Position numbers and translations under genes: made by a program. DNA of 64,000 bases, from NCBI GenBank assembly GCA_947034885.2, contig OX344756.2, positions 19,451,489 to 19,515,488 of the forward strand, given 5' to 3'. Positions within the stretch are counted from its first letter, which is position 1; each line of letters starts with the position of its first letter. A model generated the notes under the pieces. The model had not been told where the DNA came from. It worked only from the letters and a program-made list of their open reading frames with translations, and did no database searches. The stretch is from Thuidium tamariscinum (lineage: Eukaryota; Streptophyta; Bryopsida; Hypnales; Thuidiaceae). Shown here one piece after another: positions 1 to 64,000 of the stretch.

Positions 1-3000
1 ACTACAAAGGAGTAAATGATTGGAAATTTGAACCGTATTAAGACGATCAATTTCTGCTTCATAGGCTTCAATGCTACTATTTTCAATCTTGAAAGTAGCC
101 AAATATTTTTCCATATTCATCTTTGTAATTGGTATAAAAGGATCATAATTGGCTTGTAGCTTAGAACATTGGCCCATATTTTGGCTCAAGCTATTCTGTA
201 CTTGTACAAATCTATAAAATAGATTATATTAAAGAGGATTTTTGATGCATGATAAGTATTGAAACATAAGAAACGTGCTAATCAAACATATAAACTAGAT
301 AATATAAAGTACAACATCAAACTTCTCCATCATTAGTCTTCAACTCTCCATCCAATGATGGTGTAGAAATTTATGAAAATTCTTGAAATAATCTAATTTT
401 CGTGACACATGGTTTTTTAAGTGGAATTTAGAAAAAATTATAGGTGAGCATTAAAAAAGGGGGGGGGGGGTTAACCTTTATGATAGCTCGTTGACTTTCA
501 ACTTCAGGATGATCTCTAGCAATTGTTTTGATATCTTGGAATTTCTCTATTCCAATAATTTTGGGATCAAGGCGTGAAACTAAATCTTCTATATCCCCAA
601 CATGGTCACAAATGTCATCGAGCATCATCAAAATGACCTCCTCCATCTCTTCTAAGGTGGGAACAAAGACAAAACGATCTTCCCAATCCACAACAAGTTT
701 GATGAAGAACATTGGAGGTTTTTTAAAATTAGGTTCAATAGTAGGTGGCCCCAAGGGATTTGAGAAGCTATCAAGACCATCATCTTTGGCAACCTCTTTT
801 ATTGTATATGCATCCCAAAGTATTGTAAAAGATGCAATGGAATTTAGGACAACATCACGAAGATGCTGAGTCATGGTGTAGTGGAGCCTATATGCAAAGC
901 GGCGAACATGATCTCTTTGCTTGTCGGTAACTCTATTGGGTGGTATAATTCCTTCTACTAACGCAACAACATTTCCCATCCACCTACATTCATGGCAACA
1001 TCTTTCTATAGGTGTTGTTATTTTTAAATTTCTACAAAAACTAAGAATGTAAACTATGCAAGAATACTTATCAACAAAAGTTGTATAGATAGGCAACATC
1101 AAAAAAATATTCTATTAAAATATTCTCTTCAATAGATTATACATATTCACACTAATAGAAGCAATGAATTATCTTCTATTAATGTACCTTGGCAATAATG
1201 ATCATCAGGCATCAATGCTAACTTCAAGTAATTTACTACTATGAAATTTTTAAGAAAATTGCATGGCAATTGCTACCAATATATCAATACTATGAGCAAG
1301 GAAAATGATTGTCTAAATGTTGACATTAAAGATAATCCATTATATGAATGTACTCAATACTTTGAAAGAATTCTTACATAGCTTTGAGATCATCTGTTTT
1401 CTCCGAGCACCAATCATCTTGTAGAGGTGGGAATTGTAGCCAATACATTGGCCTTTCTTTGGTAAAAAGAATTGGGTTGACTAAATCTAATTCACTAATG
1501 TCATACTCTCTATGGAAGAGTTGAAGTCCAAACAACATGGCAAGTTCAGCAGTGACAAGGGTGTCATGTAACAACCTTTTGATTGCTCTAAATCTTAATT
1601 CTAAATCATATTGTACAGGGGCACAACCTTGTCTGCATTCATATAGAGTAAATAATTCATTACAATCATAGGAGTGGAGGTAACTTTTGTAATTTGATCT
1701 ATCCAAATGCATTCAGCCCTAAGCACTTTTGATTCCCTAAATTCACTATGGTACAATTTTTAGCAAACTTTACTATTGCATGATGATAGGTGCTTTGTTA
1801 GCACAAGCTCTAAATCATGTTAAGAGTAAAAAAAATTGACATGTGAATAGTCTACAAAGAATTCTTGACAACAAAGTTTTTTCCTTAGACATTTTTTAGA
1901 AAATCCTTATTGTTGAATTAAACATTTTGGTATACCTCAATTCTTCTAAAGTAGATAGGTATTGTAAAGGTTTTCATCTTACATCAATTTTTTTTTATAA
2001 TGGCCTCTACATTGAGTAAAGATTATAACATTGAAGCCACACTTGATGACATTGTTGACAAGACAAATAATTCATGACCCTCCTTTTATTTCTTCTATTG
2101 CTATAGAAAGCATTGTAATAAAAAATGATGACAATCTAGAATCATAAACCAATTCATCCTTCCCACTTTCAAAAAACCATGGACCTTCAAAGTTTAACAT
2201 TCCCAATCTAGTTTAGATGGGACAGTCAATTCTTGAAACAATTAAATTTTTTTTCAAGATCAATAAATTCATCTCAATCTTCATCAACTCAAATTGTTAT
2301 CTAATATATAAATTTGATAGAAAATGAGAATGTCTAATGATAACCAAATCTTTCAAACCTTGGGCAAGGTGCTTTGGTTCCTATTAAAGGAAAAATCTCC
2401 ATAGCTACCAACTTTTCATGCTTATGAAGTTGAGTTTCAAATTGGAAGTCTTGAATAGATTTGTTTACTGCATCATGGTAGTCTTTTTGGCACTCACCCA
2501 AAACATCCTTCAAGGTTTCTGGATACCTTTGACTAAGCTCCCAACCAACCAAAGTCCTAACTTTGATTTCAAATTTTTCATTAACAAGTTCTGGGTTCTC
2601 AAACGGAAGTCCTTTGATGTAGTGCATGTAACGCTATTTAAACATTCATGATTTGATTAGCATTTACAACTTTCAACATCAATGAGGCTTTTTTAGAGAA
2701 GCTCAATTTGATTTCAAAATGAACAAATTAAATAGATGGAACAACAATCATATGCAAACTTGTATAAATTTTTTTATCATTCTTTTAAGTACATTAAAAA
2801 CTAATATGATTGAGCTTGTGATCAAGTTCTTAAAGATAGGTTTATTGCCACCCATCCATTCAATTATGTATTTTGAAACACTACAATATTAAGCTTAAAT
2901 AAGAAAAAGATGACAACAATTGGTTTCCTAAGTAAAATTCAACATTGTGAACATACAAAGAGAAAAATACATGCGGAAAGTAATATGTTAATTGACTATC

Positions 3001-5260
3001 AATAGTCAAACCTCAAGGAGATAGAAAATATAAACAAAGAAAATGTTCATGAGCCTTTATAATGAATAAAATGCAAGTTGTAATTTGATGAATTTGTTGT
3101 AAGATAAGCTCACATTAGAAGCTTCGATCTTCTTTTTCAAATCCTTTGCACCACATAATCTCAACAAGAAACTACTTTCATTTTCTCTATCTAGAATTAA
3201 ATTAATTCTGTACATCAATAACAATATATTCAAAGTCATCAATCTAGAAATGTTACTAAATAGAAAGGCAATTTTGAATCTTTATTTTTGTGAAATGATA
3301 TATGATTGATACAAAGCATTCATATGCATTTAAAACCATAATGCATTGACATATAAAAGATGATTCAAAAAACAAAAAATAGAGAAATTGTAGCTTTTGG
3401 GGTCAAAAGCATTATCATAAATGGAGGTGATTACCTTTTAACATATTTTTGAGCACCATTATCATCCCACTCTAGCTCAAAAGTATCAGTTTTGTGATTG
3501 TAGTCTACAATCAAACATGGAGCCCAAATGAACCTTTTGGGCTCTATAAGATAATATCGTGAACGAGCTTTAACTCCTCTCTCACCTCTTTTACGTGCCT
3601 TGCCAAGGAAATTAAAGTTAATTAATAGTACAAACAAAACATAGTTACTCTATTAGAAACAAAAAATTTGACCATCTATCGGACACTATAGGACAATATT
3701 CAATGACATCATTGTCATGCATAAATATTTTCTAAAGGATAGTGAATAGATATTTTATGATTGTTTGTCAATATTTTTGTTTTTTCAAAAATATGTATAT
3801 ATATACAAAAATATGTTACGGATACAAAAATACACAAGAATTAACCCATATTATTTGGTCTTGGATGACATTTGGAAATTACATATGAAGAAGGGTGATG
3901 ATCACTTCACAAACTTGATTTTGTAAATAAATCAAATCATTCCTTTCACTATCCACTCAATCCACCTAAACTTTGATACTATATCCCTCACTATCCACCC
4001 CAAAGACAAGTTGCATGGCATTTCATACTAAATAATAGAGAAATTGTTTTACAAATATGACTAAATTTTTATTAAAAAAAATTATTTCTAAACTCTAATT
4101 TGCTTAAACCATACTTAAAAAACAATTCTTAAGAAATGACTAGGGTTTTACCTAAGATATTTATGAACCATCAAGGGCACTTAAAGGATGATTCAATTCA
4201 CCTCCTTGAGATCATAAGTTGGATACTTGAGATCCAATTGAGGATTGTCAAAGTAATAGAGAGGAATGTTAATGGCTGTTTTCACTTTGTCTAGTGTAAA
4301 AGTCCGGCGTGCAAAATATTCTGTAGGTGCATTTATTGTCTCCGATATAGGATCAACAGTCCAATTTTCAACAAATTCCATATGATTAAGGTCTTTGTAC
4401 TCCATAAATTTCTTGACATCATGCTTAAAGATCAACCAAAGGAGTGGACGTGGTGGATAACTTCCAAACCTCTCCTCTGGTATAAATCTTTCATCTGCAT
4501 TTTGTTCCATTTGCTTGCTTTCTTTATGTATTTTAGATTGCTTTTCAAAAATCTTAGCAGCTAGAAGTATTGAGTCTCTTGAAGTTTGGGAGCGCTCATC
4601 ATGAACAACATCCACATCATGCACAAATGATATTTCCTTCCTACGTGCATCATGAAACTCCACCAATATTGGATCAAGTATGTCATCATGTTCTCCCTCT
4701 TCTTCAAAAGTTTCATAGTCATCATGTTCAGCAAACATCACTCTTTTCAAAGCTGGTAGAATGCTAAATTGTATACTTGAAACACGTGAATCTTCTTCCA
4801 TCTTGGAATCTTCTTTGAGTTGACATTCAACCAAAATACTCTTTTTCTTCTTGCATTTTTTTTGTAATGGGATTTTAGAACCTAAATCTTTGGAACAACC
4901 ACCCTCCAAACCTTCCATTTCTATATCTTGAGACTTTTTGGATTTTGCAAAAAATGGATTTCTATTGTTCAATAACATTACAGGGATTACAATAGAATAG
5001 GGAGGAAGAACTCCACGGAATGAAGTAGTTTCTTGAATGAGTTCCAAACCCCTAATATCATATAAATTCTTTAGATCATCATCCTTGTTTGGTGCAATGG
5101 CAGGAGAATCTGGAAGAATAGGAGGTGCTTCTTCTATTGATATATGTGGGGCTTCCCCTGGCACAGATGAGCTTGGAATTTTTCGCAAGTATAATGGTGT
5201 GAAATGTATCTTTTTCTTTTGACTAGTATCTAGAAATAACTTTCGCCTCTTTGGTGCCAT
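1..5260 (-). CDS. Axonemal-type dynein heavy chain, N-terminal part (runs off left edge)
   Basis: Motor subunit of the flagellar axoneme; the visible part is the tail and the start of the linker, and the AAA motor lies beyond position 1. Proposed exons on the complement are 4202-5260, 3435-3598, 3114-3207, 2359-2633, 1378-1698, 476-1031 and 1-195. All borders are GT-AG and the phases agree, giving about 888 residues. The first exon starts at ATG 5260 with a basic, low-complexity leader (MAPKRRKLF), followed by charged sequence and then PPRPLLWLIF near residue 265. Exon 2 holds RFIWAPCLIVDYN and FELEWDDNG, a segment I recognise from single-headed inner-arm heavy chains. Exon 6 holds RDHVRRFAYRLHYTM and FVPTLEEMEEVILMMLDDI, as in the region before the linker. 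No stop interrupts the frame, so it looks intact. The inner-arm subtype (DNAH1/3/7/12-like) is inferred. An upstream non-coding exon is possible. Confidence 0.86.
459..470. repeat. Poly-G run of 12 in a dynein intron
   Basis: Twelve consecutive G on the plus strand (C on the coding strand) lie just inside the intron after dynein exon 476-1031. It is a homopolymer that could be length-variable or a sequencing artefact. No function is claimed. Confidence 0.8.
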
Positions 5261-5263
5261 CAC

Positions 5264-8200
5264 ATTCCAATAATTATTTGTAGGGAATGGATTTCAAATA
5301 ATTACTCAATTAGAAATGCCATTGTCTATACTAGAAACAAAGGAACAAAGGATCTGTACAAACTAAAGCAAATACTAGGCTAAATATAAGAGCCTTGTGC
5401 AATGTATTTTTGGTCCAAATGGCATTTGCAACTAAAATGCCTACACATTAAGATTCAACACCCCTTCATCATTTTTCCATTTTACTATATTAAATTGTGT
5501 AATAATAAATTATAATATTAAAAAACAATAAAATTGTGATATTTTTCAAAAATTGAGACTTTGGAGATCTAAAAAATTAGAAAATATTGTTTTTTTAAAA
5601 TTAAAAAAAACACTATATTATATTTTTTAAACTTATATCTCGCAATTTATTTTCAATTATAAAAAATCAAATTCAAGAGTATCTAGTAATTTTGGATGAA
5701 TCACATTTTCTTAAACAACTCCATTAAATTTAAGAAAAAAAATACAAGATATATATGGAGTCTTGGAAAAATTGAAAAGTCATAAATTGATGTAATAAAT
5801 AATTTTTATATGCTTGCAATGACAATTGAATATTAAAATTAATAAAAATATGTTTTTTTAGATAATTAAGCCTTTGTAAATATTTTTTTGTATGAATTTT
5901 TAATATTTTGAACTATTTTAAATTTTTAGTCTTTTCATACATTGCAATACTAAAAGCTAGTCTTAAATAGCAGCTTAAAAGTTTTAGATTTGAATTAAAA
6001 TTTTTTAGCAAACTATCCAACAAATTTTCATGTCTTACATACTATTAATATTTTCATTTTATCAAAAGAAACTAGTACACCATATTTGCAATCACCCATT
6101 TTCAAAGTCAATTGAAAAGTTGTCATAGAGACATTTAAAAATCAAAAGAAAGAAGCATAAAGCCTCTAAACTTCTCCTGTATTTAAAAATGAATTAGTTA
6201 AAGGAGAAATTGTATTCCTAAAGAATAAAATATATTTATTTATACAATTGATCAACTACATCTCTAATTTGTTGTGTACGTTGCTCTTTTAATTCAATTT
6301 TATAAACTCTACCTATTTTTAAGCTATATCTAAATATCCAAGATTCAAAAGTATTTCATTACAATAATGTTCAAACAATCACTGAATTAAATGCCTTTAA
6401 AAATGATAAATTTTCATTTCTTCATCACCTACAAGCAATTTTAACAAATCCTATCTTTCAAAAGAAATGAGTTTCAATAGATAGATTCTTGCCACCTCCA
6501 AAAAATCACTACTTCCACAATGTCTATTTTAGTTATTTCTCTTAAGTAGATTTTTTAATGAAAAAACCACGCAACCTAAAAATACCTTCTAACATCAAGT
6601 ATTCCAAAATTTTGTAAAGTTAACCACTAAAAGATCTCCACATCCAATCACTCATACAAATTTCAACTCAATCTACAAGAAGTAGAAGTATCAACTACGT
6701 CTACTAAATCAATCATCACCACATCTATTAAAGCATATAATTTCAAGAAACTCAATACCACTCCAAACATTTGTTATGACACCTCCAATATCTACTATCC
6801 CTAATTTTAGAGCTTAATTTAGTAGAATATCTATATAAATCTAACAAATATATCTATATCAAGACAAAAATAAAAACAAAAGCAAACAAGTCTTGCCAAC
6901 TTACAGTACTTGTCTTCTCGAATCATATCAAATCCTTTTTTGGGCCACAATGACAATCAACGCAATTCTTCTATTTTGCTCATCCAACCTCACCTAGAAA
7001 AGAATAAAGAAAGACAAGAATTAGCCATGGAATGCACGCAAGAATGGTGACCATGGCAAAAGATTGTAGTGGAGTCTGAGAATGAAATCTTTGACAAGGT
7101 GGCTCCGATGTTTTTGCATGACAAAGTGGAATAAAACTCTTACAACATCAATCCAACAATTAAACTCTGATTTCAAGCGACACCAATTTGAAATACACCC
7201 TACAATACATGGCTCCCATATCAATACTTTTTAAACAATTTTATAACAATGTTTCAAATTAAAAAATTGGTTCAACAAAAAAATTGATTAAATTCTTCTA
7301 TATATAATTGATACAAATACATTTCAATTATATTACATCATGTTTGCAATGGGCATTGTCCATGTGTTTTAAATACAAATATTTTTTTTTTAAACGCTTA
7401 GGAAAATAATTTGTCATGTTTTTTTAGGATGAATTTGTAAAATTTAATACATAGTCAATAAAATGCATTTGTTTCAATCCTCTACTATTATTTACCAAGA
7501 AAAAATTGTTGGAAATTTTAATTTTTAAATTAAAAAGTACTTTGAAATTGACTAAAAGTTGAATTCTTTTTAATTTTCAATAATAAATAAATTTCTTTTA
7601 AATTTAGAATGCAAAGTTCTAGTCATGTTGTTTTTGGAAGATTTTGGTTTGGACTTTGGATTATTTATTCAATTTGTGTTTTGCAAGCCATTTTTAAAGT
7701 AAAGGAGTTATTTTTGAAGATGAAACACAACCATATCACTTCAAGTGTAAAGTATTTGTAAACAATAGTTTCAATAATCTACACCTTACAAATGTAAGAG
7801 AACTAATAGAAAAATCTCTAAATGCTTAATTGGATGGAAAAACAAGATTTTGAATGTAAATGATAGGTTGGCATTCATCGATTGTTTAGATGTTTGAGTA
7901 TCTAATCTTACATTGATTAATAAAAAAATTGATTGGATGATATTTTATGGGTTTATTTGGATGTGGAAAGCTTTGATTATAATATGGTTGAATGACTGAT
8001 TGAAAGAAAGTTAAGACTAGAGTTATTATGAGGAATGTAGTCATACTTGTCAATTTGTAAGAGTAAACCATCAAACTAAAGCAAAATAAACAATAAGAAA
8101 GAATATAGAGCAATTTGATTTGTTTTCATTTTACTTGTTGAGTAGAAATTTGTATATTTATGTTGAAGAGCATATTGGCTTAAAAAAAAATTGCATGTAA

Positions 8201-8385
8201 GTCTACCTTTAGGATGGGCTGGGAATAAAAATTATTAGAAGTCATTGAACAAAATATGAGAACTCATTATTGGTTTGGACTCATTGTATTCTTTCAACAT
8301 GTATTTATCATAGGCCTACTAGTTGTCAATCATTGGTGTTCTATTTAGGAAAGTAAATAATGTGAAAACATCCATAAATTAAACA
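5264..8385. other. AT-rich intergenic stretch upstream of the dynein gene
   Basis: Very AT-rich sequence with many A and T runs. I find no credible exon, RNA gene or clear inverted-repeat element. The part next to 5260 should contain the promoter of the minus-strand dynein gene, but no convincing TATA box stands out. Confidence 0.5.
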
Positions 8386-9337
8386 TTAACCCCTAAAGGT
8401 TTTTGACTATGTTTTCACCAAAAATGCTCCAAAACTGCCATTTCTAATACAAGTGCAAATTTTTTTCTTAAAACACATTTTTGACTCATGTAACCATAGG
8501 ATCTTATAGTAAGGTGGTTTGTAAACATGTGGAAAAAAATTTCAGAATTTCCACTGTGTAGATTGCAAGATATAAGCATTTGAATTGACAAAAATTGTTC
8601 TTTTATCCCTGCGAAAATCCGGGCAGCTGCACTTCACAAGGTCACATTTGTGTGAAAAAAATTCAAAATGGTGGTTACTCTTTGAATTCATACTTCAATG
8701 CAAGTTGGCTACATTCTCAAAAAATTTCAAACCATTTGGAATTGTACAACATATAGGAAAAAATAAGTAAGTAGAAAGAAGTAAAAAATGAGCCAAAATA
8801 CTAAATTGTGAACATTTTATTCATGGAATTGAAAATTTTCAATCCCAATGGTTAAAATGTTGTAATAAAAAATCTACACCTTTTGTTTTTATTTTTTTTC
8901 AAAAATATGAAAATTGAATTAAATGAAGAATTTCAAACTTTTTTTATATTGTAGAGATTCTGTAACTCGCCGTAAACTACCCCAAACTCAAAAATCTTCC
9001 TAACTTTTGACTCATTGATCGGAATGGATTGATTCAAAGCTTAACATGTTTGTATAAACCTAAGGAACCAATTTGAAATTTCGCTTTTAAAAAAAAAAGT
9101 TTTTTGAAGAAGTTTTTTCAGCTGCCCGCGCTGTTCGCCGAATAAAGAAAACAACATATCCTGCCATAACTTTTTAACAGTGAAGTCAAAAGTTATGAAA
9201 GTTGTTGGCCTTAAAGCTACTCCTTGGACACACATTGTATCAAAATTTCAAAGAGAAAAAATAAAAACTCCATCCGTAGTGAGCTGCCCAAAAAATTTAT
9301 AATCTCAAAAAACGATGTTCAGGGCTTTAGGGGTTAA
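8386..9337. mobile_element. TTAA-flanked inverted-repeat element 1 (piggyBac-like, non-autonomous)
   Basis: The element is bounded by TTAA at 8386-8389 and 9334-9337. Its left end reads CCCCTAAAGG and its right end, reverse-complemented, CCCCTAAAGCCC. By eye it is homologous end to end, in opposite orientation, to the element at 39473-40404. For example, both carry CTCCAAAACTG followed by a TCATTTCTA-like stretch near one end, and a GGCAGCTGCACTTC block further in. No transposase is present. The TTAA target and C-rich tips are those of the piggyBac superfamily; that assignment is inferred. Confidence 0.75.
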
Positions 9338-9771
9338 ACCATCCCTATACTTAACTATGATTTATTGATTGTTTATTTTTTGAGATTTTGGTTTTAGATT
9401 TACATAAAATAGGGATTTTAAAGAGACCCAAAAATTGGAGGGACTTAATCTAAAAAAATGTAGATGATTGAAACATGATGTACAACCCTACTCACTTTAG
9501 TGGCTATTGATGTAAAGCAAAAATAAATATTTAAATAGTGTGCCTTGTGCCAATGCCACAATAAGAATTAAAATAAAAGATATTTTCTAATTTTTTAACT
9601 CATTGAAACTTTGAAATTCAATGAATTTTTCACCATGAGTCCAAATGCCTTGAAACCAAGCCCATGCACCCCTCCTCACCAAGAGCTTCCCGATGGTACC
9701 AAACACACCACCCAGAGATGCACGGTCTAGGAGATCTCAACGTGACAAACAAACAAAACAAACTACCTGTC

Positions 9772-10330
9772 TTAACCCTTTAGGGCCTAGCATGCCAATT
9801 TTGGTTCTTTTAAATTGAATTTTTGAAATTAGAACACTCTCTTGGCCTTAGCTGCTCTTGAGGTATGAACAAGATGTGAGGGCACGGGTATTCCACTTCC
9901 AATGAGCCATTAGCCATCAAATTTAGAACAATGATGATTTGTCTATGGCAATTTGAAGTTGGGAATTTTAGAGTTCCAAAATGCACTGTGGAACATGTTT
10001 CTCTATTGAATTTATTTGTGTATAACTAAAGAGAGGATGCCAACTTCACCATAATGTTCAATATAATGAACTCTATTTTCAATAAAAATTTCATGGTAAA
10101 GTGAGCTTTTTTGTAATTACTATGATTTTTCAAAGACATAAACTTTAAAAAATCATATAAATTTCATTTTTTTTCCAAAAATAAATTAAAAACCATATTA
10201 GATAGAAGATATGAATTCTTATTTGTAGAAAAATAATAATTTAGATTAAATTATAAAATTTTAATATGCAAATTTGATTTTAGAAAAATTCAAGAGGTTG
10301 CTTGGGGCTCCTTAGGCCCTAAAGGGTTAA
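9772..10330. mobile_element. TTAA-flanked inverted-repeat element 2 (piggyBac-like)
   Basis: TTAA lies at 9772-9775 and 10327-10330. The tips match as a 14-bp inverted repeat, CCCTTTAGGGCCTA, the cleanest terminal repeat of any such element in the window. The interior is AT-rich with no long frame. The ends resemble the other TTAA elements but the interior looks different, so it may be a separate subfamily. Confidence 0.78.
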
Positions 10331-12920
10331 GGTATAGATATATAGTGTGAAATGTGAATTAATTTTTATAGGTCCCCTTAAAATCCCTATTTAGTGTAGC
10401 TATTTGATGGTTTCAATGGCTTGGGGAGCCTTGACTTTTAAAATTCATAGAAATTGCATGTCTTATACAAAAATTCTAATTCTGTTTTACAATCATGATT
10501 TTCAATTTTTAATACTCCAAAAATATTTCTTCTAAAAAAAGTTGCTTCCATCTTCATTGAATTTCTTATTTAGACAATTCTAGATGGTTTCACCTTAAAG
10601 ACTTAGGTTTTGAAACAAAGTAAGTTAGAAATATACCGGGATCACAAATAATTTACTTTCGTTTCATCCCCAGAGGGAAAACGTGAGAACATGACAGGGA
10701 ACTTCATCTCTCTAAAACTCTCTTGGCGCACTAACTTCGACCTAATTTCGCTGCTTGAGAGTCGACTCCCCGATTTCGTGTGCATTTTCTGAATCGTTGT
10801 TGCTTGTTCTGTTGTGCTTAGCTTACTTACGGGTCACTGCTCCGGAGGACACCTTGTGTGCTCAGACTGACTCACGGGTTGGAAAATTGAGAAGGTTTCG
10901 GTGTAATTTAAGCTGGTGTCTGATGATTTTAACTCTCCCGGGTTCTTATAACGAAGAGTGATGTAGTGGAGCATTCCCTTTGATTTTATGTGAATTTTGA
11001 TATTTCTGTTGCTCAGAGAGTAGGTGATGGTAGTGAGAATTTTCTTGATCCACTTGATGATTCTCTTCCAGGAATGTATTTCAGGGAATCTCTTCTAGAA
11101 ATGTTGTTGACAGGATGTGTTTCCGTTTAGGTAGTGGAGTGATTTGTTATACCATAGAGCAAAGGTTCTTTTGACACCGAAATTTCGACGGCTTATCTTG
11201 TGTTTTGAAATATGATCAAGGACGAAAACAAACGGTGAAAAACAAGAAACAAGACATTTTTCGAAAGCGTGATGACGTATTCGATGGGAATCTCTACCAT
11301 GCTTCGAGTTCTTGAAAATGCTTGGTTCATGTTAAAGAAAATCTAAGGTAATTGAATGGAACAAATGCGCTCGTCGTGCATCCTGTACTGGACTAGGGAA
11401 TTTGCAACATGACAAACTTAATCCATGTTTACATATTGATTCGTAGTAATGGTGTAATTTTCACAGCTGAAAACATTGTCCTCCGCGTAATCCAAATGAA
11501 ATAAATCTTGAAACCTGTGGTTCTATAAAATTAAAATTCATCAATCGACAGCTCAGAAACAACCGCAATGAAATGATTATTTTCTCAGCTTGTGATCCCG
11601 CATTTGATCAGTCTACTGAAATTCTCAAAACATGGAATTTAGTCTAAAGCTTTAGACCACCGGAGCGCTATTCACAGAATTCATAAATGTGGACGCGTCG
11701 TTGTAGCAGATGTCAAGGGGACCTACTGCGAAGACACCTGAAGCGGTCCCCAGGATTTCTGCAAAACTTAAAACATCTCTTCGAGCTGTTACCTGAAAGT
11801 CCTTGTGGAAATGAGCGGAGTCGAAGATGATTCAACGCGGAAATGTCGACCATTACTTGGAACGATAGACGAGCGTTCTCCTTCTATCATAACCGTAACC
11901 CATGATGCGAAACAAGCCAGGTTAGAAACATTTTTATCCTCATTTTCAGAGAAAAATATGGGGTTAGGGTTGCGCCAAATTGACCGATTCCTAAAGGGAC
12001 AGCGCTCTTCATAGGAATCACTAAGTGACAATGCTTGCTATGCTCGTAGCCTGATCAGAATGTGATTAAGATGAGGATTCCTGTTATTTAATTATTGCCT
12101 TTACAAGGAAACTTAAATCCTTACTGAAGCTAGCCTCACTGGCGATGACGTTCAGCAATTCTTCCCCATGACGGTCTGAAAGTACCTGCGGTTACTACGA
12201 TTTAGGTTAGCGTCATCAACTTCAAATGAACCTGATTCACGGACTGTCATGAAAGTATGCTGGGGAGAATGTCAGTTCATGTTCCTTGTGCAATGCGGAA
12301 TTTGTGAGTGCCGTGTCGGATAGGTGAAGTATATAAAAAGCCGCAGGGAGAACAGGCTTATACTGTCTATTATCATGAGGACCTTAACATTACAACCACT
12401 GCTTCACACCATTGAGGAGTGATAGTCCTCAATTTATTCGCACGCATAAATTGACTTGTACGATATCTGAGCGTACTATATCCGAATGGACGAAATTCTA
12501 TCTGGGTCAAGGCAGTGAAAAACTACTCACTCATAATGTCAAGCTCATATTAAGCGGTAGCCAGTGTGATAGTCTTGAGTCTGCATGAGTGACAGGTTTG
12601 AAATAGTATGGAGTTATCAACTATTCGATTTACAGCATAATCGACCTGCGTTTCCATTCATTTGCATCTCAGGTGCTCAGATGTTAAAAATGTTGAGTTT
12701 GCCCATAGTTTTTTTTCACTCTCTGTTCTTGATTGTGGAAGAAAACTTCGAAATTGAAATTAAATAGTCAACTACGAGGTACGCTTGTGCGTGTCCGTCA
12801 TGGAGATCATCCCTGCACAGGCTGTCCTCGCTTAGCTGATATAGCCCAGGGGACTCTAGTGCGGAAGAAGGAACGTAAACCGTCCTTTAGGATTCAAATT
12901 GAGCGACGGGGGCTTCCGCT
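10331..12920. other. Less AT-rich region upstream of the GDSL gene, no recognised gene
   Basis: From about 10,640 base composition becomes clearly less AT-rich than on either side and stays so through the GDSL gene. Only short open frames occur (for example 10755-10961 and 11805-12014), and none resembles a known protein. It may hold the promoter, 5' leader and possibly an upstream intron of the lipase gene, or an old decayed gene. I cannot decide. Confidence 0.45.
12330..12340 (+). promoter_or_regulatory. Candidate TATA box of the GDSL gene
   Basis: GTATATAAAAA is a good plant TATA match on the coding strand. It is about 590 bases before the chosen ATG at 12921, which would imply a long leader or a leader intron. 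The link to the gene is inferred from orientation and position only. Confidence 0.35.
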
Positions 12921-14926
12921 ATGGGTTTTCAGACTTTGGCCCGTCCATTGCATTTGTTTAGTTTCTTCTTAGCTGTATCGTTCGTCCGTACTCAAGGAGA
13001 TGGTAGAGTGGGCGCTAGGGCCTTGCCTGAACCTACGTCACATTTTCTCTGTCCCAGCTACATCTATGCATTTGGGGATTCATTTACTGACACAGGGAAT
13101 TTGCAGGCGATCATCCCTACCACCAAACTAAAATATCCTTATGGAGAATCGTATTGTTTTCCTGCCCGGCCCGAAGAGCGCACGCGTTATTCCAACGGTC
13201 GACTGATCATTGATTTCATAAGTTCGTTCCTAAACCCTAAACCTCCAGCTGAAGTTAGTACTCAGGCTTGTGTCTGTAAATTGATAACTTAATTTTTAAT
13301 TTGAGCCAAGTCGTGACAACTTCAAACTCGTTTGCTCCGCAATTTAATGTTCCGAATCATTCTTGCAGCTCAAGCATTCAAGTTCCCTTTCATCGAACCT
13401 TATCTGAGACACTTCGATGATGAGGCATACAAACGAGGAGTCAACTTTGCAATTTCCGGTGCCACTGCATCCACTCTCTACTCTTTACCTGGAACAGGAT
13501 TTTCTCTGGAACGAGAGACGGAAGACTACCTTAAGTTCAGAGCCAACCATACAGGTCAAACTTTTGGTTTTGATGATAAGCCCCGAGCCTCCTCCTGAAT
13601 TGTATATTGTGAACCGTGCTGATTTTGTGACTTTTTATGGAACAAAGAGCCATATTGGTTCACCTGCAAGAACTAAAAGCTCTTTCGACATTCTTGTGCA
13701 GGTCCGCTGTACGATGCACCGACGGCACTTCACATTATACCAGAGATTGGTGGAAACGATTTCATTTACGCCTTTATCAGTGGCCAGACACCCGAGATGG
13801 CAATTGGAACTGTGGTTCCTGAGGTTTTGAAAGCAATAAAAGTTCATATAGAGGTACTCCTTCCCTCTTACCTACCGAAGTAACTGGGGTCACGCAAGAA
13901 AGCCTTTCCTTTCGAAAACTCGCCACCCACATGGTTATCAACAAATCATGCAGTTTTGAAATGATCCCAACAGATCGGCAATCCGAGAACTGAATGTGGG
14001 TGGCCATCTGACAGCAAATCTATGCCCGAGGTGCCAGAAACATCGCCATCTTCAGCATTCCACCAGCAGGTTGCTCTTCGCTCTTTCTCACAATCTTCGC
14101 AGGGAGGGGTCCATCCGACGAATTCGGCTGCTTGATCAACTATAACGCTGTTTTTCAAGCCTACAATGTGCAGCTCAACGCCACCGTCTACAACTACCGG
14201 GAGAAGTGGCCTGGCGCCAATATTTTTTACTTCGACTTCTTTGATGCCTCCTTTGAAATCGTTATGAATCCGGAAAAGTATGGTAAGTACATGTCGACAT
14301 AAAAAACAAAATTAATTGATTTTCTCTCCGAGTCGTTTGCTGCCACCTACGAAGACATTATGAATTTGGAAAAGAATGGAAAGTACATGATTTTCAGCAA
14401 TAATTTAAGCAAATTAATTTATTGTGAGATACGTTGTCGTTTCATAGAATCTGCCTTTTTCTTAATGCCAGAATTTTGAACAATTGGCAGTTCTTGTGAA
14501 TCACGGTCAGGTTTTCGAAGAGAGACGTTTACAACAGCATGCTGCGGGTGTTGCGGCCCTTACAACTACAACCCGCTTGTGCCCTGCGGGGAAGCTGGCT
14601 ATGCCTCTGACCCAGATGGCGGTCCCGACATCTTCCATAACAACACGAAGGCTTGCCCAGACCCCGAACACGTCCCCATTTGGGACGGCGAACATTCCAC
14701 AGAAGCGTTTTACCGCGTCATTGTCGGATTCTTCCTCACAGGGCGGTTTGTGGATGGGCCACGGGAACACTCCAACTGGAAACAGCTCTGCAATCTCGAC
14801 TTCAGCCAGTGGATGACGATGACAACAAAATGCAGTGCAATGAATGATTTTGATAACTCGCCAGCTTCAGCAGCAGCAACCAACTTGACCGATACTCGTC
14901 ACTCACCCGCTTTAACAACAAAATAA
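12921..14926 (+). CDS. GDSL-type esterase/lipase (SGNH hydrolase), secreted
   Basis: Likely hydrolyses ester bonds of lipids or cell-wall acyl groups after secretion; the substrate is unknown. Proposed exons are 12921-13275, 13369-13554, 13702-13853, 14015-14282 and 14511-14926, all GT-AG with agreeing phases, giving about 458 residues. Exon 1 begins MGFQTLARPLHLFSFFLAVS, a hydrophobic signal peptide. It carries block I, YAFGDSFTDTGN, with the nucleophile Ser at about residue 54. Exon 2 has GVNFAISGATAS (oxyanion Gly), exon 3 EIGGNDFIY (oxyanion Asn) and exon 4 FSIPPAGC. Exon 5 has CCGPYNYNPLVPCG and then IWDGEHSTEAFYR, holding the catalytic Asp and His. All catalytic blocks are present. The first donor is uncertain: 13269 also fits the phase. 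The C-terminal tail after the His block is longer than I expect and Ser/Thr-rich. Confidence 0.88.
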
Positions 14927-15306
14927 ATTGCACGAGGTGATCGCTCGTGCACTATCTTTGCCTACCATCTCATCGCAGATTGTGATCATAGGACAAGTTG
15001 ATCAATTCTCTTATATTAGTCACTGTCGCTAATATTGCTCCTGACCTGAACTCCACTCTGTCTGGCTTCAGCCTGCGGTCAACTTAGAACACGATTGTAT
15101 AAGTTGCTCCAGGTCCAATAATATTATGAAACTCTTGTCCTGATGCTTGAATTTGCAGATCCATTGCAGAGACAGAAATCGCACTCGAAAGGGCAAAGTT
15201 ATCCTTTACATAGTTCGTGGGGCAAATGGATGCTGGGAAGTTCATGTTATGTCTTGATCGAGAAAGTTAAATTCTACAAATTTTTCAGGTTCATCGAACT
15301 AGCATT
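14927..15306. other. 3' flank of the GDSL gene
   Basis: Non-coding sequence that should contain the 3' untranslated region and polyadenylation site of the lipase gene. I see no other feature. Confidence 0.5.
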
Positions 15307-15702
15307 AGGTTGGTGGTAACTCGAATGATACAGGTAAGATAGAACCTCTTGTAGTGCACCCCCTCTTACTTGCAGTAATGGAATTCGTAAGTGGGGCCAA
15401 TTTGAGGAACATTCTTTAACAATAGTTTTGGAATAGTGTTGGAAGTTGACATCTCTAAATGATCATTCATTGTATCTCTCTGATATGCAAAAACCTCTTT
15501 CATAGAATAGGTTGGTGGTAACTTGAATGATACAGGTAAGATAGAACCTCTTGTAGTGCATCCCTCTTACTTGCAGTAATGGAATTCGTAAGTGGGGCCA
15601 ATTTGAGGAACATTCTTTAACAATAGTGTTGGAATAGTGTTGGAAGTTGACATCTCTAAATGATCATTCATTGTATCTCTCTGATATGCAAAAACCTCTT
15701 TG
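15307..15702. repeat. Direct tandem duplication, period about 202 bp
   Basis: A unit beginning AGGTTGGTGGTAACT at 15307 is repeated at 15509 with only a few substitutions. Both copies carry GATACAGGTAAGATAGAACC and CTGATATGCAAAAACCTCTT. A fragment in reverse orientation (GGTTCTACCTGTATCA) follows near 15727. The high identity points to a recent duplication. No gene is affected. Confidence 0.88.
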
Positions 15703-16000
15703 AATGCAAAATCCCAACACCTTGCATTAAGACAGGTTCTACCTGTATCACTGAATGAAATTAGTGTTGAAATGAAATGATTATTGAAACAAGAATTGTA
15801 AACTCAGGAATGGGTCAGAGCCGAGGCAGCTGTTCTTGGAAAGATGTTCTGTTTTCTCTTCTCGGTGTGTTGACGTTCTTGAACAGTACCACCGGGAATC
15901 AGTTTGCTAATCATCTAAGTAAGATCCCATAACTTCAGTTACCCTACTCGTCAATTTTCCGTCATCCGTTACCGACGTTATTGTTATTGTTTTTTAGTTT

Positions 16001-16040
16001 TTGGATTTTTTTGGATTTTTTTGGATTTTTTTGGATTTTC
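16001..16040. repeat. Four tandem copies of a 10-bp T-rich unit
   Basis: TTGGATTTTT is repeated three times exactly, with a fourth copy ending in C. It is a simple minisatellite in non-coding DNA. Confidence 0.9.
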
Positions 16041-17644
16041 TGAAACGCCAGGATCCGGTGTCAAACGCGTTGCTCAACACGTGTAAGTCAAGTATTCGAT
16101 CATAAAATTTGCTTCGCCTGTCATGTGACTAAAGTTGGGTTCAGGAGCTTGCAATTTAATATTCCAGTGGGGCATGCGAATTGTGATACGTGCCACTGTG
16201 CCAGTTGTGGTGAACAGGCCAGGGTGCTCTTTCTTTTATTAACTCTAGAGGCCCACTTAAGTTAAATATAGTAAATACACTTTGGAAGATCTTATGATAA
16301 TCAATTGAAACACCTCAAACATATCTTTATCATTATTCATGCTTTTTATTTTCTTAATATTGATGTTATAATTTTGTGTCTAGGATTATACTTTAAAACT
16401 CATTTAAAACACCCCTTTCTTTTGTAGTGTTCATTTAACACATGTAAAACTTCCAAAACTAAACATTTGAAGTCACAAGTCGAAATACAACAAAAAGAAA
16501 ATTTCAAAATCAAGAAGATATTTATGATGCACCTTTTTTCTAAAATTTTGAAAAAAATTGAAGTGAGTACCCTTTGTTGAAATAGTTGGTTGGCTTAAAA
16601 TGTAGGTGTATTTTTTGAAAACCAAAAATTCAACTAATGCTACGTTTTAAAATCCAACTTCTATATTTTCTATTATATACATGACTCTCTAAAAAAATCT
16701 ATGGAAGACCTATGAATAGATGATGATCGATTCTATAGTTTAAGGAAGTAAGGCCACCTCGTCTCTACAAAAACATATATATATATATATTCCTAAATAC
16801 CACCTTGGACTTACTATAATTTAATCCCTAAAGTCACAAAGCCATTGTTTTCTCAAAAAAAATCTCAAAAGTGTCATCTTCAATGCAAATAATACAAAAT
16901 TTTGAACACTTTTTTTTCACATCTAATTGAAGGAATTGTACTCAATTAGTGCAAGCATATGTGCCTTGTAGAAGAAATTTCATACACTTTGATTGTATTG
17001 ATGATTGATCGTAATATATAAGGCATTTAAAGTGAAGAAACAAATTTTTTTGTCTCTACCTTAACTAGATTATAAGGCTTTTAATCTTCTTAATTTAAAA
17101 TCTTTGTTCTCAGAATTGTAAATTAATTCTCTTCAATAATGAAAAATTGAATTAGAAGTTTCAAGATTTTTTTCTTAAAGAATACCATATAGTTTTAATT
17201 GTTTATAAAATTATTAAATCAAAATAGGTACAACATAGAAAGGCGGATAACTAAATTGTTGATAGCTTTAAGATGGAATTGGAACACATTAATTTCTAAA
17301 TATAGCGATTGATTTAGAAAGCAAACTAAACTATGTGCAACTTTTGTTTTTGAAAATTACTAAAATTGAGTTAAAAAATGGATCCAATACGTTATTCAAT
17401 TTTCATGAATTTGCTTAGATTGTTCATACAACAAGGAATTGCAAATTTTTTATATTAGTTATTGAAATCAAATTTTCCTATATAGGTAAAAATCAAATTA
17501 AAATAAATTAAAAGATTGAAAAGTTATTTCAAGTTTTTTGTTTTTCTTTCCAATTCATCTTTGTTTTTGTAGGCTTATTGATTTGGTAGTTTTTGCCACT
17601 TTTCAAGACATTGTGTGGCAATGTCCTGAAAAGTAGCAAAAATT
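16041..17644. other. AT-rich intergenic DNA
   Basis: No gene seen. A short (AT)n tract lies near 16775-16790. TTAATCCCTAAAG at 16821 could be a mutated left tip of a larger TTAA element whose right tip is at 19067-19070, but this pairing is weak. Confidence 0.4.
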
Positions 17645-17935
17645 GCCAAAAAAATTAAAAATTCTCCCCTCCCCCCCTCCCTCTTGTAATTTTCAAAAAA
17701 AATCCTAATTGACAAACAATATGGGATAATTCATCCCTTGTCCGTATCCCTAGCCGTATCCATATCTCGATATTATACCTATATCCGCACCCATATTCCG
17801 GTATTATATCCACACTCATATTCAAACTCATATAAATACTTGAATCTATACTTGTATCCATATCTAAAATTTATTATGTATGCATATACTATATTGTATC
17901 CATATTCATATTAAATTCCAAGATCAATGGCTCAT
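17645..17935. repeat. C-rich tract followed by degenerate TATCCATA array (left copy)
   Basis: CTCCCCTCCCCCCCTCCCTC is followed by TATGGGATAATTCATCCC and then about 180 bases of imperfect TATCCATA, CATATC and CGTATCC units. The same three parts occur in reverse orientation at 19830-20065, so the two are inverted copies of one repeat. Short open frames in it are products of the repeat. Confidence 0.65.
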
Positions 17936-18203
17936 AATTTTTTGGGAAATCAACGATGATTCAAAGGTAAGCATTTTTTTAAAAACAATCAATGGCCTAT
18001 AAATTTTTTGATGGTTGAGGAGGGGCTAATTAATTGACCACAGATGTACAACCACTTTTCAGGACATTGCATTGTAGCATAACTTTGCTCTTGGGCATTG
18101 ATTGAAAGGAAAATTATAATATTAGAAAAAAAATTAATTTTCTTATCTTGAAAAAAAGTTCAAATTTTTTTGCCAAAAATTGAGATCATAGGCTTGTACA
18201 TGC

Positions 18204-19023
18204 TTAACTCCTAAGTGCCCAAGGCTTGTTTTGAGCTTCTTGGAATTTGCTCTAAGTTGAACAAAATGCCAACATTTTGATAAGTTGTATCAATTTTTTT
18301 TGAATTGTAACCGTACAAATTCAAACTAGACATGTTAGAGATTGCATAGGAAAGAAAACACAACAATAGCACTTATAGAGTGAAAGATTATAATGTTTGA
18401 CTATGGAGGTGTTAAAACTACAAAAGTGATGTAAAGTGTTTCTATCCTCTTTTGGCAAGTTAAATCTAAAAAGTTGGTGACCAAAAAAATATGAGGTGAA
18501 AGGGCCTAACATGCATAACTCCAATCAATTTATAGCTCCTCAAAATCTACTCTATAATTTTTGTAAATGAATTTTGAATGTGATTTTTTCTCCAAGATCT
18601 AGTGTATTTGAGGCTCATTTTCAAGAGCTCTCAATACTACAAAAAGTCAAGATTGCAAGAGGTACCCTTGCACAAAACACTAGTAGAAATCTGTGTTTGC
18701 CTCAACAAAATCTACTTGACGTGTTTGTTGAGGCAAACGCAAAAACTGCGTTGAAAAACGTTTTTCAACGCAGTTTTTGCGTTTGCCTCAACAAACACGT
18801 CAAGTAGATTGTGTTGACGCAAACGTAGATTTCTACTAGTGAAATCTTCTATAGAAAAATCACTATCATTCATTTTCCAAATCGGATTTTTGACACTAAA
18901 ATTAGACTTCTAAAAGAACTTTCCAAAAATATAAACTACTAAAAATAGCAATTTGGTTAGGTTTATTTAACTTCAAAGTTTTCCAAACACCAGATTCTGG
19001 TGCCTTGGGCAGTTAGGGGTTAA
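18204..19023. mobile_element. TTAA-flanked element 3, interrupted by a CACTA foldback
   Basis: TTAA lies at 18204-18207 and 19020-19023. The left tip is CTCCTAAGTGCCCAAGGC and the right tip, reverse-complemented, CCCCTAACTGCCCAAGGC. It belongs to the same family as the elements at 57721-59161, 57928-58749 and 59520-59962; all share CCCAAGGC or a close variant after the tip, and similar subterminal sequence. A 164-bp CACTA foldback sits inside at 18678-18841. Confidence 0.75.
18678..18841. mobile_element. CACTA-type foldback MITE nested in a TTAA element
   Basis: The ends CACTAGTAGAAATCT and AGATTTCTACTAGTG are inverted, and 3-bp AAA duplications flank the element (18675-18677, 18842-18844). 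Nearly the whole length folds on itself with a handful of mismatches, several of them C/T changes. The terminal CACTA and 3-bp duplication are those of the CACTA (En/Spm) superfamily. It is non-coding and would depend on a transposase in trans. Confidence 0.88.
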
Positions 19024-19066
19024 ACCTTATAGAGTTCCCTAGAAGAGACTTATGGGGCTTTAGGGG

Positions 19067-19070
19067 TTAA
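19067..19070. mobile_element. Orphan right tip of a TTAA element
   Basis: GGGGCTTTAGGGG is followed directly by TTAA at 19067-19070, only 44 bp beyond the right edge of the 18204-19023 element. A possible left partner is TTAATCCCTAAAG at 16821, but the link is unproven. Confidence 0.4.
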
Positions 19071-19829
19071 TATGGACCTTCTCATATTTTCTACAAGTAG
19101 TGAATATTGTTAACTTTATAGATGAAATATATGCAATTATCTTGGAAATAACTTTTGTCTGTTTTTTATGGATGTATTTAGTTTTATCGCTTGGTGCCCC
19201 ATGATTTTTGAGCAAGATTGTAAATCAATTCATGTAGAGAATTTGAGATAAGAATTTATTTTTTTAAATGCATAAATAGAGAACACATATCTACATTATT
19301 TTTAAATTATAATTTAGTTAGCCTCAAAAACAATACATCCGTCTTTAACTTGTCTCTCTTAGGGATTAGTGGATGTATTTATTTTTATAACTTATCATTT
19401 CTAAACTTTAGTCACAATGAGTTTTGAGTTTCAAATGATATTGGTCTTAAATGCTTTCAACCAATTGGCAGCATAAGATTATTCAACGATGATCTATAGA
19501 TGTCTTTGGAACCTTTAGCCTTTAAACAATGTCTCATATCCTACCAAGCAACCAAAATTTAAATTTTATAGTTTTTCTTATCCATAGGCATCATAAAGTT
19601 TATTCAAATGAACAATGAATGATGAGGTTTGGTACCTTCAAGCTACTATTCAAAGACTTCAACCACTTCAACCTCAAAGCTACTAATCAACCATTCAAAA
19701 GTTCTAACTATGCCCCCTAAAGTGCCTGTCACATGTTTCAATTGCCCGATTTCCCCCCCTTTAGAAAATTAGGAGCCATTAATTTCATTTCCAAAAAAAT
19801 TCTACGAATCCTTTCAAGAAAAATTAACA

Positions 19830-20065
19830 ACCATCGGATGTACATACGGAATATGGATATGGTACAAATACCAATACCAATCTGGATACAATAATACCAT
19901 ATATGGACATATGTATCTGTATATTTGGGATACGGCTACAACATATGACATATGGACAATGGCATAAAGATATGGATACCATAGTATGGGATTATCCCAT
20001 ACTGATGATTTGCAATTCCACCCTCCCAAAATTATAAGAAGGGAGGGGGTAGGGGGCTTAAAATT
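19830..20065. repeat. Degenerate ATGGATA array and G-rich tract (right, inverted copy)
   Basis: Imperfect ATATGGATA, GATACGG and CCATATATGG units run to about 19,980. They are followed by TATGGGATTATCCCATA and GGGAGGGGGTAGGGGG. This is the reverse-complement layout of 17645-17935. Confidence 0.65.
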
Positions 20066-22020
20066 TTAATTAAAAAACTTTGTAGTCATAGTGCATAGTT
20101 TTACTATGCACCATGAAGTGGCTGTACTAGCTAGCACAATATTGATAAGAAACTTTCTACCACTACAAGAATTACACATTGATAAGTTTTGTTTTGAAAC
20201 CTAAAACTCAGCATAATGGATACATGTCTTGAAGACAAATAAAATGATATTTAGAAGTTGGTCTGAAATTGAGTATTAGAAACACTAAGTTATAAAGATT
20301 TTTTCAAAACCATTTCCCACAAATTAGATTGTCATTTAGAGATAACCCTTGACAAAGTAGACTTTCAAGTTTTTAAAAATGAATGAATTCAAACCTTGTT
20401 CCATACAAGCAATCCTTTGTTTTTTTTAATCCATACAAATGTTTATCATTTTTTGTACTAGTCTTCGAACATTTGAATTGTATAACTATTCAAAACTCTT
20501 CTTTGCAAACATTTCAAAGTTTAAAGAATACATGTATGATCACATAAAAAAAACTTGTATTTCCTTTCAAAAGATAGCCCTTCAAAAATAATTTAAGAAA
20601 TTAAGTGTTGCAAAATCATAGAAAACCGCCTTAATTATAATTCAACATTTAAATTTAAAAGATATATAATTTGTGAAAATCCTTGTGAAAATCCTTATGA
20701 AAATCCATCATATCTTTTTGAAATATAAACAAATCCACAATCCTTAAGGGATTATATGCAATGACTTTAGTATCCAAAAAATAAATTTGGAGAGATTGAA
20801 TTCAATCATAGCTTTCATTGCATTCATTTTTTGCATTTCATTTGAACTAAGAAAATGAGACCTTCAAAGTTCCTACCCCAGATCTTTGTATGATTAACCT
20901 CTAAATGCCAAAAGATCCTATTTCTTGTTCCCTTATCCTTGGATAGGTGGTTTTTTTGTTCATAAGTGTTGTATTGTTTGTCTATTTAGCTTGAAAATTA
21001 CAATGAAGATACATGTGGTATTGTGGTTGTGGTAGTTGTAGGCATTGGATTTTTTTTCCCAAAATTTTCTCAATTTTTTTCAAATGAGTTTAATACTTTC
21101 CAATTAGATGTCTATCTTGGCATTTTGGAGGAGGGGGTAGTCCTATTTTAAACCCAAAAATAAAAATTCAAAGTCACAAATTCAATATGTTGGAGTTTCA
21201 CTAACATTACAAGGATTGTTGGTAAATTTTTATGAAAATAAAAGCATTTGGGTTGTGCACATGGGATCAAAGTGACCTTCCTTTGCACAAAGGCTATAAA
21301 GAGGGAAAAAATTTCCTATGGGAATTCTTTGGTGTAATGCAAGCACAATCTTCTCTAACAAAACGGCTTTTTTATGAGAATTTTCTAAACTTTTTTATTT
21401 ACTGAAAACAAAAAGGTTCACATACCTATTTTTTGCTCTTGGTGGCTTCTATATTACTTCACATTTTTGCCTAAATTGCACCATCTTTGTTTGCAAGTCT
21501 TTAAGATTACTTTTGGATATATTTATTTGAAAATTTACAGTTTTTTTTATTATGATTATGATGTCTCAAAAGTGCATATGAAAAAATATATAATAACTTT
21601 ATTTATTTTTATTGAAAACAAATAAGGACCTATTGCTAAAAGAAAAATCCCTTAAATTAAAGGTTGGACAATAAGTCCTAGAATAATCTTCCAACTTCCA
21701 ACAAGTCCTAGACTAAATAGTAAAATTAAGTTGCCTTTCCTCAAAAATTTATTTGACAAGCTATCGAAGTCAATAGATGTTTTCTAAATTTGTTTCTATT
21801 TGTATACATAGATGTTGATGAGTCCCAATCAAAATTCCTAATTCAAATATAGTGCATTCTTCTTTAGTGTAGAATAATCTTTCCACTAAGCTCCAGCAAT
21901 CTTTAAAGTGGCTAAAATTCGCTCTGGTTCTACCTGAATTTCAGAGGTGCTAAATGTACATTGTAGAATTCAAGGGCAAAACAAAGATTTGAGCAAATAA
22001 ACTAACAGCATTTGAACGAG
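20066..22020. other. AT-rich intergenic DNA with an old dispersed repeat
   Basis: No gene seen. About 20,930-21,230 looks like a diverged copy of the sequence near 33,130-33,400. Both have a LINE-free, T-rich stretch, then an ATTGGATGTCTA-like or ATTAGATGTCTA motif, then TAGTCCTATTTT. This suggests a second, degraded copy of the element at 33097-33801. Confidence 0.4.
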
Positions 22021-23168
22021 GATGCAAAATTGTTTAGTCGTTGAAGTTTTATGTTGCGTTCATCCACTCCATTCGGCAGCAGCGATTAGCTGAAAATCGA
22101 TCGCGGCCGTAGGATTTTCGCGACGCGGCTCCATCGTGGCCGTCTCTGTCGCAGCCATCAGCTCTTTGTCAAATCAGGATTTAGCCTGTCATCATCTCCT
22201 TCCTGCTGGGGTGATTAGCAGAGCTCCTCCTTGATGCGCAGGGGTTTAGCAGCTATTGTTTAGATGCGCCGTAGGATTTTCTGAATTGCAATTTGCATTC
22301 TGCAATTGTCTGCAATCTCTGGTGTACAATTGTACATTGCACAACTGACTTCATTACAAGTGCACAACTGCACATTCAATGAATTTTGAGTTTCTCAGGC
22401 CGCTAGGCCGCTGCTTCTGTGCTGTGCTACGGTTGCCAATACTTGCGATTGCAACGTTTTCATTGTGTGACGCCATTTTGAGGATCACCGATTTCCTAGT
22501 GCACAAAGCCGCCAATTTCTGTCTGGGGTGAAGACGTTGGGCAATGGACACTTCAGCTCACGTACTGGTCTTGAAATAGAGGCTACCTGGCGCTCTAGTG
22601 AATGCGGTGTGTGATTCTGAAATTGGCGGCAACACGGGTGCATGCTTGCACCAACTGCGGTTTTGTAGAAGTGTGGAACAACCAGCGATTCTTGCCAAAC
22701 CCGCATTGTACAACATATAAGTGATCGGGTGTGCGAGGGATTCAGTGCATGAGTGCATACAGCGTGCTTTCGATCAGAATTTTGCGTAACAAGCATTTAG
22801 ATCTTCCCGCAGGCCTGCACTTTACTTCCCCATTTTTTTTTGCTTTGTTGAATTACTAAATTGTTGCATTGTTGTGCTTTACTTTGAAGGGTTTTGTTGT
22901 GTTTTATCTCTACTTCCATAGTTTGTGCAATACTGCTCTTGGAGTTTGGGGGCGTGGATGTAGGCTGCCAATCAAGAATGGCGCCGAGGTTGAAATTGCC
23001 GGAAAACTTCCGTGTGAGGACGTTCGGGTCGTCGCGCAATACACATGGAATCACGAAGTACCTACCTGCGCCTGAGGAGGTAACGCGCATCTCGGAGATA
23101 AAATTAACCGATTTAGTCGCTGGCCCTTTTCCACGCTTTTCCTCGTTGTCGGAGACAACTTTGTCTTA
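22021..23168. other. GC-richer region before the hAT pseudogene
   Basis: GC content rises sharply from about 22,030. There are short overlapping frames on both strands and clusters of TGCACAACTGCAC-like words near 22,320-22,375. It may be the 5' part of the hAT element, whose borders I could not find. No protein is recognised. Confidence 0.4.
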
Positions 23169-25865
23169 GTGGAGGCTCCTCTTGATCCAGCCCCCGACGT
23201 TTCGGAGGAGAAGTTGAAGGAGAAATCTGCGACGTACAAAAGGAGGAAAATTTCTCCGACCACTGTGACAAGGAGGTGGCAGGAGGTTTGGGCTTGTAAG
23301 TTCACTTGGGTAGAAGGGGAGTTCGATTCCACAAGCAATCTCACCGGAGTTGTGTGCAAGAGTTGCAACTCTGTAACTGGCAGACGAAAAACAATTGTTC
23401 TGAAAGGTGACAACCTTGAGAAGCACGAGGGGAAGCGAATGTGCAAGTTCGATGGTGAGCCTTTTCCAAATTTGAAGAAGGGAGATACATATGTCAAGCA
23501 AGATTGTAAGCATGTCCAATTCAACAAGGTTTGGGTGGGGCGACGGCTAAACGGCACTGTTGCGGATCAATTATTGGCTGGCTGGAGGGCGAGGCGAGCA
23601 GAAAGGCAGTACAGTTCGCAACTTTGTTCCAGGTTCTGGATTCGGGTCGTCCCATGTGCGATTATGAAAGAGAGCAATTTCTTTTGAGGCATTTGAAGGT
23701 TAAAAATGTGCCTAGAAAGCACTGGTCTGAAACATCGGGATGGGAAATGAGTGAACATCTTCATGGATGTGTTATGGCTGCTTTGAAACTTGTGGTACAG
23801 TCGGCCAGATTTGTATCCATCAGCGCTGACGAGGTGACGGCAGTTGACAACACCAGTTGGATTGGGGTTCACATTTATGTCGTTGACGACTGGGAGAGAA
23901 TCCCCCACTTGCTCCATTTGTCTTGTGTATCTGATTGTGGGACTGCTGATCACCTTACAGATGTGATTATGCATTCCCTACTTGGTGAGGAAGGTCTCAC
24001 ACATGACCAAATCGCTACCAAACTTGTGTCATTCGGGGCAGATGGCGTGAGCACATTCCAGGGGTCTAAAAATGGGGTCTTTACCTAGATTAGAGACAAA
24101 TGGGCTCCGTTTTGTCTTGGCGCAAGTTGTGCGAGCCATCGTATCAATCTCGTAGTTCAGACTCTGTCGAACTATCCCATGGTGTCTCGTTTGGAGGCAC
24201 TTTGCCAATCGTTGTATGCCTACTTTTGCAGGAGCCACAAACGCCACACTGAGTTACAAAAACTAGCCGATCTCATGGAAACTAAGGGTAACAAAATGCT
24301 GAGGAGCATGGACACTCGGTGGATTTCTATGCAAAGCCCAACTCAACGCATATTGTCGGAATACAAGACACTTTTGGTCAAGATGGGTCTTGACATGTCG
24401 GGGTCTGCTGGCAACAAACCATCTGTTGCCGCAGCGGCCAACTTTGACTATCTTGCCGACATTGAGGTCTTACTATCTCTATCTTGTTTTATACCAATGT
24501 TGAATGTGGTACATTGCCTTATCAAACTATCATAGTCTCGAGATGTGTTCATTTGTGATTTCCTGCAGTCGGTGAAGCTTTGCCAGTCCGACTTGGCTCG
24601 GCTCTTTGTTGACCAAACAACGGCATTCACGACAGCAGAATTCAAACGTTATCAGGAGTTCATTTCCCTTACCTCAGCTGAAATTCCTATGGAATGGAGG
24701 CAAATGCCTGAGAGTACTGGTGCTTTCCACCTACTGTTCAATTTTGGATGCACTAATGTGCTGGCCCGCTCCCACTGCAAGGTTACGGGTAATCATGTTT
24801 TCGTCACACAGGAGGTTTTTGAGCTAACACAAGCAAATATTCAGCGGCAGTTTGCTGGTTAGGCCCTACACCGCATTCATTTTTTGTTTTGTGATTTTTT
24901 ATTAAATTTCCCATTTTTTTTGTTGACCCTATAATCCTACATTCTTCTTTTTAGGTTGTGTTCATTTTTAGACTCCAGCAAGTGTAGTAGAATGAGGTTA
25001 TGATCTTCACTTCATGTAGGATATAAATCACCTCACTTCTTAGATACTTGCTTGTTTGTCCTATAATTTGTCACAGGCTCACAGCATTTTCTATTTCATA
25101 ACAGTGTAAGTTGTAGTGTTGATTGTTTTGTGGTCAATTTCTTTTCTATTTTGTTTTGAGACTTTAACTATTGTTACTTGTTAGTCTTAGTCTTGTTTCA
25201 TCATTGTTTGCTGATTTTGAATGAGTTTATATAGTGCAGTTCTTGGTTCTTTTAGTGTTTTTGACCTCTCTGCTATCGGTCTGGCAGAGATCGCCCATTC
25301 TCTTTCCAGCGAGCTTGACAGGTGCTTTCCGCAACAGGAGCTACTTGATGCTTTCGGAATAATTTACCCCCAATATTGGAAGCAGCCGGGGGCAGATGAA
25401 AGCTTTATTCATCATCTAGCAATCCTGAAAAACTTCTATTCTTACCTGAGAGTTCTGAATGCAGGCAAGGCGCAAGAGGGCCAATCCAGCTATACGACAC
25501 CTAAGCTATTGTCTGCTTCAAATTTAGATAACCAACAAGGGTTATTTAAATGCACAATGAAAGCTAATTGCGATGCAACTTGTGCTTCTGTGTCTGATGT
25601 CAATCTGGTGATCCTGCTTTGGCGGAGCTTATCTCAGTCCCATCACTTGAAGAAACTCATTTCGGAATACTTCAAGGTTGCCGAAATTGGTTGCTGCTTG
25701 GTATTGGGGTCAGTAGAGGATGAGCGCTGCTTTTCCACGCTCAAGTTTCTCAAGTCCTGCCACAAAAATCCGATGGGCAAACATTTGCCACTTGTGGTGA
25801 GGATATTTGGACAGAAGTATTATACTCTGGAGAATTTTCCTTACAAACAAGCCATCGAGTCATGA
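23169..25865 (+). pseudogene. hAT-superfamily transposase, decayed
   Basis: The encoded protein would cut and paste a hAT transposon. The N-terminus (23169-23580) has a BED-type zinc finger: TRRWQEVWACKFTW, then VVCKSCNSVTG and a downstream His. Near 23,580 the frame must shift to reach SRKAVQFATLFQVL, CDYEREQFLLRHLKV and the RNase-H-like part VSISADEVTAVDNTSW and LVSFGADGVSTF. In-frame stops follow at 24086-24088 and 24533-24535, with clear homology beyond each (GASCASHRINLVVQTL; VFICDFLQSVKLCQSDLARL). After an AT-rich gap (24863-25220), which may be an intron, 25221-25865 carries the C-terminal dimerisation segment with EDERCFSTLKFLKS. One frameshift and two stops mean it is dead. The type resembles the KIAA1586/ZNF862-like hAT group. 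Confidence 0.82.
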
Positions 25866-27096
25866 AAGAATGCAGTGAAGGTTGGGCGGCATGGTGATGT
25901 ATGATTATCACCTAATTTCACCAGTATCCTCCCCTTTTTGAAAACCTTAGTTTTCATGAGATTAGGCTAGGGTTTGGCCTCAAGAATGTTACTTTCCTTG
26001 ACATTATATTTTATTGTTGGTATGTGAGTATGTGCTTCACAATTTGATCTTTGACAAGATATGGTGGAGGACAGAAGTCGGAGGACATCACCAACCTTAT
26101 AGAGCATCAAGCATTCAGCAATCAGCACTTGTTTAATTTAACTAGAATTTATAATGTGGGTTGTTTGTTTAGTGTTGTGTTGCAGATCACTAATACTGCA
26201 ATTTGGGCAGTCTTGTTGTTTCAGCATGAAGGGTTCAATCCCCTTATTAGTGATTGTTTTCTAAATTCATGTCACTTGTTTTCAATTTATATTTGTGTGT
26301 GCAGATTTGGTATCTAATTCTTGTTTGCAGGTGGGTGGTGGATTCATGTAGGTGCCTTATTTTTCTTGGCTGAAATTAGAGAATGATTGAGAATTCTTGT
26401 TTGTAGGTGGGTGACTGGGTAATGGATTTATGAAGCTGCCTTATTCTTCTAAGAATAAGAGAATGATTGAGATTTGAGAAAGCTTTCAAAAATAGCATAT
26501 TTTGTAACAAAAATTCCACCACCTAGCAATGTAATACAGCAAGGTGGATTAAAATTAGTCGTATTTATACATCTCTATTTTAAAATTGTCGCAAGTTGTG
26601 CTTTACCAGAGGCCACGAAATTTATCCAAAATTTTACTATTTTTTCTTCAATTTATGACGCGGTTTCTACAGCTGGACTTCTCCTTCGTAGAAACTACTC
26701 CTTGTTATACACATGTATAACTTTCCAACGAAATACGCTATACGTATTCTGGGATTGCTGCTAAGCTCTAACAAAATAATAGGTGATTTAGTGATAAGTA
26801 TAATACTCAATTGCCTATTCAAATGTAGTAAATATAAAGTAGAACAATCCATTGCCATCAAAATATTCATTGTAGATATTTAGGGAATAACCCCATTACA
26901 AGTTTGTTTGTTTGTTTGTTTTTCAATAATTGAGATTAGGGCTACAATTAATGCCATAGATGACAACAATGGAGTATATAGTGACCTCATTAGAAGCTTT
27001 TGATTTTTAAGTTTATATTTATTATAGGATTTAACTTTTGTAGGCCTTTTATATTTAAAAATATTGTGAATACTTTAATTGAACAATGTGTGTGTT
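25866..27096. other. Intergenic DNA after the hAT pseudogene
   Basis: Contains a short tandem duplication at about 26315-26470, in which a unit of roughly 77 bp starting ATTCTTGTTTG is repeated once, ending in AGAGAATGATTGAGA. No gene seen. The right part of the hAT element probably ends here, but no terminal repeat was identified. Confidence 0.45.
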
Positions 27097-27292
27097 CACT
27101 ATAAGAAACTTGTGTTTTAGATGACGGATTTTAGGTGACATCCAATGATGCAACCCGTGTTTTTATGTTCAAACTAACGTCCGCCATAACATCAAGATGT
27201 TATGGCGGACGTTAGTTTGAACATAAAAACACGGGTTGCATCATTGGATGTCACCTAAAATCCGTCATCTAAAACACAAGTTTCTTATAGTG
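27097..27292. mobile_element. Perfect-palindrome CACTA foldback MITE
   Basis: The ends CACTATAAGAAACTTGTG and CACAAGTTTCTTATAGTG are inverted. The two 97-bp arms match at every position I checked, with a 2-bp centre. A 3-bp GTT duplication flanks it (27094-27096 and 27293-27295). Tip sequence and duplication length place it in the CACTA superfamily. The lack of divergence between arms implies a very recent insertion or ongoing correction. If transcribed it would form a near-perfect hairpin. Confidence 0.93.
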
Positions 27293-27509
27293 GTTATAGA
27301 TACAATTTTTGTTGATTTTCAAGTAGTCTATACACTAAGTTATTTGTGGCCATGATGAACATGTCATTTCAAAAACTTCACAAAAGTTTCATACTTAGTC
27401 AAAAAAACGTGATTGCAATTGCTCTCATACTTATTTTTGTGTGGGAATTTTATAAAAATTTAGTAATGACTTGAGGGCGAATTCCTAATTCTGAACGCAA
27501 TGGACCGTT

Positions 27510-27775
27510 TTAAGGTAGGTACATCCAAAATGGCATGTGACCTAAAAGCACCATCTACACTATGCATACATTTCCAATTTCAGTCATGTACCTAGACTAT
27601 AGATGGCGCTTTCAAAAACAGACTTTGACCGTTAATAACTTTCGCATATGGTATTCAAATCCTATGTTCTTTGGTGCATTGGAACATGCTTTCACTTGCC
27701 AACAAGACTGCAAAAATCTGAACAGCATGATAGCACAGTAAGAATAAGTGGCACTTTTAGGTGTACCCACCTTAC
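27510..27775. mobile_element. Small inverted-repeat element
   Basis: The left end TTAAGGTAGGTACATCCAAA pairs with the right end, reverse-complemented GTAAGGTGGGTACACCTAAA. The terminal repeat is about 20 bp with several mismatches. No target duplication is clear and the superfamily is unknown. Confidence 0.55.
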
Positions 27776-27808
27776 ATTACGTTATCTTAGGAGATAAAAC
27801 AAACCGCA

Positions 27809-27817
27809 CTATAAAAG
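27809..27817 (+). promoter_or_regulatory. Candidate TATA box
   Basis: CTATAAAAG lies on the plus strand, followed at about 27829 by CACACGTGG, a G-box/ABRE-like element. It sits where base composition becomes less AT-rich and 2.3 kb before the coding start at 30076. This would make 27.8-30.1 kb a leader, with or without an intron. Confidence 0.4.
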
Positions 27818-28349
27818 CATGACCCTCACACGTGGATCCCTTTCAGAGGAGGGAGCTGGGAGTTTCACTGAAGGGCAACCAGTCAGACTTGTACTCCAAC
27901 TTCAAACCTGAATGCTCCCAAAGAAATAAGTGAAACAGACAATATTTACACAGACACTCAAAACCACAGGGGAAGCGCAGCTTCCGCGCGCCCGCTACGG
28001 GCCTTCGCGAAGCTTCCTTCCACCCGCTCCTACTCGTATTAAGAACGTACCAGTCTCTATACAAGCTCTTCTGCTTCCTTTGCAGAGAGATGGAGCTTGA
28101 GGTACCGCCATTCTATTTCCAGCTTCGGATTTTCAGTTCGCTTTGCGGTGCGAGGACTTTAGCGGAGTCAGATTCGACGCTATTCTGAGCGAACGAGTGT
28201 GTGTTTCTACCGACCTGCGTGCGTTCCGTGGAGCGGACTCTCGGGATCGATTCCAGCGCTTCTTCGTACGTTGTATTTCGCCGGCTTGAGGTGCGCGCGG
28301 TTCTTTTGCTATTATTACCTTGCTTCTGCTGTCAGGATCAGGAAATGAA

Positions 28350-29560
28350 TGTTTGTCTTTGTGAATTGTGAGCGTGCATTGTCATATTTCTTGCTGTTCA
28401 ATTTGCGTGTTCTTGGAAAAAACTCAGCGGAGGAGGGAGAGGCTGAGTTTTTGCTGAGTCGGTGTTCTGTACATACTCGATAGGCTTCGGGACATGGTCG
28501 TTGATGTCGTCAGAGTGAGCTTAGTTGTGTGCTGACTCGACCGAGTGTTTCGATGTGCTGCACATTTGTGCAAGTTTAGTAAATGCCAGCGAAGCGACTC
28601 GAGGTACGGTACGGGGAGGTTCTTCAGTACTAGAGCTTAGATCTAATGTTGATGACTTCTTCCGATTGCGTTGAGAAGCGTTTACGAGGAGGGAGTGACG
28701 TACCGTTTGGCGTGTTAATTGTGCGCGTGCATTGTTAAATTTCTTGTGGCGTGCGTATTTTTGAAAAGACGTTGATCGATGGAGGTGGCAAATGACGAAG
28801 AGGAGATTGTAATGTGCTTTGATGTAGTTTTTAAATTTAGTACATGCCAGCGGAGATGTGCTGCCCTGCATGTGGTGTTAAGGATGAAGAAGTGATTGTA
28901 ATTGTGCGCGTGATTTCTACTTTGGTGACCTGTGATGCGCGTGTTCTTAGAAGGAGGTCGATATAGGATAGTATTTGGAGAGTTTTGGCACAGACAGATC
29001 TGATGCTATATTTATTCTGAGAGGTTTTCTTTCTTTTCTTTTACCGACCGGCGCGTATTGCGTTTAATACCTACGGTGCGCGTGCTTTTGGAAAACTCGG
29101 CAGAGGGAGGAGAAATAAGAGATCCTGTGCTCGTCCAGTAGCATTTTTAGGGACAACGTAATTGACGTTGCTGGCGGGTGAGTAGTTGCTACTGACTGGA
29201 CCGAGTGGAGATTGATATGTGCCTTGATGTGGTACGTGAGCGCGTAATATATGTTTTCTATATGTCATTGAAGCATATTAGTTATATGTTTGTCCTTAAA
29301 AAATCGAGGATTATGGAGAGTCTTATGTGGTTTGATGTTGTTACATTAGCTAGCGTGCAAGATTATTTTAGTATATGCCAGCGGAGAGTTGCTTGGTTTC
29401 ATCGGTGTCGGTTTTCGTCAAGTCTTCGGGATACGGTAAATGATAAATTTCGCGGAAGTCGTCAAGGGAGTGCAGTTGCTACTCGATCATTCGGCAGAGC
29501 TAGTGGAGATTGTAATGTGACTTGATGTGGTCTGAGTTTAGTGCCTGCGAAAGCGAAGTG
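28350..29560. repeat. Degenerate repeats in the leader region of the small gene
   Basis: Short blocks recur in the same order. TTTAGTAAATGCCAGCG-like words occur near 28575, 28840 and 29370. GTGCGCGTGCATTGTTAAAT-like words occur near 28366, 28718 and 28899. GTGGAGATTGTAATGTGACT-like words occur near 28797, 29210 and 29500. Spacing is irregular, about 180-530 bp. No long frame runs through. It looks like a decayed tandem array inside a leader or first intron. Confidence 0.5.
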
Positions 29561-30075
29561 ATATTTTTTTCTTTTCGTTCTTTAGAAGCAGGACAGTCTG
29601 CCATTTTTTATTTGGTTTTGCAGTGTTTAGCGCGTTAACTTTTGTTTATTCAATAAACGTCCCTTAGGTCAGAAGCTTTCCGAAAATTTGATGTGTTTGG
29701 CTCAATCGCGTTGAAGTTTTGCTGTGTGATTCTACGATTTTTTTTTTGTCTGAGGAGAAGTTTTGCATCTGTGAAGGTTTTACGAAGGTGTTCGGCCTGC
29801 CGGCCTGAATATTGGTTGAAACTTCTGGATCGACAAGAAATATCTCAAGGCCTTCTGTATCTGCGATTGGCTCCAGGATAATCCGGGAGACTACGTACCG
29901 CGATCGGCTTGGCGAAAGGGTAGTTTACGGGATTTACATTGGAGGTTTAAAAAGGCTCGCGAAAGATTGGAGATTATTTCACTCGCATAGACATAGATTA
30001 GCTCATCCTTGTGGCGATTATTGTGGAGAGGGTTGTTGGACGAAGACATCGGAATAGCAATACCGTCCTGATAAC

Positions 30076-30898
30076 ATGCAGAAGATGGCTAGTGCCTCGA
30101 CCACGAAGTCGGGTAGTAACTCAGGGAAGAAGATGACAATGGCCAGTGCACTAGTTGGGGAGAAGCTGGCGCACTGGAGAGCCGACATTCGTCTAGGGCT
30201 CTACAAGTTAGCTCATCCCTCGCTTCCCGAGCCGGATCGTGAAGCAGCGGAGGAATCGAACATCGTACAAAAATCGGTCGCCACTGGTACGCTGCTCCTG
30301 AGTCTGCTAAAACAATTTTCCAAGAATGTAGGTCAATTACTGTTCACGAGAATGTCAGCGTTTGACCATCATTTTTTCTTTTGTATCAGTTTTCCGTCCT
30401 CTCTTATTTGAAACTTGCTCGAATAGTTTCAGAAAAGTAAAGATCGAAAGAAAACAGGTCTTGACTATCAAAGCATAGGAAGTAGGCCGGTGTAGTGCAA
30501 TTCGCCTGACGGAGCCCGTCTGTAAATTAAGGCCGTGCTCATTCTTGATGATAAATAATTATGGCAAGTAGAAGTTTATAAATTTACAAATTATTTCTGT
30601 TATTTAAAATTGGTCATCAATTTGGAAAATTATGAATCTGGAATATTCAGGATGAAACAATACTTTTTATTGGGAAACGATAATGGATAGGAAGTTAAGA
30701 ATGTGATATCACTCGAAAGATTTGAAGAGCGGTTGAAGAGTTTTGTATGGAGCACTGGAACTTATCTAGGATGATCTTTTGCATCATGCAGAAAGAAGGC
30801 GGCAACAAGAAGCGAGGGCACGCGCCATTGCAAACGAGAAGAAACTTGCCAAGCGGAAGGCACAAGCTATGCGGGCGGGGTTTTCATCACCTTTGTAG
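30076..30898 (+). CDS. Small two-exon gene, unknown function
   Basis: Exons 30076-30327 and 30770-30898 join in phase 0 at AAT|GTAGGT and CTAG|GAT, giving 126 residues. I do not recognise it. The N-terminus is Ser/Lys/Met-rich (MQKMASASTTKSGSNSGKKM). The middle is a likely helix (GEKLAHWRADIRLGLYKLA) followed by a Pro/Glu linker. Next comes a short hydrophobic run (VATGTLLLSLLKQF), too short to be sure of as a membrane span. The C-terminus is a strongly basic helix (AERRRQQEARARAIANEKK) ending GFSSPL. Codon use and GC content match the other genes, not the AT-rich surroundings. A downstream ATG at 30085 (MASAS) is an alternative start. The splice phase and in-frame tail support a real gene, but no function can be given. 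Confidence 0.6.
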
Positions 30899-32110
30899 TC
30901 TAGAAGTTTTGTAGGAATTGTACAGCGGAGCCAGGGTTTGTAGGCCTCCGGGGCTAGCACATCCTTTTAGTTCGGAGAAAGTCGCCGTTTCGTTGGTGGC
31001 GGAATTTTCTGACCATATTACAGAGCCAGGCACATTATGCGTGCTGCGGTTATAACACCGCAGTTAAGTACTTCTCTGTGCACTATGCTACCCATGCACA
31101 TATCTGATGTTCTTTGAAGCAGTTCAAGATCATCATGTTTCAGGCTCGGTGGAAGTTACACCTTTCGGAAACGTACTGCATTAGCTCGCGAGGACAGCTA
31201 CTTCCTAATTCGAAATTTTCCATCTTGGATGGATCGTTTACAACTTGTAATCAACAATCTTGATATGTATTACTCAATTAGTGGCTGTGGAGGTGTATAG
31301 CTATCCTGTTTCACTATGAGGTATGCAATAGAACTTTTGATTTAGAGCATACCCACAAACCGATGCAGGTCTTTGGACTTTTTATTTTGAAGGAACGTTT
31401 ACGTTGGCAGTTATCACAGGTCTACGTATAACAAATTCGTTTGGACGAGTCGATGGGCTGGTCCCCACGCCGGCCAGAGACTTTGAAGTTTGTACAGTTG
31501 AACTTGGACAGTCGTGGAGGAAGCACCGAACATCTTACAAGTCGAGTGTGGCTGACCCGAACTCAATTACCTTGCTTTACTGCCAAGTGGGGCATCTCTA
31601 TCTTCACCAAGATCACCTGCAAGTTCTTAAGTTCATTTCAATCCATTTTGCACACTGTAAATAGAACTCTAAGTTAGAGGATAAGTTCGTTTCCGTCACT
31701 CAATTTCTCCTAGATGTAATAAATAATTTTCTGTTGGCAGCATCACTACTGCATGACCGCATGCGTACAAGAAGTTGTCTTCATCAATGAATGGCGTCAA
31801 GTAGACACATTAATTGTACTTGAGCAGATTGAACTCACTCAACTCAGCTTGCAGAATTGTGGTACTAAGTCACGTGAAGATCCTGCAAACTAGCCTGGGC
31901 AGCCAATCTAATTGCAACACATTTGTTCTTTTGTTAGGTGAGGGTGGTTTGGTGAAATTGATGGCATGCCGTCTGCATGTTGCCGTATGACAGAACCTCA
32001 TGCATGGGAGTTTGGGACTACGGGACCTTCAGTTGCTCTGAATGACTGAATGTTTTCTTTACGCAGTAAGGTAAGAGGCTCGTAAACCGCTCATCTAAGA
32101 TCTGGGTGGA
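30899..32110. other. 3' flank of the small gene, no recognised gene
   Basis: Moderately GC-rich sequence with overlapping short frames (31404-31664, 31441-31677) that resemble nothing I know. It could hold 3' untranslated sequence. No RNA gene seen. Confidence 0.4.
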
Positions 32111-32346
32111 TTGGCCCCCTCGCTCGGCCTTACCATTTTTTACCTGAGGTGCATTATCATGTTTTACCAGAGGTGCAATTAAAACAAAAAGCCCCCTAGT
32201 TTGGGCCATGATCACTCCTACTTTCTTCACCCCTAGCTAATTTGGGGTCTCTGATCGCAAATATGAATTCAAAATTTGCAAAAAAAAATTTGTGTGAAAA
32301 ATAAAAAATTACAGCATTTTACCCAAGTGCCCGAGCGAGGGGGTCA
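32111..32346. mobile_element. Foldback element with C-rich inverted ends
   Basis: The left end TTGGCCCCCTCGCTCGG pairs with the right end, reverse-complemented CTGACCCCCTCGCTCGG. The interior shares motifs with the foldback at 40673-41211: GCCCCCTA, then CCTAGCTAATT, then GCAAATATGAA and a poly-A-rich part. They are probably members of one family. Confidence 0.6.
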
Positions 32347-32951
32347 GTTCTCCTTGCCCTCATCTAAGGGTTGGTCCGCCTTTTTCATGTATTTGTTTGG
32401 ATGGTAATATTTTTCACTCATTTTCATTGAAAGAGAAATAAACAAGGAATGTAACGCAAGTTGTTTCATATTTTTTGAAGCATTATTGAATTAGTTATGA
32501 ATTTTCAAAACACAGTCTGGCATAGGGCCCTATTTGTGATCAGTAGGCCTTGCTAACCCATACAGGCACAGTTTGAAAAAAAATGTGGCTTGGTTCAAAA
32601 ACTAGCATTGGAAAATGTAAAAAATAATAGAATTTGTTTCTAAATGTGTCCCTTTCTAAAACTGAAATTAATACTTGATTAAATCATTATTTCAGATTTT
32701 TTAACACTTGAAAGAAGGTAGTTCAACAACCAATTCTTATTTTGAATATATCTACTTAGTTAAGAATGAATCCATTGGGGCTTTGAAAACATTCAATTAG
32801 TAAAAACCAAATCTTAGCATGCTTCAATGTAATCCACAATTCATTTTTTCACAATCAACTATCCATTTCAAAGCCTCCTAGTATATAGGTGCAAAAGCTT
32901 GAGCCCTCTCCTATAACAAAGGAAAGTGATCACATCAGTGAGGGCTTGTCC

Positions 32952-34149
32952 TAAGAGCATCTTTAGTCCTCCGTTCGATATAGAGACACTGCAATGGTAT
33001 GTACATATTCTTATAAAGTCCCCTTTTTTCACCGAGTCTCTTTGCTTTTCAAGCACCTCAATGCAAGCACATTATTTGCATCTTGAAATGGGGTGATTGC
33101 AAGAAACACTTGTCCTTTTTTTTGTCCCCTTGACCTTTAGTAGGTATTTTTTTGCTCATAACTTTTGCATCTTTTGTTAATTTGACTTGAAACTTGAAAT
33201 GAAGGTGACTACAAAAGTTTTACATTTTGTGTAATTTTTTCAATTTTTTCAAAATTAGTTTACTATTTTTAAACTACCCCCAATTGGATGTCTACTTTGG
33301 CCATTTGGGGGATTTTTAGTCCTATTTTTGACCCAAAAAAGCAAATTTTGAGCTGAAAATTGGCATGCAAGGACCTCACTAAAAGTTATACAAGACCACA
33401 AAGAGATTTTTTGAAAATACTATACTATTCAACCTCCACATGTCGTCAAAGTGGCTGACTTTGCGCAAGTGTAGAGAATAGAATTTATTCTTTCCAAAGA
33501 TGAAATTTGTTGAAAAAGAAAGACCTTTACTTAGAGAAAAAATAGATTTTTCATTTTTATTTTTTGAATTTTTTTACTATTTTTACCAAATTTGTGAAAA
33601 AAGAGCTATTTTCATTATATTTTCTATTGTCTATAACATTTAGAGAAAAAATTCTTAGGTCTGAATTTGAAGAGATATAATATTCTCATTTCTTTTCAAA
33701 TTATCCATATTTTTTTCAATTTAAAAAAAATTATTCCAAAAGTCACAGGACTCACAGATTTTGAGCCATTTTGAGACAAAACCGGTAAGTGTTTCTTGCA
33801 ACAACCCAACGGCAATGCAATAGTGCAATGGCAAGAGGTTCTTGACATGGTGGCAGAAGGTATAGCATGATGCAACATTGGCAATTCGTCATTGGAAAAG
33901 TTCTTTCCGTTTCGTGCCCTTTGAGGCTCTAGCGTGGCCATAATTTCTTTGACCAAGGAATGCAGAGGAACTTGAAGGGCATAGCAAAGGATCGATTTTT
34001 GTCATGTGAGAGTCAAAAAATGACGTGTGCAGGAAGGTAACAGGTGAAGTGCCATTAGCATTGCACAGAGTTCTCTATGCCATTCTAGAAACCCCGCAAA
34101 AATTTCCATTGCCGTGGCATTGTAGAGGGCAAATTGAGGATGCTCTAAG
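32952..34149. mobile_element. Candidate inverted-repeat element with AGAGCATC ends
   Basis: TAAGAGCATCTTTAGTCCTC at the left pairs imperfectly with the right end, reverse-complemented TTAGAGCATCCTCAATTTGC. The tips resemble those of the 34886-36665 element. A second inverted-repeat element (33097-33801) lies inside. Confidence 0.45.
33097..33801. mobile_element. Nested inverted-repeat element
   Basis: TTGCAAGAAACACTT at 33097 is inverted at 33787-33801, and the match continues loosely inward (TTTTGTC in both arms). The terminal repeat is about 15 bp exact. A diverged relative of its interior lies near 20.9-21.2 kb. No transposase frame is seen. Confidence 0.6.
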
Positions 34150-34885
34150 TACGCAATTCCCATATTTTATGGCCTTGATTATAATCACTTTCAATGAATT
34201 TTAACCTATTCTCAAAGTATATAATTTGTTGTAATGTAGGAAATTGTTGTAGCCCTTTTAACAAGGAATCCAAAATTGTAATTATATATATGAAATGAAT
34301 ATTCTTTGAGGGTAATAATAGCATTAAAAATCTAACTATATGAGTTTGTTTTAATACATGTATCTTGGGCTGAGCTACCCAACCTTAGGGGCTTTTTGAT
34401 TAAAAAAATTAATTTTAATTGGAGTGAATTCTTGTATAGATTTTTAAAAACTATGTATCTAGGTTTTTCAATTCTTCATACATATTGTGACTTTTTTTCT
34501 AAAATGTATGTAATGCAACATTTTCTATGTATAATTTTATTTTATTTTAGCCTTCACCTAACTTTTTGGTCTTTTAATTTGATATAATTTTAACAAAATT
34601 CATCTTCTAAGTTGTTTTAATACCAATGACCCTTACATATAATATAAGAGTTGCATACCGAAAGGGTTTGTTTATATCCGGAAACTTTGGATTGGAGCCC
34701 AAAGAAATGGAGTGTTTTGAATAAAAGATAGCTATGGTATCAATCCTAGTTTTCAATCAAAACAATGCATTTGTTTGGACTCCAATCCAAAAACAATTGG
34801 TGTAATAAGCCTTGAGTGCCAGTTGCCAACAGCAAGCTCAGAGCAACCGGGCACAATTGTAACACACAACATTGAAGGAAAAGAT

Positions 34886-36665
34886 TTAAGAGCATCTCCA
34901 CCCATTCACAAGACATAGGGGCGGGAATTAAAATGAATTTTCCCAAGCCCTCCATGTCTTGGGCTTCTCTTGATCGGAAAGCCCCCCAGCCATTCCCGCC
35001 TTGACAACACAGGCAAAGAGTTGAATCACATGTTTTCATGCGGTTGCTTTAATTGTTGGTTGTCAGGGTTGTTGAACTTCGGGAACTAGAGAAAAAAATA
35101 CTATATTGAAATAAACTCAAAACAAGTTGTAAGCTTCCATTTGCTTGAGAATTGAAGATCCATAAAATGCACTTCTAGGTCTAAATCCACTTTTGATTCT
35201 ACATCCAAACATTGGAAAACTATTTGTTCTAAAATTTTAAATATTGAGTTAAAAAATTGATCCAACAAGTAATTTCTTAAAAACAATCACATCGTAATTT
35301 GCTCCAAAACAAGATGCTCCATAAGCTACATCACTAATCCAAATGGAATGAATGAAATCTATGTAAACAAAAAAACAATCTTTAAGAGACTAATAAATTA
35401 ATCATTCAAATATTAGAAGTTGTAAAAATTTAATTCAAAATAAAAGTTAAACATGGAAAGTGTGCTTGAGGTGTGTTTGAGGTAGACCTCAAGTACACCT
35501 CAAGCACACTTTTATTTTTTACATTAAATTTAGTTTAAAATAGAAAAAACAAACAATCTATTGAGGTAGACTTTACATCAATACAAATAGTAAAAGAATG
35601 TGATGAAGTAGGCTAGAGGTAATGTAAAAGAGTATTGAAGTAAAAAAGAGATTATGTTGAGGTAAAGTACAAAAATTTATTGAAGTAAAATTGAAGCAAA
35701 GTAAAATTGTGTATTATGGTATACATGAGATGCACCTAAAGCACACTTTTTATTCTTACATAAAAGTTGATTTATAAAAATAAAAAATAAATGTATTGCC
35801 ATGTGCTTGAGGTGTGCTTGAGGTCCACCTCAAGCACACCTCAAACCCAATTTGATAAAAAGTAAAAGAAAAAAAATTTAATTCTAATTTCAATGGGGAC
35901 TAAATTATTGTACTCGAGGTGTACTTGAGGTCCACCTCATGCACACTTGAAGCACAATTTGATAAAAGTAAAAGAAAAATAAATTTGATTCCAAATTCAA
36001 TGGGGGATAAATTCTTGTACTTGAAGTGGACCTCAAGTGCACTTGAAGCATAATTCAACACAATTTTTAAAAAAAAATTCAAATTCAATGAGAAATAAAA
36101 TATATATTGAGATGTTCTTGAGTTGTGCTTGAGGTAGACCACAAGTACACTTGAAGCATAATTCAACACAATTTATTTTTCTTAAAATTCAAATTCAATG
36201 AGGAATACAATATATATTGAGATGTTCTTGAATTGTACGTGAGTACACTTGAAGCATAATTCAATACAAATTGTTTTTCTTAAAATTCAAATTCAATGAG
36301 AAATACAATATATATTGAGTTGTGCTTGAATTGTGCTTGAATTGTACTTGAGGTCTACCTCAAGCACTCTTTAAGCACAATTCAATACAATTTTTGATTT
36401 CCTAATAGAATTTGAATCTATAAAAAAAATTGTATTAAGTGGTACTTTAGTTGTGCTTTAATTGTATTTGGGAGCTAACATGTTATTGAACCTTCTTGGT
36501 CAACTCGCTTGGAGGGACATGAACCTATGGTTTCCAGAGAGCTTTTTGGCGTGACTGGCTTCATTTCCTCCTGGGGCAGGTCATTGGTGGCGCATGTTTT
36601 GGAGTCTAGGCCCGCCTTGGCCCGGGGCGGCCTCCTTTCCAATGAATGGGTGGAGATGCTTTAAG
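34886..36665. mobile_element. 1.8-kb inverted-repeat element carrying a satellite block
   Basis: GAGCATCTCCACCCATTCA at the left is matched by the reverse complement at the right (AGCATCTCCACCCATTCA). TTAA stands next to each tip (about 34886 and 36662). The subterminal parts are GC-rich (GGGGCGGGAA; GGCCCGGGGCGG) while the centre is an AT-rich repeat array. TTA or TTAA duplication would fit PIF/Harbinger or a TTAA-type element; I cannot decide. Confidence 0.6.
35450..36470. repeat. Diverged satellite of about 100-bp units with internal hairpins
   Basis: Units begin AAATTCAATGRGG or similar near 35,890, 35,998, 36,087, 36,196 and 36,293, so the period is about 90-110 bp. Most units contain GCTTGAGGT followed by ACCTCAAGC, a perfect short palindrome. 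Earlier, less regular units run from 35,450. The single-base-repeat nature produces a spurious minus-strand frame at 35900-36169. Confidence 0.75.
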
Positions 36666-37349
36666 GTATAAGAAGCAAAAAGTGAGACGCCCTAATACAC
36701 TCTAAGGTAGGAGGCTCAAATTTTGATAGGGAATTAAAAACAATCAAGACTTACATGTGCATTTTGTTTTCTTCAATGTACCAAATTTGCACATTTCAGG
36801 AGGTGATCGCTTTTGATGACCACAAATTAACACTTTTTTTCAACTTCAAATATTTGTAACTAATTCCACAAAGGCCCAAACGTTATGAAACAACTTGGAT
36901 TAGAAGCCTATTCCATTTGTATTTCAAGGAAAATTTAGTGAAATATATTTCAAAATGTTTCACCTTTTCAAAATTCAATTCCAGCCCTTAGATGATCGAC
37001 TTATGGACCTCCTACTTTAAAGTAAGCAAGCATTCATTCAAATAGATGACAAGTATATCTTTCCCGTATTTAGTCACTAGGATTAGGACCTACTTAAGTT
37101 TAATTCCTAAACATCTCAATCCTTTTTTGAATTTTTTCACATTTTTGCTTATAGCTTTATACAGATATATCATTTACTAGATTTTAATGAATTTGGTCAT
37201 TGAGAAAGATCGTCTTTTCTAAATTCCAGTATTACATTTGATAAATTAGAAGTTAGTTAAATGACACAATGCCTTGAAGCTCTCTGTTCATCATTCAGAA
37301 TATGGACGTCGAAGCGCTTCAGGATTAAACATTGGCTAGAATTTTTCTA
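36666..37349. other. Intergenic DNA
   Basis: AT-rich sequence between two transposon-like elements; no gene or clear repeat seen. Confidence 0.4.
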
Positions 37350-37579
37350 TTAACCCTTAAATGTCGAAGAGGACGTTTTGCGTCTGCCGAATGAGAGAGA
37401 ATCTTCCCTTATAGAATGGAAGTGCAACTATTGATCCTCAGTTTTAGGGGTGGAAAGGGGAAATCTTCTACATGGCTTTGACTTCCAATGAATATATTTG
37501 GCTTTTCCAAAGTAGATGATGTCACACAGAATCAAAATGCATGATTTCCACGGTCACTAGTCCGTTGTTCAAGGGTTAA
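37350..37579. mobile_element. TTAA-flanked short element 4 (230 bp)
   Basis: TTAA lies at 37350-37353 and 37576-37579. The tips are CCCTTAAATGTCGAAG and, reverse-complemented, CCCTTGAACAACGG. The interior is homologous to the element at 49690-49916: both have GAGAATCTT, GGGGTGGAAA, GGCTTTGACTTCCA and GATTTCCACGG in order. Confidence 0.68.
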
Positions 37580-39472
37580 AAAATGGTTCTATGTATGATC
37601 ACCGTGCTGTGCTTTGGGTTTGTGGGTCAAGGGGCACATGTTTTGTCCTGTGACAAATTGTCACGGGGTTCGGACCTTTGCGACTGATAATGATAAAGAA
37701 TTTGAGACGGAAAGAAATTCCGGCCAATGCTATTCAGTTGACTCAAATAACTTGTCAAGATAACAATTTTGTGTATTGACGAAAGAAGAAGAGGAGCACA
37801 ATTATATACAAAAGAATTTATCACTAATATTAGTTGCAATAGTATTAATGAAGGATTTGTAAATGTTCAATATGTAGCATCATCCTTCAATAAATGCAAT
37901 GAGAAGTATCACCGTCTTTGCATCACTATGAATGCCCTACCCTAGAGGTCAAGGCCTATAATATTCCTATAATGCAATGCTTTCCTTCGTATAAGAAAAT
38001 AAGGGCAAGTTTACATTAAAGGTGTCATGTTGTAGTTCACCATTTTCAACTATGTGACAATGGCTTCCCTCCAAATATAATCCCAATTTGAAACATCTTT
38101 GACACAAAAGTTTAAAAAACATAATGTGGATAATTCATGATTTTCAATTGTTTGACTATGGTTATTTTCCATTTCTTTTGTTTAAGATGACATGTGTTTG
38201 TAATGCTTGAATTTGTCAAAACTTTGTATTACCATGCAATTGCTAAAAAATACATTAATGTTTAGCAAGGTCACAACATTTAAATGGCAATGGCATGAGA
38301 ATTTGACTATAATCCTATTACAACATAATTCTAAAAGCTTTGACAACTCTAATTGGCAGTTGAAAGAGGATTCCAGATTTCCTTCAATCTTATGTATTTT
38401 TTGGATTTTGTATAAATGAGCTATGAATGATCAAAGTGCTAAAAATAAGCATATTTAACATCAACCATAAGCTCTCATATACATATAGAGGCTGTGTATT
38501 TCAGGCATGAATCTAAATGAGATGGTTATACATATTAATTTGGCACAATTAGGATTTTTTCCTAATTTGAGTGCTTGTTGCGGTCATGTACAAAAATCAT
38601 TGTATAATGTGATGTATGGATTCTTTGGATCCCAAATGCAATTTTCTATATTTCTATTTAAGGTGTTATAGGGGTGAAGTTTTGTGGAGTATGACCTAAA
38701 GACTTTTTAGTAGTGAAAATATTTGATTATCACTTGAGGTCTAATAGAAAAAACAACTTTTGTAGGAAATTTATCACAATTTTGTAAAAGATGAAATTTT
38801 GTGAAATTTTGCCCTTAGCCTCATAGAGTTTGAATCTTCTTAAACTTCCTTCTAAGGTCATATTAAAACCTAACTTTGTAATAATTATTTTTACTAAATG
38901 ATCTACAAGGGTTGAAATTTTTGTAGATAATTATTTGCTGTATGTAATGCAAAAAGAGATATCTTTGGTTGAATCTTTATTCAATGTCCCTTAGAAGTTA
39001 AATTATTTTAAAAGGAGGAGGAAATTGGATGGATTTAAGTATGACCTCATGGATGAGGGCAAGTGCTATTGTTCCCTCTTCCTTCTAATATGATGTTTTG
39101 TGAGACACTTGCACAAATCATCAAATCAATTAAGATCTTTAAATTTTTGTCCCTCTTCTTTATAGTTATGTTGTTGAAAAACCTCTAAACTCTAGAAAAT
39201 CTTGATAAAAATTTGATTGTTGAACATGTGTAGCCAAACCACATAATATTTTCCATTATTTTTTTGACTAATCAATCATTTCTCTACAACAGTTAGGATA
39301 GGAGGTTTTGAAACAATTGAGTCTCATGGAATTCCATCACTCCTAAGTAAATATAGCACTCTTTGATATACCTATAGTGTGCATGTAAAGATGGGGCTAC
39401 ATTTAGAACCTTACACTATTTTTAGTTTAATAATTTATAGCTAATTTTCCATGAGCCTCCTTCCAAAATTAT
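37580..39472. other. AT-rich intergenic DNA
   Basis: Only short frames on both strands. No gene, RNA or clear element seen. Confidence 0.45.
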
Positions 39473-40404
39473 TTAACCCCTAAAGGACCAACATGCCTTT
39501 TTTGGCAACATAGCGATTTTGGGCAGGTACGTGTGGCTACAGATTTTCATATTTTGGAACCAAAATTTAATAGAAGGTGTGGACGAGGAGTATCTTCAAA
39601 GCCCAACAATTTTCGTGACTTTTGACTACATGGTTGAAAAGTTATCGCATGAAACGTTGTTTGTTTCTCAACTTGGGCAGTTTGGGCAGATCAGAAAAAA
39701 TCACTTTTTTTGGAAATAAAAATTTGAAGTTGGTTTTATAGATTTATATATACATGTAAAGCTTTGAATCATTCCATTTGGATTAATGAGTCAAAAGTTA
39801 TGAAGGATTTTAGTTTGCGGGTAGTTATGGATTCTCTTCTCTAAAATAAACTTTGAAGTCCTTTATTTTACTCAATTTTCAATATTTTTGAAAAAAAATA
39901 AAAACATTGGTGTAGATTGTTTATTACAACATTTGAACCATTGGGATTGGCATTTTTCAATTCAATAAACGAATTGTTACCATTACTGTATTTTGAATCA
40001 TTCTCTACTTCTTTCTTCTTACTATTTTTTTTGTACATGTTGTACAATTCCAAATGATATGAAAATTTTCAAGCATGTAGACAACTTGAATTGGAGAATA
40101 AATCCAAAGAGTTGCAACCATTTTGGACATTTTTGCATACAAATGTGACCTTCTGAAGTGCAGCTGCCTGGATTTTCGCATTGGAAAAAAAATGATTTTT
40201 GTAACTTCAAACACTAATATCTTGCAATCTACATGGCGGAAATTTCTGAAATTTTTTCTACATCTTCCCAAACTAGTGCACTAAGAGATCTTACGGTTAC
40301 ATATGTCAAAAAATGTTTTTTTTCTGAAATTTGGTAGCTCTCCTAGAAATGACAGTTTTGGAGCAGTTTGGTTGGAAACATAGTTGCGGTCCTTTAGGGG
40401 TTAA
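39473..40404. mobile_element. TTAA-flanked element 5 (piggyBac-like, 932 bp)
   Basis: TTAA lies at 39473-39476 and 40401-40404. The left tip is CCCCTAAAGGACCAACATG and the right tip, reverse-complemented, CCCCTAAAGGACCGCAAC; the 13-bp repeat CCCCTAAAGGACC is exact. It is a full-length relative of 8386-9337 in opposite orientation. Short frames occur at matching places in both copies (39519-39719 here, 9041-9235 there), with shared words such as TFD before a VxKL. Confidence 0.8.
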
Positions 40405-40672
40405 AGTGTGTTGGACATGAGAGAAAATTTCAGCCCAAGTGTGAACCTAATGGATGTATGAAAATGTGCAATTACAACAAAATTCACCCTAAATTAGCAG
40501 TCAAAGAATCTATAAGGTGAACAATCACCTCATGTGCCCTATCAGATTTCCGATTAAATAAATATTTTAATTGTGTCTATGAAATTGTCAAATTGAAAAA
40601 GTAAAATATTTTGACATAGACTTGCCAAAATTGACCTACACATAGAATAGGACCAATAGGATAAATTTTGTG

Positions 40673-41211
40673 TTCTTTGGGGACAAAGGTAAAAAATGCC
40701 CCCTATTTTGTGCTATGTTTTTGGGAATGTTCAAGACTCCCTAGCTAATTCGGCATCTCTTATGCAAATATGAACTCCAAATTTGCATATTTTATCATGT
40801 GTGAAGAATTAAAAAATTTATGCGTTTTTCCCGAGGGTAAATCCAGCTGGCCACACTTCGTGAAACCGTTTACTGTAGTGGCCTCCCCAAGCCAGGCATG
40901 CCACTCGCCATCGCCTACAGTAATTGCAGCCCCGCCCACGCCAGATGATGTGTCGCCCAGCAATCCCCACGCACTCCATCTCAGACGCAGGACGGTAAAT
41001 CGTACCATCGAAGGTGGGCCCAGCAGGGTGGATTTACCTCAGGGTAAAATACAATAATTTTTTAATTTTTTCAAACAATTTCAGTTTTGTTTTTCTCAAA
41101 TTCTGAATTCATATTCGTGACCAACAACCCCAAATTTTGAAAGAGAGATCTGAAACACACCCTAGACACAACACAAAAAAGGGGGCTTTTCTTCACTTTT
41201 ACCTTAAAGAA
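40673..41211. mobile_element. Long foldback element (539 bp)
   Basis: The left arm starts TTCTTTGGGGACAAAGGTAA; the right arm, reverse-complemented, starts TTCTTTAAGGTAAAAGTGAA. Pairing continues inward: GCCCCCTATTTTGTG against GCCCCCTTTTTTGTG, then near the middle GGTAAATCCAGCTGG against GGTAAATCCACCCTGCTGG. The centre is GC-rich (40850-41030). It is related to the foldback at 32111-32346. Confidence 0.65.
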
Positions 41212-41224
41212 TCCAAAATTGATC

Positions 41225-41640
41225 CTGTTGAATCCAGCATCAATAAGTTTCATCAAATTTCTTAAGCATGTAGCCACCTTGGATTGAAGAATTAATCCAA
41301 AGAGTTACAATCATTTTGGACATTTTTTCATAAAAATATGGCCTTTTGAAGAGATTTTTTCAATTGTAAGAAAAAGATTTTTGTAACTTCAAACACTAAT
41401 ATCTTGCAATCTATACAACAAAAATCTTTGAAATTTTTTCTACATCTTCTCAAACTAGTGCACTAAAATCCTATGGTCCAAAAATGTTTTTTTTTCTTCT
41501 AAAATTTGGTAGTTGTCCTAGAAATGATAATCTTTTGAGTGCTTTTGGTAGAAACATAGTCATAAATTTTCAGGGTTGCCTATAGCCAAGTGAATCTGTC
41601 CATTGTCCATTTTCTGGACATCGAAGCAGTGAGGGGTTAA
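41225..41640. mobile_element. Right-hand fragment of a TTAA element
   Basis: Homologous to the right half of 39473-40404: GCATGTAG, ACACTAATATCTTGCAATCT and CAAACTAGTGCACTAA occur in the same order. It ends GTGAGGGG followed by TTAA at 41637-41640. The left half is missing, next to the 40673-41211 foldback. Confidence 0.65.
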
Positions 41641-42204
41641 ATGGTCGCTTTTAGAGCAGACTACCTTAATTGCATTGAAAACCCTTAACCTTTTTTTTAC
41701 TACCCTAAATGAGGCATCCAATCCAGACACCACACGCAACCAGTCTTTTTTTTCCGGCACCATGTGGCCAGATTGCACCATTTCAAATAAATGACTTTTT
41801 TTTGCCAGATAAAAATAATCTTTTTTCGCTAGAAAATTTTCAAATCTCTTTAAAGTATGGATGAAGCTACCAAATTTGGATGAAAAAATGTATGAATATG
41901 ACGGAAAATTGTTTTTAAGCCCCAAAGATGGATGAATGTTGAAATACAATGCTTCACCAAATTTGAAGTGATCGCCATCTTGGCACTTTCTCAAAAAGTA
42001 AAAAAAAAGGGCTGCACGCAACTGCTGCTTACTTTGCAGCATCACTAAGTTACATGTACCGTACATAGAGCAGTAGACAAAAGCTCCCTTGGCTTCTTTC
42101 ATTCTTTTGTGAATTTTTACTTGACATCTTTTACGTTTTCCACCAACTTTTTACTTTTTCAGCTCATCAAACCCACACACAAAAACGCTGTTTCGTTAGT
42201 AGGA

Positions 42205-42213
42205 ATATATAAG
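42205..42213 (+). promoter_or_regulatory. Candidate TATA box of the synthetase gene
   Basis: ATATATAAG lies about 600 bases before the first proposed coding exon at 42820. Plausible by position only; the intervening sequence is GC-richer, as expected of a leader. Confidence 0.3.
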
Positions 42214-42819
42214 TAACATTTTCATTTAAGAAAATTCACTGGAGCTCCCTTCAATTCTTTATCACTTTTGTTTAAAATCCTTTACCTCAATTTTTTAGTC
42301 AACTCCGGATCAGTACAAATCTCTGCCTGATCTCCTGCACACCATCAACGACTTCCTGCCGCTGTTAACAGCACCTGCCTCCAAGTTAGATTCCGCACAA
42401 TTTGCTGCTTGCCTGTAAGCACTTTCAAGCCTCCTCTCAATCTGTAGCCACGGCGTAATCGCAAAACAATTGTTCCTTCTGTGAAATTGAGCGACTGAGT
42501 TCTAGTTAAATTAGTAGCGCAAGTATTGGGATACAGTCGACATAACTTTTCATTGCAGTGTTGTGTGTGTGGAATTGTGGATGCGTCTCTAAAGTGCTTA
42601 ATTCCACACACAGCAGTGTCTGATTTCGTTTAGTTTCGGTTTCCAATGGCTTCTGCGATTCTCTAGTGAAAGATTTTGAATTAGCTAGATTGCTAGCTTT
42701 TGGTTTCCTCTGTTGCATCCCCTGATTAGTGATTGGATTGGGTGCATTGCGATGTGAAATTTTGGTTGCTAAGAAAGATCTGGTTGTGTAGGTGAATTGG
42801 GTGTTGGAATTTGGAAGCT

Positions 42820-45800
42820 ATGTCGGTTTTGAAATCAGCAGCACGGACACTGCTGGGTGCTCGAACCAAGTGCACCGCTCGCTCGTCGACTTCGGCTCTT
42901 CTCCGAGAGCATGGCAGCAACCCAGTTCCTGCTCAGATCCCCAGAACAATCAGGTCTGTCAATGAATCTCATAGTTTTCTCTAAGAGCTAGATTGAAAAA
43001 GGGGTTACTGTTCCTCTGTTTCACAAGGAGATTTTTTGGTTCACTACGTAGTGAACTCACTACCATTACCATATTCAAAGTGGTAAAATCAATACTATTA
43101 CCACTTCCAAAGTGGTAATGGTAGTGAGTTTACCACTTAGTAAACCCCAAAAGTCTCCCTGTGTTTATTACAACGGATTTAATCACTTGGCTAGTTTGCA
43201 GTATCAATGATCCAGCATTCTATAGGGTTTCTTCCTCAAGGTCTTATGCTTTGATGTCCCCTCATTCTAGCTATAAGGTGCTCTTCAAAGTCTCTCAAAA
43301 TTACAAATTCTATGGAGCAGGCGAGTAGGTTTTGTAACAAGGCCGGAATGGTGGTGTTGACAGTCTTACTAAGAGTCTAATTCAGAAAATAATGATAATT
43401 AAACCATCCGCTTAATAAGGGTTGATATCATTACGGCTTGGTATCTTTAGGGGTTTGATCTTTGGTATTATCAATGTTTTAGGGTCTACTATACTTTGGA
43501 TATGGCTTTCTCGCCTTTCATACTGGATAGAATTCTGAGTGTGCTTGGTGGACTCTTCTGTCGCTTCTTCTGTTCTTAAACCTGAACTTAATGGGCTATG
43601 GCTGTGGTGGAGCAGCTCGCTCTCAAAGCAAGGAGCTACGGGGTTGGATAAAATGGAGAGGACATCACCGTCAAGGAAAATGAGTACACTTCAGATTCCG
43701 AAAGCGCCAATTGTCCAAGGAATGCTCACGGTGGCAGAATTGCAAGAACTTGCGAGAATCAAGAAAATCGACACCGTCATCGTTGGGCTCACGGATTGCT
43801 ATGGTCGGCTAGTTGGAAAAAGGTCCCGCACCTCCCCAATTCAAATTCTAGTCTCAGTTCATGTGGGATTGCCGGTCAGTCCAGAATTGTTCAACAAATT
43901 AATGACCCTGATTGAATTAGGGTTTTGGAAATAGGGTCAGAGTTCTATGCGTTCGAGGAGAATTCGAGTATGTAAATTCTTTTGGGTTTGATGTGCAGAT
44001 ACACAGCCGATTTTTTCTTGGAGAGTGCTGTGGACGATGGGACGCATGCTTGCTCTTATCTTCTGGCGACTGATATGGACATGGAGCCAGTTCCCGGGTA
44101 CAAGTTCGCTAGCTGGGAGGCTGGCTATGGTGACATCCACCTCGTTCCTGACATGAAGACACTGCGGGTGGCAAGCTGGTACTATTCTGCCTAAAATTTC
44201 CAGGTTCTTAATGTGTTTTCACCGTCATGGCTGGTTTGTACCATACAGGAACCGGAGGAGGAAACTCCATGTGAGCTCGGGGTTTGTTCTTGCAGGTTTA
44301 TGCCAACAAATTGACTCGGTTTCTATGCTTGCAAAACTGATCCATGGTTCTAATAGTTGAATTTTGGTATGATGTACTAAAATTTGTACGATTGCAGGTT
44401 GGAAAAGACGGCTTTGGTGCTGTGTGACGTGGTTCAGGATGACCACAAGCTAGCTCCTCATGCTCCACGCTCCATTTTGCAAAATCAAATGAAGGCTGCA
44501 CAAGATGTGGGTGCGTTCACGCCCATGGCTGCTTCGGAGCTTGAGTACTTTCTTTACAAGGACACATACGAAGAATCCAAGGTAAGGCACTCGATTTATG
44601 TGTTCCTTCTATTTTGAAGATTTAATACTTCACTTCAAAAAGAATTCTTAGAATCCTTGGCATACAACTTAAGCCCTTAGCGTTGCACAGTCCATATCCG
44701 TGAACAGAGTGCTTTGGCGGTGATGTTTTGTCCTAATAACTCGAAAATACTGCTTGAATCTAAAATAACCACCCTTTTTTTATGACCAATTTGATGAAAT
44801 TGAGGTACGTGATGTAATTTCATAAAGATATAACCAAGTCTATGCAAAAATTCGAAAGGATTCGGGTGTCAAAGGGTTCAGAGAGTTGATATTTTTCTGG
44901 TGTGCAGAATAAAGGCTACATGAATCTTAGACCTGCGGGTTGGGTACGGGAGGACTATCACATTTTCCAGGGAACTCGTGGGGAATATTTTCATGGTACA
45001 CGCAAGCTAGCCTTCATCTGTTTTGTTAACATTTCGTTTTTTTGTTTCAGGAAGTGTTTGAGAATGTTTTCTTTTCTTTTACCTACATTGAATTTGACTT
45101 TTATATGGTTGGGCTGACCTTTACATACCCCCTTCTCTTGACAGGTCCTGCGAGGCGTCATTTAGAAGCTTCTGGGGTTCCTGTAGAGAACAGGTAACTT
45201 GGAATTTCCTCTATTCTATATTAGCAGCTGCTATGTTATGAGAGATTCATAGCGTGGCTGCACTCCAGATGCACCCTATTTCATTTTAGGGGTTAGGGCT
45301 CAATAATTTTAGGTAGCAGCAAACAGTAATGTAAGAACTTACTCAAATTGCAGATGTTGCTGGTCTTTGATGCAATTGATCTCCTCTCGTTTGGTCCAGA
45401 GCCAACAAAGGGCATCTATATTTTAAAATTGCAGTTAAGAGTTGAACTTTGAGGTTTTAGTTATGATCCTAAATGCATCCTGTTGTTGCTTGCTTGCAGC
45501 AAGGGAGAATTTGGGCTTGGACAGCACGAACTGAACGTGAAATACGCGGAAGTTCTGGAAATGGCTGATCGCCACAGTGTTTACAAGCAGGTATGCCTTA
45601 CTCAATGACCATACTTGCATTCAAGTTGAGACATTAGAATCCATGAGATTCAGAAATGAAATTACCTTTCCATAAAGTAAACCAGATAACATACCCGACT
45701 CAAGAGGTTATGTAGTCCAATTTATAAAGGTCTATCACTGTTTATGACTAGGATAACACAACAATCTTCTTTGTTTTTGGCAGTGTCTAAAGGAGCTTGC

Positions 45801-47271
45801 AGATTCTATGGGCGTTTCTGTTACCTTTATGGCCAAGCCAGACGCATCACAACCAGGCTCTAGCTGCCACATTCATCTTAGTCTTTGGAAGGATGGGCGT
45901 AACATATTTGCTGGGGATAAATTGCTGGGCTCCACGAAATGCAGGTTTGAAATTATGTTCTATTCTTGTAGTTTAATCAATCTTTCTAAAACAGTTGGAA
46001 GTACAAAGGGTTTAACCACTAATAGGTGCACATGTTTATTTAAGTTCTTACTTCCTCTAATACATATGAAAGAAGACATTTCACTAGTATTTCAGCAGCT
46101 CAATGGGTTTGTGCAAACCGCTTCGTAGTAATTAGGTTGTGAGCTATGCTTTTACACGTCCAATTTTAATATGCGTGGACCAGATGAACGGTTCAAGAAT
46201 TATCACATCCTAACCAAAATATGCACTTTTTTTTCGCTTTCTGAAGATCTGTTTCATTGTTGACTTGCAGTGATGAATTCATATGGTTCTTGGGCGGATG
46301 GATGAAGCACACTCCAGAGCTCATGTGCTTTTACGCTCCCAACGTTAATTCCTACAAGCGTTACGTGTCAGGCAGCTGGGCTCCCACGCAGATAGCTTGG
46401 TAGGTTTCCCTTGAATCTCTAACTTAACTTGCTTCATGATTTCATTCAATTGCTGCAAAACACACTACTGTAACTTAGTTGTTTTCTATTTCAGTTTTTG
46501 AATCGATTAAATTTCAATTCATTTATTAAAGCATACTAAACACATGATCCTTGGATGAAACAGGAGCCGGGACAATCGAACTGCACCTTTCCGTGTCCTT
46601 GGGTCTGGAAAATCCTTGCGCATCGAATGCCGACTGCCCGGCGCCGACTGCAATGTGTACTTGGCCTTTGCTGCTGCTCTTGCTTCTGGAATGGACGGCA
46701 TTCGCAACAAAATTGAGCCTCCACCCCAGCTGGAAGGGAATGTGTACTTTGCCAAGGATCTTATGACGATTCCTCAATCACTGGTATGGACCCTGTCGTA
46801 AAACCCTCATCACAACAAAGATATATTTTCACCGTAGTCCCCCAATCTAAATTTGTGTAATGAATTAATAATTCTGATTGAATTTGTAGATGCTAGCCAG
46901 TTTTTTATGGTTGGTTTTGTGTGTTGGATTTAGGGTTGAAACTCTTTGATTGAAAGATGATTCTAGTATGCGTAGGAAACAGGCCATCCCTCCTCCATCT
47001 CTTGCTAGAATCAGATTTCATTATCTCATTCAACTGTGCATTTGTTTAGCCAAAGTAGATTGTTGTTTTGGATATTACTCTGATTTTCTGTCACAATCGT
47101 TGATGTGAACAGGGAGCAGCTACAACAGCTTTCAAGAACAGTGCATTTGCCAAAGAAATGCTGGGAGAGGATGTTCACCACCATTACCACCACTTCTTTG
47201 AATCTGAGCTTCTTGCTTACCAACAAGCAGTCACAGATTGGGAAAAAGCTCGATATTTTGAGCAAATTTGA
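42820..47271 (+). CDS. Type I glutamine-synthetase-fold ligase, gamma-glutamylpolyamine synthetase-like
   Basis: Would ligate glutamate to ammonia or, more likely, to an amine such as putrescine, using ATP. Exons: 42820-42953, 43616-43822, 43999-44178, 44398-44581, 44908-44995, 45145-45193, 45500-45590, 45784-45944, 46271-46399, 46564-46783, 47113-47271. All are GT-AG with agreeing phases, giving 533 residues. The catalytic core starts at ATG 43653 (476 residues). Motifs: VIVGLTDCYGRLVGKR, DPSQ-type loop KPDASQPGSSCHIHLSL (about 329-345), NSYKRYVSGSWAPTQIAW (about 391), SRDNRTAPFR (about 409), and RLPGADCNVYLAFAAAL. These match bacterial GlnA3/PuuA-type enzymes, not the plant type II synthetase or the amidohydrolase-fused nodulin/FluG form. 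The first exon encodes an Arg/Ser/Ala-rich leader (MSVLKSAARTLLGARTKC) resembling an organelle transit peptide; its join to exon 2 fits the phase but is inferred. The gene is intact. Confidence 0.85.
43022..43163. mobile_element. Foldback MITE in intron 1 of the synthetase gene
   Basis: CACAAGGAGATTTTTTGG at the left pairs with the right end, reverse-complemented ACACAGGGAGACTTTTGG. Pairing continues through GTGAACTCACTACCATTACC against GTAAACTCACTACCATTACC. It is 142 bp, non-coding, and lies between exons 42820-42953 and 43616-43822, so it should be spliced out. Confidence 0.7.
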
Positions 47272-47706
47272 ACCTTAAATTCGTGTTCTTTATCTTTATT
47301 TTTTTTCTGTTTGAGAGGTACTTCAGATTGTCAATGGTAGAGCAGGTAACAACACCTACTCATGAGAAGTGGATCGAATAGGGAAGGTTATGTACAGTAG
47401 CATTTGCTGCTGGTGGTTTTGTCAGCAGAGATCTTTGGCAAATAACCCTGAAAGGACGGAGTCCATGATCGTGCACAGCCGTCGATTATTTGTCTCATGG
47501 GGTTGAAGATATTGAATTTCAAAGACACTATTTAATTATCCTTGTTAACAGTGCATTGGCTTAAAAGTTCAATGATGACAAAATCCTTCTATTTATGCAA
47601 GGTAGAAGTGAGAATATTGTGTGAAAAGGGGGAGTCTTGCATAATTAGTCATTTGATCTCCAATGAAATTAATGTTCTTGGGTTTTTGTAAGCAAATGAT
47701 TCACAC
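47272..47706. other. 3' flank of the synthetase gene
   Basis: Should contain the 3' untranslated region. No other feature seen. Confidence 0.5.
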
Positions 47707-48115
47707 GGTAAGGTAGAACCACCTATAACCAATAGGCTTCCCATAGTCAACCTTTTGATGGACGTATTTCCAACCAAGGCTAGAATGAGTTTTTTTCTCA
47801 TTTTTAAAGTTGGGACTAAAAGTTCATGGCACATGTTCCAATGTAGTGTGCAAGAAAGTAGAAAAGAGTGAGTAAAAATGTAGTTTTTTGCGTGATCGAA
47901 ATTAGAAGACTTCATAGATTGGTATTTGGTCAAGCACACTTTATGCCTTCTAAAATTTATAGTAATTTCAATTCATGTGATAAAATTACCAAAGTTTTTG
48001 GAATCCCCATCATTTTTATCATTACACCTCTAAAAATATTTGTTTTGCTTTGCACTACACTAGATCATGCCTAAAATACCTTAAATGATCGGTTACGGGT
48101 GGTTCTACCTTATCC
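47707..48115. mobile_element. Inverted-repeat element with GGTAAGGTAGAACC ends
   Basis: GGTAAGGTAGAACCACCTAT at the left pairs with the right end, reverse-complemented GGATAAGGTAGAACCACCCG. The inverted repeat is about 24 bp with few mismatches and the element is 409 bp long. No target duplication is evident. The superfamily is unknown. Confidence 0.65.
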
Positions 48116-49689
48116 AAAAGGATGATTTCCATTGTGAACAACCCAATGTTCTAGGGTTAAATTCTTGTATGAATTGAAAATAGACTATTTTGTATAGTTC
48201 TATGTACAATTCATTAGATGTGAAGAGTGTAAAGTTTTAAGAAATTCTAAAGTTACATTGTCATTGATTAAAATTTTCAATAAATAATATGATGGTAGTG
48301 ATTTTATGTCTTAATTCTTCTCAAGCCATTGGTGAATTTTCCTCTCTATGTATTGAAACTTGACTTGATAGGTAATGCTACAATAGAGATGAGAATGTAA
48401 AATAGACCAAGAATTTATGAAATAGATGAATAAATGAACTTATTGTAAGGGATATTTCAATATGTGGTTATATCAGTTTTTAGTTTTACAATGATTTTCT
48501 TAAATAATAGTTTTCAATTTCTAGATACATAGTGAAGTGGTCAAAAAGTGGCATATTGTTTCATATACAATAAAGCTACCATTGACCAGACACATCCAAA
48601 AACTCAACGCTAACAATGTTAATCACCCACACAAACCGTACATCATTGGAACTTTGATAATTGAACAAGTCGGACTATAGTAGAGTAAGTATGTTACTTT
48701 CAAGTTGCAATAGAATTTGCAAGAAGAAATCTTTTTCTGTAATTCTTTTTGGAAGTGAATCTTAACATGGCATTGAATAATTGTGCCATATTTGAGAGCT
48801 TGCAAGTTCCTATTGTGTTGTAGAGAAGGATTTGAATTTGCTTTGTGTGGTAATTGGCAAGGTTACTCTAGTTTTGTTGAAAACATATGATCGTAATAAT
48901 TTAAAGAACAAAAGAAAGAATAATTAATAAATATGAAAAAAAGATCAATTGATTTTAATAATAGTACTTGCATACAATGCATAGAAATTTTAAATCATTG
49001 TTTTATTTTTACACCCTTAATAATTATTTTAAAATTCAAATTTCCTCTACTAAGATAAATTTAACTTTCAAATAGCTTACTAATAAAATTTTGATATCTC
49101 AAACCTCTAAGAAAGTTGTGGTACGATAAAAGTTTTTTATAACTTACTATAAGAACCAAACAAATGAATGATTAAAATATGCTAAGATTTTTAAAAAAAA
49201 ATTAATCTATTCTTCAACAATGTGACTTTTGCGGTCACTTAATACTTCATGACTTGGATACACAATTTTGAATCAATTCATGTAGAAATGGGGAAAAAAA
49301 TGCAAAAAAGAAGAATTTAATGTCCAACTTCTATTTAAGCCTACCATAATTCATTTTGCTTTAAAAGCTCTAGAATCTAGATGTGCATTCTTTATTTAAT
49401 TAATAGTTGAAAATTCACGCAAGAGGCATCTCAACCAAATTATGTCCCACATTTTAACTTCATAATTTTTGAAACAAACTCTTCAACCTTGAATAAATAA
49501 ATAAATTAAAATCTACTTGCCAACCTTATGAACAAAACTTTAGTTGCTTAATAATCCACCTACAGGTATGTGAAAGTTTTGCTTCACCCTGGAATCATTA
49601 GTGCTTCATGTCACGGACTTATGGTAACTGAAACTAGAATCTTCTCACAAACAACATCTTGATTTGCCAATTTTGAATCTTATTTTTAT
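48116..49689. other. AT-rich intergenic DNA
   Basis: No gene, RNA gene or clear repeat seen. Frames are short and look random. Confidence 0.45.
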
Positions 49690-49916
49690 TTAACCCCTAA
49701 ACGACACACATGCCATATTTTAGTTGATGAACAAGAGAATCTTTTTGTTTAGAACAGAAATACAATTTTTCATCCTTAGAATTGGGGGTGGAAAAGGAAG
49801 ATATTCTATAGGGCTTTGACTTCCAACAAGAGCTTTTGAATTTTGAGGAACCAATGATTTCTACAGTATCAAAATTTAAGATTTCCACGGCCATCGGCTT
49901 GTCCTTTAGGGGTTAA
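49690..49916. mobile_element. TTAA-flanked short element 6 (227 bp)
   Basis: TTAA lies at 49690-49693 and 49913-49916. The left tip is CCCCTAAACGACACAC and the right tip, reverse-complemented, CCCCTAAAGGACAAGC. It is the sister copy of 37350-37579, and its ends are closer to the 932-952-bp elements, linking the short and long forms. Confidence 0.75.
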
Positions 49917-52111
49917 AAAGATCAAATGCATGAGTGATTTGCAACTCTCCCGTGAGATTGTTCATAGATAAGCGAACTCACCTACCCTCCACAAATAAAA
50001 TAAAATGGATGAAACTCTTTAGAATTGTAGCGGGTTGAAATCTTCTTGGTCATGCTCGTAATACTGAAAAAATTCAAACCTTTTAATACTTAACTTAAGA
50101 CAATTAAATGTCCTAATTTCCAAAGCTATGAATATTAGAATGTCACATTTGAGTGCTCTGAAATTACTCTTTCATCAATTTTACCATGAACATTGTTCAA
50201 GACAATCAAGTGAATTTGTCAATCTATATTTCATGGCCATTATGTATTCTCATGTACTTTTTTGCAAAGACTTATGAAGATTTCTTCATAGGAATGACCC
50301 TCATTTCCATAAATGATGACACTCTCAAAGTATTTTACCAATTTTTACTATTTGTAAGTTTTTAGAGGAATTATTTTTTGAGATTGATTTTGAATGTTTG
50401 AAGTTGATAGTGTTCAAACTTCAAAGTCCTAGCTTAACCCTAATTTTGATCAAATTACATAACATGTTTTAGTATTTATAGAATCTAATTGTTTTTATTC
50501 ATTGATTGTAGCTACATAGAATATTGAACAATAAAAGAGGGTTGCTATCATATGAGCCTAAAAAAGTAAGCCCTTAAACCTAAAAGACTACATACTTATG
50601 GTATATGTGTCTATAGTATAAAAACTTCTTAAAATTATAGTACAACTATACAACATATATATACACACACACAGATAAATATATATATAAAATAAGTGTT
50701 TATGACATAATGACCATCAATGGTTGTTGTATATCTACTTATATGCATACTCAAGACTCACATGCTCCCATCTTCATGCTCACTTTTTTGTGTTGTTGAA
50801 CAATAAAATTCTAGTGTTTATTTTATTAAAATAATGCAATTGTAAATGAAAGAACACACAAATTATTTGAAGCAACAATCGAGGGGCTAGTAACAATATT
50901 CTTACAACAACAAAGCAACAAGCTTCTATATAGAATGTGTTTTTATAACCTTTTAACCTTGTAAGTTTGAAATGATTTGAAATGATTGAAGTTTGAGGTA
51001 TATTTGGCAATTGCAACTATACTAGGTAATGACATGTTACAATCTTTAAAATCCTCTCATAATTAGAGGCTCAAAACTACTTCAAAATACTTAATCTCTA
51101 TTATAAAGCTAAATTCTTCATCTATACTTAATTTTTAGTAGGTCCAATTAAAAGAGCTTGATCAAGAACATCCCTTTAAGGAAATTTTTTTTCCAACATT
51201 TCTTGAGAAAAACAAGTATATGAATTTTAGTCAATATGTTGGAAAATGAGTTGTAAATATACAAAAAAAAATTAAAAATTAAAAATTCTTATTCATTCTT
51301 AATATAAAATTTGAAGAATATAAGGTGGTATAGAATGGAATAAAACAACAAAAAAACCAAAAGTGCTATTAACTTTTATAAGAGATTAACAATTGTTAAT
51401 AACAATAGAGAGAATTTTTTTTGTAAACAATTGATATTCTATTTTATTTTATTTTATTTTAATTAAAAATTCCAATTCAGAATACAAATTTATATATCTT
51501 TTCTATCTTCATTGCCTATAAGATAAAATCCTCATAGCTTTTACTTTATCATTCAAAGTTGAATGGTCCAAATGTTTTTGAAAACATATCAATCTGTACA
51601 ATACTATAAAACTAATCAAGCCTTCTTTAGAATAAAGTTTTAGCTACTTGATTTGACATTGAAATAACAAAAAAAAAAACTTCTAACTTTTGCAATATTT
51701 TTTGAAATGATGCAAGACAAATCTTCTCACATATATTCAATTGATTGGAATCCATCCAAAACATTCCAAATTATAAAGGCAATAGAACTTTCTTGACTTT
51801 TCAAAAATCTAAAGTAGTCTCCTTAGTCCTTTTAGAATTAATATCATTTGTTTTATATTACAAATCTACATAAACTAATATTGATGTAAAAAAGAAGCAA
51901 TTGTAAAAAACCATGAATAAAAACCATACTTTGAGCTATGAAGTAAAGCCTAAAAATTGACTTATCTAAACCACATAAACTAGAAATCAAGGATTGTGTA
52001 CTTTTGAAGCTCGTCGCTTTTTAATTAGTTTTTTCCAATGCAAAATTGCTTTTTTAACAGCAATATGACTTTGAACAACATCAACCATCTTCCTTGTATT
52101 TTTTTCACTTT
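49917..52111. other. AT-rich intergenic DNA with simple repeats
   Basis: A mixed (TA)n/(CA)n tract lies around 50,655-50,692. No gene seen. The right end is the 3' flank of the minus-strand ankyrin gene. Confidence 0.45.
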
Positions 52112-55100
52112 TCAATTTCTTATAATTGCATTATATGCATTTATGACAAAGACATTTTTTACTTTAATTACTCTTAGCAATCGAAGACAAAACAATGCAA
52201 GGACAAGTGTACATATCATTCCACCGCTTCCAGTTGTAAACATGGTAAGTGATTTATACCTCCAATAATCTTTTGGTACAATTGATACTGCAGCACTAAA
52301 GTATGCACAAATTAGAAAGACAATTGACATGAATAATACAACCACCGCCGCTTGAACACTTTTTTGTGCAACTTTGACCTCACGAAGTATACCTTCATGT
52401 GATATGGGCAAAAATGGAATCATGGCTAATATGATTGATGCCATTGAAAGATAAAATGTTAAATTATCACAAAACATAAATGCTTCAACTGAAGGATGAT
52501 TAAATTGGGCATACCCATTTAACCAATCTTCTACTTCACCACTCGCAAATCCAAGAGGTGGCTGAAGAGGCCCAACAAATGATGCAGTTGCTACTAAAGC
52601 TGCAGTAACTGAAACTACATTTGCAGCAGCAAAGAGATTGTTTAAAGATTCTTGAGTTTGTTTGGTAAATTTTTCATACCACCATTGACGAACTTCTTCT
52701 GGAGTGGCCGCACATAATTCTGGACAATAGCCATCAAGGTTTGTTTTATTCATATCAAGACCGGCTTGCATCAAAAGCTCCATACAACCAATAAGTTCTG
52801 AAGAACGTTTATTTTTTCTTGGTAACTTATGTCGAAAATGGTCAATGTTTATATAATCAACTGAGGTGAAATAATATATTTCATTGAATTCTTCATCAAA
52901 TGCCCTTGTAGCATAATGTAATGCAGTGTTGCCATGTACATCAGTTGCAAATGGATCAATTCTTTCATTTGCCAAGAAAATTTGGACAGCTAGAGGATTT
53001 CCACTAGCTATTGCTAAACTTATAGCAGGTATTTTTGAATGTAAATCTTTTTTATTATGAACATTAATAACACATTTATCAACAAGATCTAATTCCTACA
53101 CACATAAGTAAAAGAAAAGAAAATTTAATAAAATTCAATGTTAAACAACATTCTTATATAATATGTATAATTTTGTATAAATAATCCGCTAATTAAAAAA
53201 ATAATTTTTTACAAATATTTTTATAGTAGTTGCCACTTGTTACATGTATATGAATACTCATACTTGTATACTTCTCATATAGTTTTTCAATTATTTATTT
53301 GCTATATTTGTTCAATGCACTAAATTTTATAACTTGACTTATGTAATTTTTTAATCCAAAACATTGAAAACATTAGAAATGGTATCATGTTGATTTAATT
53401 ACTTTCAAAAATAATTGTACTATTTGAGTATGGCCTTTGAAAGCAGCTAATTGGAATGGTGTAAGTTTAAAAGTATGATGAGAATGTTCACATAATGCAT
53501 TGAGATCAAGTTTGTGCATATCTAGTATGTCAAAATCCAGATTGTAATTTTTACGAGCATTTAAAAGAGCCTCAACAACATTACGGTGGTTATAAAGAAC
53601 TGCAATGTGGAGAGCAGTAACTCCTGCTGATATATGCAATTGTGTACTTATGTTTTGATGCTTTGAAAATATGTCCCATTGAGTAGATGTAGTAGCATTC
53701 AAGTTTGTTCTCAAATCTTCAGCAAATACTCTCACAACTATAAAATTACCTTGTGATGCTGCACGATGAAGTGATGTTCTACTTGCAAAATCTCCAATAT
53801 TGAGTTGTAATACATTTGGACAATGAAAATCAATAATTTTAAAAATAGTTGTCATTTGATAATCTTCAATATCAAAGTTATCCGCTAAAACATGTAATGG
53901 AGTTCTACCATTACTATCAAGAAGATTCAATATGTATTGTATTAAATCCTTTCTCAAACATGTACAAATATTTTTCAAAAGTAACATCCCTTCGTCACCA
54001 ACATATATACTTCCAAACAATTGGTGTAAAACAAACTCATTCCCCCATATCATGGATTGTTCAATACTTGCACTTTCGTCACTAGTAATCAAATATCGGC
54101 TTGCTCGAAGTGTTTTAAATTGTAATCTATCAAACCAATTCCAATTATGGCCTTGTTTTACTCTTTTTAAAATGGGGTCAATTAATTCTCAAATCTTTTC
54201 TAGATTTTCAATTGCTTTAGTTGTGTCATTGAAATCTTTACTCCAATGAGCTTTGAGTGGAATTGATGTATTTGCAAAATCATGCATATGAATGGAATCA
54301 ATCATAGAATATTTTTTTGCACATTCAAGAATTTCAATGATGTTTTGATTTCCATTGATAGCAGCAAGTTGATATGCATTCATTCCAAGCTCAGTGTCTG
54401 GGACCTCAAGAAGTTGTCGAATTTTCATGTTTTTTTTTGCGGTTTTAAAAGCAACATTTAGAAATATTCTAACTAGAACTTCAGAATTTACAAGGATTGC
54501 AATTGTTAAAGAAGTTTTCATTTGCTTGTTGATTTCAAAAACTAAATCAGGCTTCTCTTCTAAAAATCCATACACCTTTTTGAACTCTTGCATGGTGATT
54601 GCATCAAAAAATGCATTGATTGTATTGTTTTCATCAAATTCATCATGATTGGTGAAAATTTGTAAGCTCGATCTTTTTAAGCCCCAAAATTCTTTTTCTA
54701 AACCATCAACTTGATGATTATTGCCATTATTTTTGGATTGTGTATCCAATAATTAATTTCTTGAATTTAATAAAAATTCTGTTAGCTTTAAGGATATTGT
54801 TGCCAAATTTGAATCCATTCGTTTAAGCATCTCCAATAGATGGTCATAAGGTCTTGGTTGAGTAGAAGACCTTGGTGGCAAAATAAGATCTACAAACATT
54901 TCCGCTACTCCAGCCTCTACTGCAAGTTCTTTCAAACTTCCTTCTAAAATTTTCATTAGAATTCCATTGATATATTTATTTTTTTGAAATATAGTATATA
55001 ATTTATTCACAATGAGGTATTGTAAGTTGCTAAAATCAAATGATAAATCCAATCTAGAAGTGACTATTCAACTTGTGATATTCAATCTTTCTAAATTCAA

Positions 55101-55994
55101 ATTGATTTTTCTTCATATAATGTATATGATATTAAATGTATAAACGATATAACAAATATAATTTTCTTTGGATCCACATAAAGGCTTTTTTTCAACTTTT
55201 TATCATACTTGTCCTACAACAATCAAAAGATTTATTAATGAAATTCATATTTTAAGATTTATTGAAAATATTATATAAAATTAATTATTGTGAAGTATTG
55301 TTAGACTTTTAATGTACAACCTAATTCAAATTTCTACTTAAATACACTATATTGAAATAATTACATTAAAAATACCAGTAAAATGCATATGACTATTAGA
55401 CCTACCATTTTTGTCAAGTATTTTAGTGGAACTTGCAAGTGTTGTATATACAATAATAAGTCTTCATTTACATTGATAATCAAATGAATCAAATTAACAT
55501 GAAATCTCTGGTTCAAAAAGAAAACTATTATAATTAAAAATCAATAGAAAGACTAATGTTTACATTCTAAAAAATCACTTTTAAGCTTATTATGATATAT
55601 GTTAATTGTTATTGCCTAATTATACCTTGAAAATGGATGTAATTAGATTTTAATATTTTTAAATTTATTTGTAGTTAAATTTGAAAATTTCAAGGATTGA
55701 CAAACTTTAGTAATTAGTGGAGAACAAGTCAAAATGCCTTTACAACAAGTTTAAGAAAATTAGAATAAAAAATTATTTGTTAATAATTTTTATTAAATTA
55801 AAATTTCTAAATTTTTTTACTAATTGCAATGATACCAAGTTCTAATGCATAACATGGTTCAAATTTTCAACTTAGAATTCACTTATAGTGAGTAGAATTG
55901 TTACCTTGTAAATTAAGACTTGCATTTGAGTTGGGAATCCCGTTGATAGCCATACATAGCCGTCAATTAAAATTTGCATTATTGCAATTTTCAT
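52112..55994 (-). pseudogene. Ankyrin-repeat protein with C-terminal PGG membrane domain, disrupted
   Basis: Plant ankyrin/PGG proteins are membrane proteins of the ACD6/ITN1 type linked to defence or stress; that role is only by family. The last exon, 52112-53095, is intact. It has the ankyrin unit DVHGNTALHYATRAF, then the PGG start NVVSVTAALVATASFVGP and about four hydrophobic spans. The previous exon (from 53390 upward, donor GTAATT) holds further repeats (SNGRTPLHVLADN; GVTALHIAVLYNHRNVVEAL; LTPFQLAAFKGHTQIVQLFL). Its frame is cut by a TGA at 54189-54191 and a TAA at 54753-54755, with coherent protein in the same frame on both sides. Near 55,060-55,110 the frame also breaks. Possible upstream exons are 55905-55994 (start MKIAIM) and 55406-55507 (NVNEDLLLYIQHLQV), which join in phase 0. 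Most likely a recent pseudogene; sequencing errors are the alternative. Confidence 0.75.
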
Positions 55995-57720
55995 TTTGAA
56001 ATATTCTTGAACTAGTTTTTGAATCATTTTTCTATTATTGATTTACAAACAACTTTCCAATCTTTTTTTTGATTGAAATCTCTACTTTCTTTTAACTTCT
56101 AAAATTTGTATACAAAATATCTATTAATTTGAATAATCAATAATGTATCATAGATTGAAACATTTCCTCAAAAATGGCAAGTACTGTTTTCAACCTTTGA
56201 AAACAATTCATAATACATCCTTTAACATTTAAGAAGGTAATGAATATTATAACTACTTTCTAACTTCTTTTATATAGAAATGTTTCTCAAATTATTAATA
56301 ATGTAAAAATAAAATTTTCAAAAAATAATTTGACAAAATGCTATACAATTATTACAATATAATTCACTATAAGCTTGTATAATTAATGCTAAACATGATC
56401 AAGTTGTAAGATTTATAAAATATTCAAACAAAAAATTATAGCCATATTTAAGGTGTTTAAAATGACATTATTTTTATACAAAAAAATACTTCTATGATAC
56501 CATTGGAAAATTATTGATGAAATTCATTGACACTCATTAAAATATACTCTATAATATATTTTTTCCTTAAGATTTAGAGGATAGTATTTAAGTAAATACT
56601 TTATACTTCATAACTGAATACAATGATATTGTGTATCAATATTAATATTTTAAATTTATGATTAATTTATAATTTATTCAATTTGCTTAAAAAATAATAC
56701 AATAATCGTATTGAGCAAGTAGAAGACATTATTGAAAGAAAGGCAACTACTTTTTAACAATGATGTTGTCTAATTCATGTTTACACAATAAATTTTGAAA
56801 TATATAAAGTAAAGAAATTTGAAAATATTTGATATATAATTTTTGAATGATTTATTATTATTTATTGAGGTTGAAAACTACAAGAATTCATTAGAGCTTT
56901 GTTGCTTTCACTAGTGGTGAGAAGTATTTCAAATGAATATTTTTTTGAAATTTGAAATTGAAATTTCAATAGTATGAAATAGTAAATTTTTTTAAATTAA
57001 TTTGTAATATTTCTAATCAATAAAAATAATAAATTACAAATAAAATTCAATAGATTTTGAACTTATAAATTTGAGTGATGACAATTAGGTGAAATCTAGA
57101 CTATTTCAAGTTCTCAAGGGGTTAGTTGAAAATGTGATTCAAGGTAATTCAAGGTGATTATATTTCTTATCTTTTGTTCTATACTAAAAAATATAGGGAT
57201 GAGAAAATTAACAAATTTTTGTTTTATATTTTAAATTGAAAAAAAGTTATAAATGACAAACTTAAGTAGAAAAATTGTTATTGATGTAATTATCAATTGA
57301 ATTTCAATTGTGAATATGAGCATATTATATATATAATCCAATGAAGAGTGAATGTCTATTCCCCAACCATATAATTCAATTACCAAATTTACTAAAATTA
57401 CAATTATTCTAAGACCTTACAAATAGTATATGGCTATCTTTCACTTTTATAATCCTTGACTACAAGTCTAATTAGCATTACATTGTTAAACTCTAAAAGA
57501 TTGTTGTATTTTGAAGTTCAAAATTGCTTTAAAATACATATTTCCAAGGGGTTTTTTGGCTTTTGGGTTTCACATTGCATGAAAAAAAATTATTCTAAAA
57601 ATTGACGACAAATTGCAAATCACTATAAGATTTTATATAAACATTTGGCACCTCATAAAAAATGAAAAAAAAAACCTACTAATATCCAAAGCAAGGCTAA
57701 AATCCTCATCTATATTATTC
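55995..57720. other. Very AT-rich intergenic DNA
   Basis: Among the most AT-rich parts of the window, with no gene or structured repeat seen. It is upstream of the ankyrin pseudogene and would hold its former promoter. Confidence 0.45.
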
Positions 57721-59161
57721 TTAATCCCTAAATGCCCAAGGCACCCAAAAGTGATGTCAAAGAAACTTTGAAGTTAAATAAAACCTTACCAAATTTCTAT
57801 TTTTGAAAGATTCTTTTTGAAGTCTAGTTTTAGCATCAATAATCCGATTTTGGAAATGAATGATTATGATTTTTGTATTCAGGATTTAGTGCAAGGGTAC
57901 CCATTGCAATCTTGACATTGCATAGTGTTAACCCCTAAGTGCCTAAGCCTTGGCAAGTGTATTTTTCTTATGAAAAAAGAGCATTGGCTTCTAGTAATCT
58001 CCAATGAACAAAAAATTTCTTTTTTCAAAATCCAACCACATATATGTTTTAAGAGCTTATATATTAGTCTACAAACCAATTTTGAGTGCAAAATTGCAAA
58101 GGAGTTGTGAGATTATAACAAAAGAAACATGTATTCTCTATTTTGAGTATGCTACTTCTTCCCACAATGTTTTAGAAATTTGTATATTAAAGTTTTTTGG
58201 GATTAGTGGTGACATGAACAAATACAAATAGTTTTAGCACACTAAAATGTACTTTCAAAAAACTTAATTTCGCTTGAAAAGATATCAAATTCATTATACA
58301 ATCCACCTTGCAATTGTAGTAATACAAACTTTCTCTATAACTAAAAATTGCAAACATCTTCAAATCAACACTTGCATGTTGAAATTTTCAATGGTGAAAG
58401 TCATGAAAATACTTTACACTTTCTACTGGGACCATTTTCAAATCATTTGGACAAGTATAATTTCTTAGATCTCAAATCAAGTGAAATTGGCAAGTTGTGC
58501 ACTAAAGTGGAAAATGAAATAAAAATGGCAAGCTTTACTCTCCACTAATATTATTTACATGCCTTTGAAGACCCCTAAATAATCAAATATTTACTTTTTT
58601 TTCTGTGAAAAATGAAAGTTTTCAATAATTAACACAAAAAATTGCCCAAAAAATTTTCAAAACGGTCAAAGGAATTTAACTACCCATTCAGATTTGAGCT
58701 GAAATTTTCTGCACGACCATATATGGTCACTCAGGCAGTTAGAGGTTAAGGATTCTTGGAAATGAGCCTCAAATACACTAGATCTTAGAGAAAAAATCAC
58801 ACTAAAAATTCATTTAAAAAAATTGTAGATTTTGAGAAGCTATAAATTAATTGGGGTTATACTTATTAAGCCCTTCAACCTTGTATTTTTTTGGTGACCA
58901 ACTTTTTAGATTTGACATGCAAAAAGAGAGATCAAAGATTTTCATAGATTTTACACCCTCATGATCAAACATTAAAATCTTTCAATCCATAAGTGATGTT
59001 GTTGTGTTTTCTTTTCCTCTGTCATCTCTAACATGCCTACTTTGAATTTGTATGGTTACAATTCAAAAAAATTGATTCAACTTATGAAAATGTTGGATTT
59101 TTGTTCAATTTAGAGCAAATTCCAAGAAGCTCAAAACAGGCCTTGGGCATTTACGGGTTAA
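57721..59161. mobile_element. TTAA-flanked element 7, split by a nested relative
   Basis: TTAA lies at 57721-57724 and 59158-59161. The left tip is TCCCTAAATGCCCAAGGC and the right tip, reverse-complemented, CCCGTAAATGCCCAAGGC. Removing the nested element at 57928-58749 leaves about 620 bp that resemble 18204-19023 in opposite orientation: CTCAAATACACTAGATC, then ATTGTAGATTTTGAG, then ATGTTGGA-like sequence before the tip. Non-coding. Confidence 0.75.
57928..58749. mobile_element. TTAA-flanked element 8, inserted into element 7
   Basis: TTAA lies at 57928-57931 and 58746-58749. The left tip is CCCCTAAGTGCCTAAGCC and the right tip, reverse-complemented, CCTCTAACTGCCTGAG. It is the same length class (822 bp) as 18204-19023 (820 bp). 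Host element sequence resumes directly on both sides, as expected for insertion into a TTAA. Confidence 0.72.
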
Positions 59162-59519
59162 TAAAATACAACTATAGTATCGTGTAGTTAAGTAGTTAAC
59201 TTCCTCAATATACATCTTAAAGAAAATCACAAAAGTAAAAGGTAATGTTGGATGAAAGAAAAAACTAATATACTTCTTGCTTCTAATAGATGATGTTGAG
59301 TATTATTGATTCCAATGATGAAGATGTTATAGTATATAATGAGTATCCTTTTCCTTGTTTTCATTTGGAAATTTTCATAATGGAGTTCAAAGACACTTTT
59401 ATATATTTTTTCTATTTACAATGTTTTTTACTGCTTGCAAAATATCACTTCATATAACTTTAACTTCATTATTTCAAATTGCATGGTTCAAATGTCTTTG
59501 ATTAATTAGGTGTCAATAT

Positions 59520-59962
59520 TTAACCCCTAAATGCCCAAGGCACCAAAATCTAGTGTTTGCAAAACTTTGAAGTTAATGAAAACCTAACCTAGTTTCTATT
59601 TTTTGTAGTTTGTATTTTTGAAGAATTCTTTTTGAAGTCTACTTTAAGCATCAAAAACATGATCTTGAAATCTTTGACTACAATTTTTCTATTCAAGATT
59701 TTTTGCATGGCTACGCATTGCAATCTTGACTTTCTTTAGTATTGACAGCTCTTGAGATTGGACCAAACATCATAATCTTTCAATCCATAAGTCATATTGC
59801 CTTGTGTTTTCTTTTCCTAAATGATCTCTAACATGTCTAGTTTGAATGTCTACGGTTACATTTTTTTTTAAATTGATAAAATTCATCATAAAGTTGACTT
59901 TTTGTTCACTTTAGAACAAATTCCTAGTAGCTCAAAAAAAGCCTTGAACATTTAGGGGTTAA
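59520..59962. mobile_element. TTAA-flanked element 9 (443 bp)
   Basis: TTAA lies at 59520-59523 and 59959-59962. The left tip is CCCCTAAATGCCCAAGGC and the right tip, reverse-complemented, CCCCTAAATGTTCAAGGC. It is an internally shortened relative of elements 3 and 7. It keeps GCATTGCAATCTTGACTTT and CTTTCAATCCATAAG but lacks the CTCAAATACACTAGATC part. Confidence 0.78.
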
Positions 59963-60806
59963 AAGATCAATTCATTAATTTTAGAAAATATTTTTAGATG
60001 CTTGGTTTGACATTGAAGTTAAAAAAAACTTTTAACTTTTGCAACATATTTAGTGGAATGATGTAATTCTCATGTACATTAGGTGATTGTCATCCACCCT
60101 ATAAAATTCATGCAAAAAATTCAAAAACAAGTTATGGGCACCTTGCTTCTAAAAATATAACAAAGACAATAAAATATCCTCACTGAAATGTCCATGGAAT
60201 CATCAATCACTATTTCAAATGATTGCAAATTTATGCGGGCGTAGGTGTTGCATGCAAGTTGTAATTAGGAGGTGAATGTGCTCACTGCTGCTAGTGCTAG
60301 AGAAGTTGAGGAGAAAAATCCGTAAGATTACCGGACCCGACTGTGCAAAACAAAGGATAAATCATGCTACACTCCTCAGGCATAGTCCTGCATAGGTCAT
60401 CTTTATTCCTTACATGTATACATGTACAACAAGCATACTGAAAAGCAGTATGATATAAATCGGTATACTGACACGAAACTAATCCTAACTCCAATAATGC
60501 TACAAATAATAGATCAAACTGCAGCATATTCCTCACTTTCGCTTGTACACTCACCTGCAGCACTAGAGCAGATAGAATTGATACAAAGCTCCAGTCGAAA
60601 TAACTTCAACCTTAGGCTTCAAGTGTCTAATTAGCTCACCTTGCCTGTCTTACGGTACAATGAAACAAACAGTTGACAGGTTCATAACACGATAGGAATT
60701 CACTACGTAAGTGGACTTGATGCTTGCAGTTTCCAACACCATGTGTACGCAGAGAATCTGCGGTAAATTAACTTTAGCTGCCTACCTTCGCACAACCAAA
60801 CATACC
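59963..60806. other. 3' flank of the cyclophilin gene and intergenic DNA
   Basis: AT-rich up to about 60,220, then less AT-rich toward the cyclophilin stop at 60807, consistent with its 3' untranslated region. No further gene recognised. Confidence 0.45.
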
Positions 60807-63800
60807 TTACAACTCGTCATGACAATTGATGGTAGTAATGTAAACAGGTGTAAGAGGTCTATCGTCTTGATCTGTTTCCACCCTCTCAATCGCCTGCAGA
60901 ACAAAGGCGGAGGTGTGAGTCGACTCACAATTCATATTCAAAGGCGAAAGATTCGATGAACTTGTTCTCATACAAGCAGAACATCAAAAGGTTAAGGGAA
61001 TAATTGTATCAAGAGGTCATAATAAAAAGTGTAATTGTAATTGTTGTTAGCCCTAAATATAGACATGTATCATCTTCATATTTCATGACCAATATATTCC
61101 TCAACAATGACTCGAGTATATTCCTCAAGATAATCTTTGCTCGCTAAGTGTCTCAAAAAACCCTATTCAACAATCTTGGAATGCCTGTACTCCTACAACC
61201 ACACCTCATAACGCAACTAGATGCAAGAAATTCATCTTTAGAATGATTTGAGTCACGGGAACCTACATGCTACTATTGTTTTTAACAAGTCCCATCCTCA
61301 TTGAGCACCATAACTTTCCGCGTTTTCTAACCATTGCTTAGTCTCTCCCCTTCGTGTAGAGGCAAAAAAGTGCTAAGCCTATTGAGGGCAAGAGAGGCAT
61401 TACCTGAACCACCTCTTGACCGCTAACAACACGCCCAAACACCGTGTGCTTCATGTTCAAATGAGGTGTAGCAATTGTTGTTATGAAGAATTGTGATCTA
61501 TTTGAGTTTGGCTCACCAATGTTAGCCATTGACAAAGTGAACGCCTCATGAACCAACCTGCAAACAAGCAGCAAAAAATTAAATTTGCTATTCAAGAAAG
61601 GAGAAATAGCCCAACCTCACAATAGACGAAAGTGAACACATTATCATATCCAGATCTTGAGTAACAATATGAAGGTTTCAACCCAAAGCATAAGAATTTG
61701 TCCACCAAAAGTAGTATTCGTAAAAAATAAAGAATCATACTCTTCCGTAAGTTCATCCTTGAAGCTATCACCCCATATTGACTCGCCCCCTCTTCCGTCA
61801 CCCCCCGGATCACCGCTCTGAATCATGAAGTCCTTGATGACACGGTGGAACATTACTCCATTATAGTAGCCCTTAGTACTGCACAAACACCCCCTCATTA
61901 AGATTTAATCGAACAGTTTAGAAAAAGAAATATCTGCTCTGCTTTCTAATGTAAGAAGATGCATAAAAGCGTCCACGTAAGCGTTTCAGCATGTTGGAGT
62001 CTAAATGGATATACTGGTACAAAAAAAATTGAATTTGGAGTGCATAGCGTCCTACAAGTGTCCTCAAACTAAAATAAACAACAGCTTCACGTTTAAAAAA
62101 TCAAAATCAACCCTTGTGTTAGATATGTATCCTACCGTATATTCACAAAAACTACTATCCAATGCTATTCAAATCTTTACAAATAACAAGAAGTTCAGAT
62201 GTTTGAATTCCAACACTGAACAAAAGGAACTATACCTGTGAGTGACAAAATTCTCCACAGTAAGAGGAGTTTGCTTCCCAAAAAGCTCCACAGTGAAAAG
62301 ACCCTTTGTAGTATTGAAGGTCTGCAATCACAACAATATCACAAATAAGGACCCAAACCATATCATAGTTCTTCGACATCCTTGCAAAACTTTCTAGATT
62401 GACCGTGGCTTCAATAATCACTGTTGAGACACAGTAAGACGATTGAATGTTACAAGATTGCCGGATCAGATCTGAAAGATGAGTGCATGGACTATGTTTT
62501 CTAGTTCAAAGCAATCCCGTTTAATGCACTTCCCAGAGAACCCCAAGCTTCCTCAATATGAAAAGGGTGAATCCCAATTTGAACGATTGTGCCAATTCAG
62601 GTATAATTTCTACACATAATATTTTAAAGTAGTACCTAGCTTGCACCCCTTTCCACTAGCACAACAAAAATCTGTCGCACTAAATTACTGTGGAACAAAC
62701 CTACTTTTATAGCAAATTCTTCCATTTCATGTTAAATGAGCCCACATGCAATCATATCGACTAAGGATTGGAGGGGACGAAAGGAGATGAATAAGTCTAA
62801 TATTTGTTACACCCCGCTTTGCAAACATATTATAAGCTCAAAATTGTGAACAAAAAGAATCTGGATTTTCTTTTTTGAATCAATGTTCATTGAATCAAGG
62901 GTGTTCAGGTAGCTCACCAAGAATGCAATCTACCAGCTGCAAAATTCTATGATAACAAATTCATCTCAAAAAAGCTCAATGAAATTCCTTACTAACCAAA
63001 CAACACCTTATGCATTGACGAACCAACACGCTGACGAACTTAGCTAGATATTGGTGAGAAATTTTACGGCATATCGTGGGAAATGAGTCTCCTCTATAAG
63101 TTCATTCGTCTCAGAGTTTGCACCAGCTCCATCCGCAACCTGCACACAATAATCAACCACGGTGAAATCGCAGAGATATGACGAGACTCAAATATAAGAT
63201 TAAACGAGAACTCAGAAACTGGACACTAAATATTGATAATGCTCAGTAAGCATTTACCTTGCCTCGAACACTAACACTACTTACAACGTCTTCTCTCCCA
63301 TCTATATTCCTGCAGCAACTCCCACGCCAAGTGAAATTAACAACAGAGGCTTTTCACACCAGATGCCAGTATAAAATTAATTACAGAGCCGTTTGAAACC
63401 AGATTGCTGGTATAAAATTAATAGGAATCCCTTACTACATTGAAACGGCGGGTATTACAGGCCCTGCTAACTAGAGATGACGTAATCACTATTTCAATTG
63501 AGATATCGTAGTCATTTCTCAACCAAGAGTTTTGAGGGATATCTTCTTGAAAAGCTTCTGATAATGCGATTCTACTCAGCTGTACACTTCCTATATGAAG
63601 TACTGAGATCACAGCAAGTAATTGAACGTTCGTGTGGCAAAAATGACAGCAGACAGGAGACAAACACAGAGATCCAACAAGCCAATCTGGATCGAGTCAT
63701 GCAAATCATAGCTCCTTCTAACACTAAGAACGAATCACTTCTCACAAGTTAATAGCCAACTTAAAATATCGAGATCACAGCAACGAAGTTTTGGTGACAG

Positions 63801-64000
63801 CCGTTCCAGATTAATTCCGTTCACATCCACAACCCTAAAAAGTTTCAAAAAAGTGAAACAGACACCCAAGCGCGTCAACCAGACATTTCAAGCCCCTAAA
63901 TAGTTCTCGGAATTTTTTGAATTTTTTTCAAAACGCATCGCATACCCCGATCGAAAGGAAAACCAAATAAAAGTGTAGCGCTTACCCTCCAGATTTGTGT
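60807..64000 (-). CDS. Cyclophilin (peptidyl-prolyl isomerase), PPWD1/CYP71-like, C-terminal part
   Basis: Catalyses cis-trans isomerisation of Xaa-Pro bonds. Exons on the complement are 63986-64000 (partial), 63258-63309, 63068-63139, 62236-62321, 61741-61878, 61404-61557 and 60807-60893. All are GT-AG with agreeing phases, giving 200 residues plus an upstream remainder. The domain runs from [18 protein letters not shown] through [20 protein letters not shown] and [14 protein letters not shown] to [15 protein letters not shown], ending NCHDEL. GGESIWG and FTLSMAN are typical of PPWD1/CYP71. The catalytic Arg (FHR), Phe-Met and Gln (FMIQ) are kept. The loop reads [18 protein letters not shown]: compared with the family's usual form it has an extra residue and Arg for Gly. 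The cyclosporin-contact Trp is His (TPHL). An in-frame stop before any ATG in exon 63258-63309 does not arise in the chosen phase, so coding continues off the edge. WD40 repeats would be expected there if it is CYP71. Confidence 0.85.

What the first reader, a model, noticed from the sequence alone, without database searches (positions are those of the whole stretch)
8386..59962. At least nine piggyBac-like TTAA elements in one land-plant window
Nine elements (8386-9337, 9772-10330, 18204-19023, 37350-37579, 39473-40404, 49690-49916, 57721-59161, 57928-58749, 59520-59962) each have TTAA directly outside both ends and inverted tips beginning CCC or a one-base variant, mostly CCCCTAAA. Exact TTAA targets with C-rich tips are the hallmark of piggyBac. 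I do not know of this superfamily being a common, abundant component of land-plant genomes. The elements fall into at least three interior families: about 950 bp/230 bp with AAAGGAC tips, about 820/440 bp with AAATGCCCAAGGC tips, and the 559-bp one. This suggests several waves moved by one kind of transposase. None encodes it here.
Basis: partly seen in the sequence, partly recalled or inferred. Interest (0 to 1): 0.8.

Follow-up and report, generated by a model that had tools for sequence, protein, structure and literature searches.

The report
Abundant, recently active piggyBac transposons in moss
The window's short repeats are non-coding passengers of piggyBac, a jumping-gene family best known from animals, and this plant genome (probably a moss) also holds many piggyBac transposase genes, including one element whose near-identical copies must have jumped very recently.

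Summary
All nine elements exist (coordinates include the TTAA at each end). Exact TTAACCCCTAAA tips: 9 in the window, 0.06 expected. Element 57721-59161 is split by the nested one at 57928; interiors form five families, not three. For the nested insertion, the closest of six related sites holds a single TTAA. Genome-wide 5,916 of 6,683 CCCCTAAAGGAC tips follow TTAA.

The missing transposase exists: all 116 scored hits (of 659 first-look candidates) match the piggyBac profile DDE_Tnp_1_7 at E 1.4e-70 or better. Of 13 further transposase 3' flanks read, 11 hold a TTAACCC tip, against about a third of random stretches. A 5,096-bp element has 11 copies, all TTAA-flanked at unrelated sites; nine are identical over the 2,484 bp compared. 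A subterminal box near +106 is shared by 8 of 12 transposase ends and 6 of 9 window elements.

Verdict: piggyBac is supported. The superfamily is known; abundance with recent movement in a land plant was not found in the open-access papers searched. Which transposase moves which miniature family is inferred.

The parts
8386..9337 (-). E1, 952 bp, ~930-bp family (non-coding miniature piggyBac); TTAA included in the coordinates; strand relative to E5
   Evidence: subterminal box 107 nt from its left end
9772..10330 (.). E2, 559 bp, tips TTAACCCTTTAGGGCC (18-bp perfect inverted repeat); no relative in the window
   Evidence: tip resembles that 3' of transposase locus L042, TTAACCCTTCAGGGCC
18204..19023 (-). 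E3, 820 bp, family C; holds an 82/82-bp hairpin at 18678-18841; probably nested in an old 930-bp-family element ending at 19070
37350..37579 (+). E4, 230 bp, family B
39473..40404 (+). E5, 932 bp, ~930-bp family; genome search: 7,814 first-look candidates, 40 scored, the 39 other than itself 91-98% identical
49690..49916 (+). E6, 227 bp, family B
57721..59161 (+). E7, family C, 207 + 412 bp, interrupted by E8
57928..58749 (.). E8, 822 bp, nested in E7; empty site with one TTAA seen in the closest relative
59520..59962 (+). E9, 443 bp, family C

Best explanation
The nine elements are non-autonomous (miniature) piggyBac-superfamily DNA transposons of a land plant, most likely a moss. Larger elements elsewhere in the same genome (two read end to end: 5.1 and 5.6 kb) encode a DDE_Tnp_1_7 transposase; it recognises the CCC tip and, at one end, probably a subterminal box near +106 (TGTAACCGTAGGA-like), cuts the element out and inserts it at TTAA, which ends up on both sides. 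Shown: TTAA flanks, one single-TTAA empty site, transposase genes, TTAACCC ends, the shared box, nine copies of one element identical over the 2,484 bp compared. Inferred: that these transposases move the miniature families, that the box is a binding site, that excision is seamless, and that the youngest element can still move.
For: Tips and TTAA in 9 of 9 elements, tips far above chance. CCCCTAAAGGAC occurs 6,683 times genome-wide (reversed-pattern control 11) and 5,916 of these follow TTAA (control 0). TTAACCCCTAAATGCCCAAGGC occurs 692 times (control 0). Single-TTAA empty site for E8. 659 first-look candidates for PF13843, 116 scored, 116 match at E 5.7e-80 to 1.4e-70; 0 of 14 control genomes, which the tool does not describe further. 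Pfam finds only DDE_Tnp_1_7 in the 1,023-aa frame; the only two PDB sequences at E 0.01 or better are piggyBat 9c0f (3.4e-27) and piggyBac 6x67 (1.1e-22); the three catalytic stretches align with piggyBat. TTAACCC tips in 11 of 13 transposase 3' flanks, against 33% of random 2,301-bp stretches of the sample and 30% of the window. 11 of 11 copies of the 5,096-bp element have TTAA on both sides, identical 40-bp ends and unrelated flanks; 9 have the top score and 2 four bits less. Box AACC at 106-107 nt in 8 of 12 transposase 3' ends and at 105-107 nt in one end of 6 of 9 window elements; 17 of 56 ends of 28 miniature elements have it at 105-108, mean 0.92 per four-position window, at most 5 elsewhere (the copies are related, so not independent).
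Against: A tip within 2.3 kb is not rare in this tip-rich genome, and L041 and L045 of the 13 flanks are close relatives. Two of 13 flanks (L033, L037) show no TTAACCC tip, and 4 of 12 ends (L031, the youngest element, and L034, L035, L039) lack the box at +106, as does the one 5' end read and window elements E2, E4, E6. No element was found that carries both a transposase and ends matching the interior of a window family; the best is L043, which matches E1 at 73% over 83 bp in register. Of 16 junction-spanning matches from 32 elements tested, only the six at the E8 site are informative. No transposase was found in the window.
Confidence: 0.95

Rival explanations
1. The elements belong to another superfamily that uses TTAA or a target nested in it: Kolobok or Sola3 (TTAA), PIF/Harbinger (TAA/TTA) or Tc1/mariner (TA), with the extra bases part of the tip (targets recalled).
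For: From filled sites alone, TA or TAA plus a fixed outer base cannot be told from TTAA. No profile of these superfamilies was searched.
Against: Tips of the same kind and the same subterminal box lie at the ends of DDE_Tnp_1_7 genes. 5,916 of 6,683 CCCCTAAAGGAC tips follow the full TTAA; a TA or TAA target would leave an outer base free. The closest empty site holds TTAA.
Confidence: 0.03
2. The miniature elements are piggyBac-like but old fossils that nothing moves any more; only the 5.1-kb element is young, and it arrived separately.
For: Fourteen full copies of the 930-bp family in the window and sample are 12-22% from their majority consensus. The 5,096-bp element lacks the shared box at both ends and no scored relative exceeds 71% identity.
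Against: For E5 the 39 other scored copies, on C1 to C10, are 91-98% identical, so part of the family amplified later than the sample average; these are the best 40 of 7,814 candidates, and none is above 98%. Many other transposase frames have no stop inside the domain.
Confidence: 0.35

Closest known systems
piggyBac superfamily (Trichoplusia ni piggyBac, Myotis piggyBat; PF13843)
   Same: TTAA target, CCC tips, DDD transposase domain, cysteine-rich C-terminal stretch, unequal subterminal sequences at the two ends (the last two recalled for the family)
   Different: Host is a land plant; the two elements read are 5.1 and 5.6 kb with a long frame before the transposase domain (domain at 533-932 of 1,023 aa), against about 2,472 bp for a typical element in PMC10813416 (passage); very many non-coding copies
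piggyBac-type MITEs, including those named for angiosperms
   Same: Short, non-coding, inverted tips
   Different: Here transposase genes of the superfamily are in the same genome; PMC10004981 names PiggyBac among seven angiosperm MITE superfamilies in the one passage that holds the word
PiggyBac annotated in the fern Ceratopteris (PMC6890710)
   Same: A land plant
   Different: There the repeat table reads 1,230 copies, 122,417 bp, 0.00% (passage); here the families seen cover 9.3% of the window and 13.9% of a tip-rich 200-kb sample

Membership tests
piggyBac superfamily | TTAA target site, duplicated | tested here: met
   9 of 9 window elements, 11 of 11 copies of the 5,096-bp element, one single-TTAA empty site
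piggyBac superfamily | Tips beginning CCC (CCCTT the most conserved motif in PMC10813416, passage) | tested here: met
   here mostly CCCCT or CCCTT; one-base variants at one end of E3 (CTC), E7 (TCC) and E8 (CCT)
piggyBac superfamily | DDE_Tnp_1_7 transposase in elements with such tips | tested here: met
   not encoded by the nine window elements themselves
piggyBac superfamily | Catalytic aspartates | tested here: met
   stretches tvDEs, tTDNffts and GVDtaDQ align with piggyBat; which residues are catalytic is recalled
piggyBac superfamily | C-terminal cysteine-rich domain | tested here: inconclusive
   C-x2-C ... C-x2-C ... C ... C ... H pattern seen by eye in two lineages; no profile or structure run
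piggyBac superfamily | Subterminal repeats bound by transposase | tested here: inconclusive
   fixed-distance box at one end in 6 of 9 elements and at 8 of 12 transposase 3' ends; binding not testable
piggyBac superfamily | Seamless excision | not testable with these tools
   needs an excision assay or accession comparison
PIF/Harbinger or Tc1/mariner | TAA/TTA or TA target with free outer base | tested here: not met
   5,916 of 6,683 tips follow the full TTAA
Kolobok, Sola3 | their own transposases | not tested
   no profile searched; tips of this kind sit at DDE_Tnp_1_7 genes instead

The most novel reading that the evidence does not exclude
A native, still mobile piggyBac system in a land plant: a 5.1-kb autonomous element that burst very recently (perhaps after horizontal arrival, since no scored relative exceeds 71% identity), in a genome where older piggyBac lineages spread thousands of miniature copies over roughly a tenth of the sequence sampled.
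Probability: 0.5. Interest if true: 0.8.

Novelty: new member of a known kind. Interest (0 to 1): 0.62.

Why it matters
[quoted passage not shown] PMC10004981; passages). A land-plant genome with abundant, diverse and recently moving piggyBac widens its known host range and makes horizontal transfer into plants testable. It may also give a plant-derived transposase for footprint-free excision in plants, where an animal-derived piggyBac has been used (passages), and a natural case in which one superfamily feeds many miniature families.

Tried and rejected
Kolobok, Sola3, Harbinger and mariner readings were considered and set aside once such tips were found at DDE_Tnp_1_7 genes; no profile of theirs was searched. 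Pairs of transposase genes in opposite orientation a few kb apart looked like composite elements; the one pair read (C8:23932256-23943795) is two elements inside an inverted duplication, 99.9% identical over 5,638 columns, that runs about 21 bp past the inner tips: a segmental duplication or an assembly effect, not a composite. Pairing 83058 with 84176 in the sample was wrong: by BLAST the inner element is about 83058-83555 inside an outer 930-type element, but no TTAA was found at its other end. Ten of the 21 open frames of at least 120 aa in the window were scanned with Pfam: no transposase. Species: I first thought of Sphagnum or a liverwort; LEAFY is present and its exons carry aspartates at two places that I recall as moss-type; not proven.

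Literature: native piggyBac in a moss was sought (open-access full text only; one search listed 30 of 37 papers, one search listed 12 of 13, one search listed 20 of 56). I judged by titles and word counts and opened passages of a few. The Niphotrichum moss paper has only the verb 'piggybacking' (passages). In one search the word count for piggyBac is 0 in the listed Physcomitrium transposon paper and in the Sphagnum, Pohlia and Ptychostomum genome papers. Bouallegue 2017 is not held and was not read.
Full report
OBSERVATION. The nine elements are present with TTAA and inverted C-rich tips at both ends (9 of 9). The stated coordinates include the TTAA. Exact TTAACCCCTAAA tips: 9 observed (one of them, at 19070, outside the nine elements), 0.06 expected; one mismatch 17 against 0.26; two mismatches 29 against 5.42 (50 simulated sequences each). 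A blind search for any TTAA-flanked inverted pair is less telling: 10 pairs against a mean of 2.35, with 7 and 9 pairs for the words AATT and TAAA. Element 57721-59161 is interrupted by 57928-58749, leaving 207 + 412 bp. By BLAST the interiors form five groups: 8386 with 39473; 37350 with 49690; 18204 with 57721 and 59520; 57928 alone; 9772 alone. A truncated relic of the first group lies at 41255-41577.

TARGET SITE. With E8 cut out and one TTAA kept, the flanks align through the junction with six related elements. In the closest one (C1 sample, 89.0% over 236 columns) the site reads TAGTG-TTAA-GGACTC, a single TTAA; four others read TTGA and one differs. Scores against E3 are best with one TTAA (177), against 169 with none and 173 with two; against E9 70, 66 and 66. 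The other 10 of the 16 junction-spanning matches, from 32 elements tested, are 67-75% identical and say little. In window plus sample, 14 of 15 CCCCTAAAGGAC follow TTAA and one ATAA. Genome-wide, 5,916 of 6,683 do (reversed-pattern controls 0 and 11).

ABUNDANCE. The window is G000:C8:19451489-19515488 in a genome of 363,211,507 bases and 19 contigs. The families seen cover 9.3% of the window and 13.9% of a contiguous 200-kb sample, C1:5980001-6180000 (930-bp family 3.4% and 11.1%); reversed control 0. The sample was chosen for its many tips, and the queries include copies from the window and sample, so 13.9% is not a genome mean. A search with E5 had 7,814 first-look candidates (not all confirmed); 40 were scored, and the 39 other than E5 are 91-98% identical, 38 of them over at least 1-931 or 2-932 and one over 1-913, on C1 to C10; one further piece is 80% identical. 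The family-C tip TTAACCCCTAAATGCCCAAGGC occurs 692 times exactly.

TRANSPOSASE. PF13843 (DDE_Tnp_1_7) gave 659 candidates at first look; 116 were scored and all 116 matched, E 5.7e-80 to 1.4e-70, on C1 to C10; 0 of 14 control genomes rang. None of the 116 lies in the window; the nearest is at C8:19757729. The 1,023-aa frame of L031 has this domain only (5.9e-79). Its only PDB relatives at E 0.01 or better are piggyBat and piggyBac, and the DDD stretches align with piggyBat. A second lineage (L066 with L035) keeps the first and third stretch and TD in the second, and has a similar cysteine-rich C-terminus.

LINK. Besides L031 I read about 2 kb downstream of the domain at 13 of the 116 hits (L033-L045). 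Eleven of the 13 show a TTAACCC tip, L033 and L037 none; L031 has one too. As a control, 33% of random 2,301-bp stretches of the sample and 30% of the window hold such a tip on one strand; 11 of 13 is well above this, though L041 and L045 are close relatives. For two elements both ends are fixed by comparing copies. Tips include TTAACCCCTAAACGCCCAAGG (L036), TTAACCCCTAAGTTCCCAAGGC (L043; compare E3 and E8) and TTAACCCTTCAGGGCC (L042; compare E2). In 8 of the 12 transposase 3' ends an AACC inside a TGTAACCGTAGGA-like box starts 106-107 nt from the end; L031, L034, L035, L039 and the one 5' end read (L032) lack it. In the window the box starts at 105-107 nt in exactly one end of E1, E3, E5, E7, E8 (degenerate) and E9, and is absent from E2, E4, E6. 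Over 56 ends of 28 elements, 17 have AACC starting at 105-108; the mean over four-position windows is 0.92 and the highest elsewhere 5; these copies are related, so the count overstates independence. E1 and L043 also align in register over 83 bp at 73%.

RECENT MOVEMENT. The element C8:19755117-19760212 (5,096 bp) has 11 copies over the 2,484 bp searched, 9 at the top score and 2 four bits lower, on C1, C2, C5, C8 and C9; 40 of 90 candidates were scored and no other exceeds 71% identity. All 11 have identical 40-bp ends, TTAA on both sides and different flanks; one lies in what looks like the TTAA at the end of a 930-type miniature element. I did not read the interiors of the ten other copies, so identity is shown only for the 2,484 bp and the ends. 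Such identity means very recent transposition; horizontal arrival is one explanation, survival of a single old copy another. A second element, 5.6 kb with TTAACCCTTAAATGACCC at both ends, exists as an inverted pair at 99.9%.

HOST. A PGG-ankyrin frame lies in the window and LEAFY on C4; both are plant families by recall. LEAFY carries D in DLYEQC and MRDYVHC, which I recall as the moss type. Moss is therefore probable, the species unknown.

LITERATURE (passages only). [quoted passage not shown] PMC8086355 and PMC10813416 mention plants without detail. PMC10794571 lists PiggyBac among plant superfamilies. PMC6890710 tabulates 1,230 PiggyBac copies in a fern. PMC10004981 lists PiggyBac among angiosperm MITE superfamilies. 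PMC5505980 says the moth piggyBac had yet to be tested in Physcomitrella. Six searches listed no paper whose title or opened passages report native piggyBac in a moss; listed papers were mostly not opened, and subscription papers are not covered.

VERDICT. The piggyBac reading is right, with five rather than three interior families and one nested element. It is a new member of a known kind in a surprising host. What remains inferred is which transposase moves which miniature family, the role of the box and present-day activity.

Noticed in passing
18678-18841: Near-perfect hairpin inside E3: two 82-bp arms, 95% complementary, no spacer; the BLAST alignments to E7 and E9 break there.
   Followed up: partly
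23076-25865: A run of adjacent + strand open frames looks by eye like a decayed hAT-type transposase; no Pfam family reached E 0.01 for the four frames scanned.
   Followed up: partly
43539-46128: Probable exons of a glutamine-synthetase-type gene: the frame at 45757-46128 matches Gln-synt_C (3.8e-15); the frame at 43539 was judged by eye only.
   Followed up: no
52112-54752: Minus-strand ankyrin-repeat gene: the frame at 52112-53095 matches PGG and ankyrin families; the upstream frames were judged by eye only.
   Followed up: no
G000:C8:23932256-23943795 (L066, L035): Two 5.6-kb piggyBac elements, 99.9% identical, head to head with 309 bp between their tips; the duplication runs about 21 bp past the inner tips. 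Several other transposase pairs also lie close together in opposite orientation and were not read.
   Followed up: partly
L031:526-1380 and L066+L035 joined:6888-7697: An upstream open frame of 270-285 aa in two piggyBac lineages, weakly similar around LDENYLISLPK / LDDRHLLSLPR; the L031 frame has no Pfam match, the other was not scanned. Perhaps a first exon or an extra N-terminal domain.
   Followed up: partly
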